Assembly: GCA_022495995.1 (NCBI GenBank)
Contig: JAFEMH010003631.1
Coordinates: 186,001 to 250,000, forward strand
From: Adenophora triphylla var. japonica
Lineage: Eukaryota > Streptophyta > Magnoliopsida > Asterales > Campanulaceae
Length of the DNA: 64,000 nt
Direction of reading: 5' to 3'
Part shown: in pieces, positions 1 to 64,000 of the stretch
How positions within the stretch are numbered: the stretch's first letter is position 1
Layout of the letters: each line of letters opens with the position of its first letter
Position numbers and translations under genes: made by a program
The notes under the pieces: model-generated
Told to the model about the DNA's origin: nothing
Database searches by the model: none
The model's input: the letters and a program-made list of their open reading frames with translations, nothing else

Positions 1-114
1 TTTTACTTTGGGATGTCCCCGCCCCGCTTCCCCACCGATTTGGTACCCGCGGGAGCCCCATCCCCCCCATACTATTTTATACTTTTTCTGTATCAAGCAA
101 GGCTTGCCCTATAG

Positions 115-145
<31 letters not shown>

Positions 146-514
146 CCTCGTTGTTGTTGTTGTTCCCCCTGCCCCGCTTCCCGACCAACGAAATTAAGGA
201 AGTTGACTGTAGAAAGTTTCCTGTGAGGGGCTTTTCCCAATTATAGAATCTTACTCCTTGTAGAAAGTTTTGCCTTAGTAGCAGGATAAATTGTTGGGTT
301 AAAGTCCTTTGGTCAGAGTTAAAGACTTTGCTATACCATTTCACACAACCATTAACTAACAAAGATTATGACATTGCCTATGTCTCCTTCTCTTGATTCT
401 AGGGGTCTCTCTTTTGTTAATAGCCTCTTTCTTTGTAGTATTTTTTTTCTTTTGATTTGGAGGTAGGAATGGGATGGGTTCTTCAGGGTCATGCTTGTCT
501 ATCTCCCAGAGAAG

Positions 515-547
<33 letters not shown>

Positions 548-1980
548 TCTACATCTCCTTCTCTCTTTTGATTTTTTTTTTAGGGGGGGAGGGGGTCTGT
601 GTGTGTGATGGTGGGTAGGGCAGGGGGTCTTCAGGATCGTCCAAGCATGTTTGGTAGACAAACAGAGTGAGAGAGAGAGAGATTCTTATGATAGTGAACG
701 TAAAGACAGATGTTAATATCTCCCTCGCCCTTTTGAGTCCAGACTCTATGGTGGTTCCTTTCCTCCTTTCCCTCACTCTCTAGTATTCCCTCTTTAGTGT
801 TTTTTCTTTATGGTTTGGAGGATGGATAGGTTCAGGGGGATGGTGCTCTTCAGGGTCATGCATGTGTGTATCTGGGAAGGGGATGGATGAAGGGGAGAGA
901 ATGGCCTCTGATTGTTGCATTTTGTTTATACTTATATTTTTAAAGTCTTGTTACTGATGCAAAACCTGAAAAATCTGTCAACTTGCATTTTATGTTTTTC
1001 CCTAATGTTGAACAGCGCTGGTTTCTTGCTTTATTAGTAGTACATATAGACATACCCTTGGTATTCACAATATAGTCTTGGAAGTGCACATGGGAACATG
1101 ATAATAAACAGAGAAGGTGAATGATAACCGAGTGAATTTGAAACAAAGATATTCATCTTTGAACTTTATTTGGAAATATACATTTATTTTAGAGTAAAAT
1201 TCTGTTTAAATGGGCACGGATTATGTGACGCAGGAAGCCTTAGAAAACAATTTCGGTTTGTCTTCTTTCACATCTCTGAATTTAACTTGTTCAATAATTT
1301 TTTATTCTGGACACCGTGGAGGATCAGTACATGGCTGTTGTTATTGTTGCTGCTGTTGTTATTATTGTTGTTGTTGTTGTTTTTACATTCTTTATTCTTT
1401 GTTGTTATTATTCTTTGTTGTTTTACATTCTTTATTCTTTCTTTGTTATCAAGGATTTAGTCATGTACCCTCTTATATTTTACTATATGATGTTTTATGG
1501 GTACATTTGAGAATAAGGAAATTCCAGGTGAAGAGCAAGTTTGCTAAAAAAAAAAAAAAAGCAAAAAATAAATGGAAATTTCAGTATTTTAAAGCAGTAT
1601 AGAGTCTGTAGCAACTCTGGAATTCTTAAGATTTTGATGTTTTTGCCAGCTACTATAACAGGGACCAAGATCTTGGTAAAAATTGAATTTTATTTATTAA
1701 ATATCAATATAATGTGGAATGAGTCGATCAAAATAACAATGAATTTTACCCCTACTCTATGTTTTTCAGTTTTAGGATATAGGCATCGCAAACTTATCAT
1801 CTGGGCCTCATCATATTAATGTCCTGTGTACTTGTGTAGTTTGTAAATACTTTTTGAGTGTTGTTGTTGCTATTTATAGGTCTTATATAAGATACATAAG
1901 ACCTATAATAAATTTATAGGTCTTATACATATATTATAAGACTGTTTTTTTGGGTCCTTTACTTGGTTTATCCAATTTTT
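1..1980. other. Anonymous AT-rich stretch with microsatellites
   Basis: I see no convincing gene here. The stretch holds a (GTT)n tract at about 114-164, (GA)n tracts near 510-546 and 668-682, a second (TTG)n tract near 1333-1382, and a poly(A) run near 1544-1560. An AT-rich inverted repeat built on AGGTCTTATA lies at about 1876-1945. Short reading frames are mostly translations of these simple repeats. It may belong to the CACTA element that follows, whose left end I could not find, or it may be unrelated flank. Confidence 0.5.
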
Positions 1981-2010
1981 GTGCTATAATTGAATTGTCA
2001 TATGACAGAT

Positions 2011-3522
2011 ATGCCGCCAAAGAAAAATTTATTAACAGGTCAGGGCTCGAACCCTAAAGGAAGAGGGCTGGCAAAACCAACCAGCAAATGGGGTAAAGAG
2101 AAATTGGATATAATATGGAATAAATATGGTCAACCAGTTGGTGGGGAAATGGCAAAACTAGCTACTCAGATAGGAATTTTTGCTAGAAATGGGGAACATT
2201 TTCCATTAACTAGAGAGTGGCCTCAGATGGACCATGAGTGCATAAATGTCGTATGGAATGACATTTTGGTAAGTTGTAATCCATATTTCTTACATAAATC
2301 TCTAGTACGTAGTCAAAAGTCTTATGATTCTCTAACAATTGTTTTTTTTTCTTTGTTGAATTGTGTATATAGGATAATACAAATGCGCCTCCGGAGTATT
2401 ACCCGGTTATGAATCTTTCTCTCAGTAAAGCGTGGCGTGACTGGAAATACCAGGTGAGACAAGCATATAATAAGTATTACTCAGTTATGAATATTACTCA
2501 GTTATGACTTTGTTATGAATATTATATCAGTTATATGACTCAGTTATGAATATTACTCAGTTGAAATCTCATTATAAGATGTATGAATCCGACCAAGACG
2601 CATTGGCTAACCCACCCCGTGGGTGCGTTGCGGATCAATGGGCTGCACTTGTTGCGATGTGGGGTACGGACAAGGCTCGGGTATATTTCAAATTAATCTT
2701 AATCTATTATCGTGAATGTCTTATATAAGTAGTCAAATTAATACTAATATTATCTTCTTTTTTTTTCCAGGAAATATCAGAAACAAATAAATTGAATCGA
2801 GAAAAGCAAGCGTGCCTGAACCGGACCGGAAAAACATCCCATCCCAAACTCATAAAAGATGTTTGTCATCGTTCAATTTAGTTCTCAGTTGTCAATTAAT
2901 GTTTCTTTTTGTATCGTATATAAATATTTTTTTTTTGGTCAAATGATTCTATTATAAATTGTAGAGAGACGACAAGGGTTTACCAACTGATCGCGTAAGC
3001 TTGTTCATAGCTACGCGCACGGGCAAAACACCTGCATATCAAGAAACCACTCAAATGATTGTAAGTTAAAGTTTCAACCTTTTCTGTTTCAGTTTTGTTA
3101 TTCTATAGAATACTTTTTTCATTTCTAACTTCATTTTCATAATATTAATTAAAGTTAAAACATTTATATTGAACATGTTGTTTTTGTTACAGCAAACGCT
3201 TAATGATGCAATTGATGAGCTGCCAGAGGAGCAACAAAACTCTCCCACGGCGCGTGAAAAGATTTTTGTTGGTATGATGGGCACTGATGACCACGGGAGA
3301 GTGCGATGTATGGGAGGCGGTGTTAACAAAACTAAGGTGTTTGGTAAATCCCCAACTACTCAGACAGCTGTATTGGAGGCGGTGGCATCCGTCAGAGCAG
3401 ATTTTGAAAGTCAACTTCAGGAGGAACGCCGACAAAATGAGGAGCAACGACAACAGTTACAACAACAAATTGATGATTTGAAATGTTGTTTGATGGAACG
3501 TGGAAAAGACGGTAATCAATAG
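2011..3522 (+). CDS. Transposase_24 (Ptta/En/Spm-type) CACTA accessory protein, six exons
   Basis: A spliced gene can be read directly: exons 2011-2268, 2373-2453, 2561-2680, 2771-2860, 2965-3060 and 3193-3522. All five introns are phase 0 with GT-AG ends. The product starts MPPKKNLLTGQGSNPKGRG; in-frame ATGs at 1990 and 2002 are alternatives. It contains the W-rich Ptta/En/Spm region (KAWRDWKYQ, then DQWAALVAMWGTDKA followed by a SETNKLNREKQ-type segment), a THTK-like block (LFIATRTGKTPAYQETTQ) and a C-terminal Glu/Gln-rich coiled coil (about the last 50 residues, EERRQNEEQRQQLQQQ). This protein family accompanies TNP2 transposases in CACTA elements and probably binds the subterminal repeats; that role is inferred from the family. 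The reading frame is uninterrupted across all exons, so it may be functional or recently so. Confidence 0.8.
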
Positions 3523-3767
3523 GTGGTGAATTTGGTTTTTGTGATACATTCAACATTAATGGTTATTATGTTTGGAAACGACAAACGTTATTTGTATAAT
3601 GGTTATTATGTTTGGATACATTCAACATTAATTTTGTGTTAATATGTAGATTGTAAACATTGATTGCATTTGTGTATTTTTGGTTATATACAGGTTGCAT
3701 TTGTGTGTGTACAGGTTGAATTTGGTTTTTGTGAACGTATTTTTGGGGAAAGTGAATTATACAGGCC

Positions 3768-4312
3768 TGGGAAAAAAAAATAGGCTTATTTACGGCGGAA
3801 CCCTTCATCCTCCGTAAATAAGCCTAGACGACTCGTGCCAAAAGGGGGGACGAGGGAACCAGGAGGGGGTGCAAATGGGACGACTCGTGCCATGGTGGAT
3901 GACTCGTCCCTATTAAGTCATTTACGGCGGTGAGAAACATCCGCCGTATAAAATGGGAATGGACGACTCGTCTTCTATGGGGGGACGAGGGAACCTGGTG
4001 GGGGTGCAATTGGGACGACTCGTTACGTAGTGGACGACTCGTCTCTTATTTACGGCGGTTACACCTACCGCCGTATAAAGATTACTCAAATACGCCTTAA
4101 AATACATATGGTATTACATTTATATACGGCGGTGGTATTTCCGCCGTATATAGTATTTACGGCGGTATAACCACCGTATATAGTATTTACGGCGAGGTTT
4201 TATACGGTGGACTATTTACGGCGGAAAGTCCGCCGTATATACTATTTACGGCGGGGCACGTTTTATATACGACGGATTTTAACCACCGTAAATAGTGCTT
4301 TTTCTTGTAGTG
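3768..4312 (+). repeat. CACTA subterminal repeat block and right terminal inverted repeat
   Basis: About a dozen short motifs of the form TTTACGGCGG or CCGCCGTAAA/CCGCCGTATA occur in both orientations, many paired as small palindromes. Interspersed are CGACTCGTGCC-type motifs at about 3827-4034. Clustered inverted subterminal motifs next to a CACTA terminus are the usual binding sites for TNPA-like proteins. Confidence 0.75.
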
Positions 4313-4315
4313 CAA

Positions 4316-5032
4316 CCAACAAATAATAAAGAAAAAGGTACAGAAATTCCTGTTCCAACTATCTCTCTTGATGTGGAAGACAACAATGTGATGATAGATG
4401 TGAATGATAAAGGGTCAGAAGAAATGAGTGTTTTTCAATTGGAAAAGAATTTTGAAGACCCTGCTGAGACCTGCTGATAAAGTTAAAGAGACTAGTGCCA
4501 TCTCCAAGGAATTGATTGTTGAAGATAAATCAAAGGGGTTGATTGGTTCGCTTGATGATATTGAAGTAGTTACTACTGGGTTTGTTCCGTCTGCGGAGGA
4601 GCATAGTTTTCGGGCGGATGCTCAAGAGTTCTCTCCTGCTAGATTAGAGAGGGAATCACCCTTATTTGATGTTCAGGATGGAATAAACATTGTCCAAGCT
4701 GATATGCAAATTAATCAGGATTCAGAGAATTATCATAGGATTATGAGAGAAAGGGTTATCGCTAAGGTTCGGGCGATACAAGATGCGCCTTGTTTACGTC
4801 CCCCTGCAGCTTGTAAGCTGAACCCAAAATACTATAATACTGAGTTTATGGAGGTATTGTTGGAGGAGCTCATGTTGATCCTTGGGCACCAAGGGCTGAT
4901 AGCGAAAATTGGGAAGATTTTTACGATGAAGATGACGGTTTTCAACCAGTAAAAGGAAATCGAGGAAAATCTGCTTCCAAAGCTAAAGCAAAGAAAAATA
5001 AGCCTAAGAGGCAATGGAATTACTCAAGGTAG
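4316..5032 (+). pseudogene. Frameshifted acidic ORF of LINE ORF1 type (C-terminal part)
   Basis: The frame is open from the CACTA junction to about 4476, then continues in another frame to about 4900, and in a third to the stop TAG near 5030. The first shift coincides with a tandem 10-base duplication (CCTGCTGA repeated at about 4460-4477). The product is acidic and hydrophilic, with a region DDGFQPV followed by a Lys-rich tail (KSASKAKAKKNKPKR), resembling the C-terminal end of plant LINE ORF1 (gag-like) proteins. I cannot see a zinc knuckle, so the assignment is tentative. It could instead be a retrocopy of a host gene. Confidence 0.4.
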
Positions 5033-5176
5033 TTTGACTGACCTTTTATTTATTTTTCTTTTTTATCTTTTTTGTGATGGTTTAGTCCTTGTCTCCCATC
5101 ACTTTGTAATTTTTTTTAATCTTAATAAAATTCTAGGGGGCATTGCCCTTTTCGTTTAAAAAAAAAAAAAAAAAAA
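4316..5176 (+). mobile_element. LINE-like or retroposed 3' fragment ending in poly(A)
   Basis: A decayed reading frame is followed by a short 3' untranslated region containing AATAAAATTCTAGGGGG and then a 19-base A run at about 5158-5176. This is the layout of a 5'-truncated non-LTR retrotransposon or retrocopy. No endonuclease or reverse transcriptase domain is present. The CACTA element ends immediately to its left and appears to have been inserted into it. Target duplications were not identified. Confidence 0.5.
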
Positions 5177-5405
5177 CAATGAACAGTTCCAACGGCGAAA
5201 ATTCCCATTTTGCCCTCACTATTTTGTCCCTTTCCCATTTTGCCCTTAAAATAAAAAAAATTAAATAAAAAAAAATTAAAAAAAACGTGGCCTTGGACAC
5301 GGGCATGGGCTATGAGTTATGTAGGATCACATTATATCCCATGTGGAGATGCCCAATTTGGGCTTAAGCAGCGGCAGCCCGTGTTACGTGGCTTGTTGAG
5401 CCTGT
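5177..5405. other. Flank of element A; no gene
   Basis: AT-rich sequence with repeated CCCATTTTGCCC motifs, then a GC-richer stretch ending in the target duplication CCTGT (5401-5405) of element A. It should continue directly into 24048 onward at the pre-insertion site. It may be the outer end of the hAT element described below, but I could not define a terminus. Confidence 0.4.
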
Positions 5406-6326
5406 TGAAATTACCCGGATCCGAGAGGCAGCGCAGCCCCGGCATCTGGCATCTTTCGCGTTGGAGCGACGTGTCTCGCCGTTTTTGTTTTTGTAGAGTC
5501 GCCACGCCGTTTTTATTAAGCCCAAAACATTGAAAAAGGGCATCAGTTTAAAGATAATTTTAAACTGTTTTTGTATGATGAGATTTTGAGTTCGGAGGTC
5601 AGATGACTCCCCGGGAAGAGAATATTAGAATATTAGAGCTCACCCGAGTAGCCTCGTAAAACGAGTCTTTCGGATACCCCTAATATCCTTTAAATGTTGT
5701 GTGTGTGTGTGTGTGCTTTTAAAAATGCATGCTGTATCGGATGTCTACATTGTATGCTATGTATGGAAATGTATTGAAATAGTAATGGAAGGAAGCCTTA
5801 CCAATGTTGGTTCGCGTCTGTCTTCCGCTGGGGAATGGTGTTTGAGGTCGGAGTAGCGTTCCGGTACGGATCGGGATTGCTTCGGGAGATGCCGGTTGTT
5901 CGCGGACAGAGTTTCGACGTGAGTTGAGGTTGCAGGCTGCGTTCGGGCAGAGGTTCGGCGTGCGTGGGGATCGTCGGGATCACTCGGGCAGAGGTTCGGC
6001 GTGCGTTGTGGTGGCAGGAGTCACTCGGGCGGAGTTTCGGCGTGGTTTGGGATCGTCGGTTTGACTCGGAAAGAGCGGGACAGGTGGAAAGACCGTGCAA
6101 GGCCTCGGAGTACCACGAGGGGCCTCGAGTACCTCGAGAGTGCCTCGGGCAGCGCGGGAGCATCTCGAGAGCGCTCGGGAGGCTTCGGAGCACCACAAGG
6201 AGCTCGGAAGGCCTCGGAAGGATCCGAAAGGGGCGGGAGTGCCTCTAGAGAACTTAGAGGGGAGCCAGAAGGCTAAGGGAGGAAGAGAGAAGAGGGAGGT
6301 GTGTGAAAATGAGGAGGGGGAGCCCT

Positions 6327-6336
6327 CTATTTATAG
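6327..6336 (-). promoter_or_regulatory. TATA box of LTR-A (left)
   Basis: The minus strand reads CTATAAATAG followed by AGGG, exactly 20 bp downstream of the palindrome at 6357-6370. The same arrangement recurs in LTR-A right, LTR-B and LTR-C. Confidence 0.75.
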
Positions 6337-6356
6337 TAAAAATTTCGGAGCAAAGA

Positions 6357-6370
6357 GGTCCGTACGGACC
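6357..6370. promoter_or_regulatory. Palindromic site GGTCCGTACGGACC at the LTR-A promoter
   Basis: Perfect 14-bp palindrome. Two further exact copies lie upstream in the LTR at 6464-6477 and 6495-6508, and an imperfect one at 6593-6606. The TATA-proximal copy is the one with fixed spacing. It looks like a binding site for a dimeric DNA-binding protein; this is inference. Confidence 0.7.
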
Positions 6371-6978
6371 TCCTTGGTTATCCAGAATTTTGGATTTCCT
6401 CGATTTGAGGGAATCTGCAATGATGGTGAATATTCTGGAATGATGATGTCCCCCATGCAAGAAGGTCCGTACGGACCAACTCAGCATGCAAAGAGGTCCG
6501 TACGGACCAACCATGCATTTGGGTAATCATTTCTTCCGGATTTGAGGAATATTGTGGACTTTAAGGGGATTCAGTAATTATGAAAGCAAAGAGGTCCGTA
6601 CGGATCAATATTGCTTTCCCAATTTCCTGAAAATTCCCAAAAGGTCCTTTTGTCCCTTTTTATCCCAGGAAGGCTCCTCCCTTGGTTTGGTTGGGGGTTT
6701 GAGAGGGTTTTGAGAGGGTTTTGAGTGCCAGAGGTCTCCGAGACTGCGTTGATGAGTCTGCGGTGTTTCCCGTGTGTTTGAAAGGGGGTGATCCAGATTG
6801 GGGTACTTACGTAAGCCCTCGACGACGTCACTTATGAAAGAAGTGGGGTAGCCGATAAGATAAGGGTCCTAATACTGGATCGCGTCTTTGGGAGAGGAAG
6901 TGACCGTGAGGGTCAATGTGAGGACGTGGTGGTGGTCCTTTTGTGTGACCGTTTAGGTCAATAAGGCTGGACCACGTG

Positions 6979-7470
6979 ATAGGATTCCTACGTATCCCTG
7001 GCGGGAATCAAGCACAGTCGTAGTTCGGGTGTGGGGTGAGTGTTTTGTGAATGCGGGCGTGGTGGTGCCCTGAAGTGTCGTGTGACTGCCGAGGTCAGTG
7101 GTGAGGACGTGGTGGTGTCCTGGGTGACCGCATAGGTCGATGGGAAGGACGTGGTGGTGTCCTAGGTGACCGTATAGGTCGATGGCTGGACCCTGTGATA
7201 GGATTCCTACGTATCCTGGCGGGAATCAAGCACAGTCGTAGTTCGGGTGTGGGGTGAGTGTTTTGTGAATGCGGGCGTGGTGGTGCCACTGAAGTGTCGT
7301 GTGACCGCCGAGGTCGGTGGTGAGGACGTGGTGGTGTCTGGGTGGACCGCGTAGGTCGATGGGAAGGACGTGGTGGTGTCTAGGTGACCGTATAGGTCGA
7401 TGGTGGACCACTGTGATAGGATTCCTACGTATCCCTGGCGGGAATCAAGCACAGTCGTAGTTCGGAGGTC
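6979..7470. repeat. Tandem repeat of about 218 bp, three copies
   Basis: Copies are marked by GGATTCCTACGTATCC at about 6982, 7200 and 7419. Each ends in a block GGGAATCAAGCACAGTCGTA-GTTCG. Between them are shorter repeats pairing GACGTGGTGGTGTCC with a GTGACCG...AGGTCGATGG unit, which continue to about 7610. This is the 3' internal region of element A, between LTR and antisense gene 1. A similar unit occurs in element B at 48770-49300. Confidence 0.8.
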
Positions 7471-7671
7471 GTGAATTTGTGAGTGTATGTGGGCGTGGTG
7501 GTGCCCTGAAGTGTCGTGTGACCGCCGAGGTCAGTGATAAGGACGGGGTGGTGTCCTAAGATGTGGTGACCGCCGAGGTCAATTGTGAGGACGTGGTGGT
7601 GTCCTGGGATGGAAATTTTACGATTTTCCCAATCGGGTGGTTTAAGGCCTTCCGGGCCGGAGATAGTTGTG

Positions 7672-8092
7672 AGGACTTGAATCGTCTTCTGATTGCGGTT
7701 GGTGCCATCTTGGAGGACTTTGAATCGTCTTCTGGCGGCGGTTGGTGCCACGCTGGAGGACTTTGAATCGTCTTCTGGCGGCGGTTGGTGCCACGCTGGA
7801 GGACTTTGCATCGTCTTCTGGCGGCGGTTGGTGCCACGCTGGAGGACTTTGAATCGTCTTCTAGCCGCAGTTGATGTAATGCGCGAGGACTTTGAATCGT
7901 CTTCTAGCCGCAGTTGATGTAATGCGCGAGGACTTTGAATCGTCTTCTAGCCGCAGTTGATGTAATGCGCGAGGACTTTGAATCGTCTTCTAGCCGTAGT
8001 TGATGTAATGCGCGAGGACTTTGAATCGTCTTCTAGCCGCAGTTTGATGTAATGCGCGAGGACTTTGAATCGTCTTCTAGCCGCAGTTGTGG
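7672..8092. repeat. Tandem repeat of about 43-45 bp, about nine copies
   Basis: The unit contains GAGGACTTTGAATCGTCTTC followed by TGGCGGCGGTTGGTGCCACG in the first copies and TAGCCGCAGTTGATGTAATG in the later copies. The switch suggests two expansions. Reading frames through it are translations of the repeat, not genes. Confidence 0.85.
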
Positions 8093-8554
8093 AGGCGTGG
8101 CTGCCTTGTGCTTCGAGAGGCGTAGATGCCTTTGTGTTTTTGCATGTTGTGAAGAAGGTTGGACTTACGATGACTGCCGGTGCTTGTATTGCCGTTGAAG
8201 TGGGCGAGGATGACGGCCGGTGATTGCTTCCCCATTTGGCATTTTGGAGGCGCTTCGTGCCTTGGGACTTGTACTCGGAGGTGTTGGCTCCTTCTTGTGC
8301 TTGTTTTGCCGTTGAGTGGGCAAGGATGATGGTCGGTGCTGGGGATATGCAGTCTTGTATGACTTCCCTTTGACTTGTTGGGGGAGGAGCTCGGGCTTAC
8401 TTTGATGGCCGGTGCTTGCGCTGCCGTTGAAGTGGGCGAGGACCGGTCTTACGTCGACGGCCGGTGCTTGAATTGCTGGGGATGCATGACCCTGTAGGGG
8501 CCCTTTTCTGTTGGGAAGATGACTTCGGACCTCCAGTGGTTGAGTTGTCGTTGA

Positions 8555-8910
8555 GCATTTGGAGGCGTCTTGTGCCTTGATATTCGTGCTGGGAGGTGTT
8601 GGCTCCTTCTTGAATTGCCGTCGGGCGTTTTGGAGGCGTCTCGTGCCTTGGGATTCGTGCTGGGAGGTGTTGGCTCCTTCTCGAATTGCCGTTGAGCGTT
8701 TTGGAGGCGTCTCGTGCCTTGGGATTCGTGCTGGGAGGTGTTGGCTCCTTCTTGAATTGCCGTCGGGCGTTTTGGAGGCGTCTCGTGCCTTGGGATTCGT
8801 GCTGGGAGGTGTTGGCTCCTTCTCGAATTGCCGTTGAGCGTTTTGGAGGCGTCTCGTGCCTTGGGATTCGTGCTGGGAGGTGTTGGCTCCTTCTCGAATT
8901 GCCGTTGAGC
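8555..8910. repeat. Tandem repeat of about 70 bp, five copies
   Basis: The unit contains TTTTGGAGGCGTCTCGTGCC, then TTGGGATTCGTGCTGGGAGG and TGTTGGCTCCTTCT. A diverged copy occurs upstream near 8245-8295. Open frames here are repeat translations. Confidence 0.85.
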
Positions 8911-9140
8911 GGGCGGTGGTTGAATTGCCGTTGGAGTGGGCGAGGACCGGTCTTACGCTGACGGCCGGGGATTGAGTTGCCGTTGAAGTGGGCGAGGACC
9001 GGTCTTACGCTGACGGCCGGTGGTTGAATTGCCGTTGAAGTGGGCGAGGACCGGTCTTACGTTGATGGCCGGGGATTGAGTTGCCGTTGAAGTGGGCGAG
9101 GACCGGTCTTACGCTGACGGCCGGTGGTTGAATTGAAGGG
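8910..9140. repeat. Tandem repeat of about 52 bp with the core CGGTCTTACG...GCCGG
   Basis: Four close copies contain GGGCGAGGACCGGTCTTACG followed by a CTGACGGCCGG-type segment and TTGCCGTTGAAGT. A fifth copy is near 8440 and looser relatives lie from 8160. The array ends about 100 bp before the palindromes upstream of antisense gene 1. The core CGGTCTTACG...GCCGG also forms part of the unrelated-looking array of element C at 52335-54055. Confidence 0.8.
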
Positions 9141-9242
9141 TTAGGGACCATTCTGCACTTGGATTTGCTGGAAAAGGCCTTAGGACAGCCAGGGGCAAAG
9201 ATTATAAGGGCAGGAAAGTAATTTGGCCACCCCTTGCAAAGA

Positions 9243-9286
9243 GGTCCGTACGGACCAACCTGGTTGCAAAGAGGTCCGTACGGACC
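9243..9286. promoter_or_regulatory. Two palindromes GGTCCGTACGGACC upstream of antisense gene 1 (A)
   Basis: Exact 14-bp palindromes at 9243-9256 and 9273-9286. The second ends 157 bp before the gene 1 ATG at 9444. A TATA-like TTTAAAT lies at 9323-9329. They match the palindrome of the LTR promoter of the same element. Confidence 0.7.
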
Positions 9287-9443
9287 AAGTTGGCTTTTCA
9301 CAGTTCCCAGGTTTTGACCGGGTTTAAATTCCGAGGCAACCTCTTCATTTCCCATTTCCAGTGCGTGAACCAGCGAGAGAGAAAGAGAGAAAACTCCATT
9401 TTTGTCCAAAATCTTCCATTTTTCTTAGCTTGAATTGCTTGCA

Positions 9444-12400
9444 ATGGCGGAGGGATCTCGAAGGAGTCGTCGTCAACGCAGTCAGGAAGTGGTTGAGCAG
9501 CGAATGGAGCTCCAAAGAAACTGGATCTCTTTTGTTCCATCTTCAAAGAACCCGGATGTCTTGTATCCGAATCCGGAGGTGCACAATCGTCGCTCTATGA
9601 ACGTCGGGGAGGTAAGAAATCTGTTCCGTTTTGATTCCCTGCTCGAATTCTTGAATGCTAGAACTAGGTTTTAGTTTTTCGCATTTTTGAATTTTTTTTT
9701 TATTATTATTTTATGCCTTTTTGTGAAATTCTTGATGAATTGTTGAAAATGGACATGTAAAAATTGTGGGTATGTGTATTTTGTGCAGAAATGTGTAGAT
9801 TAGCTCTTATTTGTGAAAATAAAGTGCCTATCTAGTGAATTGCATGCTTTGGTGTTTTGTACCTAATGCTATTTATGTATGTACATTGTGAGAAAAATTA
9901 TCGTGTAGTGATAATTTTTGTGAAAAAATGTGACATGTGCCGTGTTTTGTGACGGGTTATATGTGAAAGTGTGTGCCGTGTAGGGACGGATTTTTTTTTT
10001 TTTTTTTAAAAATGTGCTATATAGTGTGTGCCGTGTTTTTGGGTGACGGACTCTGTGGGGAAAATATGTGCAATATGTGCCGTGTTTTTGTGACGGGTTA
10101 TATGTGCCTTTACCGTGTCAGAATGGGCTTTTTGAAAATGTGTCGTGTAGGGTTTAATCCCCCCCCTTTTTTCTTTTGAGAAAATGTGTACAGTGTGTGC
10201 CATGTTTTTGTGACGGACTTCATGGGAAAAATTATATGTATGTGAAAATTATGTGCAATATGTGCCGTGTTTTGTGACGGGTTATATGTGCCTTTATATT
10301 AAGTACTGTGATTGACGTACCTTTGCTGTGTTTACCTGCAGGATGCGGGGCTTATGGCCGGGAAGGCCAAGAGGATGAAGACTCGGGGGTCGCTCGAGGC
10401 TGTTGTTGAGCTGTGGCAGCGGATGCCTGATATTTCCGTGGACGGCAGGCCGAGTCCCCGGAGGCTGGTTTATGCTTCTGGCCTGGGGGTGTTTGTCGAG
10501 AACCTGGCCGGAGTTTCTGATACGAGGAAGAACAAGAGCGTCTTCCTTGGCCTTTCTGAGTACTGGTGGGATACCACCCACACCTTCCATCCGAGCCGGG
10601 AGAGGTGACGGTGACGCCACCGACTTTGCTTTGCGATCACGGCTTTCCTTCAAAGGAGGGCCGGTGCGGTGGAGGGATATGATCTCCGATGTGGTGTTGG
10701 CCGAGCTGTTGGGCTTTGAGCCTCGTCCTCGCGAGGGCTGGGCATGTTGTATAGTGACGTGGAGCGAAGATTACGGCCGGTGTGGGGCCTACATCGGGTA
10801 CCGGCCGGGTGACGGCGGAGCGGTTGGCGCGCTCCTTTTGTGGTATGCACCGTCAGAGACTTTGTTCTCGAACCACGCGACCGCGGCTCCCTTTGCTTTG
10901 TTGGAGAGCTTGATTGACCTGGATAGTGGTCTCGTGATATTGCTTGGGGCGAGCGAGGCTTGGCGAGCTCTACTTCTCCTTGGACCGGTTTAGCCGGGGT
11001 GTGGCGTTCGTGGCTTTGTTTTGACTCGCTTTGGAGGTATGAGTTTATTGCCATTTTGATTTAGCAACTTGTCGTTTCTCCGTTTTCTTTTGCTTGAGCC
11101 CTTCTGTTTTTGTCACGGGTGTGGTTCTATGAGGTTTTCCAGTGCTTCCGTGGGATAGAGATCCGGGGGCAGTACTGCGTATCTGCTATCTTTGGGTGGG
11201 CTCGTACGGCGAGGAAGAGGAGGACCAGCAGAGGGAAGCTCACCATCGCCTACGGGGATGTGCAGGAGCGTCTGGAGAGAGATAGCCGTGAGGGGTTTGT
11301 CTTGTTCCCGTGGACTCGGTATGAGGGGGATGAGTTTGAGGGGGCTCCCGAGGTGACAGCGCGGCGGAAGATGCTGCGGGGCTTGACTTGTGATGTCATG
11401 TATCTGGGAGAGCGGGTCTTCTGGCATCATGGCCCCGGTGTGCTTCCCGTGGCTCCGAGGGACCCTCCCTTTGGGATGCTTGATTCCCGGGACATGGACG
11501 TGCTCGATTTCGAGAGGTACCTTGGCGGTGTCGGCGCCGAGGAGTTCATTTTATATGGAGAGGAGTACGGGGCCTTCGTGAGGAGGAAGGCGAGGACGCC
11601 GCAGTGCGGCGCGGGAGAGAGAGGCGCCCGCGAGGCTCCCGAGAGGTTCCGATGCGGGGACCGGATTTCACGTACGTCCGCGGGGACGGATCGAGGAGGA
11701 GGGTGTGTGCATGCCGTTCGGAGCGAGCTCTGCTGCATACAGTGGACCCCGATAGATCGGTGAGTGTCTTGACTCTTTTCCATCTTGGCATCTTTTACGT
11801 ATTTTTCTCCTTTTGTTGTTGAGTATAAGCTGTATTCTTTGAGCGTTTCCTTGGTGCTTGTTGGTGCGAGTCCCGGGAGAGCCTATGATATCTTGACTCG
11901 CCGTTACGTGGCGATGAGGTCGTTTGCGAAGAAGATGGCGTCGAAGATGTCTTGCCGGTCTTCGCGACGCGTGCCGGCGTACGAGCCTATGCCTTCGAGG
12001 CACTGCGCAGACGTTCCTCCGCCTAGAGCCGAGCCGTGAGCCGCAGCGGAGGGACCTTTGAGGGCGGCATAGCATGGATGCGGGACGTCTTCGGGAGGCT
12101 GCAGGGGCCTTCGAGGAGCAGCGGCCCTTTTATCGGTTCATGCCTCCGCATGGCGCGCGGGGTGAGGGTTCCTCGAGCCTTCTTTCTTTGATCCTTTCGC
12201 CGGATTTGATCCTTCGAGTACTTTTCGTGGGAGCCTCAGGCGGGTGCTCGGTATTCGACGACGAGGATGTGACGGGCGAGTTATTTGGGATGCCCGACTT
12301 TTCTTTGGAGGACCTTGGCGAGGATGATGATGCTTTGAGGAATCTGATTAGTATTCATTTGCTTTCCCTCTTTTCATATCCCTCTTTTTTTTTTGTTTAG
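9444..12400 (+). pseudogene. Antisense gene 1 of element A: plant mobile domain (PMD) protein, decayed
   Basis: Exon 1 (9444-9611) starts ATGGCGGAGGG and ends at GAG|GTAAGA. The intron is about 730 bp. Exon 2 starts after TTTACCTGCAG at 10342, in phase, with RMKTRGSLEAVVELW. The PMD signature WWDTTHTFH is at 10561-10590, followed in a shifted frame by GEVTVTPTDFALRSRLSFKG. A later stretch resembles the PMD motif ELYFSLDRFSRGV (near 10960-11000). A second donor (GGAG|GTATGAG) is at 11037, and a 217-codon ORF (11110-11763: VWFYEVF, LFPWTRYEGDEF, YLGERVFWH) covers the C-terminal half. The end is acidic (EDLGEDDDALR). PMD proteins (MAIN/MAIL1 family) are nuclear silencing-associated proteins also carried by retrotransposons. 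Frameshifts near 10600, 10960 and 11760 make this copy broken unless some are sequencing errors. The homologue in element C keeps the intron positions. Confidence 0.75.
9612..10341 (+). other. Intron 1 of antisense gene 1 (A), with internal short repeats
   Basis: GT-AG bounded and phase 0. From about 9935 to 10290 it carries at least five copies of a degenerate motif TGTGCCGTGTTTTTGTGACG-GGTTATATG. It aligns in position with a 724-bp intron of the homologue in element C (54504-55227), which is rich in poly(T) runs. Confidence 0.6.
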
Positions 12401-12687
12401 CAACAGACATTTATGGGTACCTGTAATAAAACACATGTATTTGCACGGCAAACAGCATTTTATTTTAAGATGTAATGTCATTTTTGTGATTCAGGGATTT
12501 GTCCTAGAAATTGTTGCTATTATTATTTTTTATTTTGTGCATGCCACGTGAGCCGAGAGTGCATTTGTGGGTAGTGTATGTTTGCGGGAATGGCTTAGGC
12601 CGGTGTTTGGGCGGTTTGGAGCAAGGTTTCTTGAGGACGGTGGCTTTTATGCTTGTTTCTTTGGGAAATGGGTTACGTTTGCAAGGA

Positions 12688-12732
12688 GGTCCGTACGGAC
12701 ATACTTAGCATGCAAAGAGGTCCGTACGGACC
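12688..12732. promoter_or_regulatory. Two palindromes upstream of antisense gene 2 (A)
   Basis: GGTCCGTACGGACA at 12688-12701 (one mismatch) and the exact GGTCCGTACGGACC at 12719-12732. The second ends 117 bp before the ATG at 12850. It is followed after 19 bp by CATAAATGC (12752-12760), a TATA-like element at nearly the same spacing as in the LTR promoters. Confidence 0.7.
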
Positions 12733-12849
12733 AACCTTGCTTTGGGAAGGACATAAATGCTTTCCGGTGTGCAGTTCTTCCTCATTTCCCCATTTGCGGC
12801 CATTTTCGAGCTTTCTTCCCCATTTTCTCTAGGAACCTCCATTTTTGCC

Positions 12850-14376
12850 ATGGATTCTTCGTACGTCCCTAGAATTTTGCCGAGGCTTTCGCGGGAGAGG
12901 CAAGCACACTTCCTTGAGCGGTTGAAAACGTGGATGCGGCGCCGTATGAGGCATCGAGAGACGGGCTTTCGAGGTAAGGTTTCGTCTTTGCTCGGTTTGG
13001 TCTTTTAAGGAGTTGGTTCCTGATTGGGATTTGTTGCGGGCCGCCGCGAAGTTACAGGATGTTAGGAGGCACGTGTCTTGTTTCTCCTATAATGAAATGG
13101 TGCCCACTTTTGAGGATTTTCGGGCTTTGATTGGAGGGCCAGGAGGTGGAGGCCATCTCGCTTCCTTTGATTGGTGGTGTTCTTTGTGAGCGTGAAGCTT
13201 GCGGACTTTCTTCGTACTTCGTTGGAAGAAGTGCGGGGCATGATCCTTGATTCGGGTCATATCGACATTTACGAGCTGCCTGAGCGGTTCATGGTTGATG
13301 ATGAGAGTGACGTCTCTTGGGATGTATTTGCCTTGTGCGTGATGGCGACGCTTTTACGGTCGGTTCCCTTGGCATTTGTGATGGCGCTTTGCTAGATGTG
13401 GTAGGGCCTTTGCAGAGCTGGAGAGGATATTGTCCCGTTGGTCTTTGGGGAGACTCTTCATGGTATCGACCGTCGCGGCGAGGGATCGTTTTATGAGAGG
13501 GGAAGCCCCGCTTTGCTCACCTTGTGGCTGCGAGAGAGACTTCGAGGCCATGTCCAGAGGCTCAGACGTCGTTTAGCCCGTGGTCATTTGCTCGGCGACC
13601 TCTTGTGTTGGATATGGATCGATCACTTTGGGAGAGATGGATGGCATAGCTTGGTACGCATCGAGATCCGGCGGTGGGTTCCTTGGCTGGAGGATTGAGA
13701 CCGGGAGGGTCTTGCGGGAAGGGTCCTACGTTGTCGAGTTCCGGGTTTGTCTTGGTCCTCCTTCTATATTCCGTCGCTTGTTTCCGGCGGTTTGGGATGA
13801 AGCGGGAGCCTTTGTTGGGGTGGGATGACCTTGCTCTTTGCGGAGGTAGTTCCTCTTTGTATGGCGGCTTCGGGTGCCTTCTTGTATTTTACGAGGGTAT
13901 GGAAGTATTCCTCTTTCCCTCTGTGGTACTCCTTAGACGTCGGGAGCGTTGTATTGACGACTCGGTATACGGCACAGTATGAGCGGCGTGTTGGGCGATC
14001 CCAAGTGGTCTTGGAGAGCGGGCGTGTAGCGGTGCAGGACCGGTTGCCGTAGTAGCTATTGCCTTAGGAGTGCCGAAGCACAGTCGACCCTTTGGATGTG
14101 ACGGGAGACACTTTGTTTGACTACGAGACTAGAGTTGACCGGCGACGGGGAGAGGTCCTCTTTTACGGACTCGCGGGGAGGAGATCCGAGCCGAAGCACG
14201 GGCGAATGAAGCCACGAGAGCTCTTGGATTGTTTGACTCTACGGGGAGGACCCCGGATCTCGGGCGAGAGACGCGAGTTGGTTCACGTGAAGCGAAAGAA
14301 GACTCGCCGGGGACGAGGGAAGAAAGGAAAGGATGGCGAGGGGACAAGCGCGAGATGGCGCGGAATGACCTCCTAG
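12850..14376 (+). pseudogene. Antisense gene 2 of element A: DUF7745-like protein, decayed
   Basis: It starts MDSSYVPRILPRLSRERQ at 12850. Several frameshifts follow, but homologous blocks to the near-intact copy in element C can be read in order: KELVPDWDLLRAA and a RRHVSCFSYNEMVPTFEDF segment (about 13005-13145), SLEEVRGMILDSGHIDIYEL (13171-13395), a GETLHGIDR block (about 13445), then LTTRYTAQYERRVGRSQVV (13950-14010). It ends with a Lys/Arg-rich tail VKRKKTRRGRGKKGK at about 14287-14331. The N-terminal pattern (WD.LRAAA.....RHV.C....VPT.EDFRALIGGP) matches the eudicot proteins annotated as DUF7745, often retrotransposon-associated. Function is unknown. The basic tail suggests a nuclear or nucleic-acid-binding protein. 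It lies antisense to gag-pol. Confidence 0.7.
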
Positions 14377-15237
14377 GTATCCATTCATTGCATTTGCAAA
14401 CACATTATTAGTTAAATGTATTAAATTTGTCTTTTAGCATGTTGTGAACTTGAGAGTAGACCGTGCTTGAACTCATCAAGAAATGTTGTAACCGTTAGTG
14501 ATTTGTGATTTACTTTTAAAGCTTTATCGAGACGCAAGATCTCTTGTTTGCCTTTTGCATTTGTGCACTTTGTCGGCGTCCATCTTTGGACTTTTACATT
14601 GCATTCGCGGGCCCGAAGCGTCCCAGGCCCACGACGGCAATCTCCTTTCTTTGAGGCTTTGTGCTTGGGCGAGAGGTTGAATGCTCCCGACAAGTCGTTT
14701 CGACGGTCTTTTCGTAGCTTCCTTGCCGCTTGTTGGCGTCGGGCTCTTGACCTCAATTTCGCGGCTTACGCTTGAGCTTCTTTTGTTTTTTTGTGAGCCC
14801 TTGCTCGAGCTCTCTTTTTGTGAGCCCTTGCTCGAGCTCTCTTTTTTTATATATTTTTTTTTGTGAGCCCTTGCTCGAGCTCCTTTTTTTTTTTTTTTTT
14901 TTTTGAAGCGCGTGAGGGCGAAGACAAGCCCAGCTTGGAAGCGAGACATGAGTCGGTCGTTTGATCTTTGAGTGACCCTCGGACGTCCTTTGATGTTGCC
15001 GCCTTCGTTTGACTTGGTCAAGGTGGCTGGCAGGGCGTGTTCTTGAAAAGTGCGTAGCTTGATGGAGGTCTTGATTGACATTCAAACTTTTGACTTTTTG
15101 TGTATTTTTAGACCGGACCAATTAAGGTTGCCTACGTTCCCCGGACTAGAGGGCTCGGGTCTGCGTAGTTCGACACTACATGGAGTGCCAAGAGATGCAG
15201 TTTGTTCTTCTTTAGGCGAAGTATCTGCGAAGTTTGC
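14377..15237. other. Region between antisense gene 2 and integrase (A)
   Basis: No conserved coding is visible. It holds three copies of TGTGAGCCCTTGCTCGAGCT with T-rich spacers at 14793-14885 and a long poly(T) run. At 15131-15172 is a block CCTACGTTCC...CTGCGTAGTTCG, related to the repeated CCTACGTATCC...CGTAGTTCG block near the LTR. It probably holds the convergent 3' ends of the antisense gene 2 transcript and of gag-pol. Confidence 0.5.
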
Positions 15238-16432
15238 TTAGTTATTTGGATTCATGAAGGGATTGCCGTCTAGGTGCATCGGCTTCATGGCGCCTCCGGA
15301 GAAGATCTTTTGAACCACGAAAGGGCCGATCCATGTGGGTTCCCATTTTCCCGGTGGGTTGGTTCGAGTGGGAGGCTTTTCTTTGAGTACAAGGTCACCT
15401 TCCACGATGTCTCGGGATTTGACTTTCTTGTCGAAAGCTCTAGCCATCCTGCTTTGATAGGCTCGGACGTGTTCCATGGCCTTTAGTCGTCGCTCGTCTA
15501 GCGAGCCAATTCGTCATGTCGGCTTGGAGCCATTCAACTTCGTTGATGTCATTTTCCAGCCGGTACTCGGAGTGAGGAATTTCTAGCTCGATGGGAAGGG
15601 CTGCTTCCATCCCGTATGTCGGGGCAAATGGGGTTTCTCCCGTGGGCATTACGGCGATGTGCGGTAGCCCCAAAGTGCAAGGTGCGGCTTCTCGGGCCAA
15701 TCTCGTCCTCGGGTGGTCATTTTTCGGATGATCCGTTCGAGGGTTTTGTTTCTTTGCTTCCACGGCGCCGTTTGTTTGTGGCCGGTAGGGAGAAGATTTG
15801 TGACGTGTGATCTTGAATTCAGCCGGCGATGCAGCCGAATTCCCCTTGAAGTGTGAGCCGTTGTCGATATGACCTCATTTGGGATGCCGTATCGGCATAT
15901 GATGTTTTCCTTGAGGAAATGCGCGACCTTCTTGGAGGTGAGTACCTTGTGGGACTTGGCTTCGACCCATTTGGTGAAGTAGTCGATGGCTACTAAGATG
16001 AACTCGTGGCCAGATTCTTTGCTGGCGGAGCGATTTTCCCGATGACGTCAATTCCCCAGTGGCAAAGGGCGAGGTGTAGTCATGCGGTAGAGATCGTGGG
16101 GCGGTAGATGATTGAGGTTGGAGAATCGTTGGCACTTGTCGCGGCTTCGGACAAAGTGGATGCAATCTGCCTCCATGGAGATCCGGTAGTAGCCCATCCA
16201 CGAGAATGATTTGCATCAGGGCTCTGGCGTTCATGTGGGGACCGCAAGCCCCATTGTGGACTTCATTCATGAACTTGTTTGCTTCTTCTTGGTTGATGCA
16301 GCGTAGGAGTGGCCCATGGTAGCGTTTCTTGTATAGCATGTCCCCGAGGATGACGAAGTGAGAGGTGAGGCGTTTTAGGGCCATGATGCTCTTGGTTTTG
16401 ACCCCTTCTGTGTGTGGGTCTCCCTTGTTCAT
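15238..16432 (-). pseudogene. Integrase of element A, frameshifted
   Basis: Minus-strand segments in order: an N-terminal zinc-binding part (GPHMNARALMQI, near 16230), an out-of-frame core (near 15900-16200, where the plus strand is the complement of DYFTKWVEAK- and GLPNEVISDNG-type motifs), and a C-terminal part (15440-15763 with ETPFAPTYGMEAALPIELEI, and 15238-15477 with KVKSRDIVEGDLVLKEKPP and GPFVVQKIFSGGAM). These are typical of Ty3/gypsy Tat integrases. The catalytic core is broken by at least two frameshifts, so this copy is not expected to be active. Confidence 0.85.
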
Positions 16433-16514
16433 GAAGGTGGTTTCCCCGTTCTTGAGGTATTGGAAGATCTGGTTATACCATGGCTCATTGACGGGCTTAG
16501 GTTACAGTTCGATC

Positions 16515-17403
16515 TCACAACGGTAGGCGGGATTTCCTTTCGTCCAGAGCTTTGAAGGGTTTGATTGCTTTTCCTTCAGGGATCTCCACGAGTGAAGCCA
16601 AGGTGGCTAAGGCGTCTGCAAACCTGTTTCGGTCTCTTGGCAGATAGTGGAAGGTGACCTCTTCGAATTGTGTGATGAGGTCCTCCATGCAGGCATGGTA
16701 TTTTTGCAAGCCCGGGTCTATGGTTTTCCACTTGTTGGAGACTTGGTTGATGATCAAGGCTGAGTCCCCATAAACTTCGAGTTTCTGGACATTCCTCTCG
16801 AGTGCGGCTTGTAGTCCGGCGGCGCGAGCTTCATATTCGGCGGCATTGTTGGTTACCTCGAAATTGAGCTTTATAGCAATTGGGGTGTGCTCGTCCTTGG
16901 GATCCACCAAGAGCATACCGATGCCGTTTCCCTTTTTGTTAGCTGCTCCGTCGAAGAACAGTTGCCATCGATTTTCGCTTTCGATTGTGAAGATTCCCTC
17001 GTCTGGAAATTGTGGTTCGGGACCTCGAGCTTCGTCGGTTGGGAAGTCAGCCAGTTGTTCAGCCATTACCCGTCCCTTGATTGACTTTTGGTTCACGTAC
17101 TTGATGTCAAATTCTGCTAGAAAGAAAGACCACTTGGCGAGCCTCATTGACAGAGATGGTTTGTCGAAGAGGTATTTGACTGGATCCATTTTGGAAACCA
17201 AATGTGCGTGTGTCTGCATGTAGTGCCGTAGTTTTCCGACAACCCATACCGTAGGCTGCGCGAGTTTTCTCGAGGGCGAGTAATTGAGTTATTTGCCTTG
17301 AAACTTTCGGCAGCCAAGTAGATGGCGTTTTCGACCCGTGACTCCTTCTTTTCTTGACAGAGCATGGCTCAGCTGCGGTGTCGGTCACGATTAGGTATAG
17401 CAA
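16515..17403 (-). CDS. RNase H region of element A (second RNase H plus remains of the first)
   Basis: A 234-codon minus ORF (16515-17219) starts with the connection region (PVKYLFDKPSLSMRLAKWS, DIKYVNQKSIKGRVMAEQLADF). It contains an RNase H fold of the archaeal type: FFDGAANKKGNGIGMLLVDP, EYEARAAGLQAAL, YGDSALIINQVSNKW and a final RFADALATLAS. The frameshifted first RNase H lies at about 17107-17420. Two RNase H domains in tandem are characteristic of the Tat lineage. It degrades the RNA strand and processes primers during reverse transcription. Confidence 0.85.
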
Positions 17404-17549
17404 TAGTGGCTTTTCCTCGTGGGGAGGACGAGAGAATCGGAGGACTCACAAGGTATGCTTTTATTTTTCAAAGGCATCTTGGCATTACGAGTTCCACTCG
17501 ACGTCGGCGTTTTTCTTCATCAATTTGAAGATTGGCTCGCACATGGAGG

Positions 17550-18488
17550 TCAATTGGTTGTGAAGCGGGCGATATATTGCAGGCGGCCCATGAAGCTTTT
17601 CACCTCTGTCTGAGTTTGCGGTGGTCTCATTTCGATGATAGCCTTGATCTTTTGAGGATCAACCTCGATGCCTCTCTCGGTGACCATGTATCCCAAAACC
17701 TTGCCTCGGCTAACCCCAAATGTGCATTTGGCAGGGTTAAGCCTCATTGAGTGTTTTCGGAGGCGATTGAAGAACTTTCTCAAGTCTGTGAGGTGTTGTC
17801 CATCTGATCCCTTTGAGTGGATGATCATGTCGTCGACGTATACTTCAATCTCTTTGTGGATCATATCGTGGAAGAGGGCGGTTGCTGCCCGTTGGTAGGT
17901 AGCCCCAGCGTTCTTTAGTCCGAACGGCATTACTGTGTAGCAGTAGGTTCCCCAGGGGGTTGTGAAGGCTGTCTTTTCCTGATCTTCTTCGGCCATCTTG
18001 ATTTGATTGTAGCCGGCAAATCCGTCCACGAAGGACTTGACTTCAAAATTGGCTGTAGTGTCTACCAACATGTCGATATTGGGTAGTGGAAAGTCGTCCT
18101 TGGGACTTGCTTTGTTGAGATCTCGGAAGTCCACGCAGCAGCGCACTTTTCCATTGGCCTTGGTGACCGTGACGATATTGGAGAGCCATGTGGGGTATTC
18201 AATCACCCTGATGAAGCCGACGCGAAGCATCTTCTCGATCTCTTCCTTGACTTGTAAAGACCATTCTGGCTTGATTCGGCGTAGCTTTTGCTTGATGGGC
18301 CTAGCCTCAGGATTCAAAGGGATCCGGTGCTCTACAATGTTAGGGTCTAATCCGGGCATGTCTCGGTAAGACCAAGCGAACACGTCCACGAACTCTTTGA
18401 GCAGTGCAGTCAATGCGTCTTGCTCTGTGCCGGTGAAGAAACTTCCGATTTGCGTCTCTTTTGGCTCTTCAGCAGTTCCCAAATTCAC
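17550..18488 (-). CDS. Reverse transcriptase of element A (Ty3/gypsy)
   Basis: An uninterrupted 312-codon ORF. It holds FAWSYRDMPGLDPNIVEHRI and KQKLRRIKPEW at the N-terminus, then RT blocks FIRVIEYPTWLSNIVTVTK, CVDFRDLNKASPKDDFPLP, DGFAGYNQIKM, TPWGTYCYTVMPFGLKNAGA and the catalytic VYVDDMIIHS, followed by LGYMVTERGIEVDP and KSFMGRLQYIARF. The YVDD motif and the Gly-Tyr-Asn-Gln block are intact. It is part of a gag-pol polyprotein, so its own ATG is not a true start. This is the best-preserved part of the element. Confidence 0.95.
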   Translation of the reverse strand: MNLGTAEEPKETQIGSFFTGTEQDALTALLKEFVDVFAWSYRDMPGLDPNIVEHRIPLNPEARPIKQKLRRIKPEWSLQVKEEIEKMLRVGFIRVIEYPTWLSNIVTVTKANGKVRCCVDFRDLNKASPKDDFPLPNIDMLVDTTANFEVKSFVDGFAGYNQIKMAEEDQEKTAFTTPWGTYCYTVMPFGLKNAGATYQRAATALFHDMIHKEIEVYVDDMIIHSKGSDGQHLTDLRKFFNRLRKHSMRLNPAKCTFGVSRGKVLGYMVTERGIEVDPQKIKAIIEMRPPQTQTEVKSFMGRLQYIARFTTN

Positions 18489-19103
18489 TTTGGTTAAAAC
18501 CTCCTCGGCAGCTTGGGCCCGGTTTTTCTCTCGTTTGACAACATGCTTAAAGATGTGCTTAATGTATTGTTCGTTTAATGTGTACGCTTCTTTATCAAGT
18601 GAATCGTTATTAGCTTGTTTGTGTGTTAGTTAATTTATCGGTTGTTAAAGATGCAATGAGAGGATACTCGGAAAGATCGAAGCATTCATTAAGAGCATAC
18701 GGGAATACATTATTGGCAATGAGTTCGTAATCTTCGGCGTGAGGCCATCGGATGACTCGAGAGACTCAAATTCAAAGCTAATGGACTCGGGATGAGTTTT
18801 GACACTAGACTCTAGGACTCGAGGGGTCGGACCAAGTTGTTCGATCATGTCCTTTTTCTTTGGCGGTGGGTCGGAGAAAGTGGCCCGGTTATTGAGTGGC
18901 AATGAGCTTGATAGGAGATGGGGCTTGAAGGGCTTTATGTCACCGTTCCCGATCATTGCTATCACGAGTTATCGAAACAAAATCGATTAGATCGGCATCT
19001 CGATTTCTTCTTTGAAGAAGCGAGGTGGAGCGGTGGCTCGTCCCAAGCATCGTCTGCGGAGTCTTTTGCTTTTGTCTTGGGCATTACTAGCTCGAATGCA
19101 GAC
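18489..19103 (-). other. Linker between protease and reverse transcriptase (A), degraded
   Basis: Minus-strand frames include an acidic segment (FEFESLESSDGLTP at about 18720-18780) that recurs in element C (SSLESSDGLTPEDYESVANV, about 63200). The frame is broken several times. No enzymatic domain is recognised; this is the variable polyprotein linker. Confidence 0.55.
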
Positions 19104-20240
19104 TCATCCCGTTTGTTGAAGGCAGGAGTGTTGACGAGAGAGTTTTTCGAGTTCTTCTGCCAAAGGGGGGGTTTTCCCGAACCAAAATTCATTGTGAATA
19201 GTGGTGGTTGTGGATCCCCGTAGAGGCGGTGTGTCGAGAAATGCTCTTCGGACGGGATTTGTCTTGAGGCCTCTGAATCTTGCCAGGTTCTGCTGGAGCT
19301 TGTCCATGGTTGTCGGCCAGCTTTGTTTGGCACTGATCAGCTCTGTTCCCTTTTCTGGATCTTCTTCCAAGTTGCCGGCCTTCTTTGTGAAGTACTTGGT
19401 CATGTCGAAGCTGTAAGGACGAAGATCGGAGATTGCGTGCACGCCTCTTTTGTTATCTGTGGAGTGTTTTCTTGCAGCTCGCTTGTCTTCCGCAATGTGT
19501 TCGGGAGTAGGAGAGTATCCCAGGCCGTGCAAGGTATTCTGTTCTTTGATATTGATGATCTGTTGAGTGCCCTGATGGCGTTTTCCCAAACCGAGCCCCG
19601 GGATGTAATTCATGTGCTTCATCATTTTCATCGGGGGAGGGATCTTGTCCCAAATCAAAGGCAGGTCTATGTGGCATACTTGGGCCTTTGGGCTTTCGAT
19701 GGTGAATCCTGTTAGCATCATGCCATCATCGTCGGGTTTGATCTCTAAGACCGGGACGCCGTTTGTTTCGGTCCTTTCGCTGACTATGCTATCACCGTAG
19801 ATGATGGTAAGATCCGTTCCTTGGACGAACTTTACGCATTGATGAAGAGTGGATGCCACCCCATTGATCTGGTGTAGCCAAGGGCGTCCCAAAATGGCAG
19901 TGAAGGTGATTGGGATGTCGATGACTTGGAAATCTGTCGGGACCATTTGTTTTCCAAACCAAAGGTTCAAGGTGGCTATTCCCAAGACTGGGCGGGATGT
20001 TGAGTCGTATGCCTTGATTGCCTGAGTCGAGGGTTTTAGATCGGTTGCTTTGATCCCTAGCAAGTCCATCATTTTGGCTGGAAGGACGTTCATGGATGAT
20101 CCCCCATCTACCAACACCCGAGGGAGACGGCGATCGTCCAGTTGAACTGTTATGTAGAGAGGCTCGTTGTGGTCAGCCCCAAAATTTTGGAAGATCGAGC
20201 TCTGTGAAGGTGATGATATTGCTGTAATTGACGTTGCCAA
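19104..20240 (-). CDS. Aspartic protease region of element A with G-patch-like motif
   Basis: A 378-codon minus ORF. The retropepsin motif reads RVLVDGGSSMNVLP, with DGG in place of the more common DSG/DTG, as often seen in Tat elements. It is followed by ITFTAILGRPWLH, matching the second conserved protease block. Further on is MKHMNYIPGLGLGKRHQG, a G-patch-like glycine motif common in Tat-lineage polyproteins. The protease would cleave the gag-pol polyprotein; the G-patch suggests RNA binding by family resemblance. The frame is intact over the whole domain. Confidence 0.85.
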   Translation of the reverse strand: MATSITAISSPSQSSIFQNFGADHNEPLYITVQLDDRRLPRVLVDGGSSMNVLPAKMMDLLGIKATDLKPSTQAIKAYDSTSRPVLGIATLNLWFGKQMVPTDFQVIDIPITFTAILGRPWLHQINGVASTLHQCVKFVQGTDLTIIYGDSIVSERTETNGVPVLEIKPDDDGMMLTGFTIESPKAQVCHIDLPLIWDKIPPPMKMMKHMNYIPGLGLGKRHQGTQQIINIKEQNTLHGLGYSPTPEHIAEDKRAARKHSTDNKRGVHAISDLRPYSFDMTKYFTKKAGNLEEDPEKGTELISAKQSWPTTMDKLQQNLARFRGLKTNPVRRAFLDTPPLRGSTTTTIHNEFWFGKTPPLAEELEKLSRQHSCLQQTG

Positions 20241-21460
20241 TCATACGGCTGCTTCATCGGGTGTCACTGTGATGGGAACCATGGTGCAGGCCGAGAGCTT
20301 TCTTCCAACTTGAGCTTGTGCGGGTAAGATGAAGTGAGTAAGGACCGAGCGAGATGTTAGCTGAGTGCGCTTGAGCTGTGTCAAGACGGGATCTTCAACC
20401 TTTGGGTCCAAGGTTTCGGCTTCTTTGGCGTAGGGCCCCTTTTCAATTCGTGGCTCAGGTATGGGCGGCCTTTTGTCTGTCCGTGGAGGATTGGCTGGGA
20501 TTTGGCCGGAACGTGTCGAACATTCACCTCTGGACTTATAGTTTTGCTTGTCTCTCCCGTTTACGTAGTGGGAGGAGCACGATTGGCGTAAGGCCGGACT
20601 ACGCATTTCAATTCGTTCCTTGTCATGGCTTTCTTGAAGCATCAATAGTGGCTTTGAGATCTTCCCAAGACGGGGTTGGATTATCTGGACCTTCGGGCCT
20701 TCGGTGGCGGTGCGAAGCTTCGTCCCGGTGATCATGGAGCAGACATTGCCATGGCCTTGTGCGAGCTAGACTTCTTTGGAGTAGATGACATAGTAGTCAA
20801 ACTTTCTGAGGGTTCTCCAAGGGTTCCGATTGTGGGATCACCGGATTCGTACCTCTTTTTCGGTTTTGTTGAGAAGATAGCTTCTTCTTTCTTCGAGGAC
20901 GGCCCTCATTCATTGCATCACGGAATTCCATTTCCGGACAAGCACTTCTGTCGCTTGAGCGTCCCACGAATGTGTTCGTTGTTCGGCGGTGGTACGGGAC
21001 CTCGGGAGGCTGGATGGGCAAGCTTTCCTCTGGAAGGTCTTGTGGCCTTACGTCATAAGCGCATGGCTCGTACGAGGGTAACGGGTTGACTTACGGGAGA
21101 CAATGAGAGATGTTAGAGGCTGTAGGAGCGATCGTGGCTTAGGAAGCCCCGAGGTAGTTGGGTGGCTAATGTTCGAAGTGGTGCATGGCACCTTCGATCC
21201 GAGCTTGTTGCTCACCTTGACGTTTCTCAATAGCCATGAGGACACTGCCAAACTTCTTCCAATGTTGGGAAATTTCTTGGGGTAAGGTCCCGTTCTCATC
21301 GTTGTTATCCACGACTTGGCCATGGGGAATTGACGGTGTCTGGTGTGACGAGTGGGAAGGAGGTAGGACCTTCTTTGTTTTGACACTTGGGAGACGGGTT
21401 CCGGGTACTCTCGACCACTCTCATTAGTTGGAGGGGGTGACGGGCAAGGTTTAGACACGG
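20241..21460 (-). pseudogene. Gag remnant of element A
   Basis: The minus ORF 20241-20735 contains the gag-protease spacer (DPVLTQLKRTQLTSRSVLTH, then MVPITVTPDEA), recognisable from Tat gag proteins. Upstream, 20797-21460 only shows short broken frames. I do not see the usual capsid core (W-rich SWxDL and YxxRW motifs), so much of gag seems lost or scrambled. That would make this element dependent on relatives for packaging. Confidence 0.6.
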
Positions 21461-22629
21461 GAATGGCCTAACGGGATAAAGGGGAAAGCTCACGTGGCAT
21501 GCGGTTTAGTTTCTTTTATTTTTTGATTTTTTTTTGTTGTTTTAATTTACTTAAAACATGTTTTCTCGAAGTCCTAGGTAGGTTGGAAAAGATTGCTCTT
21601 CTTTTCGCAACTATGCTAGATCCTGGGTCGATGGAGACCATACGTGCGGCTATAAGCCCCTCGTTTTGCACACTGTATTTCGACATCCCGGGGTGGACGG
21701 CCCCGGGCGAGGGTCCTATAGTGCAAGCGGTTTCCACCGGCCTAAAAGAAAAATCGAACCTAAGGACCGAGCTTTGTCATGTTCGTTTTGATGCGTTAGC
21801 CATGTGAATAGTGAACCGAGCCGGCCGCTAAGTCAAGATCGAGAGTCGAGTTCGGCATGACCTCTCTTTACCTTGCTTGCGCAAGGGATCTGTGACATTA
21901 GGCGTTGGTGGGTCATATTGTCATGGGCGACGTATCAAAGGCGTGATGACATGGTGTCATGTGAGCATGGATGTATATCAGGACGGAACATCGTGCAGGT
22001 GTAGCTTCGGAAATCAAGATCAGTCAAGATTTTAGCATGACCTTTCATCACTTTGCTTGCGCGAGGATCTTGAGTTAGAGCCTTGACTCGAGAAAATGGC
22101 CGGCATGGTATATGTATCCAGCCGTATGACACGGACTGGGTAAAAACCAACCGAGTCTGGACCGAGTGTGACTCAAGACTCAAACGTTCAGGGTTGACGC
22201 TTGTCTAGGATGGGATGTTTGGAATGATCCCGTGCGCGTTCAAGAGGCCTAGGAAGACCTACCGGACTGCAACCGAGACCACTCGGGTTGAGGGTTGTAG
22301 TGTGCAGTGTATCCGAGGCAGCAGTGCGAGTAGTGTGCGGTGTAACCGAGGCAGCAGTGTGAGTAGAGTGCGGTGTAACCGAGGCAGCAGTGCGCGTAGT
22401 GTGCGGTCTCTAAAATTCCTTTTCTAAGTAAAACGAAGTTTTTGAAGAATTTTAAATGTATGCACGAGATGTATATTGATGCATTTTTTGTATTTTTATT
22501 TTTTTGTAAAATAAAAACGAAGCACGTGCACACACACACACAACAGTTAAAGGAAGGGGTAAAATGAAAGTTTGACCCTCATCATCGTTTTAAAAATCTT
22601 TTGTTTTGTTTAAAAGTTTTAAAACAAAA
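21461..22629 (-). other. 5' leader of element A
   Basis: Non-coding on both strands as far as I can see. It carries three tandem copies of a 34-36-bp unit (CGAGGCAGCAGTGCGAGTAG, then TGTGCGGTGTAAC) at about 22298-22405 and a (CA)n tract near 22528-22542. This is the region between LTR/PBS and gag. Confidence 0.55.
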
Positions 22630-22646
22630 TGTCCCAAGTCGCCAAC
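22630..22646 (-). promoter_or_regulatory. Primer binding site-like sequence of element A
   Basis: Directly inside the 5' LTR the minus strand reads GTTGGCGACTTGGGACA. The TTGGCGACT start resembles the TGGCGACT-type primer sites of Tat/Ogre elements, reported as complementary to a tRNA-Arg. The second half differs, so the tRNA assignment is unsure. Confidence 0.5.
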
Positions 22647-23567
22647 CGAAATTACCGGATCCGAGAGGCGCGCGGCCCCGGCATCCGGCATCTTTCGCGT
22701 TGGAGCGACGTGTCTCGCCGTTTGTTTTTTTGTAGAGTCGCCACGCCGTTTTTATTAAGCCCAAAACATTGAAAAAGGGCATCGGTTTAAAGATAATTTT
22801 AAAGCTGTTTTGTGTGATGAGATTTTGAGTTCGGAGGTCGAGATGACTCCCGGGAAGAGAATATTAGAATATTAGAGCTCACCCGAGTAGCCTCGTAAAC
22901 GAGTCTTTCGGATACCCCTAATATCCTTTAGATGTTGTGTGTGTGTGTGTGTGCTTTTAAAAATGCATCTTTGTATCGGATGTCTACATTGTATGCTATG
23001 TATGGAAATGTATTGAAATAGTAATGGAAGGAAGCCTTACCAATGTTGGTTCGCGTCTGTCTTCCGCTGGGGAATGGTGTTTGAGGTCGGAGTAGCGTTC
23101 GGTACGGATCGGGATTGCCCGGGAGATGCCGGTTGTCCGCGGACGAGTTTCGGCGTGAGTTGAGGTTGCGAGGCTGCGTTCGAGCGTAGGTTCGGCGTGC
23201 GTGGGGATCGTCGGGATCACTCGGGCGAGAGGTTCGGCGTGCGTTGTGGTGGCGGAGTCACTCGGGCGAGTTTCGGCGTGGTTTGGGATCGTCGGTTTGA
23301 CTCGAAAAGAGCGGGACACCGTGGAAAGACCGACAAGGCCTCGGAGTACCACGAGGGGCCTCGGAGTACCTCGAGAGTGCCTCGGGCAGCGCGGGAGCGT
23401 CTCGGGCGCGCTCGGGGAGGCTTCGGAGCCCCACAAGGGAGCTCGGAAGGCCTCGGAAGGATCCGAAAGGGGCGGGAGTGCCTCGAGAGGACTTAGAGGG
23501 GAGCCGAGGAAGGCAAAGGGAGGAAGAGAGAAGAGGGAGGTGTGTGAAAATGAGGAGGGGGAGCCCT

Positions 23568-23577
23568 CTATTTATAG
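23568..23577 (-). promoter_or_regulatory. TATA box of LTR-A (right, 5' LTR)
   Basis: CTATAAATAG on the minus strand, 20 bp downstream of the palindrome at 23598-23611. This copy would drive the gag-pol transcript. Confidence 0.75.
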
Positions 23578-23597
23578 TAAAAATTTCGGAGCAAAGA

Positions 23598-23611
23598 GGT
23601 CCGTACGGACC
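23598..23611. promoter_or_regulatory. Palindromic site GGTCCGTACGGACC at the 5' LTR promoter of A
   Basis: Same 14-bp palindrome and spacing as in the left LTR. Further copies lie at 23704-23717 and 23735-23748, with an imperfect one at 23835-23848. Confidence 0.7.
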
Positions 23612-24047
23612 TCCTTGGTTATCTAGAATTTTGGATTTCCTCGATTTGAGGGAATCTGCAATGATGGTGAATATTACGGAATGATGATGTCCCCATGCAA
23701 GAAGGTCCGTACGGACCAACTCAGCATGCAAAGAGGTCCGTACGGACCAACCATGCATTTGGGTAATCATTTCTTCCGGGATTTGAGGGAATATTGTGGA
23801 CTTTAAGGGGATTCAGTAATTATGACAGCAAAGAGGTCCGTACGGATCAATATTGCTTTCCCAATTTCCTGAAAATTCCCAAAAGGTCCTTTTGTCCCTT
23901 TTTATCCCAGGAAGGCTCCTCCCTTGGTTTGGTTGGGGGTTTGAGAGGGTTTTGAGTGCCAGAGGTCTCCGAGACTGCGTTGATGAGTCTGCGGTGTTTC
24001 CCGTGTGTTTGAAAGGGGGTGATCCAGATTGGGGTACTTACACCTGT

Positions 24048-24841
24048 GCCCGTGGGACGGCCCGCCTTCCAGCTCGAATAAGGAACGGGACGGACTTGGA
24101 CATAGCACATTGTGACGGACCGGTCTTTGGTCAGCGGATCAGAAAATCTGTTGGGTCTGTGGTCGTTTAGCCCCTTTTTTTTTAAATATCTATAATGTCC
24201 TCAAATATATCCGTTAATAAGTCCGTTTGAGGGTTATTTTGTCCAAATTTTTTATAACGGCTCCTTTATCAGATTTTAATTTTTTGGAACATATTTACTC
24301 CTCCCAACAGCCATATTTAGGGATAAATTTGGTCCAAAATGTATTTATAATAACTATAAATAGAAAAGGAAATCTTAGCATTTTTCTCACACAAAAAATT
24401 CAATCTATCATATTATTATCTCAAACCCAAACCATCAAATTATTTCCAATTTAATTTTCCATTCGAAGAAAAAAATACATGAATATTTCCAAAACAAAAC
24501 TTTATGATTACTTCGTAAGAGTTGAAGGTAATTTTCTTGTTTTAAGTATTTAACTGTTTGCTCGCTAGTTAAATATTGTGTTAAGTAGTTAATTTTTTTA
24601 ATCTTCATAAATTCCGAAAATTCCAAAAAATAATAAAATTATATTTGCATATCTGGCTAGTTAATTATTGCATTAATTAATTAATCTTTGTGATTACATA
24701 TATTCCGAAAATTACAAAAAATATATAATTGCTTACTTTTATTACTAGTTATCATGGAATATCTAGTTAATAATATATTTTCATATCCCAACCCCACAAA
24801 ATGTACCCCATCAAAATTTAGGACCAATTGATAATTCACTT
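24048..24841. other. AT-rich 5' region of the hAT element
   Basis: No ORF of note. The first 120 bp are GC-rich (repeated GGGACGG and ACGGACC-type motifs) and the rest is AT-rich. It leads into the hAT transposase frame and is probably its promoter and 5' untranslated region. A hAT terminal repeat was not identified. Confidence 0.4.
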
Positions 24842-25674
24842 TTGCACCATAATGATCAAATTATATTTGATCTGATTAATCAATCCTCAAACCCGATCAA
24901 CACCCTTCCATTTCCCGGCTATACTCCAGATTCGACCCTGGATTGGATGAATGAGCCCAACACAAATTATACATCTAGAACTTATCATCACATACAAGAC
25001 ATAGATGAGGGTGAGGAGGGGGATGATGATGAGTATGACGATGTATAAGTCACCCACGAAACTCGCACAATTCCAGATACACCTACTAACGATGTTGCCT
25101 CGGGTAGTGCACCTAGCGGGGTAAGGGGTAAGGGTAAGGGTAAGGGTAATGCAAAATCACAACCTATAGTGTCCAAGTATGCCCATTTATATGATTTGGT
25201 AATTGTTGACGGTGAAAAAAAGGCCAAATGAAAGAGGTGCTCGAAATTTATATCCCCGACGGGTGTTAATGGTACCTCCCATGTAAAGCGGCACATGTAT
25301 AAACATGATCGGGAAGCCGCTAAAGGGATAGATGGTATCGTACAAACGCAACTCAATATACCATGTGTCACTTATCCAAAAGTGGACGTCGATTTGATAA
25401 TAATATTACTAGTGAGTTGTCGATTGCCTCTTTCACTTCCGGATGATCATAGACTCACCCGCTATTCTAAAGGCCTCAACCCGTCATACCAACCAATGAG
25501 CCGCCAAACTATTACTAGGCATATAAAGATGCTCTTCCAAACTCGTCAACTTAAACTAGCGAGCGACCTCCAAAATTTCAAGGGTAGTGTTTACTTGACC
25601 ACCGATGCTTGGAAGGCCACTCTAAGTTCTAGTTCTGAAACCTTCACTTGTATAACCGCTCATTGGATTGACGA
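24842..25674 (+). pseudogene. hAT transposase, part 1 (BED finger and N-terminal region)
   Basis: An acidic N-terminal stretch (DEGEEGDDDEYDDV) ends at a stop near 25048. A frame-disrupted segment follows, then KYAHLYDLVIVDGEKKAK, a TGA stop at 25229-25231, and KRCSKFISPTG...SHVKRHMYKH, a BED-type zinc finger in which the stop sits at the expected first cysteine. After it come SRQTITRHIKMLF, VYLTTDAWKA and TCITAHWIDD, the start of the catalytic domain. The frame stops at the CACTA insertion; removing one CGA duplication joins it to 33027 as HWIDEEWMLQKRVISFR, the usual hAT motif. The enzyme would have catalysed cut-and-paste transposition. Confidence 0.85.
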
Positions 25675-25998
25675 CACTACTACATTTCTGACCTAATATA
25701 ACGCATCTAATACAACGACAGAGCTAATGCAACGCCAGAGTTAATGTAACGAGTCTAAGACAGAGCTAATGTAACGGCTAATGCAACGACAGAGCTAATG
25801 TAACGCATCTAATGCAACGACAGAGCTAATGTAACACATCTAATGCAACGCCAGAGCTAATGTAACGAGTCTAATGCAACGACAGAGCTAATGTAACGGC
25901 ACATTTTGATTAATGCAATGGCTTTGATCTCAGCGTTACATTAGATTTTTTGGCATTACATTAGATTTTTCTAATGTAACGGCTAAATTACTAATGCA
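25675..25998. repeat. Left subterminal repeats of CACTA-X
   Basis: About ten copies of a TAATGTAACG / TAATGCAACG...CAGAGC unit follow the terminus. The inverted counterpart lies at about 32725-33023. Confidence 0.8.
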
Positions 25999-26004
25999 AC
26001 GTCG

Positions 26005-28180
26005 AAACCCTAAACCCTAAACCCTAAACCCTAAACCTATATCCTATATCCTATACCCTATACCCTATACCCTATACCCTATACCCTATACCTTATACCC
26101 TATACCCTATACCGTATACCATATATACTATATCATATACCCTATACCCTATACCCTATATCATATACCCTATACCCTATAACCTATATCTTATACACTA
26201 TACCCTATACCCTATACACTATACCCTATACCCTATACCCTATACCCTATACACTATATCCTATACACTATACACTATACCCTATACCCTATACCCTATG
26301 CCCTATACACTATGCCCTATAACCTATATCTTATACCCTATAACCTATACCCTATACCATATACCCTATACCCTATACACTATACCTTATAGGGTATAGG
26401 GTATAAGGTATAGGGTATACCCTATAGGGTACAGGGTATACCTTATAGGATATAGGGTATAGGGTATAGGGTATAAGGTATAAGGCATATGATATAGGGT
26501 ATAGGGTATAGTGTATATGGTATATGGTATAGGGTATAGGGTATACCCTATAGAGTATAGGGTATAGGATATACCCTATACCCTATACCTTATAACCTAT
26601 AGGGTATACCCTATACCCTATACCCTATACCTTATACCTTATACCCTATACCTTATAGGGTATAGGGTATAAGGTATAGGGTATACCCTATAGGGTATAG
26701 GGTACAAGGTATAAGGTATAGGGCATAGGACATAGGGTATAGGGTCTACCCTATACCCTATACCTTATAGGGTATACCCTATACCCTATACCCTATAGGG
26801 TATACCCTATAACCTATACCCTATACACTATACCCTATACCCTATATCCTATGCCCTATACCCTATACCCTATACCCTATACCCTATACTCTATATCCTA
26901 TAGGGTATACCCTGTACCCTATAGGGTATACCCTATACCTTATACCCTATACCCTATAGGATATAGGGTATAATGTATAGGGTATATGGTATAGGGTATA
27001 GGGTATACCCTATACCCTATACCCTATAAGATATACCATATACCCTATGCCCTATGCCCTATACACTATGCCCTATAACCTATATCTTATACCCTATAAC
27101 CTATACCCTATACCCTATACCATATACCCTATACACTATACCCTATAGGGTATAGGGTATAAGGTATAGGGTATACCCTATAGGGTACAGGGTATACCTT
27201 ATAGGATATAGGGTATAGGGTATAGGGTATAAGGTATAAGGCATAGGATATAGGGTATAGGGTATAGTGTATAGGGTATATGGTATAGGGTATACCCTAT
27301 AGAGTATAGGGTATACCCTATACCCTATACCCTATAGGGTATACCCTATACCCTATACCCTATAGGGTATACCCTATAGGGTATACCCTATACCCTATAC
27401 CTTATACCTTATACCCTATACCTTATAGGGTATAGGGTATAAGGTATAGGGTATACCCTATAGGGTATAGGGTATAAGGTATAAGGTATAGGGCATAAGA
27501 CGTAGGGTATAGGGTATACCCTATACCCTATACCCTATAGGGTATACCCTATACCCTATATCCTATGCCCTATACCATATACCCTATACCCTATACTCTA
27601 TATCCTATAGGGTATACCCTGTACCCTATAGGGTATACCCTATACCTTATACCCTATACCCTATAGGGTATAGGGTATAGTGTATAGGGTATATGGTATA
27701 CCCTATACCCTATACCCTATAGGGTATACCATATACCCTATAGGGTATACCATATACCCTATGCCCTATACACTATACCCTATACCCTATATCCTATACC
27801 TTATACCCTATACCCTATATATCCTATAGGGTATACCCTGTACCTTATAGGGTATACCCTATACCTTATACCATATACCTTATACACTATACCCTATACC
27901 CTATACCCTATAGGGTATACCCTATAAGGTATAGGGTATAGGGTATAAGGTATAAGGCATAAAGCATAGGGTATAAGGTATAGGGTATAGGTTATAGAGT
28001 ATAGGGCATAGAGTATAGAGTATAGGGTATAGGGTATAGGGTATAAGGTATAGGGCATAGGGTATAGGGTATAAGGTATATGACATAGGGCATAGGGTAT
28101 AGGGTATGAGTATAGGGTATAAGGTATAGGGCATAGGGCATAGGGTATACCCTATAGGGTATAGGGTATACCCTATGGTA
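26005..28180. repeat. Telomere-like heptamer array (CCCTAAA then CCCTATA) with many orientation switches
   Basis: It starts with four to five CCCTAAA units (26005-26037), the plant telomere repeat, then continues for about 2.1 kb as degenerate CCCTATA heptamers. Runs of CCCTATA alternate with runs of TATAGGG, so the array is a series of inverted blocks joined by ...CCCTATAGGG... junctions. Open frames through it are repeat translations. Confidence 0.9.
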
Positions 28181-28712
28181 TCATTATTAGTATTGTTATT
28201 AAGAATTATTACTAGTAATTTTTTAAGAAATAAAAGTATATAATATAAAAACATTTAATTTTTTGATATTATGTATTATTACTAGTTATTATTAATATTA
28301 TTATTAAGTATTATTATTAATTATATATTAATAATTATATATTCAATTATTTAATTGAATAATTAACAATAGCAACATTATTAGAATTATTATTAATTAT
28401 TATTACTAATAATTCTTAAAGAAATAAAAGTATATAATATAAAAACATTTAATTTTTTGATATTATGTATTATTACTAGTTATTATTAATATTATTACTA
28501 AGTGTTATTATTAATTATATAATAATAATTATATATTCAATTATTTAATTGAAAAATTAACAATAGCATCATTATTATTATTATTATTAAGTATTATTTC
28601 TAATAATTTTTAAAGAAATAAAAGTATATAATATAAAAACATTTACTTTTTTGATATTATGTATTATTACTAGTTATTATTAATATTTTGATAATATAAA
28701 AACATTTAGAAG

Positions 28713-28962
28713 AATTGTGGACCGTTGGATTGAATGTGTGAATGGTTGGATTTGGTTTAGCTCATGATCCGCGTGGTTATTTGAGACCCAATAAAACAAT
28801 GCCACGTGGCATTGTTTTATTGGGTCTCAAATAATCACGCGGATCATGAGCTAAACCAAATCTAACCACGTGGCATTGTTTTATTGGGTCTCAAATAATC
28901 ACGCGGATCATGAGCTAAACCAAATCTAACCATTCACACATTCAATCCAACGGTCCACAATT
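28713..28962. repeat. Long foldback (inverted repeat) in CACTA-X, one arm duplicated
   Basis: The left arm starts TTGTGGACCGTTGGATTGAA and its inverted copy ends GGTCCACAA. The centre is TGCCACGTGGCA. The distal part of the right arm (ATTGTTTTATTGGGTCTCAA, then ATCATGAGC) is present twice. The transcript would form a hairpin of roughly 90-120 bp per arm. Confidence 0.85.
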
Positions 28963-28974
28963 TTTCTAAACAAA

Positions 28975-29211
28975 ACCACTCCCTATTTCTCTCCTCATTT
29001 CTCTCTCTTTATTTTCAGTTTATCAAAATAAAGAAACCCGTTTCTCTCTCTCTCATTTCCCTCCGGCATCACCCTCCTACGCAGCCGCCTCCGCCATCGC
29101 CGGCCACCACTGCCACTCTTGGAACCGTCTCCCTCTCACCGCTTTTCCTTCGCCGCCACTCCTTCATCATCTCCGGCGACGGCAGCAGTAGATCTGGGTA
29201 GATATTATGTG
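28975..29211. other. CT-rich, gene-leader-like segment in CACTA-X
   Basis: TTCTCTCTC-rich sequence passes into a CCGCC-rich stretch (CATCGCCGGCCACCACTGCC) without a sustained ORF. It resembles a plant 5' untranslated region or first exon and resumes after the nested copy at 32162 (CTCTCTCGTCTCCGGCGTCG). It could be a captured host fragment. Confidence 0.4.
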
Positions 29212-29540
29212 CACTACTACATTTCTGACCTAATGTAACGCATCTAATGCAACGCCATAGCTAATGTAACGCATCTAATGCAATTCCAGAGCTAATGTTA
29301 CGCATCTAATGCAACGCCAGAGCTAATATAACGGCTAATGCAACGCAAGAGCTAATGTAACGCATCTAATGCAACGCAAGAGCTAATGTAACGCATCTAA
29401 TGCAATGCCAGAGCTAATGTAACGAGTCTAATGCAACGACAGAGCTAATGTAACGACACATTTTGATTAATGCAACGGCTGTGATCTCAGCGTTACATTA
29501 GATTTTTCTAATGTAACGGCTAAATTACTAATGCAACACC

Positions 29541-30090
29541 AAAACCCTAAACCCTAAACCTTAAACCTTAAACCCTTAACCCTAAACCTATATCCTATAC
29601 CCTATACCCTATACCTTATATCCTATACCCTATACACTATACCCTATACCCTATACCCTATACCCTATACCGTATACCATATATACTATATCCTATACCC
29701 TATACCCTATACCCTACATTATATCCTATAACCTATATTCTATATCCTATACCCTATACCTGATACCCTATACACTATACTTTATACACTATACCCTATA
29801 CCCTATGCCATATACACTATATCCTATACCCTAAACCTTATACCCTATACCATATACCTTATACACTATACCCTATACCCTATAGGGTATAGGGTATAAG
29901 ATATAGGGCATAGTGCATAGGGTATATGGTATACCCTATAGGGCATAGGGTATAAGATATAAGGTATAAGGTATAGGGTATAGGATATACCTTATAGTGT
30001 ACAGGGTATAGGGTATACCATATACCCTACTATAGGGTATACCCTATGCCCTATGCCCTATACCTTATACCCTATACCTTATACCCTATA
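29541..30090. repeat. Telomere-like heptamer array in CACTA-X'
   Basis: A few CCCTAAA units are followed by about 500 bp of CCCTATA/TATAGGG heptamers with orientation switches. It is a shorter counterpart of the array at 26005-28180. Confidence 0.88.
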
Positions 30091-30804
30091 AGTATTATTA
30101 ATATTTTAAAAGTATAATTATTTTTTTTTTAATTTTTTTTTTGAATTGATATAAATATTTTAGACATTTTTTGGTAAGGAAGTTTTTTAAAAAAATATAT
30201 ATAAAATAAGTTAGAAATTAACTAAATATTTCTATCAATTATTACTTACGTATATTAATATTTCTTAGAAGTTTAAATTATTAAATTAATGAGTATTATT
30301 ATTAATCAATGACATTATTATTATTAATTATATAATAATAATTATTAATATATTCAATTATTTAATTGAATAATTAAAAATAAAAGTATATAATATGAAA
30401 ACATTTACTTTTTTGATATTATGTATTATTACTAGTTATTATTAATATTATTATTAAGTATTATTTTTTTCTTTAATTTATTTTTGAATTGAGATAAATA
30501 TTTTAGACTTTTTTTGGTATGGAAGTTTTTTTAAAAATTTATTAGTCATAATTAATTATTAGTACTATTATTAATATTAATTAATTAATATGAATAATTC
30601 ATTAATAAATATTATTGATAATAAATATTATTGATACTAGGCATAATATTATTTTATAGTTTAAATTATTAGTATTATTATTAAGTATTATTAATAATAG
30701 CATAATTATTAGTATTATTATTAAGTATTATTACTAATAATTTTTTTAAAAATAAAAGTATATAATATAAAAATATTTACTTTTTTGATATTATGTATTA
30801 TTAG

Positions 30805-30990
30805 AATTGTGGACCGTTGGATTGAATGTGTGAATGGTTGGATTTGGTTTAGCTCATGATCCGCGTGATTATTTGAGACCCAATAAAACAATGCCATGTG
30901 GCATTGTTTTATTGGTTCTCATATAATCACGCGGATCATGAGCTAAACCAAATCCAACCATTCACACATTCAATCCAACGGTCCACAATT
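30805..30990. repeat. 186-bp near-perfect palindrome in CACTA-X'
   Basis: It runs from AATTGTGGACCGTTGG to CCAACGGTCCACAATT with the centre AATGCCATGTGGCATT at about 30890-30905. Only a few positions fail to pair. It is homologous to the foldback at 28713-28962 but without the arm duplication. Confidence 0.9.
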
Positions 30991-31185
30991 AATCAAAACA
31001 AAACCAATAATTATTTCTCTCCTCATTTCTCTCTCTCTCTCTCTCTCATTTCTCTCTCTTTATTTTCATTTTCAGTTTTTCAAAATAAACAAACCACCCG
31101 TTTCTCTCTCTCTTATTTCCCTCATTCACGCCCTCCCAATACCATCCGGCGTCTCCTTCAGAAATGGAATGATCTGGACTTTCGA

Positions 31186-31458
31186 TCATTCCCGGCGGAG
31201 TCTGGGACTGAGTAAACGGGTAGGTCCACCGCCAAGGCCATGTGCGCTTGCATCAACCGGCCGGGATTGAGTAAATGAAGGATTTCTCGGTGGTGGATGG
31301 GATGGTTGGCCACAGCCATGGCCACGACCTAGTGAGGATTGATAGTCGGGTTTAGAGTAAGTGTTGTCCGGATTGGTAGGGGTGAAGAACTGGGGATTGG
31401 GAAAATCAGAGCCTCGGCCGCGGCCTCTCCCTCCAATGTTCACATGGTTTCCTTTCAA
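31186..31458 (-). other. Possible captured coding fragment, Gly/Arg-rich
   Basis: A 90-codon minus-strand frame with a GGRGRGRG segment and a Pro/Ser/Gly-rich remainder (HPPPRNPSFTQSRP). Base composition is more GC-rich than the surroundings. I do not recognise a domain. It may be a captured exon fragment in CACTA-X' or a chance frame. Confidence 0.25.
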
Positions 31459-31559
31459 TTTGTTATTGTATTTTGTGTTTTATTTCAATTTGTACAAAAT
31501 TTTGTTTGATTTGTGGATGGTTGTGGACGGTGGTGGACGGTGGTGGATGGTGGTGGAGC

Positions 31560-31706
31560 AAAATGTAACTTTTGAAAAATATAAGGATTGATTTGAATAT
31601 AAAAAAAGTTAAGTGACTGATTTGAGAATAAAAAACATTAAGGGACTGATTTGAGAAAAAAAAGTTAAGGGATTGATTTGAGAATAAATATATATATATT
31701 TTTTTT

Positions 31707-31791
<85 letters not shown>

Positions 31792-31795
31792 AAAA
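31560..31795. repeat. Short A-rich repeats and (TA)n tract in CACTA-X'
   Basis: Three variants of a GGGACTGATTTGAGAATAAA unit are followed by a long (TA)n tract at about 31690-31789. The same arrangement recurs in CACTA-X at 32400-32668. Confidence 0.85.
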
Positions 31796-32399
31796 AAGAA
31801 ATTAAAAAAATTAATAAAATTGTGAAATTATGTAATAAATTTTAGGTACTCATCTACTTTTTGGCGTTACATTAGGTATTCAACTACTTTTTAAATTGGC
31901 GTTGCATTAGGTACTCATCTACTTTTTGGCGTTGCATTAGGTGTTCATATAGTTTTAAAATTGGCATTGCATCAGGTATTTACCTGATGCAACGCCAAAG
32001 CTCTGGCGTTACATTAGCTTTCTATGTTGTTGCATTAGACCTAATGCAACGCAAGAGAATGCAACGACCATTTGGCGTTACATTAGGCCTAATGTAACGG
32101 TTTTTGGGCCCTAATGCAACGAAAATTGGCGTTGCATTAGGTCATAAATGTAGTAGTGGTGTGTGCGTGTAGATATGGGTTTTCTTCTTCTCTCTCTCGT
32201 CTCCGGCGTCGGCAACTGTCTCCTTCTCACCGCTCTCTACTCGTCTCTCCTGTCTCTCCATCTCTCTCTCTATGTTCTAGCGATGGATTCATCTCATTTT
32301 TTGAAGAATGGTGACGGTGGTTTGGTGGATGGATGGTGGTGGTGATGGATGGTTGTGGTGAATGGTGGTGGTGAATGGTGGTGTGTAAATGTTGACAAA

Positions 32400-32591
32400 T
32401 GAAAAACTAGTTTGAGAATAAAAAATGTTTAGAGATTGATTTAAGAATAAAAAAGTTTAAGGGACTGATCTGAGAATAAAAAAAGTTAAAGGGATTGATT
32501 TAAATATAAAAAAAGTTAAGTGACTGATTTGAGAATAAAAAACATTAAGGGACTGATTTGAGAAAAAAAAAGTTAAGGGATTGATTTGAGA

Positions 32592-32668
<77 letters not shown>
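32400..32668. repeat. Short A-rich repeats and (TA)n tract in CACTA-X
   Basis: Five to six copies of a TTAAGGGACTGATTTGAGAA-type unit, then (TA)n at about 32597-32667. It is the counterpart of 31560-31795. Confidence 0.85.
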
Positions 32669-32669
<1 letters not shown>

Positions 32670-33026
32670 AAAAAAGAAAATTAAAAAAATTAATAAAATT
32701 GTGAAATTATGTAATAAATTTTAGGTACTCATCTACTTTTTGGCGTTACATTAGGTATTCAACTAATTTTTAAATTGGCATTGCATTAGGTTGGCGTTGC
32801 ATTAGGTGTTCATATAGTTTTAAAATTGGCGTTGCATCAGGTATTTACCTGATGCAACGCCAAAGCTCTGGCGTTACATTAGCTTACTATGTCGTTGCAT
32901 TAGACCTAATGCAACGCAAGAGAATGCAACGACCATTTGGCGTTACATTAGGCCTAATCTAACGGTTTTTGGGCCCTAATGCAACGAAAATTGGCGTTAC
33001 ATTAGGTCAGAAATGTAGTAGTGCGA

Positions 33027-33690
33027 GGAGTGGATGTTGCAAAAGAGGGTGATTTCCTTTAGAACAATGACCTATCCCCACACGGCTTTGCAATGTACAA
33101 GTCACATTAAGGATGTATTGAGTGAGTATGTTATCACCAACAAAATTTTAACAATATCCTTTGATAATGCGAATTACAATACCCCCACCGCCACAATGTT
33201 GATCCAAGCTCTTAATTAATCCTCCCATAGATGGCGCTTTGTTTCATGTTAGGGGTGCATGCCACATTGTTAATCTATGTTTCCAAGATTTGATCAACTC
33301 ATTAAAGTCTGTAACCAATAGCATTAACACGGCCTCCCATGTTATCAAAAATTCCGGCCCAATGTTGAAAATTTATGCCGATTTATGCGCTTCATATAAC
33401 ATGAAATACAAAAAATCTCAAGTGGCCGAGGATAATGAGTGGAACTCAACCTATAAAATTTTGAAGAAAGCTGTCGAATATAGGGTGATCCTCACGGAAT
33501 ACTTTTCTAATCATCAAATGGACTATAAAATTAGTGAGTATGATTGGTCGATAGCTACCGAGCTTTTAGCTTTACTTAAACCTTGGTGGAGGGCAACCAA
33601 GATTTATTCGAAAAGTTATTATCCCACCTCCCATCATTTTGTGCCGTGAAATAAATGTCCTAAGTGAAGTTATTAGGCCATTAGGTAAAT
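33027..33690 (+). pseudogene. hAT transposase, part 2 (catalytic core)
   Basis: It continues part 1 with EWMLQKRVISFRTM, then LTISFDNANYN, a frameshift near 33220, and DGALFHVRGACHIVNLC...DLI (the RCxAHxLNL-type motif), EDNEWNSTYKILKKA (the RWNST motif) and LALLKPWWRATKIYS. It ends in a frameshift near 33640 and then at the CACTA insertion at 33694. RNase H-fold catalytic domain of the Ac/hAT family. Confidence 0.85.
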
Positions 33691-33714
33691 ATGCACTACT
33701 AGAAACTGTGTCTT

Positions 33715-34405
33715 TAGCGACTGAATTACCAGCGACGGAATAATTCCGTCGCTATATAGTGGCGGAAATTATGCTATAGCTACGGAATAAATTTGGCGTC
33801 GATATTACCGATGGAATTTAATTTCGCCGCTGGGTTCCGTCGCTAAAAACGAATATTCGTCGAATATTCGTTTCATTACCGCCATTAAATTGGCGCCTAG
33901 ATTACCGACGGAAATTTCTGTCGCTATTGCTTTCTCAGCGGCGGAATTAATCCGTCAGTGGTAATTAAATATTTTTTAATTTTTTTAATTTACTCAGCGA
34001 CAGAATGATTCTGTCGGTGATAAATTAATTTTTTTTTATTATTTTTTTAAATTTATCAGCGACGGAATTATTCCATCGGTGATTATAGCATTTAATTTGT
34101 AATTCTTTTTAATTAATCAGCGACGGAATTATTCCGTCGGTGATTATAACATTTAATTTTTAATTATTTTTAATTAATCAGCGACGAAATTATTTCGTCG
34201 GTGATTATAACATTTAATTTTTAATTATTTTTAATTAATCAGCGACGGAATTATCCGTCGTTGATTATAACATTTAATTTTTAATTATTTTTAATTAATC
34301 AGCGACGGAATTATTCCGTCGGTGATAATTTAATTTTTTTAAATATTTTTTTTATTTATCACCGACGGAATAATTCCGTCGGTGATAATTTAATTTAATT
34401 TATAA
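33715..34405. repeat. Subterminal array of CACTA-3
   Basis: About nine units of roughly 60-75 bp each contain a small palindrome of the GACGGAATTATTCCGTC type, followed by AT-rich spacer. Several units show compensating changes that keep the palindrome. Confidence 0.85.
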
Positions 34406-34599
34406 TTTTTTTAGAACTAATTAACAAAATAACTAACTGAAAACGTTAAAAAATTAACTGGAAATGTTAAAAAATTAACTGGAAATGCTAAAAAATTGAT
34501 TGGAATTTAAAAAAACTAACTGAAATTTTGAAAAACTAACTGAAAACGTTAAAAAACTAACTAAAATCCTAAAAAACGAATTGGAAACGTTAAAAAACT

Positions 34600-34800
34600 G
34601 ACTAAAATTTCAAACGGTTATAACCGGTTAAATAACCGACGGTTAGTCGGTTTGAAAAGTCTGTAACCTTAACCGAACCGGTTAACCGCCGGTTTCGGTT
34701 AATCCTTTTACGGTTAATCCGGTTAACGGGTTTGACCCGTTAGTTGACCGGTTAAAAACTGCCGGTTAGCCGGTTTCGATTAGATTTTGGACACGTCTAA
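34600..34800. repeat. Cluster of AACCGGTTAACC-type motifs
   Basis: Repeated ACCGGTTAA and CGGTTAACC motifs within 200 bp, as found in the subterminal parts of some hAT elements. It may be the remnant of another transposon end inside CACTA-3. No termini were defined. Confidence 0.4.
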
Positions 34801-34807
34801 GTTATAA

Positions 34808-35085
34808 GTATATGGGATTTGAGATTTAGGGTTTAGGGTTTATAAGGGGTTAAGGTTAGAGTTTAGGGTTTAGGGGTATAAAGTATATGATTTAGGGTTA
34901 GGGGTTGGGGTATAAGTATATGATATTTGAAATTTAGGATTTAGGGTTTAGTGGTTAGAGTTTAGGGTTTAGGGGTATAAGTATATGATTTAGGGTTTAG
35001 GGGTTGGGGTATAAGTATATGAGATTTGAGATTTAGGGTTTAGGGTTTAGGGTTTAGGCTTAGGGTTAGAGTTTAGGGTTTAGAT
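34808..35085. repeat. Degenerate TTTAGGG (telomere-like) repeats
   Basis: Many TTTAGGG units are interspersed with GGGGTATAAGTATATGA-type units. This is an interstitial telomere-like tract inside CACTA-3. Confidence 0.8.
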
Positions 35086-35515
35086 AGTAATAGTAATAGT
35101 GGTGGTTGTAGTGGTGGTGGTAGTGGTGGTAGTAGTAATAGTAGTGGTGGTAGTAGCGATAGTAGTGGTAGTAGTGGTGGTGGTAGTGATAGTGGTGGTA
35201 GTAGTAGTGGTAGTGATAGTAGTGGTGGTAGTGGTAGTAGTGATGGTAGTAGTAGTGGTGATAGTGGTGGTGGTGGTGGTGGTGGTGGTGGTAGTGGTGG
35301 TAGTGGTAGTATAGTGATGATAGTAGTGATAGTGGTGGTAGTGGTGGTGGTTGTGCATGATGGTGGTGGTAGTAGTGGTGGTAGTAGTAATAGTTGTGGT
35401 AGTATAGTAGTAGTGGTGGTGGTATAGTAATGGTGGTAGTGGTAGTGATAGTAGTGGTGGTGTGGTGGTGGTGGTAGTGGTGGTAGTAATGGTTGTACGT
35501 GGTGGTAGTAGCGGC
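35086..35515. repeat. Imperfect (GGT/AGT)n trinucleotide tract
   Basis: About 430 bp of GGT/AGT/AGTAGTGGT repeats. Long Val-only or Thr-only frames over it are artefacts. Confidence 0.9.
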
Positions 35516-35879
35516 GGAATAATTATGCCGGTGTTAATTTGATTTTTTAAAATTTGTTTAGCTCTATTTTTATTTCATTTTAATTTATGATTTATTTATT
35601 TTTCAAAAATAATATTTATTGACTTATATTTTTTTAGAGTAATTTGTTATATTTTATTTAAAATAATTTTCATGTTTTATATATAAATAAAAATAATGAT
35701 ATTTATTAAATTAGAATTAATTAACATCTACCGCCGGAATAATTCCGTCACTGATATTAATTCTACCGACGAAATTAAATTCCGCCGCTGAAATTAATAT
35801 CTACCGGCGGAATTGTTCCGTCGTTGATGTTAAATATAAATAAAAATTATCCCTCCCCCAAAATCGTTTATGCTCTAAA

Positions 35880-36105
35880 TTTACTCTCTCTCCTAAACAG
35901 CGATCTCTCATCTCTCTCTCTCTCTTCCCTCACGGTCACACCGCCGCCGTCCACCCTCTCCACGCCGCCACGAAGCTTCGCCTCCATCCTCTCCACCATC
36001 TCCGTCTCGAGCTGCTGTCGCCGTCCTCACTCGCACACCGGTCCTCGCACAGTTAATCGCCGATCTTCGTACTTTCTAACCAACGCACCATCAAATCAGG
36101 TATTT
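35880..36105 (+). other. Gene-leader-like segment in CACTA-3
   Basis: CTCTCTC-rich then CCGCCG-rich sequence, with a possible splice donor in ATCAG|GTATTTCAG near 36098. It resembles a plant 5' untranslated exon. No sustained ORF follows. It could be a captured host promoter/leader. Confidence 0.35.
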
Positions 36106-37560
36106 CAGTCGTTGATTAATCTGAGCTATACATGAATCGTTATGAAAATATGCTAAATTTTCTGTTCTTAATTTGTTCACTCCCCGTTAAGGATGCTAGT
36201 TGGGTAGCATTTACACATGTGTGGTAGTCCTTCCTAAGCTTGACACTTGAATCGGTCTGATGGATTCTCTTCTTTGAATCGTTGGTGTTCCCCCTTAATA
36301 TTTGGTTATTTGGAAAAGATTTCTTGTGGTATATTTGGTGTTGTTTTGGCATAGAAACACTATGTTTTGGCATATTTGGTGTTGTTTTGGTGAAAAGGTT
36401 TGTGTGTGCAATAGGTGTTAAATAAAAACAGTAACGCTTTGTATGAGAAGGATAATAGTGTATTTTGGGGTGGGCTAATTGTCATTGTGTGCAAGAGGTA
36501 TTTGTTACATGATGGATTTTGCTGCTACTCCCCCTATTTTACTTGTTAATAAGGATACATAAGTTGATATTATGCTTACATGCAGTGACAACCTAGGTCT
36601 TATTTGTTTATGTGTGCTACTTGTATTTTAAATTATGCATGCTTTTGATTTGGTGAAGTAGCTTTTCTGAAAGAATTGGAAGCTGAAATTAACTACTTGT
36701 ATTGTAGGGAAATTTATTATTTTCAGTGTTATAGGTTGAGAATGAAAACATATCCATTTTACATGTAATTGCAAGTTTTAGTATGCTAAATGGAATGCAC
36801 TACTATAATTAGTCGCTGGATTTTATTGTTATGAGAATTTCATTAGTGTTTGGCATACATGTCTCACCTTACATTGGTTATCATATTTACAGTTTGTCAC
36901 AAAGAGGAAGAGCAAGTTAGTTCTAGTTGTATTAGATGGATTATGTAAAGTCAAAGGGGGAGGGGGTGAATGTCTCAATAATGTAACAGATTCAACCGCA
37001 CACTACCTCACTGGTTCTAGATCCCATTTTGGGGCGATTGACAGCATCGCGGACGGTGATGTATGTCGCCTACGTTTGAGCGCCTGATATCAATCCTGGC
37101 ACCCTAGATGCACCTTAGGTTGGATCTATGTTTGATCAAGCAGACAACTGTTTACTCTTAATTTGTATTAGATGGCTTGTGTAAAGTGAAAGGAGGAGGG
37201 GGTGAATGTCTAAAATTAGGAAGACTTGGATGGAAGTATTGTTAAGGAATTAGACTCCTAATCATTATCTAAAATTAGGAAGAAAACTCTTAGTGGCACT
37301 GCTTATAGGGTATTGTGGTTGGTGGTTAACATCTTAAAATATAAAAAAGATGAGAGCCTTTCTCATCCACAGCTATCAAAATCCGTCCATCTTTGACCAA
37401 GAAAGACAAAGCAAACAAGTTCTCGACTGTTTGAGCAAAGTATTTTCTGTTTAATAAGGGTTTTCCAGTTTCACTGTCCTCTTCTCTCTAAGGATCTCAA
37501 ACATTACAGCCATGTTTGTGACAATGTCTGTTTTCTCTTCATCCGCCGCTAAAACACCTT
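36106..37560. other. Right interior of CACTA-3, no recognised gene
   Basis: Moderately AT-rich. Two copies of a TGTAAAGTxAAAGGxGGAGG block (about 36943-36970 and 37175-37206) are visible, possibly marking an internal duplication. No long ORF is present. Confidence 0.35.
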
Positions 37561-37575
37561 TTTCTGGTAGTGATG

Positions 37576-37579
37576 TATG

Positions 37580-37642
<63 letters not shown>

Positions 37643-38225
37643 GCCTCCCATCTTTTGTGCCTTGAAATAAATGTCCTAAGTGAAGTTATTAGGCAATTTA
37701 GATCACATGCCATGTTTGGAGGTGCCATTATGAAAATGGAAACTAAATTCACAAAATATTATGAACATTTTCCTGTAGTTTCTCAATTAGTGACCATAAT
37801 GGATCCTATGATTAAGTTATCCTCATTATGTGCCTTGTTTGATGAATTTTATAAGAACACGAGGCCCGAGCTTAACGCGGATGGTGTAAACACTTTGTCG
37901 AAGAGCAAAGTGAGGAAAATTCACACAATCTTATATCGTTTGTTCGACCATTATTGTAGAACACTAAAGGGACCAAACACAACATGCGAAAGAAAAGGGA
38001 GTGAAGCAACAAAAATGTATAAAAAGGATGGGGTTTCATGACAAAAGGAAAAACTTCATCCTCATCTATTAGTAGTTCTTAAAGTGGTGTAGATGAATTA
38101 CACCAATACCATGAAAGCCCATATTACCCATTAGATGGTGAAGTTTTGAAAATTTGAATGTCCTATAATGGTGGAAATTGCATGCTAATATTTATCATAT
38201 TCTTTGGTGATGGCACGTGATCTAC
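37576..38225 (+). pseudogene. hAT transposase, part 3, preceded by a (TA)n tract
   Basis: After the CACTA-3 duplication comes (TA)n to about 37640. The coding sequence follows: SHLLCLEINVLSEVIRQFRS, HAMFGGAIMKMETKFTKYY, MDPMIKLSSLCALFDEFY, matching the DUF4413-type part of hAT transposases. About 48 bp at its start repeat the end of part 2 (33633-33681). The frame breaks near 38041, and a WWKLHANIYHIL-like segment leads to MARDL at the next insertion. Confidence 0.8.
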
Positions 38226-39945
38226 TGTTGGGTTTTGGGGTTACAAACGCAGCGGAAATATTTATAAAACAACACAAAACCCTAAGCCCTTGAATCTGTC
38301 TAGCATGAAGAGATGAAAAACATGAAATAGAATTACATACCTTTAATGCGATTAAGTTTGTCAAAACAGATCTCAAAATTCAATTTTAGAATTTTGATGT
38401 CGAATCTTCTATCTTCCTTGTTCAACCTTGGTGATGAATCAATCAATGGAGATCTTCAAGCCTTAGGAGATAAAGCAACCTCCCTCTAAAGGTGATCCAC
38501 ACGCGAACGAACCAAGAACAATTCTTGTTGAATTGCTAGATGATCCTTCCGATTATTGAAACTCTTTTCAATTATCAATGGCAAAAACAATGAAATTGAT
38601 TTTGGGGCTTTTGACGTTTTGATTCTTAATCAATATCAAAAACTTAAAGTTTCATAAACCCTAGGCTTAGATGTGTTTATGGATGCACAAAAGATTGTAT
38701 TTATATCATATATAAATCCCTAATCATATTAGGGTAGGAATCCTTGTCAAACAGAAACCAAATCGCCAAAGGAAACGCGGACTGACCAAAATTTGCTCAG
38801 GGCACGACTCGTGCCATGAGTTGTTCCAGGCAACCACGAGTGACCCAAGCCAAAATCCAGTCATGTCACGACTCGTGACTATTTTTGCACTCGTGCTGAT
38901 TATAGGAACGACTCGTGCCCAAGAGCATGAGTCGTGCCCAACCCCACAATGTCAAATAGTCAACGAGTCAATCCTTCAGGCCCAAAACGCAGTCGTACTG
39001 CCTTGTCACCAGTCGTGAACTTAGGCACGAGTCGTGACCCAGGGCATGAGTCGTGCTCCTGGTCATGAGTCGTGCCAGAACCCAAAATCTCCAATTTTCA
39101 GCCAATGATCAAATTCGTTCTTTGTGTGTGACCCAATAGGAATTATATTATGTTGGTAGTGAGTCGAAACATCGACCTCACAAGACATAAGTAGTTTCTA
39201 GCAAACCATTATATCTACTCAATTAATATAACATCAAAGATTGATTTCTCGATAGATCAAATGTCACAATCCCTTTGTCCACGATGTCCAATTGAACATG
39301 AGTCATGGTCTATGTCAACGCATATTGTTCAATGCTTTCTCGATTTCGAATATGTTGATAATCCAAGTGCATTTGATCTCTATCAAATCACTTGAGTGTG
39401 GCCACACATTTCACCAACATCATTCATTGAGGGGCCCAAGCAAACATCTCTCTCAACGAGAGGGATAAATCTCATCTTGACTTATCATTCTTCCCTACAA
39501 GAATTCAATCATGCCAACATATCCCTTATTGCTATCCGATTAAAGATAGTGTTAGACTATATCAAACACGATGTTCATCATGTGGAAGACGATGATAATC
39601 TCAGGTTCAAAGGATTCAATGACACGACTATCTTGAGATTTAATCATGACATATATGACTATAAACCATGTCATAAATCTCATCGGTAGGTCATGTCCAA
39701 TACTTGTTCTCTAGCAAGTATCCATAAGTGTAATGTGCATCACATGCATATAATCATCTCCATGATTATCCACTATCAACGTATACTAGTTATTCACAAT
39801 AACTAGGGACGCAGTTCAATATAATAAACATGTAAACATATAATGAACCAAATAAACTTTCTCTATAATAAATGATAAAGACGATTACATAGCGGTTTAG
39901 ATTATAAGTCAAACATAACTAAACGCCTAGGGCATTACACCAACA
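38226..39945. mobile_element. Solo-LTR-like insertion (TGTTGG...CCAACA) in the hAT transposase
   Basis: The ends are the inverted repeat TGTTGGGT...ACACCAACA. The flanks carry CTAC (38222-38225, 39946-39949), or CTACT if one base is shared. Removing the insert with one duplication restores the hAT frame as RDLLTPAMSTVASEA. There is no coding domain. The middle holds about eight CGACTCGTG/ACGAGTCGTG motifs (38803-39075). The size, TG...CA ends and lack of genes fit a solo LTR, probably Copia-type. A small non-autonomous LTR element is the alternative. Confidence 0.7.
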
Positions 39946-39949
39946 CTAC

Positions 39950-40095
39950 TTACCCCCGCGATGTCCACGGTAGCATCGGAGGCTGCTTTTAGTGTTGTAG
40001 GAAGAGTCGTGACGTCAAAGCGAAACCAACTCAAACCCGTTCTTATCGAGAGATTGATTTGTCTTGCGGACTGGGATGACGCGGGGTTGAGATAA
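39950..40095 (+). pseudogene. hAT transposase, part 4 (C-terminal dimerisation domain)
   Basis: It reads STVASEAAFSVVGRVVTSKR, NQLKPVLIERLICLADWDDA and ends GLR-stop (TAA 40093-40095). This is the highly conserved hAT family dimerisation motif, intact. The true C-terminus of the transposase is therefore in the window. Confidence 0.92.
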
Positions 40096-40545
40096 CAAGG
40101 CAAATTCCGGGATCTTAAATACGATTATTATGATAGCCTCGAAAAAGACAATCTTAACGAGAAATTTTTGCGAGAAGGATACTTGAAAAAGAAGAAAATT
40201 TCAACAAATTAAAAGACTTTGAAACAATAACAATATTGAAGATCTAAAGCTTTTTGAAGACTTTGAATATTTGAAGATAATAATTAGTTTGAAAATTTGA
40301 ATACTCATTTGTTTTCAAAACTTTGTTAAATTTGAAGACTATGTTAAATTTGAATATTTTGTTAAATTTTTAAATCATGTCATTAGAAAATTTGAAGACT
40401 TTTTATTTTAAAACTATATAATTTTAAATTGTATAATTTGAAGACAATGAACCAAAAAAATTATAAAATAAATATTACTATAGTTACTATTATTAAATTA
40501 ATTACATTATTACCTCATTTAATATATTTTTAAAGAAGAAATATA

Positions 40546-40827
40546 CTCCCTCCGTCCCATGTGAATGTAAACCATTTTCTTGGGCACAATAACTAAGAAA
40601 TATTATTAAGATAATGAAAATGTGTGGTAGAAAATGAAGAGAGAGAATGAGTGGAGTTAATAGTAAGTTGGTTGAATAAATTGTATGGTGGAAAATGAAG
40701 AGAGAAAATGAGTGGGTTGGGTAGGGTGAATATAAAATAATAAATTTATTTTCATTTTGGGCAGTTTGCATTTACGTGAAACGGACTAAAATAGAAATAA
40801 GTTTGCATTCACGTGGAACGGAGGGAG
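40546..40827. mobile_element. Stowaway MITE (Tc1/mariner type)
   Basis: 282 bp, from CTCCCTCCGTCCCATGTGAA to the inverted TTCACGTGGAACGGAGGGAG, flanked by TA on both sides (40544-40545, 40828-40829). The termini and TA duplication are diagnostic of Stowaway elements. No coding capacity. Confidence 0.95.
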
Positions 40828-40836
40828 TATATTATT

Positions 40837-40936
40837 TATCAACAAATAAAAATTATTTAAACAAAATATTTTCTAAAAGGTATAATTTATACCTTTTAGA
40901 AAAAAATTTAGTTTAAATCATTTTTATTTGTTGATA
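40837..40936. repeat. 100-bp AT-rich palindrome next to the Stowaway MITE
   Basis: Arms TATCAACAAATAAAAAT... and ...ATTTTTATTTGTTGATA pair over nearly 50 bp around the centre GGTATAATTTATACC. There is no loop to speak of. It may be a small foldback MITE. Confidence 0.85.
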
Positions 40937-41236
40937 CTGTATAAACTATTGTTTTGTTATATCTATAAAATAACTAATTTTTTTATGTCTAAGTGATTTT
41001 ATATTTTTTTTAAATAGCTTATTAAATACTATTTTTTTTCCAAGCTTTTTCTGATTTTTTTTTAAAAAAACTGAAAACCCGTTTAAGCCCGTGAATCTTT
41101 AGATCCCGCCAAACGGGCGAGATTAAAGGGATAGTTTGGGATGGGTCAAGCCAGGTTTAGACCCGTTTAATGAGACGGACAAACGGGATTAAATCCGTTT
41201 CCGCCGCGAATTTTGCCCAACAGGCCTATCGAGCCG

Positions 41237-41811
41237 TGCAACAGGTTTGGCATCTCCAATCCCTTGATACTATTAATGGCACGTTCATTTTTGAGGTCGG
41301 TTGCTTTGCTTTGTGTGGACCTGCCAATTTTGCCTACTCTTGGTGGAGTCTACCTAGATATTTATTACTTTTGTCCATATCCTTAACTCTTTACTCCCTT
41401 CATACCATATTAACATACACTATTTTAATTGATACAAAAATTAAAAAGAAAAGTGTAAAAGATGTGTTGTGAATATAAATGTGCTGGGTAGGAAGGAGAA
41501 AATGGGATAGGTACTAGTAAATGTAAATGGATAATGGTACTTGGATAATTATTATGAGCATAATAAGTGAACCCCATTTTCATTTTAGAATTTTGTTGAT
41601 TACTATAAAACGATCAAAATGAATATTTTGGAAATTGGTAATTTTGGCTACAAATATTCAATGAGTTAATATAGGAAGAAGGGAATATTTGTAAAAAATA
41701 TTTTGTATCCTAACTTTTGTTATATTGGACTTGGATTCTTGGTACCTATTTTGATACGTTCAAAATAGGATACTATCAAGTTCTCGTTGAATAAAGTTGG
41801 TCTATTACAAT
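41237..41811. other. No recognised feature
   Basis: AT-rich. A stretch near 41390-41480 (CTTTACTCCCTTCATACC...) vaguely recalls a degraded Stowaway end but has no partner. The last part, with 42870-43201, may be a Copia-like LTR split by the next element. Confidence 0.3.
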
Positions 41812-41816
41812 CCTAG

Positions 41817-42869
41817 GCCTCCGTTGTTTCGCGTAAAATGACTTACGGAAAATGATTTTCTGTAAAATATTTTTTGGAAAATGAAAATATTTTCCGGAAA
41901 ATGAGATAAACATGTTTTCGACTGTTTGATAAGGAAAATGTTTTCCGAAAAATATTTTCAGGTGTTTAGTGAAAATATATTTCGATAAAAACACAATTTG
42001 AAATAAGTTGAATGAGATAAGATGGGATAGGGAGATGGAGGTGGGGTGGTAGGGTAGGAGGTGGAATTAGTAGCGGTGAAGTGGGTGGGTGTGGGGTAGG
42101 GTAGGTTGGTGGGAAAAATAAAAAGAGTAAGATGTTGGTAGGCTATAAATGAAATGTCTATTGTTCTCCTGCAGAGAGTGGTCCTTTTTCCCAAACTAGT
42201 GGTCGAGATTTAGGTGAACGGTCCCACAAATTGACCAATTAACCTTGACAGTAGAGCTTGGAAAGAAGATGTGATTATTAACCTTGATTGCAGAAGTTGG
42301 AACAGGGATGCGGCTATGTCAACTCATTCGTCTCTTATCAGATGAAATAATGGTTGTTGTCGACTTCAGATTTGGAACATGTGTGTGGGGGGACTAGTTA
42401 AAGTGATAGTGAAAGGGAGATAAATGTGGGTGGTGGTGATGAGTGGAGTGAGGTGTTTTTAAAAATAAATTTAAAATGATTAATTTTTTTTTGACTCGAC
42501 AGGGGGTTGAGTGGGTGGGGGGTGGTGAGTGGGGCGGGGGGTGGGGCGGGGGTGATGGTGGTGAGGGGGGGGTGAGGGAGAATTGCAAAATCTAATTTTA
42601 ATATAAATTATTTTTTTATTAGGAGATGAGGTAGGGGTGGTTGATGTATGATGGGTAACGTGTGAGTGTATGAAAAGTTAGGTGTCTGTAGTAGTGTTAT
42701 CATTTTCCGAAAAATGTTTTAATTATGAAAAATACATAAGTCTTTTTACTTAGAAAAGTGGGAAAAATATTTTTCGAAAAACATTTTCTCCATTTTTCGG
42801 TGCTTATCAAACAACGAAAAATGAGAAAAACGTTTTTTCATAAAATATTTTTCCCCAAACAAACGGATC
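41817..42869. mobile_element. 1.05-kb terminal-inverted-repeat element, non-autonomous
   Basis: The left end GCCTCCGTTGTTTCGCG matches the inverted right end (GATCCGTTTGTTTGGGG), and similarity continues for about 100 bp through GGAAAATGTTTTCCG-type sequence. The flanks carry CCTAG (41812-41816, 42870-42874). The interior is strand-asymmetric, G-rich on the plus strand (42020-42110, 42420-42570). No transposase, and the superfamily is unclear. Confidence 0.65.
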
Positions 42870-42874
42870 CCTAG

Positions 42875-43218
42875 TGGGATTATGATATGACCAAGTTAAC
42901 TATATAAAAGGGATTTACCCTCATAATATAGAATGTGAAAAATATATCTTTGTTTCATATATTATTTTGGCTAGATTGTTTTATCAAATCTGCCATCGAG
43001 AACTTTGAATTTGAGAGTAAAATACATAATCAATAATCAATATCCATCTATTGATATTGATTAGACGAGAATAGCGTGGTTATTGCAGGTTCGATCGAGA
43101 CAATAAAGGGTTCATAACAAAAGCATAATTATTCCGTACAACAAGATTCGGATTTAATCTTACGAGGTAATCTTATAACTCGTTATATGTATATACATCC
43201 AATATTGATATCAGAGTC
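42875..43218 (+). other. Copia-like LTR end with tRNA-Met-type primer binding site
   Basis: A TATA-like ACTATATAAAAGGG (about 42900) is followed 300 bp later by ...ATACATCCA, four bases, and TGATATCAGAGTC (43206-43218). That is one substitution from the TGGTATCAGAG primer site of many Copia elements. This suggests the 3' part of a 5' LTR, interrupted by the element at 41817. I found no gag-pol downstream and no second LTR, so it is a remnant. Confidence 0.4.
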
Positions 43219-43772
43219 AATATGGTTGTGCTTATCATTGAATGTCTTAAATTTCATAATTTTCGTTTTTGATATTTTGGTGAAAATTCGGACCAAGTGG
43301 GTTTGACAATTTGATAACCAATTTTTGATCCTTTTTGTGCATTTCATATATGCCTGGGTAGCTATTAATGTGTAGAAAAACATATTCGAAAATCGTTGAA
43401 TTTGGTTGAGTAGATCTTGAGATATTACAAATTGAAATTTTGAAAATTGTATTTTTTCCAAAACTTTGGCTGCTTTTTGACCTTTTTAGAATCTGTTTTT
43501 TGAAAATTATTTGTTGTAGATTTGTTTTACTCCATGAGATCTTTTCATAAACAACGTATTTGCTTAGTTTGGATTTAAAACGAGTAAATTATGGCTTATC
43601 AAAGTTGTGCTCTCGAAATTGATATGCTCTGTTGATCAAAGGGGTTGTTCAGCTATAGGCTTTCAGATGTTTGGATGTGAGGATAAAGATCTGACCCCTT
43701 TGGTTGCTACCAAATGGATCTGGCTCGTTTGGCTATTAAGCAAATTTTGATCAGATTGACTTAGAGATTGAC
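43219..43772. other. No recognised gene
   Basis: AT-rich sequence downstream of the primer-site-like motif. No gag-like ORF is visible in any frame. Confidence 0.4.
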
Positions 43773-43775
43773 TTA

Positions 43776-44695
43776 GGGCCCGTTCGGTTCGCGGAATTGA
43801 CCATTCCGCCGATGGAATGGAATGGTCAATTCCGTTTGACCCATTTCATTCTCATGTTTGGTTTAAATTTTTCATTCCGGAGGAATGACAAATTCCATTG
43901 AACGAAGGATTTGGTCATTCCCTCCAAAAATGGAAGAAATGTTCAATCCTTTGACAATGGAATTGTAATTTTTTTTTTTTTATCAAAATACCCCCAAACC
44001 CAAATCACCCCTACCCCTGCCTATCCATCCCCACCCCCACCCCCTCCATTTTTTTTAAAGACCCCTGCCTACTCACCCCCACCCCCACCCAGCCCCTGCC
44101 CTACCCCACCCCCACCTCCAATTTTTTTTTTAAAAAAAGATCCCTGCCTACCCCCCCCCCATCCAGCCCCTGCCCTATCACCCCCACCTACCCCCCTCCC
44201 CACCCCCACGAATTTTTTTTTACTCATTTTACATACCCTGCCTACCCCACCCACCCAGCCCTTACCCTACCACCCCACCCCCACCCCACCCCCCGAAATT
44301 TTTTTACTCATTTTGCATACCCCCTGCCTACCCCCATCCACCCCGCCCTACCCCCCACCCCCACGAAAAAAAAATTTATTTACTCATTTTGCATACCCCC
44401 TACCTACCTACCCCACCCACCCACCCACCTACCCCCCGCCTCCCACCCCCCAAAAAAATAATTTTTTAAAAGAAGGGTAAATTGGACATTTTATATGCTT
44501 TCATTCCATTCCTATAGTTTGTATTTTCAAACCAAATATGATTTGCCAAGGAATTGAATGACAATTTCATTCCATTCCGTGCCAACCAAACGGAGGGGTT
44601 TGACCAATTTTTTTTTCATTCCAATTCCTTTAGGAATTCAATTCCATTGACCATTCCATTCCTTCACTTTTTTTTCCATCGAACCAAACAGCCCC
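43776..44695. mobile_element. Tourist-like (PIF/Harbinger) MITE with C-rich interior
   Basis: 920 bp, from GGGCCCGTTCGGTTCGCGGA to the inverted CGAACCAAACAGCCCC, flanked by TTA on both sides (43773-43775, 44696-44698). GGGxxTGTTTGGTT ends with a TTA duplication are typical of PIF/Harbinger. Inner arms share GGAATGGAATGGTCAATTCC-type sequence. The middle (43990-44460) is almost pure C/A/T with CCCCACCCC runs, giving a long Pro-rich frame that is not a gene. Confidence 0.85.
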
Positions 44696-44698
44696 TTA

Positions 44699-47228
44699 GA
44701 ATATTGACCAGCTTTAATCGCCACCTTCCGACCATCGTTGGTTGACACCACCTCCAGCAAGTGAGCTTTGTTTTGGTTCTTCCAGCAGTATTTTTAGAAT
44801 TTTGAAATTTTGTCCATAAATATATATCTGAAATTATTTTAAAGTTATTTATTGGTCATAAATTCATTAAAAATAAAATATGTCTGAAAAAAATTGAAAA
44901 TTTTATTTTACATTCGTGATACTATTGTGCAGTAGTATAAATATTTGTACAATTTTTCGTGATCAGAAATATGTTTTCTCGATTTTTCAGTGTACTTTTA
45001 AGCGTATTTTAATTTTAAGATCGTGAAATATTTACCAAAGAAATTTTAAATTTTTACTATATGTATAATATGTTGTCTTAACATGCTGACATTTTTATCA
45101 TAATTTTCTTATGATAAAAAAATCTAGAATTATTTGAGTATTTTATTTCATGATAAAATCAAGAAAAATATATATAATGTCCATAAAAATCCGAAATATT
45201 TTTTGTATATTTAGAATAATGTTATTCTCTATAGTAAAAAATTTAATCATTTTTGAATGATAGAAATCTGTTTTATATATTTTGTATGTGTTTTTATGCA
45301 AAATTTATTATTCAGAATGGAAAATAATAATCAGAAAATTAAGAATTTTTTTTGTAACATAAATATGTGATACTGCATTGTTCTGATTTTTTTCATATTT
45401 TTTTGATGATCTTAAATATTTATGTGCTTTAAATGTCATTTTATGAGATTTTTTCGCAAATAAATTTGCATGAAAAACAATATTGAGACTATACGAGTCA
45501 CATAAAATTTTCTGGAAGTGCTGAAATTATCTAAAAGTGAACATACTTGATAAATTCATTTTATCTTCTTTTTTTTTTGTTTGTTCAAAAATCAATCAAG
45601 AAATATTTTAACGTTTTTCATGCGCGGGTCGAGATTACGAGACTCGCGAATTTTCCTTCTCCTCATGTTTGTATGAGATTATATTTTTGGGTTGAGTTTT
45701 TAGAACAAAATGTGAATTATTATGTATGCTTAATGTCACCTTATGCAACTTGTAAATAGTGAAACAGTACCTATAAATATGAGTAGCCTAGAAATTATTT
45801 TCTTGCTATATGAGCCACAAATAATTAATAATCTGAAAATTGTGATGACTTAATTCATAATTATAATTGGGTAATAGTACCCTACCCAATAAAATCATCA
45901 TGTGTAGACCTGTTTGGTATAGGTTAACAAAGATTGATGTGCACGCTTAATTGTATTGACTATTGCGCATCATGGAAATCAATCTAATTTATTTGGAAGA
46001 TTACGATTTGTCTATTCTTTGCACTTATAATATCACGGGTATATTCACTTGGATTTATCTTGAGTTAAAGAAAGTATCACAAGATCATAAAACTCTCCAA
46101 TTATGTTTGTTCGCGTGTATTGATGTTGAATCTCTCGTATATTGGATAGTAGACTTAATCTCAATTGAACAAATGGTGAGTGTTTAAGTAGGATTTGTAG
46201 ATTGTTTTTTGTGTTCTTAAAGGCACTAGAAGAGTCTTTCCATGGAAAAACAACATTATCATAGAAATCAAAGGAGTTGACTTGTGTTGACTTTGATTGC
46301 GGTGTATACGCACATTGATTTTATGAAATATATTCTATGTGCTTGGAACATGATATAATCTACTATCTATATAATTAAAGTGCTTAAGCTGTAATGTTAA
46401 TGGTAGATTTTAGACACTTCTGATGATGACTGTGATTTATTGGGTTATTAAGATTAATCACATAAATTATGTTAAAATTAGTTCTTAAAAAAACTTTTAT
46501 GTATTTATTCTTATATGACTATTGATTTTTATGAGTTTAGATATTGCTAGAATTAGACTTTATTGTGATAGTGGGGAGATATTTTTAGAGTAATCTTATC
46601 ATGAGCTCTTCTAAATATCAACCTATAATTGTATAATCTTATTTGGTAATTAGATATCAAAAAGTCTTTGAATGACAATTAGATTAACATAATTCCTAAT
46701 TCATTCGGACATATGCGAACTTGTGAAAGTTAAGACATGTTAGCGTGTATCATATTTTATTAATTTATCGATAAATATACACGAGATGTTCTTGTTTACT
46801 TTTTAGCTCATAGTTATTAAACGCTTTATTTGTTTAAGCATTTTTTTAGCAATGATTGGGAATCAAAAGGATAAGAGTCTAAGTGATCATATAACATATC
46901 ATTTTGTGAATATTTATCTGATCAATTGTAGAATCGTTTGAGAAAATATGAGATACGTGTGTAGTTGATGATTACTTTTTCTTTGAAATAAAATAGTGTT
47001 GTGGAGATAAGTACTCATATGATGCTTCAAATGGTTAGGTAGATGCTAATGTAATATTTTCTCAATTGTGTTTAAGAAATTGATTTCAACTTCATCCTTA
47101 ACATAAAGTCTTACAAGTCAGTAACTCTTGTGAATTACGAAAGGTCAGAGCCTCAATTGGATTATATATACCTCTTAATTATAACAAGTTATAAACACAA
47201 TACTTTTAATCAAGTTTGGAAATATTGC
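44699..47228. other. AT-rich region without recognised genes
   Basis: About 2.5 kb of AT-rich DNA. The longest frames (for example 45963-46187) have no recognisable motif. No clear repeats or element ends were found. It may be diverged retrotransposon interior or intergenic DNA. Confidence 0.45.
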
Positions 47229-48293
47229 CCTATTGAAATTACCCAGATCCGCCGCGCGGATCGGACATCTCGCGTTGGGGGATTCGCTGCATTTTCGCAG
47301 AGTCGCCACGCCATTTTGATTGTGCCCAAAACATTGAGAAAAGACTTTGTTTTGTTTTGTTTTGTTCTGTGATGAGATTTTGGAGTTCGGAGGTCAGGTT
47401 ACGCCTCGAAAAGAGATAGTTGAGCTCACCCGAGTCCCCTCGTATACACGAGTCTTTCGATACCCTTCTTTCTTTAAATGTTGTGTGTGTGTGTGTTTTA
47501 AAAAATTCATTTTGAGAATGATGTCTACATTGCAAATAATGCTTATAATTAAACAGAAATATTTAAATTAAAGCAGTAAAGTGAGATTCGGAAGGAGGTC
47601 TTACCAATGTTAGTTTGTGTCTATCTTCCGCGGGGGAGTGTGTTTGGTTTGAAAGGGAATAGTGTTTTGGGACGCCGGGGGACGATTAGGACGGATCGGG
47701 AATGATCGGGATTGATCGGAATCGCTTCGGGAGGACTTCAGAGCGCCTCGGGATGGCTCGGGATGGGCCGGTATGGGCCGACAAAGCTTCGGGATGCCTC
47801 GGAATGGCTCTAGATGGATCGATATGGGCCGAAAGAGTTTCAGGATACCTTGGGATGGACCGGTATGGGCTGGCAGAGCTTCAGGATGCCTCGGGATGGC
47901 TCGGGATGCCTCGGGACTGACCAAGATTGCCTAGGGAAGGACCGGGATTCGACCGGAATCGCTTTGGGAGGACTTCGGAGCGCCTCATGAGGGCTTTGGA
48001 GCACCTCGGGAAGGCTCAGGAGGCCTCGGGAAGGACCAGAAGAGGTCGGGATGCCTTGGGATGGCTCGGGATGCCTCGGGACGGACTGGGATTGCCTAGG
48101 GAAGGACTGGGATTTGACCGGAATTGCTTCGGGAGGACTTCAGAGCGCCTCGGGAGGGCTTTGGAGCACCTCAAGAAGGCTCGGGAGGCCTCGAAAAGGA
48201 CCGAAAGAGGTCTGGATGCCTTGGGAGTGTGCCTAAAGGATGGGGGAAGAGAGGAGGGAGTTGAGGTATGAATGAAATGGGAGGGGGAGACCT

Positions 48294-48303
48294 CTATTTA
48301 TAG
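48294..48303 (-). promoter_or_regulatory. TATA box of LTR-B
   Basis: CTATAAATAG on the minus strand, exactly 20 bp downstream of the palindrome at 48324-48337. Confidence 0.75.
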
Positions 48304-48323
48304 GCCCCAAAAAATTGCAAAGT

Positions 48324-48337
48324 GGTCCGTACGGACC
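48324..48337. promoter_or_regulatory. Palindrome GGTCCGTACGGACC at the LTR-B promoter
   Basis: Exact copy of the LTR-A palindrome. Further copies lie at 48432-48445 (TATCCGTACGGACC) and 48464-48477 (exact). Confidence 0.7.
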
Positions 48338-48769
48338 ATTATGTAATTACAATTTTTTGGTTTTCCTGGATTTCAGGGAATATTGTGGAATTTAAAGGGA
48401 TTTTTTCATCATTTTGGCGTGTTGAAGTAAGTATCCGTACGGACCATTCTTACTTTGCAAAGTGGTCCGTACGGACCATTATGTCAACTGGCCATATTTT
48501 GTTATTCCTGCAAAGTCATTGTGTTCCCTTTTATCCCTGAAAGGTCCTCCCTTGGTTTGGATGGTGGTTTTGGACCTTTTGGATGTTACGGGTCTTCGAG
48601 ATCACGTATGCGTGAGTCCTCGGTGTTTCCCGTATGCGTGAATGGAGAGCGGTCCGGATTGGGGTACTTACAAAAGCCCCTCGGCGACATCACTTTTGAA
48701 GTAATTGGGGTCGTCGATAAAGATAAGGGTCCCGATCTGGACCGCTTGTTGGGAGAGAGAAGATGATCG

Positions 48770-49300
48770 TGTTGGTCATCGGCTGTGGATGTGGTGGTGT
48801 CCTGAGGTGACCGCCTGGATCGGATGATTGAGGACGTGGTGGTGTCGAGAGAAGATGACCGTGTTGGTCAACGACTGTGGACGTGGTGGTGTCCGGAGGT
48901 GACCGTCTGGGTCGGATGGTTGTGGACGTGGTGGTGTCCTGAGGTGACCGCTTGGGTCGGATGGTTGTGGACGTGGTGGTGTCCTAAGGTGACCGCTTGG
49001 GTCGGATGGCTGGAATCGTGAGCACGTGGCAGTGTCCTAAGGTGATCGCTTGGGTCGGAAGTGAGGACGTGGAGGTATTCTGACGTGACCACTTGGGTCG
49101 GATGTGAGGACGTGGAGGTGTACTGAGGTGACCGCTTGGGTCGAATGTGAGGACGTGGAGGTGTCCTGAGGTGACCGCCTGGGTCGGATGTGAGGATGTG
49201 GAGGTGTTCTGAGGTGACCGCTTGGGTAGGATGGCTGGACCCTTTAGTAGGATTCCTACGTATCCTGAATGGGAATCAAGCCAGATCGTAGTTCGTGTGT
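48770..49300. repeat. Tandem repeats in the 3' interior of element B
   Basis: About eight to ten units of 50-55 bp combine GAGGACGTGGAGGTGTCC (or TGGACGTGGTGGTGTCC) with GAGGTGACCGCTTGGGTCGG. They end in the block CCTACGTATCC...AATCAAGCC...CGTAGTTCG at 49254-49295. They correspond to the 6979-7610 repeats of element A. Confidence 0.8.
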
Positions 49301-50794
49301 GAGGTGATTGCTTGGGTCGGTGACTGAGGAATCGTGAGGATGTGGTGGTGTCCTCTGATGGGGATGAAAGTGTTCGTGCCTGTGATGATGTTGCCATTCG
49401 CGGGAAAAATTCGATTTTTGCGTTTCTTTGAAAAACCAAATAAAACCGGAAAACGGAGTCGCCACGCCATTTTAATTTTGAAGGCCAAAACTTTGAAAAA
49501 AGCCCGAGATCAGAGATTTAGGTTCGGAGGTCATGTTACGCGTCGGGAAGGACGTTAGTGTGCACCCGACGCGCCTCGTAAAACGAGTCTTCCAAGCTGA
49601 AAATCATTTGTGTGTGTGTGTGTGTGTGTGTTTTGGCCAAAATAATTCGAAACTGGAAAAAGCAAAAATTGGGATGTCCTTTTAAGACTTTAAACTGATC
49701 CCATGATTTTTTGGAGAATTTTTGGTTTGAGATTTGGTACTCAAAAGACCTTTTGAAGTTGAGAGCCATTTCTGCCAGAATGAAAAAGGCAGTGGACCTT
49801 TGATTTTAAAAGGGATTCAAGGGTCTTAAAACTTCATAATCTGGATAAACTCAGAGAATGAAAGTTGTTCTAGACACCTTAAATGAAGTTTGTGCGAAGG
49901 AATTTTCCATTTTGGAGAAGATTTGAGGGGTCAAAACCTTCTGGAAACCTCAGATATGAGATCTGGATTCTCAGAAGCTGATGAACTAGCCTCTGAAAGA
50001 AAATTTGAAAAGAGGAGTTTTACTCACCCAAAAAATAAGGTAAAAATATTTCTGGAAAGCTCTGGATGTTGGCTACAAAAAGTATTTTGTAGTCAACACC
50101 AAATTCCAAGTTCATCTGTGTCCAAAAATTAAGACCATGGACTGAGGTCTGAGAAAATTGCTACTGGACAGCAACTTCTCAAGAAAGAAAATATGATTTT
50201 AAGGGGGGTTTTGCATCCATGCTTGTCCCCATTTCCCTAGGTTTTGGTTAGTGATCACTAGACATTTTAGTGGTGAATCAACTATACCAAACCATCCTTG
50301 GGGTACATTAGGACTAAGCATTTCATTTGCTTGGGAAGGGGAATTTTATCCTTTGAAATCAAGATTTTATGCTTGAAAATGGTTTTTAGGGTTTTGAAAA
50401 TGAGTTTTCTTTGCAAGAAAGTAAGAAAGCTTAAAAATAATTTTGATCTTTGTAGAAGATCATCCATGGAGATGGTCTTCCATGGTGATCTTCTTAGATC
50501 TAGAGAAAGAAGATGAAAGAACTACATTTTGTAGTTTGAAGATGCATGCATGGTTGAGATTTAGGGTTAGGAGGAGGAGGGTTTACCAATCTTCCTTGTG
50601 TTCTTGAGTGTTTGGCTTGAGTGTATGAGTGTTTAGGGCTTTAATATGAGAGTGAGTGGATGAGTATGAGTTGGGAAAGATTGGAGAGAAAAGGGTGACA
50701 ATTCTTGAAGAATTCTCACTGTTTTCTCTCTATATTTCGCCAGAGGTTCGGTGCAAAATGTGTTCTTCCTTTTTATTTTTGTGACTGGAGGGCT

Positions 50795-50804
50795 CAATTT
50801 ATAG
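50795..50804 (-). promoter_or_regulatory. TATA box of LTR-C
   Basis: CTATAAATTG on the minus strand, exactly 20 bp downstream of the palindrome at 50825-50838, as in LTR-A and LTR-B. Confidence 0.7.
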
Positions 50805-50824
50805 CCCTCCTGAAAATGCAAAGG

Positions 50825-50838
50825 TATCCGCGCGGATA
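50825..50838. promoter_or_regulatory. Palindrome TATCCGCGCGGATA at the LTR-C promoter
   Basis: Perfect 14-bp palindrome at the position held by GGTCCGTACGGACC in LTR-A and LTR-B. They share TCCGNNCGGA. Related palindromes precede both antisense genes of element C. Confidence 0.7.
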
Positions 50839-51243
50839 GGTCCAGGCAGCGTGCACTGTTCATTAAATGCAGCTTCAGCTTTGGACAAGAAGAATATTTC
50901 TTTTTGAAATTCAAATTAGGCAGCCAGTTTATGTTTCCAGCATTGCTATATTTGGTTTTCTTCTTTTGTTTTGCTTTTTGAGATTCTTTTTAAGGTTTAA
51001 CCTTAAATAACAATGCCCATTTTACCCTCACTTTGTTAGAAAAGTTAGGATTGTTAGGAATTGTTAGAAATGTTATAACTTTCGTTAATTTTCTAACGAA
51101 AATTCTAACAAGCTCAAATTGGAGCACTTACAGTAGCCCCTCGGCGACGGCGCTTTCGAAGGAAGCGGGGTCGTCGATAAGAGTAAGGCTCCATATTTGG
51201 CAGGATGATCGAGTGATCGGGTGGCTGAACCTAGCGATAGGCT

Positions 51244-52222
51244 ACCTACGTATCCCGAATGGGAATCAAGCCAGTCGTAGTTCGGGTCTTTGACCCTGGA
51301 GATGATGGCGTTTTAGGTGCATCGAACCTGATGAGCGAGTTCTACGATCGTTTCTTTGGAAAGAAACTCTGCTGGGGATAAGAGTTGACCATTTTCGGTC
51401 TGATGGCTATCCGCTCTGCTGGGGATAGGAATGACCATTTTTGGTCTGACGGGTATCCGCTCTGCTGGGGATTTTTGCGATTTATCGCTTTCTAGTGATA
51501 GCGTCTTAGGTGCCTCGAACCTTGAAGATGGCGTTTTAGGTGCCTCGAACCTTGGAGATGGCTTTTTAGGTGCCTCGGACCTTGATGATGGCGTTTTAGG
51601 TGCCTCGAACCTTGATGATGATGGCTTTTTAGGCGCCTCGGACCTTAATTTGAAATGGCCTTTCGGTGGACTTTGTCTGCTGCCGAAGGAGAGGGTGACC
51701 GTTTTGGTCGAGGGGCTGGACCTAATGACAGGCTACCTACGTATCCCTAGTGGGAATCAAGCCCTTTCGTAGTTCGAGTCTTTGACCCTGGAGATGATGG
51801 CGTTTTAGGTGCCTCGAACCTGATGAGCGATTTCTACAGTCGGTTACTGGAAAGAAACTCTGCTGGGGATAAGAGATGACCATTTTTGGTCTGATGGCTA
51901 TCCGCTCTGCTGGGGATTTTTGCGATTTATCGCTTTCTAGTGATAGCGTCTTAGGTGCCTCGAACCTTGAAGATGGCGTTTTAGGTGCCTCGAACCTTGG
52001 AGATGGCTTTTTAGGTGCCTCGGACCTTGATGATGGCGTTTTAGGTGCCTCGAACCTTGATGATGATGGCTTTTTAGGCGCCTCGGACCTTAATTTGAAA
52101 TGGCCTTTCGGTGGACTTTGTCTGCTGCCGAAGGAGAGGGTGACCGTTTTGGTCGAGGGGCTGGACCTAATGATAGGCTACCTACGTATCCCTAGTGGGA
52201 ATCAAGCCCTTTCGTAGTTCGA
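51244..52222. repeat. Duplicated unit of about 445 bp with inner 36-39-bp repeats
   Basis: Two near-identical copies, about 51330-51777 and 51785-52222. Each holds five repeats of GATGGCGTTTTAGGTGCCTC-GAACCTT type and ends in CCTACGTATCCCTAGTGGGA...CGTAGTTCGAG. Frames of 113 codons in both copies are repeat translations. Confidence 0.85.
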
Positions 52223-52334
52223 GTACTACTCGAGATTCCGTTGGCTTTTGGGATTCCGTTAACTTTGCTGGGGATTTCGTTAGCCTTTGCTGGGGAAAAT
52301 CAGACGTATTTGTCTGGGAAATCGGTCTTACGTT

Positions 52335-54055
52335 TGACTGCCGTTGGCTGATTTTGATGAAAGATACGGGATCTCGTTATCTTTCTCAAGGCACTCGGTC
52401 TTACGTTTGACATGCCGGGGGTAATTTTGATGAAAGATACGGGATCTCGTTATCTTTCTCGGGGCACTCGGTCTTACGTTTGACTGCCGGGGGTAATTTT
52501 GATGAAAGATACGGGATCTCGTTATCTTTCTCGGGGCACTCGGTCTTACGTTTGGCTAGCAGGGAAGATTTTGATGAAAGATACGGGATCTCGTTATCTT
52601 TCTCGGGCACTCTCGGTCTTACGTTTGGCTGGGGGATGATTTTGATGAAAGATACGGGATCTCGTTATCTTTCTCGGGGCACTCGGTCTTACGTTTGACT
52701 GCCGGGGGATGATTTTGATGAAAGATACGGGATCTCGTTATCTTTCTCGGGGCACTCGGTCTTACGTTTGACTGCCGGGGGTAATTTTGATGAAAGATAC
52801 GGGATCTCGTTATCTTTCTCAGGGCACTCGGTCTTACGTTTGACTATAGGGGTAATTTTGATGAAAGATACGGGATCCGTTATCTTTCTCGGGGCACTCG
52901 GTCTTACGTTTATTTGGCTAGGAGGTAATTTTGATGAAAGATACGGGATCTCGTTATCTTTCTCGGGGCACTCGGTCTTACGTTTGGCTCAGGGGTAATT
53001 TTGATGAAAGGTACGGGATCTCGTTATCTTTCTCGGGGCACTCGGTCTTACGTTTAACTATAGGGGTAATTTTGATGAAAGATACGGGATCTCGTTATCT
53101 TTCTCGGGGCACTCGGTCTTACGTTTGGCTGCCGGATCGATTTTGATGAAAGATACGGGATCTCGTTATCTTTCTCGGGGCACTCGGTCTTACGTTTGGC
53201 TCAGGGGTAATTTTGATGAAAGATACGGGATCTCGGTATCTTTCTCGAGGAGATCGGTCTTACGTTTTACTGCCGGGGGGCGATTTTGATGAAAGATACG
53301 GGATCTCGTTATCTTTCTCGGGGCACTCGGTCTTACGTTCGGCTAGGGAAGATTTTGATGAAAGATACGGGATCTCGTTATCTTTCTCGGGGCACTCGGT
53401 CTTACGTTTGGCAGGGGTAATTTTGATGAAAGATATGGGATCTCGTTATCTTTCTCGGGGCACTCGGTCTTACGTTTGGCTAGGGGTAATTTTGATGAAA
53501 GATACGGGATCTCGTTATCTTTCTCGGGGCACTCGGTCTTACGTTTGGCTAGCCGGAAGATTTTGATGAAAGATACGGGATCTCGTTATCTTTCTCGAGG
53601 CACTCGGTCTTACGTTTGACCAGGGGTAATTTTGATGAAAGATACGGGATCTCGTTATCTTTCTCGGGGCACTCGGTCTTACGTTTGGCAGGGAAGATTT
53701 TGATGAAAGATACGGGATCTCGTTATCTTTCTCGGGGCACTCGGTCTTACGTTTGATCACGGGGGTAATTTTGATGAAAGATACGGGATCTCGTTATCTT
53801 TCTCGGGGCACTCGGTCTTACGTTTGACTGCCGGGGGAGATTTTTGATGAAAGATACGGGATCCGTTATCTTTCTCAGGTCACTCGGTCTTACGTTTGAC
53901 TGCCGGGGAAGATTTTTGATGAAAGATACGAGATTTCGTTATCTTTCTCGGGACACTCGGTCTTACGTTTTCTTTAGGGGCAATTTTGATGAAAGATACG
54001 GGATCTCGTTATCTTTCTCGGGGACTCGGTCTTACGTTTGGCTTAGGGGATGATT
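52335..54055. repeat. Tandem array of about 24 units of 58-76 bp
   Basis: Each unit contains TTTTGATGAAAGATACGGGA, TCTCGTTATCTTTCTCGGGG and CACTCGGTCTTACGTTTG, often followed by ACTGCCGGGGG. The part GAAAGATAC...GTTATCTTTC is an imperfect palindrome centred on GATC. The array lies just upstream of antisense gene 1. ORFs over it are repeat translations. Confidence 0.95.
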
Positions 54056-54166
54056 TTCTTGACAAGGGGTGACTTTGGTTAACTTTGGTTAACTCGTCGA
54101 GTTGGGGGCGAATTGCGAGTCCCGAAATTTTAAGGGGCAAAAGGGTCATTTTGACCCTTGCAATCC

Positions 54167-54180
54167 TATCCGCGCGGATA
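54167..54180. promoter_or_regulatory. Palindrome TATCCGCGCGGATA upstream of antisense gene 1 (C)
   Basis: Identical to the LTR-C palindrome; the symmetry extends to 18 bp (54165-54182). It ends 156 bp before the ATG at 54337. A TATA-like TATTAATTA follows after 18 bp (54199-54207). In element A the corresponding distance to the gene 1 ATG is 157 bp. Confidence 0.7.
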
Positions 54181-54336
54181 GGGTTTGAAAACCAGGGGTA
54201 TTAATTAGGGCCAACGCCCTTTTCTTCTTCCCCATTCAGTTTTGCAGAATTACGAGAGAGAGAGAAAATTCTGTAAATCCGCCATTTTTGGCCAAAAAGC
54301 TTCAAAAATCTTCCGATTTCTTCGATTTTTTGAGCA

Positions 54337-57171
54337 ATGGAACACGGGGAAGGCGCTTTTCAAGGCCAAGGACGTGGCCCGGTAGCGGAGAGGCGGTGGA
54401 GCTCGTCCGGATGAGGAGGCATTACAATCTTTCGCAATCGGTTGCGGAGGAGCATTACCCCGATGCTTGGCAACATTGGGCTTCGGATCCGCATCTCCGA
54501 ACGGTATACTTTGAAACCCTTTGATCCCTTTGTTGATTTCTTGTTTGAAAATTTTGGGTGATTTTTGAATTTTTTTTTTTTTGAAAATTCGAACGATTGA
54601 TGTTCTTGGCTTTGAATCTTGATTTTGATGCTTTGCATGTTGTAATGAGTATATGAGTAACCCAAAATGTGCATTTTGCTTGGGAAAAAGAATTGGCATT
54701 TTTGCCACATTTTTTTTTTTTCAATTCGAAAATTACATGTGAAAATTCGAAGAATTGTGATTTTTTTTTTTTTGAAATTGAATATTGCATGTTCTTGATG
54801 ATGATTTTTTTTTGAAATTGAATTTTGATATTGATGAATGATGATGCAATGCATGCATTTTGTTTGGAAAGAATGGGCATTTTGCCAATATGAGATGTAT
54901 GTATGTTTAGGATTTTTTTGAAAAGTGGGACGGATTTTTCCTCCCGTTGCATGTAAGATGGATGATATGCATGTATGCATTTTTTTTTGTTGAAAATGGG
55001 ACGGAGTTTTTACTTCCGTAGGAATGCATCTTTTTTTTTTTTTTGATGAATGCATTGGGACTTGCTGAAAATTGTTTTCTTTCATGCGAGAAAAATGGGG
55101 CTATGCTCATTGTATGCTGTTATCTTTGTCGAATTTTTTTTTTTTAATGTAAATGCACATGCAATCTTTTTGACATTTTCTCTTTTTTTTTTTTTTTACG
55201 GGCGGAAACCGTTTTGTGACGGAGCAGTGAACAAGATGAAGACTCGAGGATCGGTGGAGTCTACGTGATTGACTTGTGGGATCGGCTTTCGGATGCGGGC
55301 CGAGGAGCTTTGCCGAGTCCGAGACAGATTGTTGTCGAGACGGGGCTCGGGAGTTCGTCGAGTGCTTGAGGGGCTGGTCAAGTTCCCTAAGAGCAAGGGC
55401 TTGATGTTTGCTGCGGCGCGGCCGGTGGGGACGCGACCCACACCTTCCACTTCTTACGGGCGAGGCTACGGTTACTCCTCGACTACGCTGCGATCACGGG
55501 CTGTCCTTTAATGGGACGCGGATTGAGTGGCGGGATGGCTACGGCGATGCCGATCTGCAGCTCTTACGGGATTTTCCCCTATTCCCAAAAAGGGGATGGG
55601 GATGGAGTATGCCGTGGTCTACGGCAAGATTGTGGAGACCATTGCGAGCTATGAGGTGGGGAGGAGAGGATAGGCGCCGATCAGATTGCCGGGGCCTTCT
55701 TGTGGTTTGCCTTTTCGAGCACCCTCTTTGGGCATGCCGAGGACGGCGGTCTTTGCCTTCTTTGAGGTCCTTGGAGGACATGGAGACGGCCGGAGATGTC
55801 TCGTGGGGAGAGGCCGGGCCGGCAGAGCTTTATTTTGCTCTCGATAGGTACGGCAGGAAGGCTGTGAGCTCCTTCTTGCTTCGAGTTTGCCCTGGAGGTA
55901 TAAGCTCTCTTTTTGCTTTCCCTCTCTTCTTTTGAGCACACACTTTTATTTGCCTGGATTGATTGGATTTTTACCTTTCGCGGTATGGGCGTTGGAGTTT
56001 TTCCACGTCACGGTGTGGCGGCGGCCGGCGGAGTACGTCGGGCGTATCCGGCCATGCGGTCTTGGTCCAAGCATGCCGGGAGAAGATAAGCTCCGGGGCG
56101 TACGACTCTCGTGTACGCGGATTGCCTTCCTTTGACGGAGGCCGAGACGGATGAGGGGATGATATTCTTCCCACAGGATCGCTTTGAGGTAGCGCGGTGA
56201 AGGGCGCCGAGATACGGGCCGGTGCGGCGGAGGATTTTGAGGGTCCGACTGCGATGCCTATTATCCAGGAGAGAGGGTGACGCGCGCCGGCATGGCGTGA
56301 ACTCGCCTTTGAGGACACCGGTGGAGCCTCCCGCCGATATGATGCACCCGAGCGATCGGTCCGTGACTGGGATGATTACCGAGCGGTCGGCACTTCTCGG
56401 ACTTCGTGGCGATTGAGCCGTATGCGACATTCGTCTTGAGGAGGCCGAGGATGCCTCGAGGTTACGGATAGGGAGGGGCTTGGGATCCCGCGGTACCCTC
56501 GGACGGATTTTTCCTATATCCGGGATGGGGTCCGATTGAGGGTGCAGATCCCTCAGCCCGAGCGACTTCCACGAGCTTTCCGGCCTCGTCCGGGTATGAA
56601 GGTATGGCTTTTTTTTTTTTTTTACGCTTCTTTCTTTTGTTTCATCACCTCCTTTTTTTTTTTTTTTTTGACGCTTTTGCTTTTGTGCAGTTTTCGGAGG
56701 TGGTCGTCGAGAAGCTGACGAAGCAAGTGATCGGGGCCAAGAGATTCATCAGGAGGATGGTCGCTTGCGGGGCTCCTCGAGCTAGAGCGAGGTGACCACG
56801 GCGGCGCCGTCGGACGAGAGGCTTCCCTATTCGCTCGTAGACTTCTTCGGAGACTCCTCTGTCTCCTCTCCTTGATCATCGCGCGATCGCCTTCGGATCA
56901 CGTCATTCTAGGGGATCCACACGGGCAGGGACACGTTTGGCAGCATGGCGGGTCGTCTTCGTACGTGCAGGAGTCCGACGCCTTCACCTTCGGATACGAC
57001 TTTTTCGCAGATCTCGGCTTGCCCTATCAGAGCGTGCCGGTTGGTCCTGATGAGCCTCTTTCTGGAGACGAGGACGATTCTGAGCCCGAGATTTTCAGGG
57101 CTCCTGAGGAGGCGGGCCCGAGTCGCAAGAGGGGCCGGGGGGAGACATCGGGCGCTGGAGACTCCGATTGA
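54337..57171 (+). pseudogene. Antisense gene 1 of element C: plant mobile domain (PMD) protein, frameshifted
   Basis: Exon 1 starts at ATG 54337 (MEHGEGAFQGQGRGP), has a frameshift, continues RHYNLSQSVAEEHYPDAWQH and ends at donor 54504. A 724-bp intron ends GGAGCAG at 55227. Exon 2 starts NKMKTRGSVES, matching element A. The PMD signature DATHTFHFL is near 55430-55455, followed by GEATVT and LSFNGTRIEWRDG, then AELYFALDRYGRK near 55830. A donor GGAG|GTATAAG at 55898 is at the same place as in A. Later parts (VYADCLP, FFPQDRFE, about 56100-56190) are broken. The C-terminus (56872-57171) is clean: FGYDFFADLGLPYQSVPVGP, an acidic stretch, then RKRGRGETSGAGDSD-stop. PMD proteins are nuclear; the role in the element is unknown. 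Confidence 0.72.
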
Positions 57172-57511
57172 TTTTTTTTTTTTTGAGATTTGAGATTGAG
57201 ACTTAGATTTGTACAGCTTATGCACATTTTTTTTTTATGTAATAATTTAGGATTTTATTTTATGAATGCTTGTTTTTTTTTTATGCACACTCTTTTTTTT
57301 TTGGAATGTAATAGTTTAGGATTTTATTTTATGAATGCAATGCAATATGAATGCAGTGTTGCATGAGCCTTGGTTTTTTTTTTGCAAGGGTGTTTGGTAT
57401 ATGGACTGGTTTGGGGAGGGTTTTTGCACAAGTTTCGAGCAACCGGGACGGAATATTCCTTTTTTGGCGTAGCAGCTTGGACTGTTGCAGATTTTTTTTT
57501 GGGAAAGCAAT

Positions 57512-57529
57512 CCCATCCGCGCGGATGGG
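57512..57529. promoter_or_regulatory. Palindrome CCCATCCGCGCGGATGGG upstream of antisense gene 2 (C)
   Basis: Perfect 18-bp palindrome with the same TCCGCGCGGA core as the other sites in element C. It ends 122 bp before the ATG at 57652 (117 bp in element A). A weak TATA-like CTTTAATTT follows after about 20 bp. Confidence 0.7.
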
Positions 57530-57651
57530 GACTGCATCTGACATTGTTCTTTAATTTTGGTTCAGACCTGGTCTTGCTTTATTTCAAATTCAAATATCCT
57601 CTTCAACCTCCAGTCCAAACAGCCATTTTCGGGGAGAAAGAGAGAAAAACC

Positions 57652-59148
57652 ATGGAAATGGCCAAAAATTCTCCAAAATTGTCCAAAGAAAGGCAAATGT
57701 TGTTCTTTGAAAAGTTCAAGGAGTGGTGTAGGGAGATTATGCACGGGAGAAGATCATTCTTTGAAGAAAGGTACAAGATACGATGCTTGTGGTCTCTCAA
57801 AGAATTGGTTCCGGATTATGACCTCTTAAGAGCTTCTTCTTCGTTTTGGGATACTAGAAGGCATGTCTTTTGCCTTTCCTTCAATGAGATTGTTCCGACT
57901 GTCGAAGAATTTCGGGCCTTACTTGGAGGTCCGGAGGTGGAAGAGATAGCGGTTCCTTTGCCCGGAGGGGCTTCTTTTGCTGACAGATTGTGCGTCCTCC
58001 TTCATCTTTCCCCGGAGGAAGCGCAAGGTATGATCCGCGGTCCCGATCATCTCGATATTTCCGGTCTTCCCGACAGATTTAGGGGCCTAGGTTTGGTGGA
58101 TGACGCCTATTGGGATGCCTTTGCACTTTGTATGTTTGGCACCCTGTTCATGGTCTATTCCTTTGGGATCTGCCATCGGTCTTTGCTGGATGTTGTCGTT
58201 CACTGTCGCACAGGCGAGAGATGTCGTTCCTTTGATTACGGGGAGACTTTTCATGCTCTCGATAGATTAGCTACCGGACGGCGGTATATGCACGGGGCGG
58301 CCCGTTCCTCTTGACCCGTGGGCGATGGAGCGTTTGGGGGTTCTTCGGAAACCTCGATATGATCGAGCCTTGGACTTTTGCCGGGAGAGGTGTCGATGTA
58401 GATTTGGATGATCAGGGCTCGTGGGCGCGTTGGATGGCGGGTCGCCAGGCTGAAGATATCAGATGGTTGGTGCCTCATTGGCGGGTGGAGACTCGCAGAG
58501 TGCTTCAGGACGGGTCCCATGTGGTTATGCTTCCGGGGCTTTCTCAGTCCAGTTTCTACATTCCGGCTCTGGTTCTGAGACAGTTTGGCTTGGAGCAGGT
58601 TCCTTTGGAGGGTTTTGATGATATAGCCACCAGGGTGGTGGCTCCTGTTTCCATGGATGATCCCTCGGTGTTTCCATTTCTTTCCCGAGCATGGAGGTAT
58701 GATGCCTTTCCTCCTCGGGTCATTCTCAGGCGTCCGAGACCGGTGATCCTGACCACTTGGTACCTGGATTGGTATGAGAGGCATCTGGGAGAGGCTCAGG
58801 TGGCTATTTTCAGACGGCGTGAGGCCATTATGGGTGCGGAGGTCCTGACTGCTCGAGAGGAGGAGAGCCGAGGCGAGGGCCAACCCTCATGACAGAAGCG
58901 GAGACGCCGTGGATCGATTATGAGGCTTACGTCAAGAGACAGGAGAGGAGGGCTCCTATGCTACCAGCTAGGTTACAGGAGATGAGGGATGACGCTAGGG
59001 CTACTAAGGCCCCGACAGGCTGGTTTGATAGACCCCGTCCCTATACCAGAGCTTGGTAGGAGGAATACCGACATTTTTCCGGTTCGTAAGAGAAAGACTC
59101 GGAGGGGGAAGAAGAAGGGAGAGGCCAAGACGAGTGGCTTGGAGTGAC
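57652..59148 (+). CDS. Antisense gene 2 of element C: DUF7745-like protein, nearly intact
   Basis: The start ATG at 57652 follows AAAAACC and gives MEMAKNSPKLSKERQMLFFE. The first 220 codons are uninterrupted: FKEWCREIMHGRRSFFEERY, LKELVPDYDLLRASSSFWDT, RRHVFCLSFNEIVPTVEEFR with ALLGGPEVEEIAVPLPGG, SPEEAQGMIRGPDHLDISGL, DDAYWDAFALCMFGTLF and FDYGETFHALDR. A frameshift near 58300 leads to a 193-codon frame (58311-58892: RWMAGRQAEDIRWLVPHWRV, SSFYIPALVLRQFGLEQVPL, PVILTTWYLDWYERHLGEAQ). Another shift leads to IDYEAYVKRQERRAPMLPAR and a final RKRKTRRGKKKGEAKTSGLE-stop. It is homologous over its full length to 12850-14376 in element A. The basic tail resembles a nuclear localisation or nucleic-acid-binding segment. 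Total about 495 residues if joined. Function unknown. Confidence 0.7.
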
Positions 59149-59710
59149 TCCGAGGTTTCCGAGTATCCCTTTTCTTGTCATGGCGCACACATTAGTTTGA
59201 TTATGTATCTTAGTTTCTTTTAGCAGGTTGCCGGTTGTAGGAAAGAATCGGGCTTAGACTCATCAAAGAGCTTTTAACTTGTAATGAATATTTGAATTGC
59301 TTTAGAGTTTTTCGAGACGCTTTCATGGTCTGATCAATTGTATTGATGCCAAAGTATGGCTTTTATTTGTGCTTTAGACCGAACCGTTTCCGGCTGCCTA
59401 CGTTCCCCTCATTTTGAGGAGCTCAGGTCTTCGTAGTTAATCCTGGTGAACTCTTTTTTTTTTTTCTTTGTTTTTTTTTGGTGCAACCCTGTTTTTTACC
59501 TAGGCCGCCCTTTTCGGGTTTCTAACCTAGTTGGGTATTACTTTTTTAGCACTCTTTTTTTTTGTGTTTTTTTTTGGTGCAACCCTGTTTTTTACCTAGG
59601 CTGCCCTTTTCGGGTTTCTAACCTAGTTGGGTATTACTCTTTTTAGCACTCTTTTTTTTGTTGTTTTTTTTTGTTTTTTTTTTCTTTGTTTTTTTTTTGG
59701 TCTTTTTTTT
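59149..59710. other. Region between antisense gene 2 and integrase (C)
   Basis: No coding seen. It holds the block CCTACGTTCCCCTCATTTTG...TCTTCGTAGTT (59397-59439), in the same relative position as 15131-15172 of element A. Next are two tandem copies of GTGCAACCCTGTTTTTTACC-TAGGC...GTTGGGTATTAC (about 59481-59540 and 59575-59637), then poly(T)-rich DNA. Confidence 0.5.
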
Positions 59711-60900
59711 TTATGCGTAGTATCTGCGCAGCTTGTCACCATTCACTGGGTGTACAAAGGGATTCCCGTCGAGGTCTGCAAGTTGCATGGCTCCTCCGGA
59801 GAAGATCTTCTGGACGACATATGGCCCGACCCATACAGGCTCCCATTTGCCGAGAGGGTTGATACGGACTGGGGGCTTTTCTTTTAGAACGAGATCACCT
59901 TCTCGGATCTCCCGATGCTTTACTTTCTTGTCGAAGGCTCTGGCCATCCTTCCTTGGTAGGCTCGGATGTGTTCCATGGCCTTCAGTCGGCGTTCGTCTA
60001 GTAGGGCCAGTTCATCATGGCGACTTTGGAGCCATTCGACCTCGTTGATCTGGCTTTCCAGCAGTATACGGAGCGAGGGGATTTCCACTCGATTGGGAGT
60101 ACGGCTTCCATTCCGTATGTGAGGGCAAAAGGTGTTTCCCAGTTGCCGTTCGGCGATGTTCTGTAGCCCCAGAGTGCCAAGTGTAACTTCTCGGGCCAAT
60201 CTCTGCCTTGGACAGCCATTTTCCGGATGATATTTTCCAGAGTCTTGTTTGCTGCTTCGACGGCTCCGTTGGTTTGGGGCCTGTAGGGAGATGACTTGTG
60301 ACGGGTTATTCGGAATTCCGCCAGCAGTTTTTCACATTCCCCTTCGAAGTGGGATCCATTATCTGAAATGATTTCGGCCGGCAACCCGTATCGGCACATG
60401 ATGTTTTCTTTGATGAAGAGGGCGACTTTCTTTGAATTGAGGATTTTGTAGGACTTGGCTTCAACCCACTTGGTGAAATAATCCACGGCTACCAGGACGA
60501 ACTCGTGGCCGTATCGCCTGATGGTGTGATTTTGCCTATGACATCAATTCCCCAAGTGACGAAAGGCCAAGGGGTTGTCATGCAGTATAACTCGTGAGGA
60601 GGCAAGTGATTAAGATTTGAGTATCGCTGACATTTGTCGCAGCTTTTGACAAACCGGATGCGATCGGCTTCCATGGTGATCCAAAATACCCCATTCTCGT
60701 ATGATTTGCATCGAGCTCGAGCATTCATGTGAGGGCCGCAGTACCACCATGTATTTCTTTCATGAGTTCGGTAGCCTCTTGTTTGCCGATACATCGCAGA
60801 GGGGGCCTTGATAACGTTTTTTGTATAACATGTTTCCCAAAAGAACATAATGGGAGGCGAGCCGCTTCAGGGCTGAGAGACTTTTTGCTTTGATTCCTTC
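59711..60900 (-). pseudogene. Integrase of element C, frameshifted
   Basis: Minus-strand order: zinc-binding part (GPHMNARARCKS, KSCDKCQRYSNLNHLP, about 60600-60740), catalytic core (59998-60486: DYFTKWVEAKSY, RYGLPAEIISDNGSHFEGEC, SSPYRPQTNGAVEAANKTLE) and C-terminal part (59711-60199: KVKHREIREGDLVLKEKPPV, GPYVVQKIFSGGAMQLADL, ending RRYYA-stop). The second Asp and the Glu of the DDE triad (SDNG and AVEAANK) are readable. Frameshifts separate the three ORFs. The gene begins the polyprotein's last domain; the stop at 59711-59713 is the natural end of pol. Confidence 0.88.
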
Positions 60901-61079
60901 TTTATATTCCCCATCTTCGTTTTTGAAAGAGGCCTCGCCATCCTTCGTGTAATCGGTAAATGGAGTGTACCAGTGGATCATTGATCGTTCGGCTTCCGCT
61001 TCAATTTCGAAGCAATAGGCGGGGTTTTCTCTTCTCCCGACTCGAATGGTTTAACGTACTTTCCTTCAGGTATTTCGAC

Positions 61080-62043
61080 AAGAGAGGCTAGTGTAGCCAG
61101 AGCATCTGCGAACCTGTTTCGGTCTCTTGGCAGAGTAATGAAAGCCGATTTCTTTGAATTGAGTTACTAACTCTTCCATGTAAGCATGATACTTCGCAAA
61201 CCCGGATCCACGGTCTTCCATTTGTTAGAGACCTGATTGATGATGAGGGCAGAGTCACCGTACACCTCCAATTCCTTGATATTTCTTTCAAGGGCGGCTT
61301 CCAACCCGCCTATGCAAGCTTCATATTCAGCGGCGTTGTTGGTGACTTCGAAGTTCGGCCTTCCGCTATGGGGGTGTGTTCGTCGCAGGATCGACCGAAG
61401 CATTCCTATCCCGTTCCCCCTTTTGTTTGACGCCCGTCGAAGAAGAGTTGCCAGCGATTTTCTCCTTCTAGAGCGAAGATTCCATCATCGGGAAATTGAG
61501 GTTCAGTCCTCGGGACTCATCACTTGGGAAATCGGCCCGATGTTCCGCCATTATGCGTCCTTTTACGGATTTCCTTGAAACATAAGCGATGTCATATTCG
61601 GCCAAAAGAACGACCATTTTGCCAATCTCATGGAGATGGAAGGCTTGTCGAACAGATATTTGATGGGGTCTATCCTTGAAACAAGATGTATCTGGGTGAG
61701 ACTGCATGTAGTGTTTCAACTTTCCCACTACCCGCACCAAACCTGCGCAAGTCTTCTCGCAAGCGAGTAATTGAGTTCGCTTCCTTGGAGCTTTCTGCTA
61801 CGAAATAGATGGCGTTTTCGACTTTGGAATCTTTTTTCTCTTGAGCTAGCATAGCCCCAATTGTTTGTATCCGTGACAGGTTAGATATAGCAAGAGTGGC
61901 TTTGCCGATGTGGTGGGCGAGAGAATCGGGGGATTCACAAGGTATGCCTTAATCTGTTCAAAGGCAAGCCGACATTCTGGGGTCCATTCTGTGTAGGCAT
62001 TCTTTTTCATCAACTTGAAGATTGGCTCGCAGGTCGAGGTCAC
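61080..62043 (-). pseudogene. RNase H regions of element C, frameshifted
   Basis: The first RNase H starts near 62043 (KNAYTEWTPECRLAFEQIKA, PILSPTTSAKPLLLYL). The connection follows (61468-61740: YDIAYVSRKSVKGRIMAEHR). The second RNase H is at about 61080-61440 (FEVTNNAAEYEACIGGLEAA, YGDSALIINQVSNKW). At least four frameshifts. The dual RNase H arrangement is as in element A. Confidence 0.82.
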
Positions 62044-62860
62044 CGATTTACAAAGCGGCTTATGTATTGCAGTCTTCCCATGAAGGATTTCACTTCTGTC
62101 GGTGTCCGTGGTGGCTTCATTTCAACTATCGCCTTGATTTTCTCGGGGATCTACTTCGATTCCCGTTCTGTCACCATATATCCTAGTACCTTGCCTCGTC
62201 TTACACCGAAAGTGCACTTGGCCGGATTCGGCCTCATGCCGTGGTCTCGGAGGCGGCCGAAGAATTTTCTCAAATCAACAAAGTGCTGGCCATCTCGATC
62301 CTCTGGAATGTATTATCATGTCGTCCACATAGACCTCAATTTCTTTGTGGATCATGTCATGGAACAGAGCCGTAGCCGCCTCTCGTACGTAGCCCCAAAG
62401 ATTCTTTAGTCCGAATGGCATGACCGTGTAGCAGTATGTGCCCCAAGGGGTTGTGAAGGCTGTTTTGGCTTGATCTTCTTCTCGCCATTTTGATTTGGTT
62501 GTAGCCGGCAAACCATCGACGAAAGATTTGACTTCGTGGTTGGCCGTGGAATCTACCAAAATGTCGATGTTTGGCATGGGGAAATCGTCTTTTGGACTGG
62601 CTTTGTTCAAGTCTCTCAAGTCTACGCAAGATCGGATCTTTCCGTTGGCCTTGGTCACCGTCACTATGTTGGACAGCCATGTTGGGTATTCGATGACCCC
62701 GATGAACCCCGCCCGAGCATCTTTTCTATTTCCTCTTTCACTTGTAAGGACCATTCGGGCTTAATTCTTCTTAGCTTCGCTTTGCGGCTTGACTTCCGGG
62801 TCGAGCGGTATTCGGTGCTCAACTATGGAAGGATCGAGGCCTGGCATATCTTTATAGGAC
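62044..62860 (-). pseudogene. Reverse transcriptase of element C, frameshifted
   Basis: The minus-strand ORF 62275-62754 contains GFIGVIEYPTWLSNIVTVTK, SCVDLRDLNKASPKDDFPMP, VKSFVDG, TPWGTYCYTVMPFGLKN and VYVDDMIIHS. The downstream part to about 62050 continues in other frames (KVLGYMV, SFMGRLQYI). Closely related to the RT of element A, but with frameshifts near 62290, 62390 and 62700. Confidence 0.88.
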
Positions 62861-62869
62861 CATGCGAAC

Positions 62870-63440
62870 ACATCCACGAATTCTTTTAGCGGCTCGATTA
62901 GGGCAACCCTTTCAGTCCCTTCAAGAAACTACCAATCTGCGTCTCTTTAGGCTCTTCCAGCTTCCCAAATTCACACTTGTCAAAATCTCTTCGGCAGCTT
63001 GGGCTCGATTTTCCTCTTTCCGGACAACCTGCTTAAAGATTTCTTTGATATATTGTTCATTTAATGTGTCTGCCTCTTCATCTAGTGAATCGTTATTAAC
63101 TGTTTTTAGATTATTAGTTAATTCATCATTAGTTAAAGTGGCAATTAAGGGATACTCAGAAAGGTTCATCATTTCATTGAAGACGAAGGGGAATACAACG
63201 TTCGCTACAGATTCGTAGTCTTCAGGCGTAAGGCCATCGGACGACTCGAGACTCGAACTCAACAATGAGAGACTCGGAGGATTTTACAAAGGTTGACACG
63301 AAAGGACGGGGGACCAATCCAAGCTTGGTGATCATTTCCTCTTTGGTCGCGGACGGGCCCGAGAGAGTTTCCCAATTCTTTAAAGGCATCGCTGTCGGTG
63401 GCTTCAAAACCCGGAAAGGCATGGTCTCTGTGCTCCCTCT
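62870..63440 (-). other. Polyprotein linker upstream of reverse transcriptase (C)
   Basis: Minus frame 62921-63265 contains LESSDGLTPEDYESVANVVF, PFVFNEMMNLSEYPLIATLT and acidic, Asn-rich sequence (NNDSLDEEADTLNEQYIKEI). It shares LESSDGLTP with the linker of element A. No enzyme motif. Confidence 0.5.
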
Positions 63441-63476
63441 TCGCCGTTGCTATCATCTCTTTGTCTCGAACCAGAA

Positions 63477-63941
63477 TCAACTGTGTTTGGCATCTCGAAA
63501 GCCGAGCATGTGGATGTAGGGATCTTCCTCAATTCTGGGGACTTCCGTTTCGTCACAATCTGACCGCTCAATCCAGATGTAAGGACGCATTGCGTCTCGG
63601 TGAGCTGCTAGAAAAATCTCATGTCCCATACTCGAGCGGAAAGGCTTGGCAGGTAGTTCAGCAAGGAGGACGTCCCACACGACGTTCATAGATTCGAGCC
63701 GAGTCTGTCGGTGTTTGCTGACTTTTATCATGAAAATCTCCTCGCCCGGCGAGGCCAAAGAATGGGTTTGCAGAATACTGACAAATCTGTGATTGAGGAC
63801 CGGGGACTTGTGTGCCTGTATCATGGCGGCGTTCAGCGTTTCCTTCCAGTACGACTCCAAGTGTTGGAAATAGCAATTAAATTTGATGAATCGAACTTCT
63901 TCTGAGTCTCGCTTGCTTGAGTGTGTCGACATAGTTGGCAT
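63477..63941 (-). other. Unassigned minus-strand ORF in element C
   Basis: A 154-codon frame (FNCYFQHLESYWKETLNAAM, FVSILQTHSLASPGEEIFMI, NVVWDVLLAELPAKPFRSSM). Protein-like composition, but I recognise no protease or gag motif. It sits where the gag/protease-proximal polyprotein or an extra insertion would be. It could also be an inserted sequence of other origin. Confidence 0.35.
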
Positions 63942-64000
63942 CGCTAGATTCCAAAGGATGCTGGCGAGACTTGCCTCTTGAAGGATGTAGCCCCGGTGTT

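What the first reader, a model, noticed from the sequence alone, without database searches (positions are those of the whole stretch)
6327..57529. Shared palindromic operator-like sites at three promoters of each retrotransposon, with fixed spacing
Seen directly: GGTCCGTACGGACC occurs in LTR-A (6357, 6464, 6495 and the right copies), LTR-B (48324, 48464), twice upstream of antisense gene 1 of A (9243, 9273) and upstream of antisense gene 2 of A (12688 with one mismatch, 12719 exact). In element C the corresponding sites are TATCCGCGCGGATA (50825 LTR, 54167 gene 1) and CCCATCCGCGCGGATGGG (57512, gene 2). All share TCCGNNCGGA. In all four LTRs the gap from palindrome to TATA box is exactly 20 bp. 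Palindrome-to-ATG distance is 157 (A) versus 156 bp (C) for gene 1, and 117 versus 122 bp for gene 2. Sequence has changed between elements while symmetry, number of promoters and spacing are kept, as expected for an operator co-evolving with its own dimeric DNA-binding protein. By analogy, the VANC proteins of VANDAL transposons bind short motifs of their own family and counter silencing. Here the regulator could be one of the two antisense gene products.
Basis: partly seen in the sequence, partly recalled or inferred. Interest (0 to 1): 0.9.

Follow-up and report, generated by a model that had tools for sequence, protein, structure and literature searches.

The report
Retrotransposon operators matched to own regulator
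Large plant jumping genes carry one short mirror-image DNA word in front of their predicted main start site and in front of two backward-facing genes, and different families spell the middle of the word differently while staying largely true to their own spelling, so it is likely the docking site of a control protein that the element itself encodes, which would let the element switch itself on as a unit.

Summary
TCCGNNCGGA occurs 18 times in the window against 0.69 expected, all in LTR U3 regions or just upstream of two antisense genes. A motif search blind to the palindrome found only pieces of this site shared by seven promoters. In the host genome (2.48 Gb) GGTCCGTACGGACC occurs 47,555 times, its reversed control 0 times. 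Copies picked by their gene-2 protein, not by the site, give the key result. The gene-2 centre is TA in family A (19 of 20), CG in family C (20 of 20) and mainly GC in family D (14 of 30 exact, 1 AC, 15 altered). None of the 54 intact cores among 70 promoters read has another family's centre. In family C, CG also holds at gene 1 (15 of 15) and LTR (17 of 17) where a site was found. Gene 1 encodes a plant mobile domain (PMD) protein, gene 2 a DUF7745 protein. Best reading: a family-specific operator for an element-encoded PMD/DUF7745 regulator that activates or un-silences its own element, as VANC does for VANDAL transposons. Binding, direction and partner are untested. Site pairs about 31 bp apart are new; the one-sided GCAA flank is common in A, not in C.

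The parts
5406..24042 (-). Element A, a complete Tat-type Ty3 LTR retrotransposon with 5-bp target duplication CCTGT; gag-pol on the minus strand
   Evidence: LTR pair 95.4% identical; TSD and TG..CA ends; RT, RNase H domains, G-patch
5406..6812 (-). Element A 3' LTR (left copy)
22648..24042 (-). Element A 5' LTR (right copy)
6357..6370 (.). Site GGTCCGTACGGACC, TATA-proximal, 21 bases before TATAAA
6464..6477 (.). Site GGTCCGTACGGACC, half of a 31-bp pair in LTR-A
6495..6508 (.). Site GGTCCGTACGGACC, other half of the 31-bp pair
6593..6606 (.).
23598..23611 (.). Site, right LTR, 21 bases before TATAAA
23704..23717 (.). Site, right LTR, 31-bp pair
23735..23748 (.). Site, right LTR, 31-bp pair
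23835..23848 (.).
9243..9256 (.). Site upstream of A gene 1 (pair, spacing 30)
9273..9286 (.). Site upstream of A gene 1, 157 bases before ATG 9444
9444..12400 (+). A antisense gene 1, PMD (PF10536) protein, probably several exons, frames broken; end approximate
   Evidence: weak piece hit, read-through with X at joints E 2e-7 but below the Pfam cut-off, relatives with open frames above it
12688..12701 (.). Site GGTCCGTACGGACA upstream of A gene 2 (pair, spacing 31)
   Evidence: same form in relatives
12719..12732 (.). Site upstream of A gene 2, 117 bases before ATG 12850
12850..14373 (+). A antisense gene 2, DUF7745-type protein, frames broken; end approximate
   Evidence: homologous to C gene 2; family identity from relatives with open frames
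47700..48667 (-). Element B 3' LTR, part (far end not set)
48324..48337 (.). Site in LTR-B, 21 bases before TATAAA
48432..48445 (.).
48464..48477 (.). Site in LTR-B, 32 bp from the former
49400..51132 (-). Element C 3' LTR (far end a guess)
50825..50838 (.). Site TATCCGCGCGGATA in LTR-C, 21 bases before TATAAA
54167..54180 (.). Site TATCCGCGCGGATA upstream of C gene 1, 156 bases before ATG 54337
54337..57171 (+). C antisense gene 1, PMD-type protein, probably several exons, frames broken; end approximate
   Evidence: homology to A gene 1; relatives with open frames
57512..57529 (.). Site CCCATCCGCGCGGATGGG upstream of C gene 2, 122 bases before ATG 57652
57652..59144 (+). C antisense gene 2, DUF7745-type protein with a basic C-terminus, frame broken near 58300; end approximate
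   Evidence: weak DUF7745 hits of the window pieces, below cut-off; relatives

Best explanation
Elements of these families carry the same palindromic site at the predicted LTR promoter and upstream of both antisense genes, and the site is likely a family-specific operator bound by the element's own antisense-encoded PMD and/or DUF7745 protein, which would activate or un-silence all three promoters together. Shown: the sites, their spacing, their enrichment, the family-specific core, and the identity of the two genes. Inferred: promoter activity, DNA binding by these proteins, recognition as a dimer (from the symmetry) with side-by-side binding at pairs about three helical turns apart, and a positive rather than negative effect. 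In this model the antisense genes are regulators that feed back on themselves and on the LTR, and a family escapes cross-control by related families when its protein and its core change together: TA in A, CG in C, mainly GC in D.
For: 18 sites against 0.69 expected. Blind search over seven promoters: only three shared patterns, all parts of one site; 0 shared in each of 200 control draws. Genome: 47,555 GGTCCGTACGGACC, reversed control 0; TCCGNNCGGA 123,386 against 15,817; TCCGGCCGGA 9,821 against 1,310. Copies chosen by gene-2 homology: C gene-2 promoters 20 of 20 with TCCGCGCGGA at -136 to -139, 3 of 3 further loci; 54 of 55 sites in the C sample have CG. In C the 10-base core is the longest invariant run at gene 2 (n=20), gene 1 (n=15) and LTR (n=17) while neighbouring bases vary; at the last two, 8 of the 10 letters were fixed by how copies were picked. 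A gene-2 promoters: TA in 19 of 20, pairs in 16, 15 of these 31 apart; one A element picked by protein has TA at 7 of 7 sites over all three promoters. LTR gap to TATAAA 21 in 15 of 17 C copies, in the window's A, B and C and in one more A-type LTR. A LTR pair: 88 changed columns of 1,416, 0 of 56 in the 14-mers. Gene 1 is PMD, E 1e-22 at best, gene 2 DUF7745, E 3e-11 at best. Arabidopsis MAIN and MAIL1, PMD proteins, interact, and 25 of 26 genes down in all the mutants carry a promoter motif (PMC7156037, passages and section 17 read).
Against: No binding, expression or methylation data. Family D is looser: 14 of 30 gene-2 promoters keep the exact core, one has AC, 15 are altered, and several altered ones read AGTCC[TC]AC(G)GACT, which with one base added would look TA- or CA-centred rather than GC; D sites with TC and GT centres occur at LTR and gene 1. 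The LTR gap is 22 in one A copy, 22 and 19 in two C copies, 17 or 18 in D. Concordance over all three promoters is well sampled only in C. With the site masked, flanks align between A and C beyond chance only at gene 1 (0 of 300 shuffles); LTR-B with LTR-C is marginal (10 of 300), LTR-A with LTR-C and the gene-2 pair are not (127 and 78 of 300), so a change in place is shown for one promoter only. Part of the A sites shares longer flanks between LTR and gene 2, as if copied (sequences). CpG retention in the A LTR pair is not significant (0 of 8 against 8 of 91, p 1). In Arabidopsis loss of MAIN or MAIL1 also raises transposon expression (PMC7156037, PMC9899485), which does not fit a purely anti-silencing role. 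No DNA-binding domain was recognised; the structure model failed (pLDDT 34) and PDB shows no relative.
Confidence: 0.58

Rival explanations
1. A host transcription factor binds the site, and the element uses it at all three promoters for joint expression.
For: Site just upstream of TATA, as for many activator sites. GTAC cores are known for SBP factors and TCCG-type halves for LBD factors (recalled, no call).
Against: One host factor would hardly keep CG in 54 of 55 C sites and TA in 35 of 35 A gene-2 sites within one nucleus: if it took every centre the centre would drift, and if it took one, families would not differ. Several host factors, one per family, would be needed.
Confidence: 0.17
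2. Same element-encoded operator, but the protein represses: an autorepressor that limits copy number or protects the host.
For: Palindromic operators at a regulator's own promoter are the classic autorepressor plan (recalled). Loss of MAIN or MAIL1 raises transposon expression in Arabidopsis (PMC7156037, PMC9899485, passages).
Against: Sites sit upstream of TATA and not on it. An element gains little from repressing itself, VANC activates its motif-bearing targets, and the motif tied to MAIN/MAIL1 is at genes that fall, not rise, in the mutants.
Confidence: 0.13
3. The sites are homogenised by copying of a promoter module between positions or by recent spread, without a trans factor that reads them.
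For: LTR-A and A gene 2 share about 30 near-identical bases around one site, and A gene 1 has a 30-bp tandem unit (sequences). A change in place is shown for gene 1 only.
Against: In C the flanks differ between promoters and between copies while the 10-base core stays. Beyond the masked site, promoters of one element do not align with each other (LTR-A with A1 and A2, A1 with A2, LTR-C with C1 and C2: 58 to 260 of 300 shuffles reach the score; C1 with C2: 33 of 300).
Confidence: 0.08
4. The site acts in RNA, as a dimerisation, packaging or siRNA-related element of the genomic transcript.
For: Palindromes serve retroviral RNA dimers (recalled); the 17 GCAA-flanked window sites all lie on one strand.
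Against: Near-fixed distance to TATA in U3 and to two antisense ATGs.
Confidence: 0.04

Closest known systems
VANC proteins and motifs of VANDAL DNA transposons (PMC5735166, passages read; PMC10398659, abstract read)
   Same: Element-encoded protein, short motif in the element's own non-coding DNA, motif and protein change together between related families, tandem motif copies
   Different: VANDAL is a DNA transposon and its 9-base motif is arrayed in one orientation at high density; here an LTR retrotransposon, a palindrome, mostly one or two sites at the antisense genes and one to four in the LTR, and PMD/DUF7745 proteins. VANC binding and demethylation are measured; here nothing is
MAIN/MAIL1/PP7L and the DOWN motif of Arabidopsis (PMC7156037, passages and section 17 read; PMC9899485, passages read)
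   Same: A pair of PMD proteins and a promoter motif whose genes need them
   Different: Host genes, motif CATGCAGTTT in the MORC1 promoter, direct binding unproven there; no exact copy of that motif in the window
Antisense genes of Grande, RIRE2 and Retand (PMC7264820, parts 1 and 2 of 3 read; PMC11963269, abstract and passages read)
   Same: Antisense gene between pol and 3' LTR, own promoter in Grande, proposed regulatory role, DNA binding predicted for TRP28
   Different: Those encode gene23 or TRP28; no shared operator was described in what I read. Here PMD and DUF7745
PMD domains in Ty3 elements (PMC9289625, passages read)
   Same: PMD was the most frequent non-canonical domain found there in plant Gypsy elements
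   Different: No cis motif or function in the passages read

Membership tests
Tat-type Ty3 LTR retrotransposon | Two RNase H domains after RT | tested here: met
   RVT_1 in one frame; RT_RNaseH tail and RVT_3 in the next, element A; no tree was built
Tat-type Ty3 LTR retrotransposon | Long region between pol and 3' LTR with antisense genes | tested here: met
   about 6813 to 15257 in A
Retand lineage | Antisense TRP28 (PF04195) domain | tested here: not met
   No TRP28 hit for the window pieces or the relatives scanned
PMD-class protein (gene 1) | PF10536 above its cut-off of 34.9 bits | tested here: met
   3 of 5 gene-1 pieces of relatives at 59.6 to 80.9 bits, one at 17.4, one without a hit; the window's own pieces stay below the cut-off
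PMD-class protein (gene 2) | PF10536 above its cut-off | tested here: inconclusive
   3 relatives in G000 hit DUF7745 above its cut-off but PMD only at 12.9 to 16.1 bits; one relative from another source, P0003, hits PMD at 36.7
VANDAL/VANC system | DNA transposon encoding VANC | tested here: not met
   LTRs, RT, and integrase in C
VANDAL/VANC system (works like) | Protein-induced loss of silencing at motif-bearing copies | not testable with these tools
   no methylation or expression data
MAIN/MAIL1 DOWN-motif module | DOWN motif (CATGCAGTTT) in the target promoters | tested here: not met
   0 exact in the window; 8 with one mismatch, 3.5 expected, 4 of 100 shuffles reach 8; one of the 8 lies some 50 bases past the C gene-1 site

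The most novel reading that the evidence does not exclude
Plant Tat-type retrotransposons carry a self-contained regulon: two antisense genes for PMD-class proteins form a heteromeric, sequence-specific anti-silencing factor that reads a family-specific palindromic code at the LTR and at both regulator genes. The domesticated MAIN/MAIL1 motif system of plant hosts would descend from such a retrotransposon regulon, and the code would insulate families sharing one genome, as VANC does for DNA transposons.
Probability: 0.34. Interest if true: 0.92.

Novelty: new variant of a known kind. Interest (0 to 1): 0.82.

Why it matters
The role of antisense genes in plant Ty3 elements was open in the review and survey read (PMC7264820, PMC11963269). 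A family-specific operator at three promoters makes it directly testable and points to a regulon. If true it would be another case of motif-specific self-regulation by a transposon, now in an LTR retrotransposon. It could also give a source for the host PMD proteins that act on promoters and transposons. With tens of thousands of sites in one genome, it could supply ready-made operators to host genes.

Tried and rejected
Structure of the gene-2 relative P0003 with six rows: mean pLDDT 33.8, not used for any fold search. PDB by sequence: one hit at E 0.26, dismissed. Gene-1 homologues in the 5.8-billion set: none. Viral contigs by protein and by pattern: nothing. CpG retention and lack of change in the A LTR pair as a test of constraint: pointing the right way, weak. 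A fixed asymmetric site GCAA-N5-TCCG-NN-CGGA looked general in the window (17 of 18) but fell to 18 of 55 in the C sample, so I dropped it as a defining part. TATA-like words at the antisense genes (18 to 36 bases away) are too loose to count as evidence. Relation to the DOWN motif: rejected. Flank test: faulty, because masked letters matched each other and every pair scored high; redone with the result told above, which took a little off the confidence (0.60 to 0.58, copying rival 0.06 to 0.08, novel case 0.35 to 0.34). Genome counts of TCCGTACGGA, TCCGCGCGGA and TCCGATCGGA could not be had: machine busy. In the first 100 listed places, all on contig C1, the centres are TA 33, CG 26, GC 21, AT 1, others 19.

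Recalled and not seen in any call: a preprint on PMD protein and DNA motif modules in Arabidopsis. My searches did not show it, and preprint servers are not held; if it covers transposons the novelty is lower.

Full report
WHAT IS THERE. The window holds plant DNA with Ty3-type LTR retrotransposons whose gag-pol reads on the minus strand. Element A is complete, 5406 to 24042, with a 5-bp target duplication and LTRs 95.4% identical. It has RT, a second RNase H and a G-patch, the layout of the Tat lineages. Of B the window shows a 3' LTR with a short stub; C runs from its 3' LTR through both antisense genes into pol and off the window. C may sit inside B (a guess). Between pol and the 3' LTR two genes read the other way, on the plus strand, in A and in C.

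THE SITES. TCCGNNCGGA occurs 18 times; shuffled sequence gives 0.69 on average and at most 3. Twelve are in A, three in B, three in C. Ranked by arm, TCCG is sixth among 4+2+4 palindromes; above it are TATA, ATAT, TTTT, GGGT and CCCT, presumably from low-complexity and tandem-repeat stretches. All 18 lie in LTR U3 or just upstream of an antisense ATG. The distance from the 14-mer to TATAAA is 21 in all four LTRs.

A BLIND TEST. I took 250 bases upstream of TATA (three LTRs) or ATG (four genes) and listed every pair of 4-mers with a gap of 0 to 12. Three patterns were shared by all seven: TCCG-N2-CGGA, GCAA-N11-CGGA and CGGA-N5-TTGC, all parts of one site. In 200 draws of seven random windows none was shared.

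IN THE GENOME. GGTCCGTACGGACC is there 47,555 times, its reversed form 0 times. TCCGNNCGGA: 123,386 against 15,817. TCCGGCCGGA: 9,821 against 1,310. On contig C1 the 63 places listed fall into 24 clusters; 10 are sets of four spaced 99-100, 30-31 and 106-107, in either order. What share of all sites lies inside these elements was not measured.

THE KEY TEST: COPIES CHOSEN BY PROTEIN. I searched the genome with gene-2 protein pieces, which says nothing about the site, and read upstream. Family C: 20 of the 150 listed copies, picked by me across the list, 86 to 95% identical; 20 of 20 have TCCGCGCGGA 136 to 139 bases before the ATG, as do 3 of 3 further loci. Gene 1 has it in 15 of 20 and an LTR with TATA in 17 of 20; all have CG. 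Of 55 sites in these 200 kb, 54 are CG and one TG. The LTR gap is 21 in 15 of 17, 22 and 19 in the others. In alignments the 10-base core is the longest invariant run at each of the three promoters, while the bases beside it vary. For gene 2 this is unconditional; for gene 1 and LTR the copies were aligned because they have TCCGNNCGGA, so only the centre is free there.

Family A: 20 of 150 listed copies; 19 of 20 have TCCGTACGGA, 16 as a pair (15 spaced 31, one 32), 114 to 119 bases from an ATG in 15 of these 16; one copy (L094) has two damaged sites. One of these elements, read over 6.5 kb, has TA at 7 of 7 sites over all three promoters, with an LTR gap of 22.

Family D was found because one search showed TCCGGCCGGA in sets with the same layout. 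Its gene 2 reads like gene 2 of C and finds gene-2-like copies; its gene-1 start resembles gene 1 of A by eye only; ATG gaps are 128 (one copy) and 151 (two copies), LTR gaps 17 and 18. Of 30 of 150 gene-2 copies, 14 have the exact GC core, one AC, and 15 have altered letters at the same place. Several altered ones read AGTCC[TC]AC(G)GACT, closer to a TA or CA centre with a base missing than to GC. Exact cores go with long frames: 12 of 16 with an open frame of 400 or more, 2 of 14 of the rest, Fisher p 0.0013; the second batch of ten was picked for long frames. D is looser at other promoters too: the element at C62 has GC (gene 2), GT (gene 1), GC and TC (LTR).

So among 70 gene-2 promoters from three families, 54 have an intact TCCGNNCGGA and none of these carries another family's centre. 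One nucleus, three cores: this is what a trans factor specific to the family predicts, and the element's own genes are the nearest candidates. A change of the core in place can be shown by flanks only at gene 1, where A and C align beyond the masked site (0 of 300 shuffles); LTR-B with LTR-C is marginal, LTR-A with LTR-C and the gene-2 promoters do not align. An earlier version of this test was faulty.

THE GENES. Of five gene-1 pieces from relatives, three match the plant mobile domain PF10536 at E 4e-16 to 1e-22, one weakly, one not; three gene-2 frames match DUF7745 at E 3e-10 to 3e-11, with weak PMD similarity. One gene-2 relative from another source matches both. The window's own copies are broken and score below the cut-offs. 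Gene 2 ends in a basic stretch that looks like a nuclear signal (inference). No known DNA-binding domain was found.

HOW IT LIKELY WORKS. Inference: one or both proteins bind the palindrome as a dimer, alone or as pairs about three turns apart, upstream of TATA, and raise or protect transcription of the element and of their own genes. The direction is taken from precedents. VANC21 binds YAGTATTAY in non-coding VANDAL21 DNA and causes methylation loss (PMC5735166, passages). MAIN and MAIL1 interact, and 25 of 26 genes down in all the mutants carry a promoter motif (PMC7156037); but the same mutants also de-repress transposons. MAIL1 is said to be highly related to proteins of Gypsy-type elements (PMC6419827, passage).

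AGAINST IT. No assay. Family D is ragged. Some A sites look copied from one promoter to another. Concordance at all three promoters is well sampled only in C.

IN PRINT? A search for the site letters found 9 papers, all by TCCGTACGGA alone and none on retrotransposons by title. Searches on PMD, antisense ORFs, VANC and palindromes showed no such operator in the listings or in the passages read. The library lacks most subscription papers and preprints.

Noticed in passing
25700-30100: Long array of units of 14 and 21 bp, apparently of a 7-bp motif of the CCCTATA type and partly inverted, which may be a telomere-like satellite.
   Followed up: no
6900-9135, 48755-49240, 51214-54057: Tandem repeats between the 3' LTR and gene 1 in A, B and C; A and B share part of theirs.
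   Followed up: no
19104-20237 (-): A G-patch domain in the protease part of the polyprotein of A.
   Followed up: no
L046-L057: D-family copies with broken frames share recurrent altered letters at CTGCAG-like and CCGG-like places, as if methylated bases had been misread in the assembly; the altered cores may partly be such artefacts (by eye).
   Followed up: no
L030: A family-C copy with two further CG-centre sites 31 bp apart upstream and a TG-centre site 31 bp from the gene-2 site, the pair layout that is otherwise typical of family A.
   Followed up: partly
G000:C1:1222374-1222475: LTR-like pair of TCCGTCCGGA sites 92 bp apart with a GC-centre site 2.3 kb away, a possible D subfamily with another LTR core.
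   Followed up: no
25232-25696, 33203-33649, 37574-38041: Open frames that look like hAT transposase pieces (recalled likeness, not scanned).
   Followed up: no
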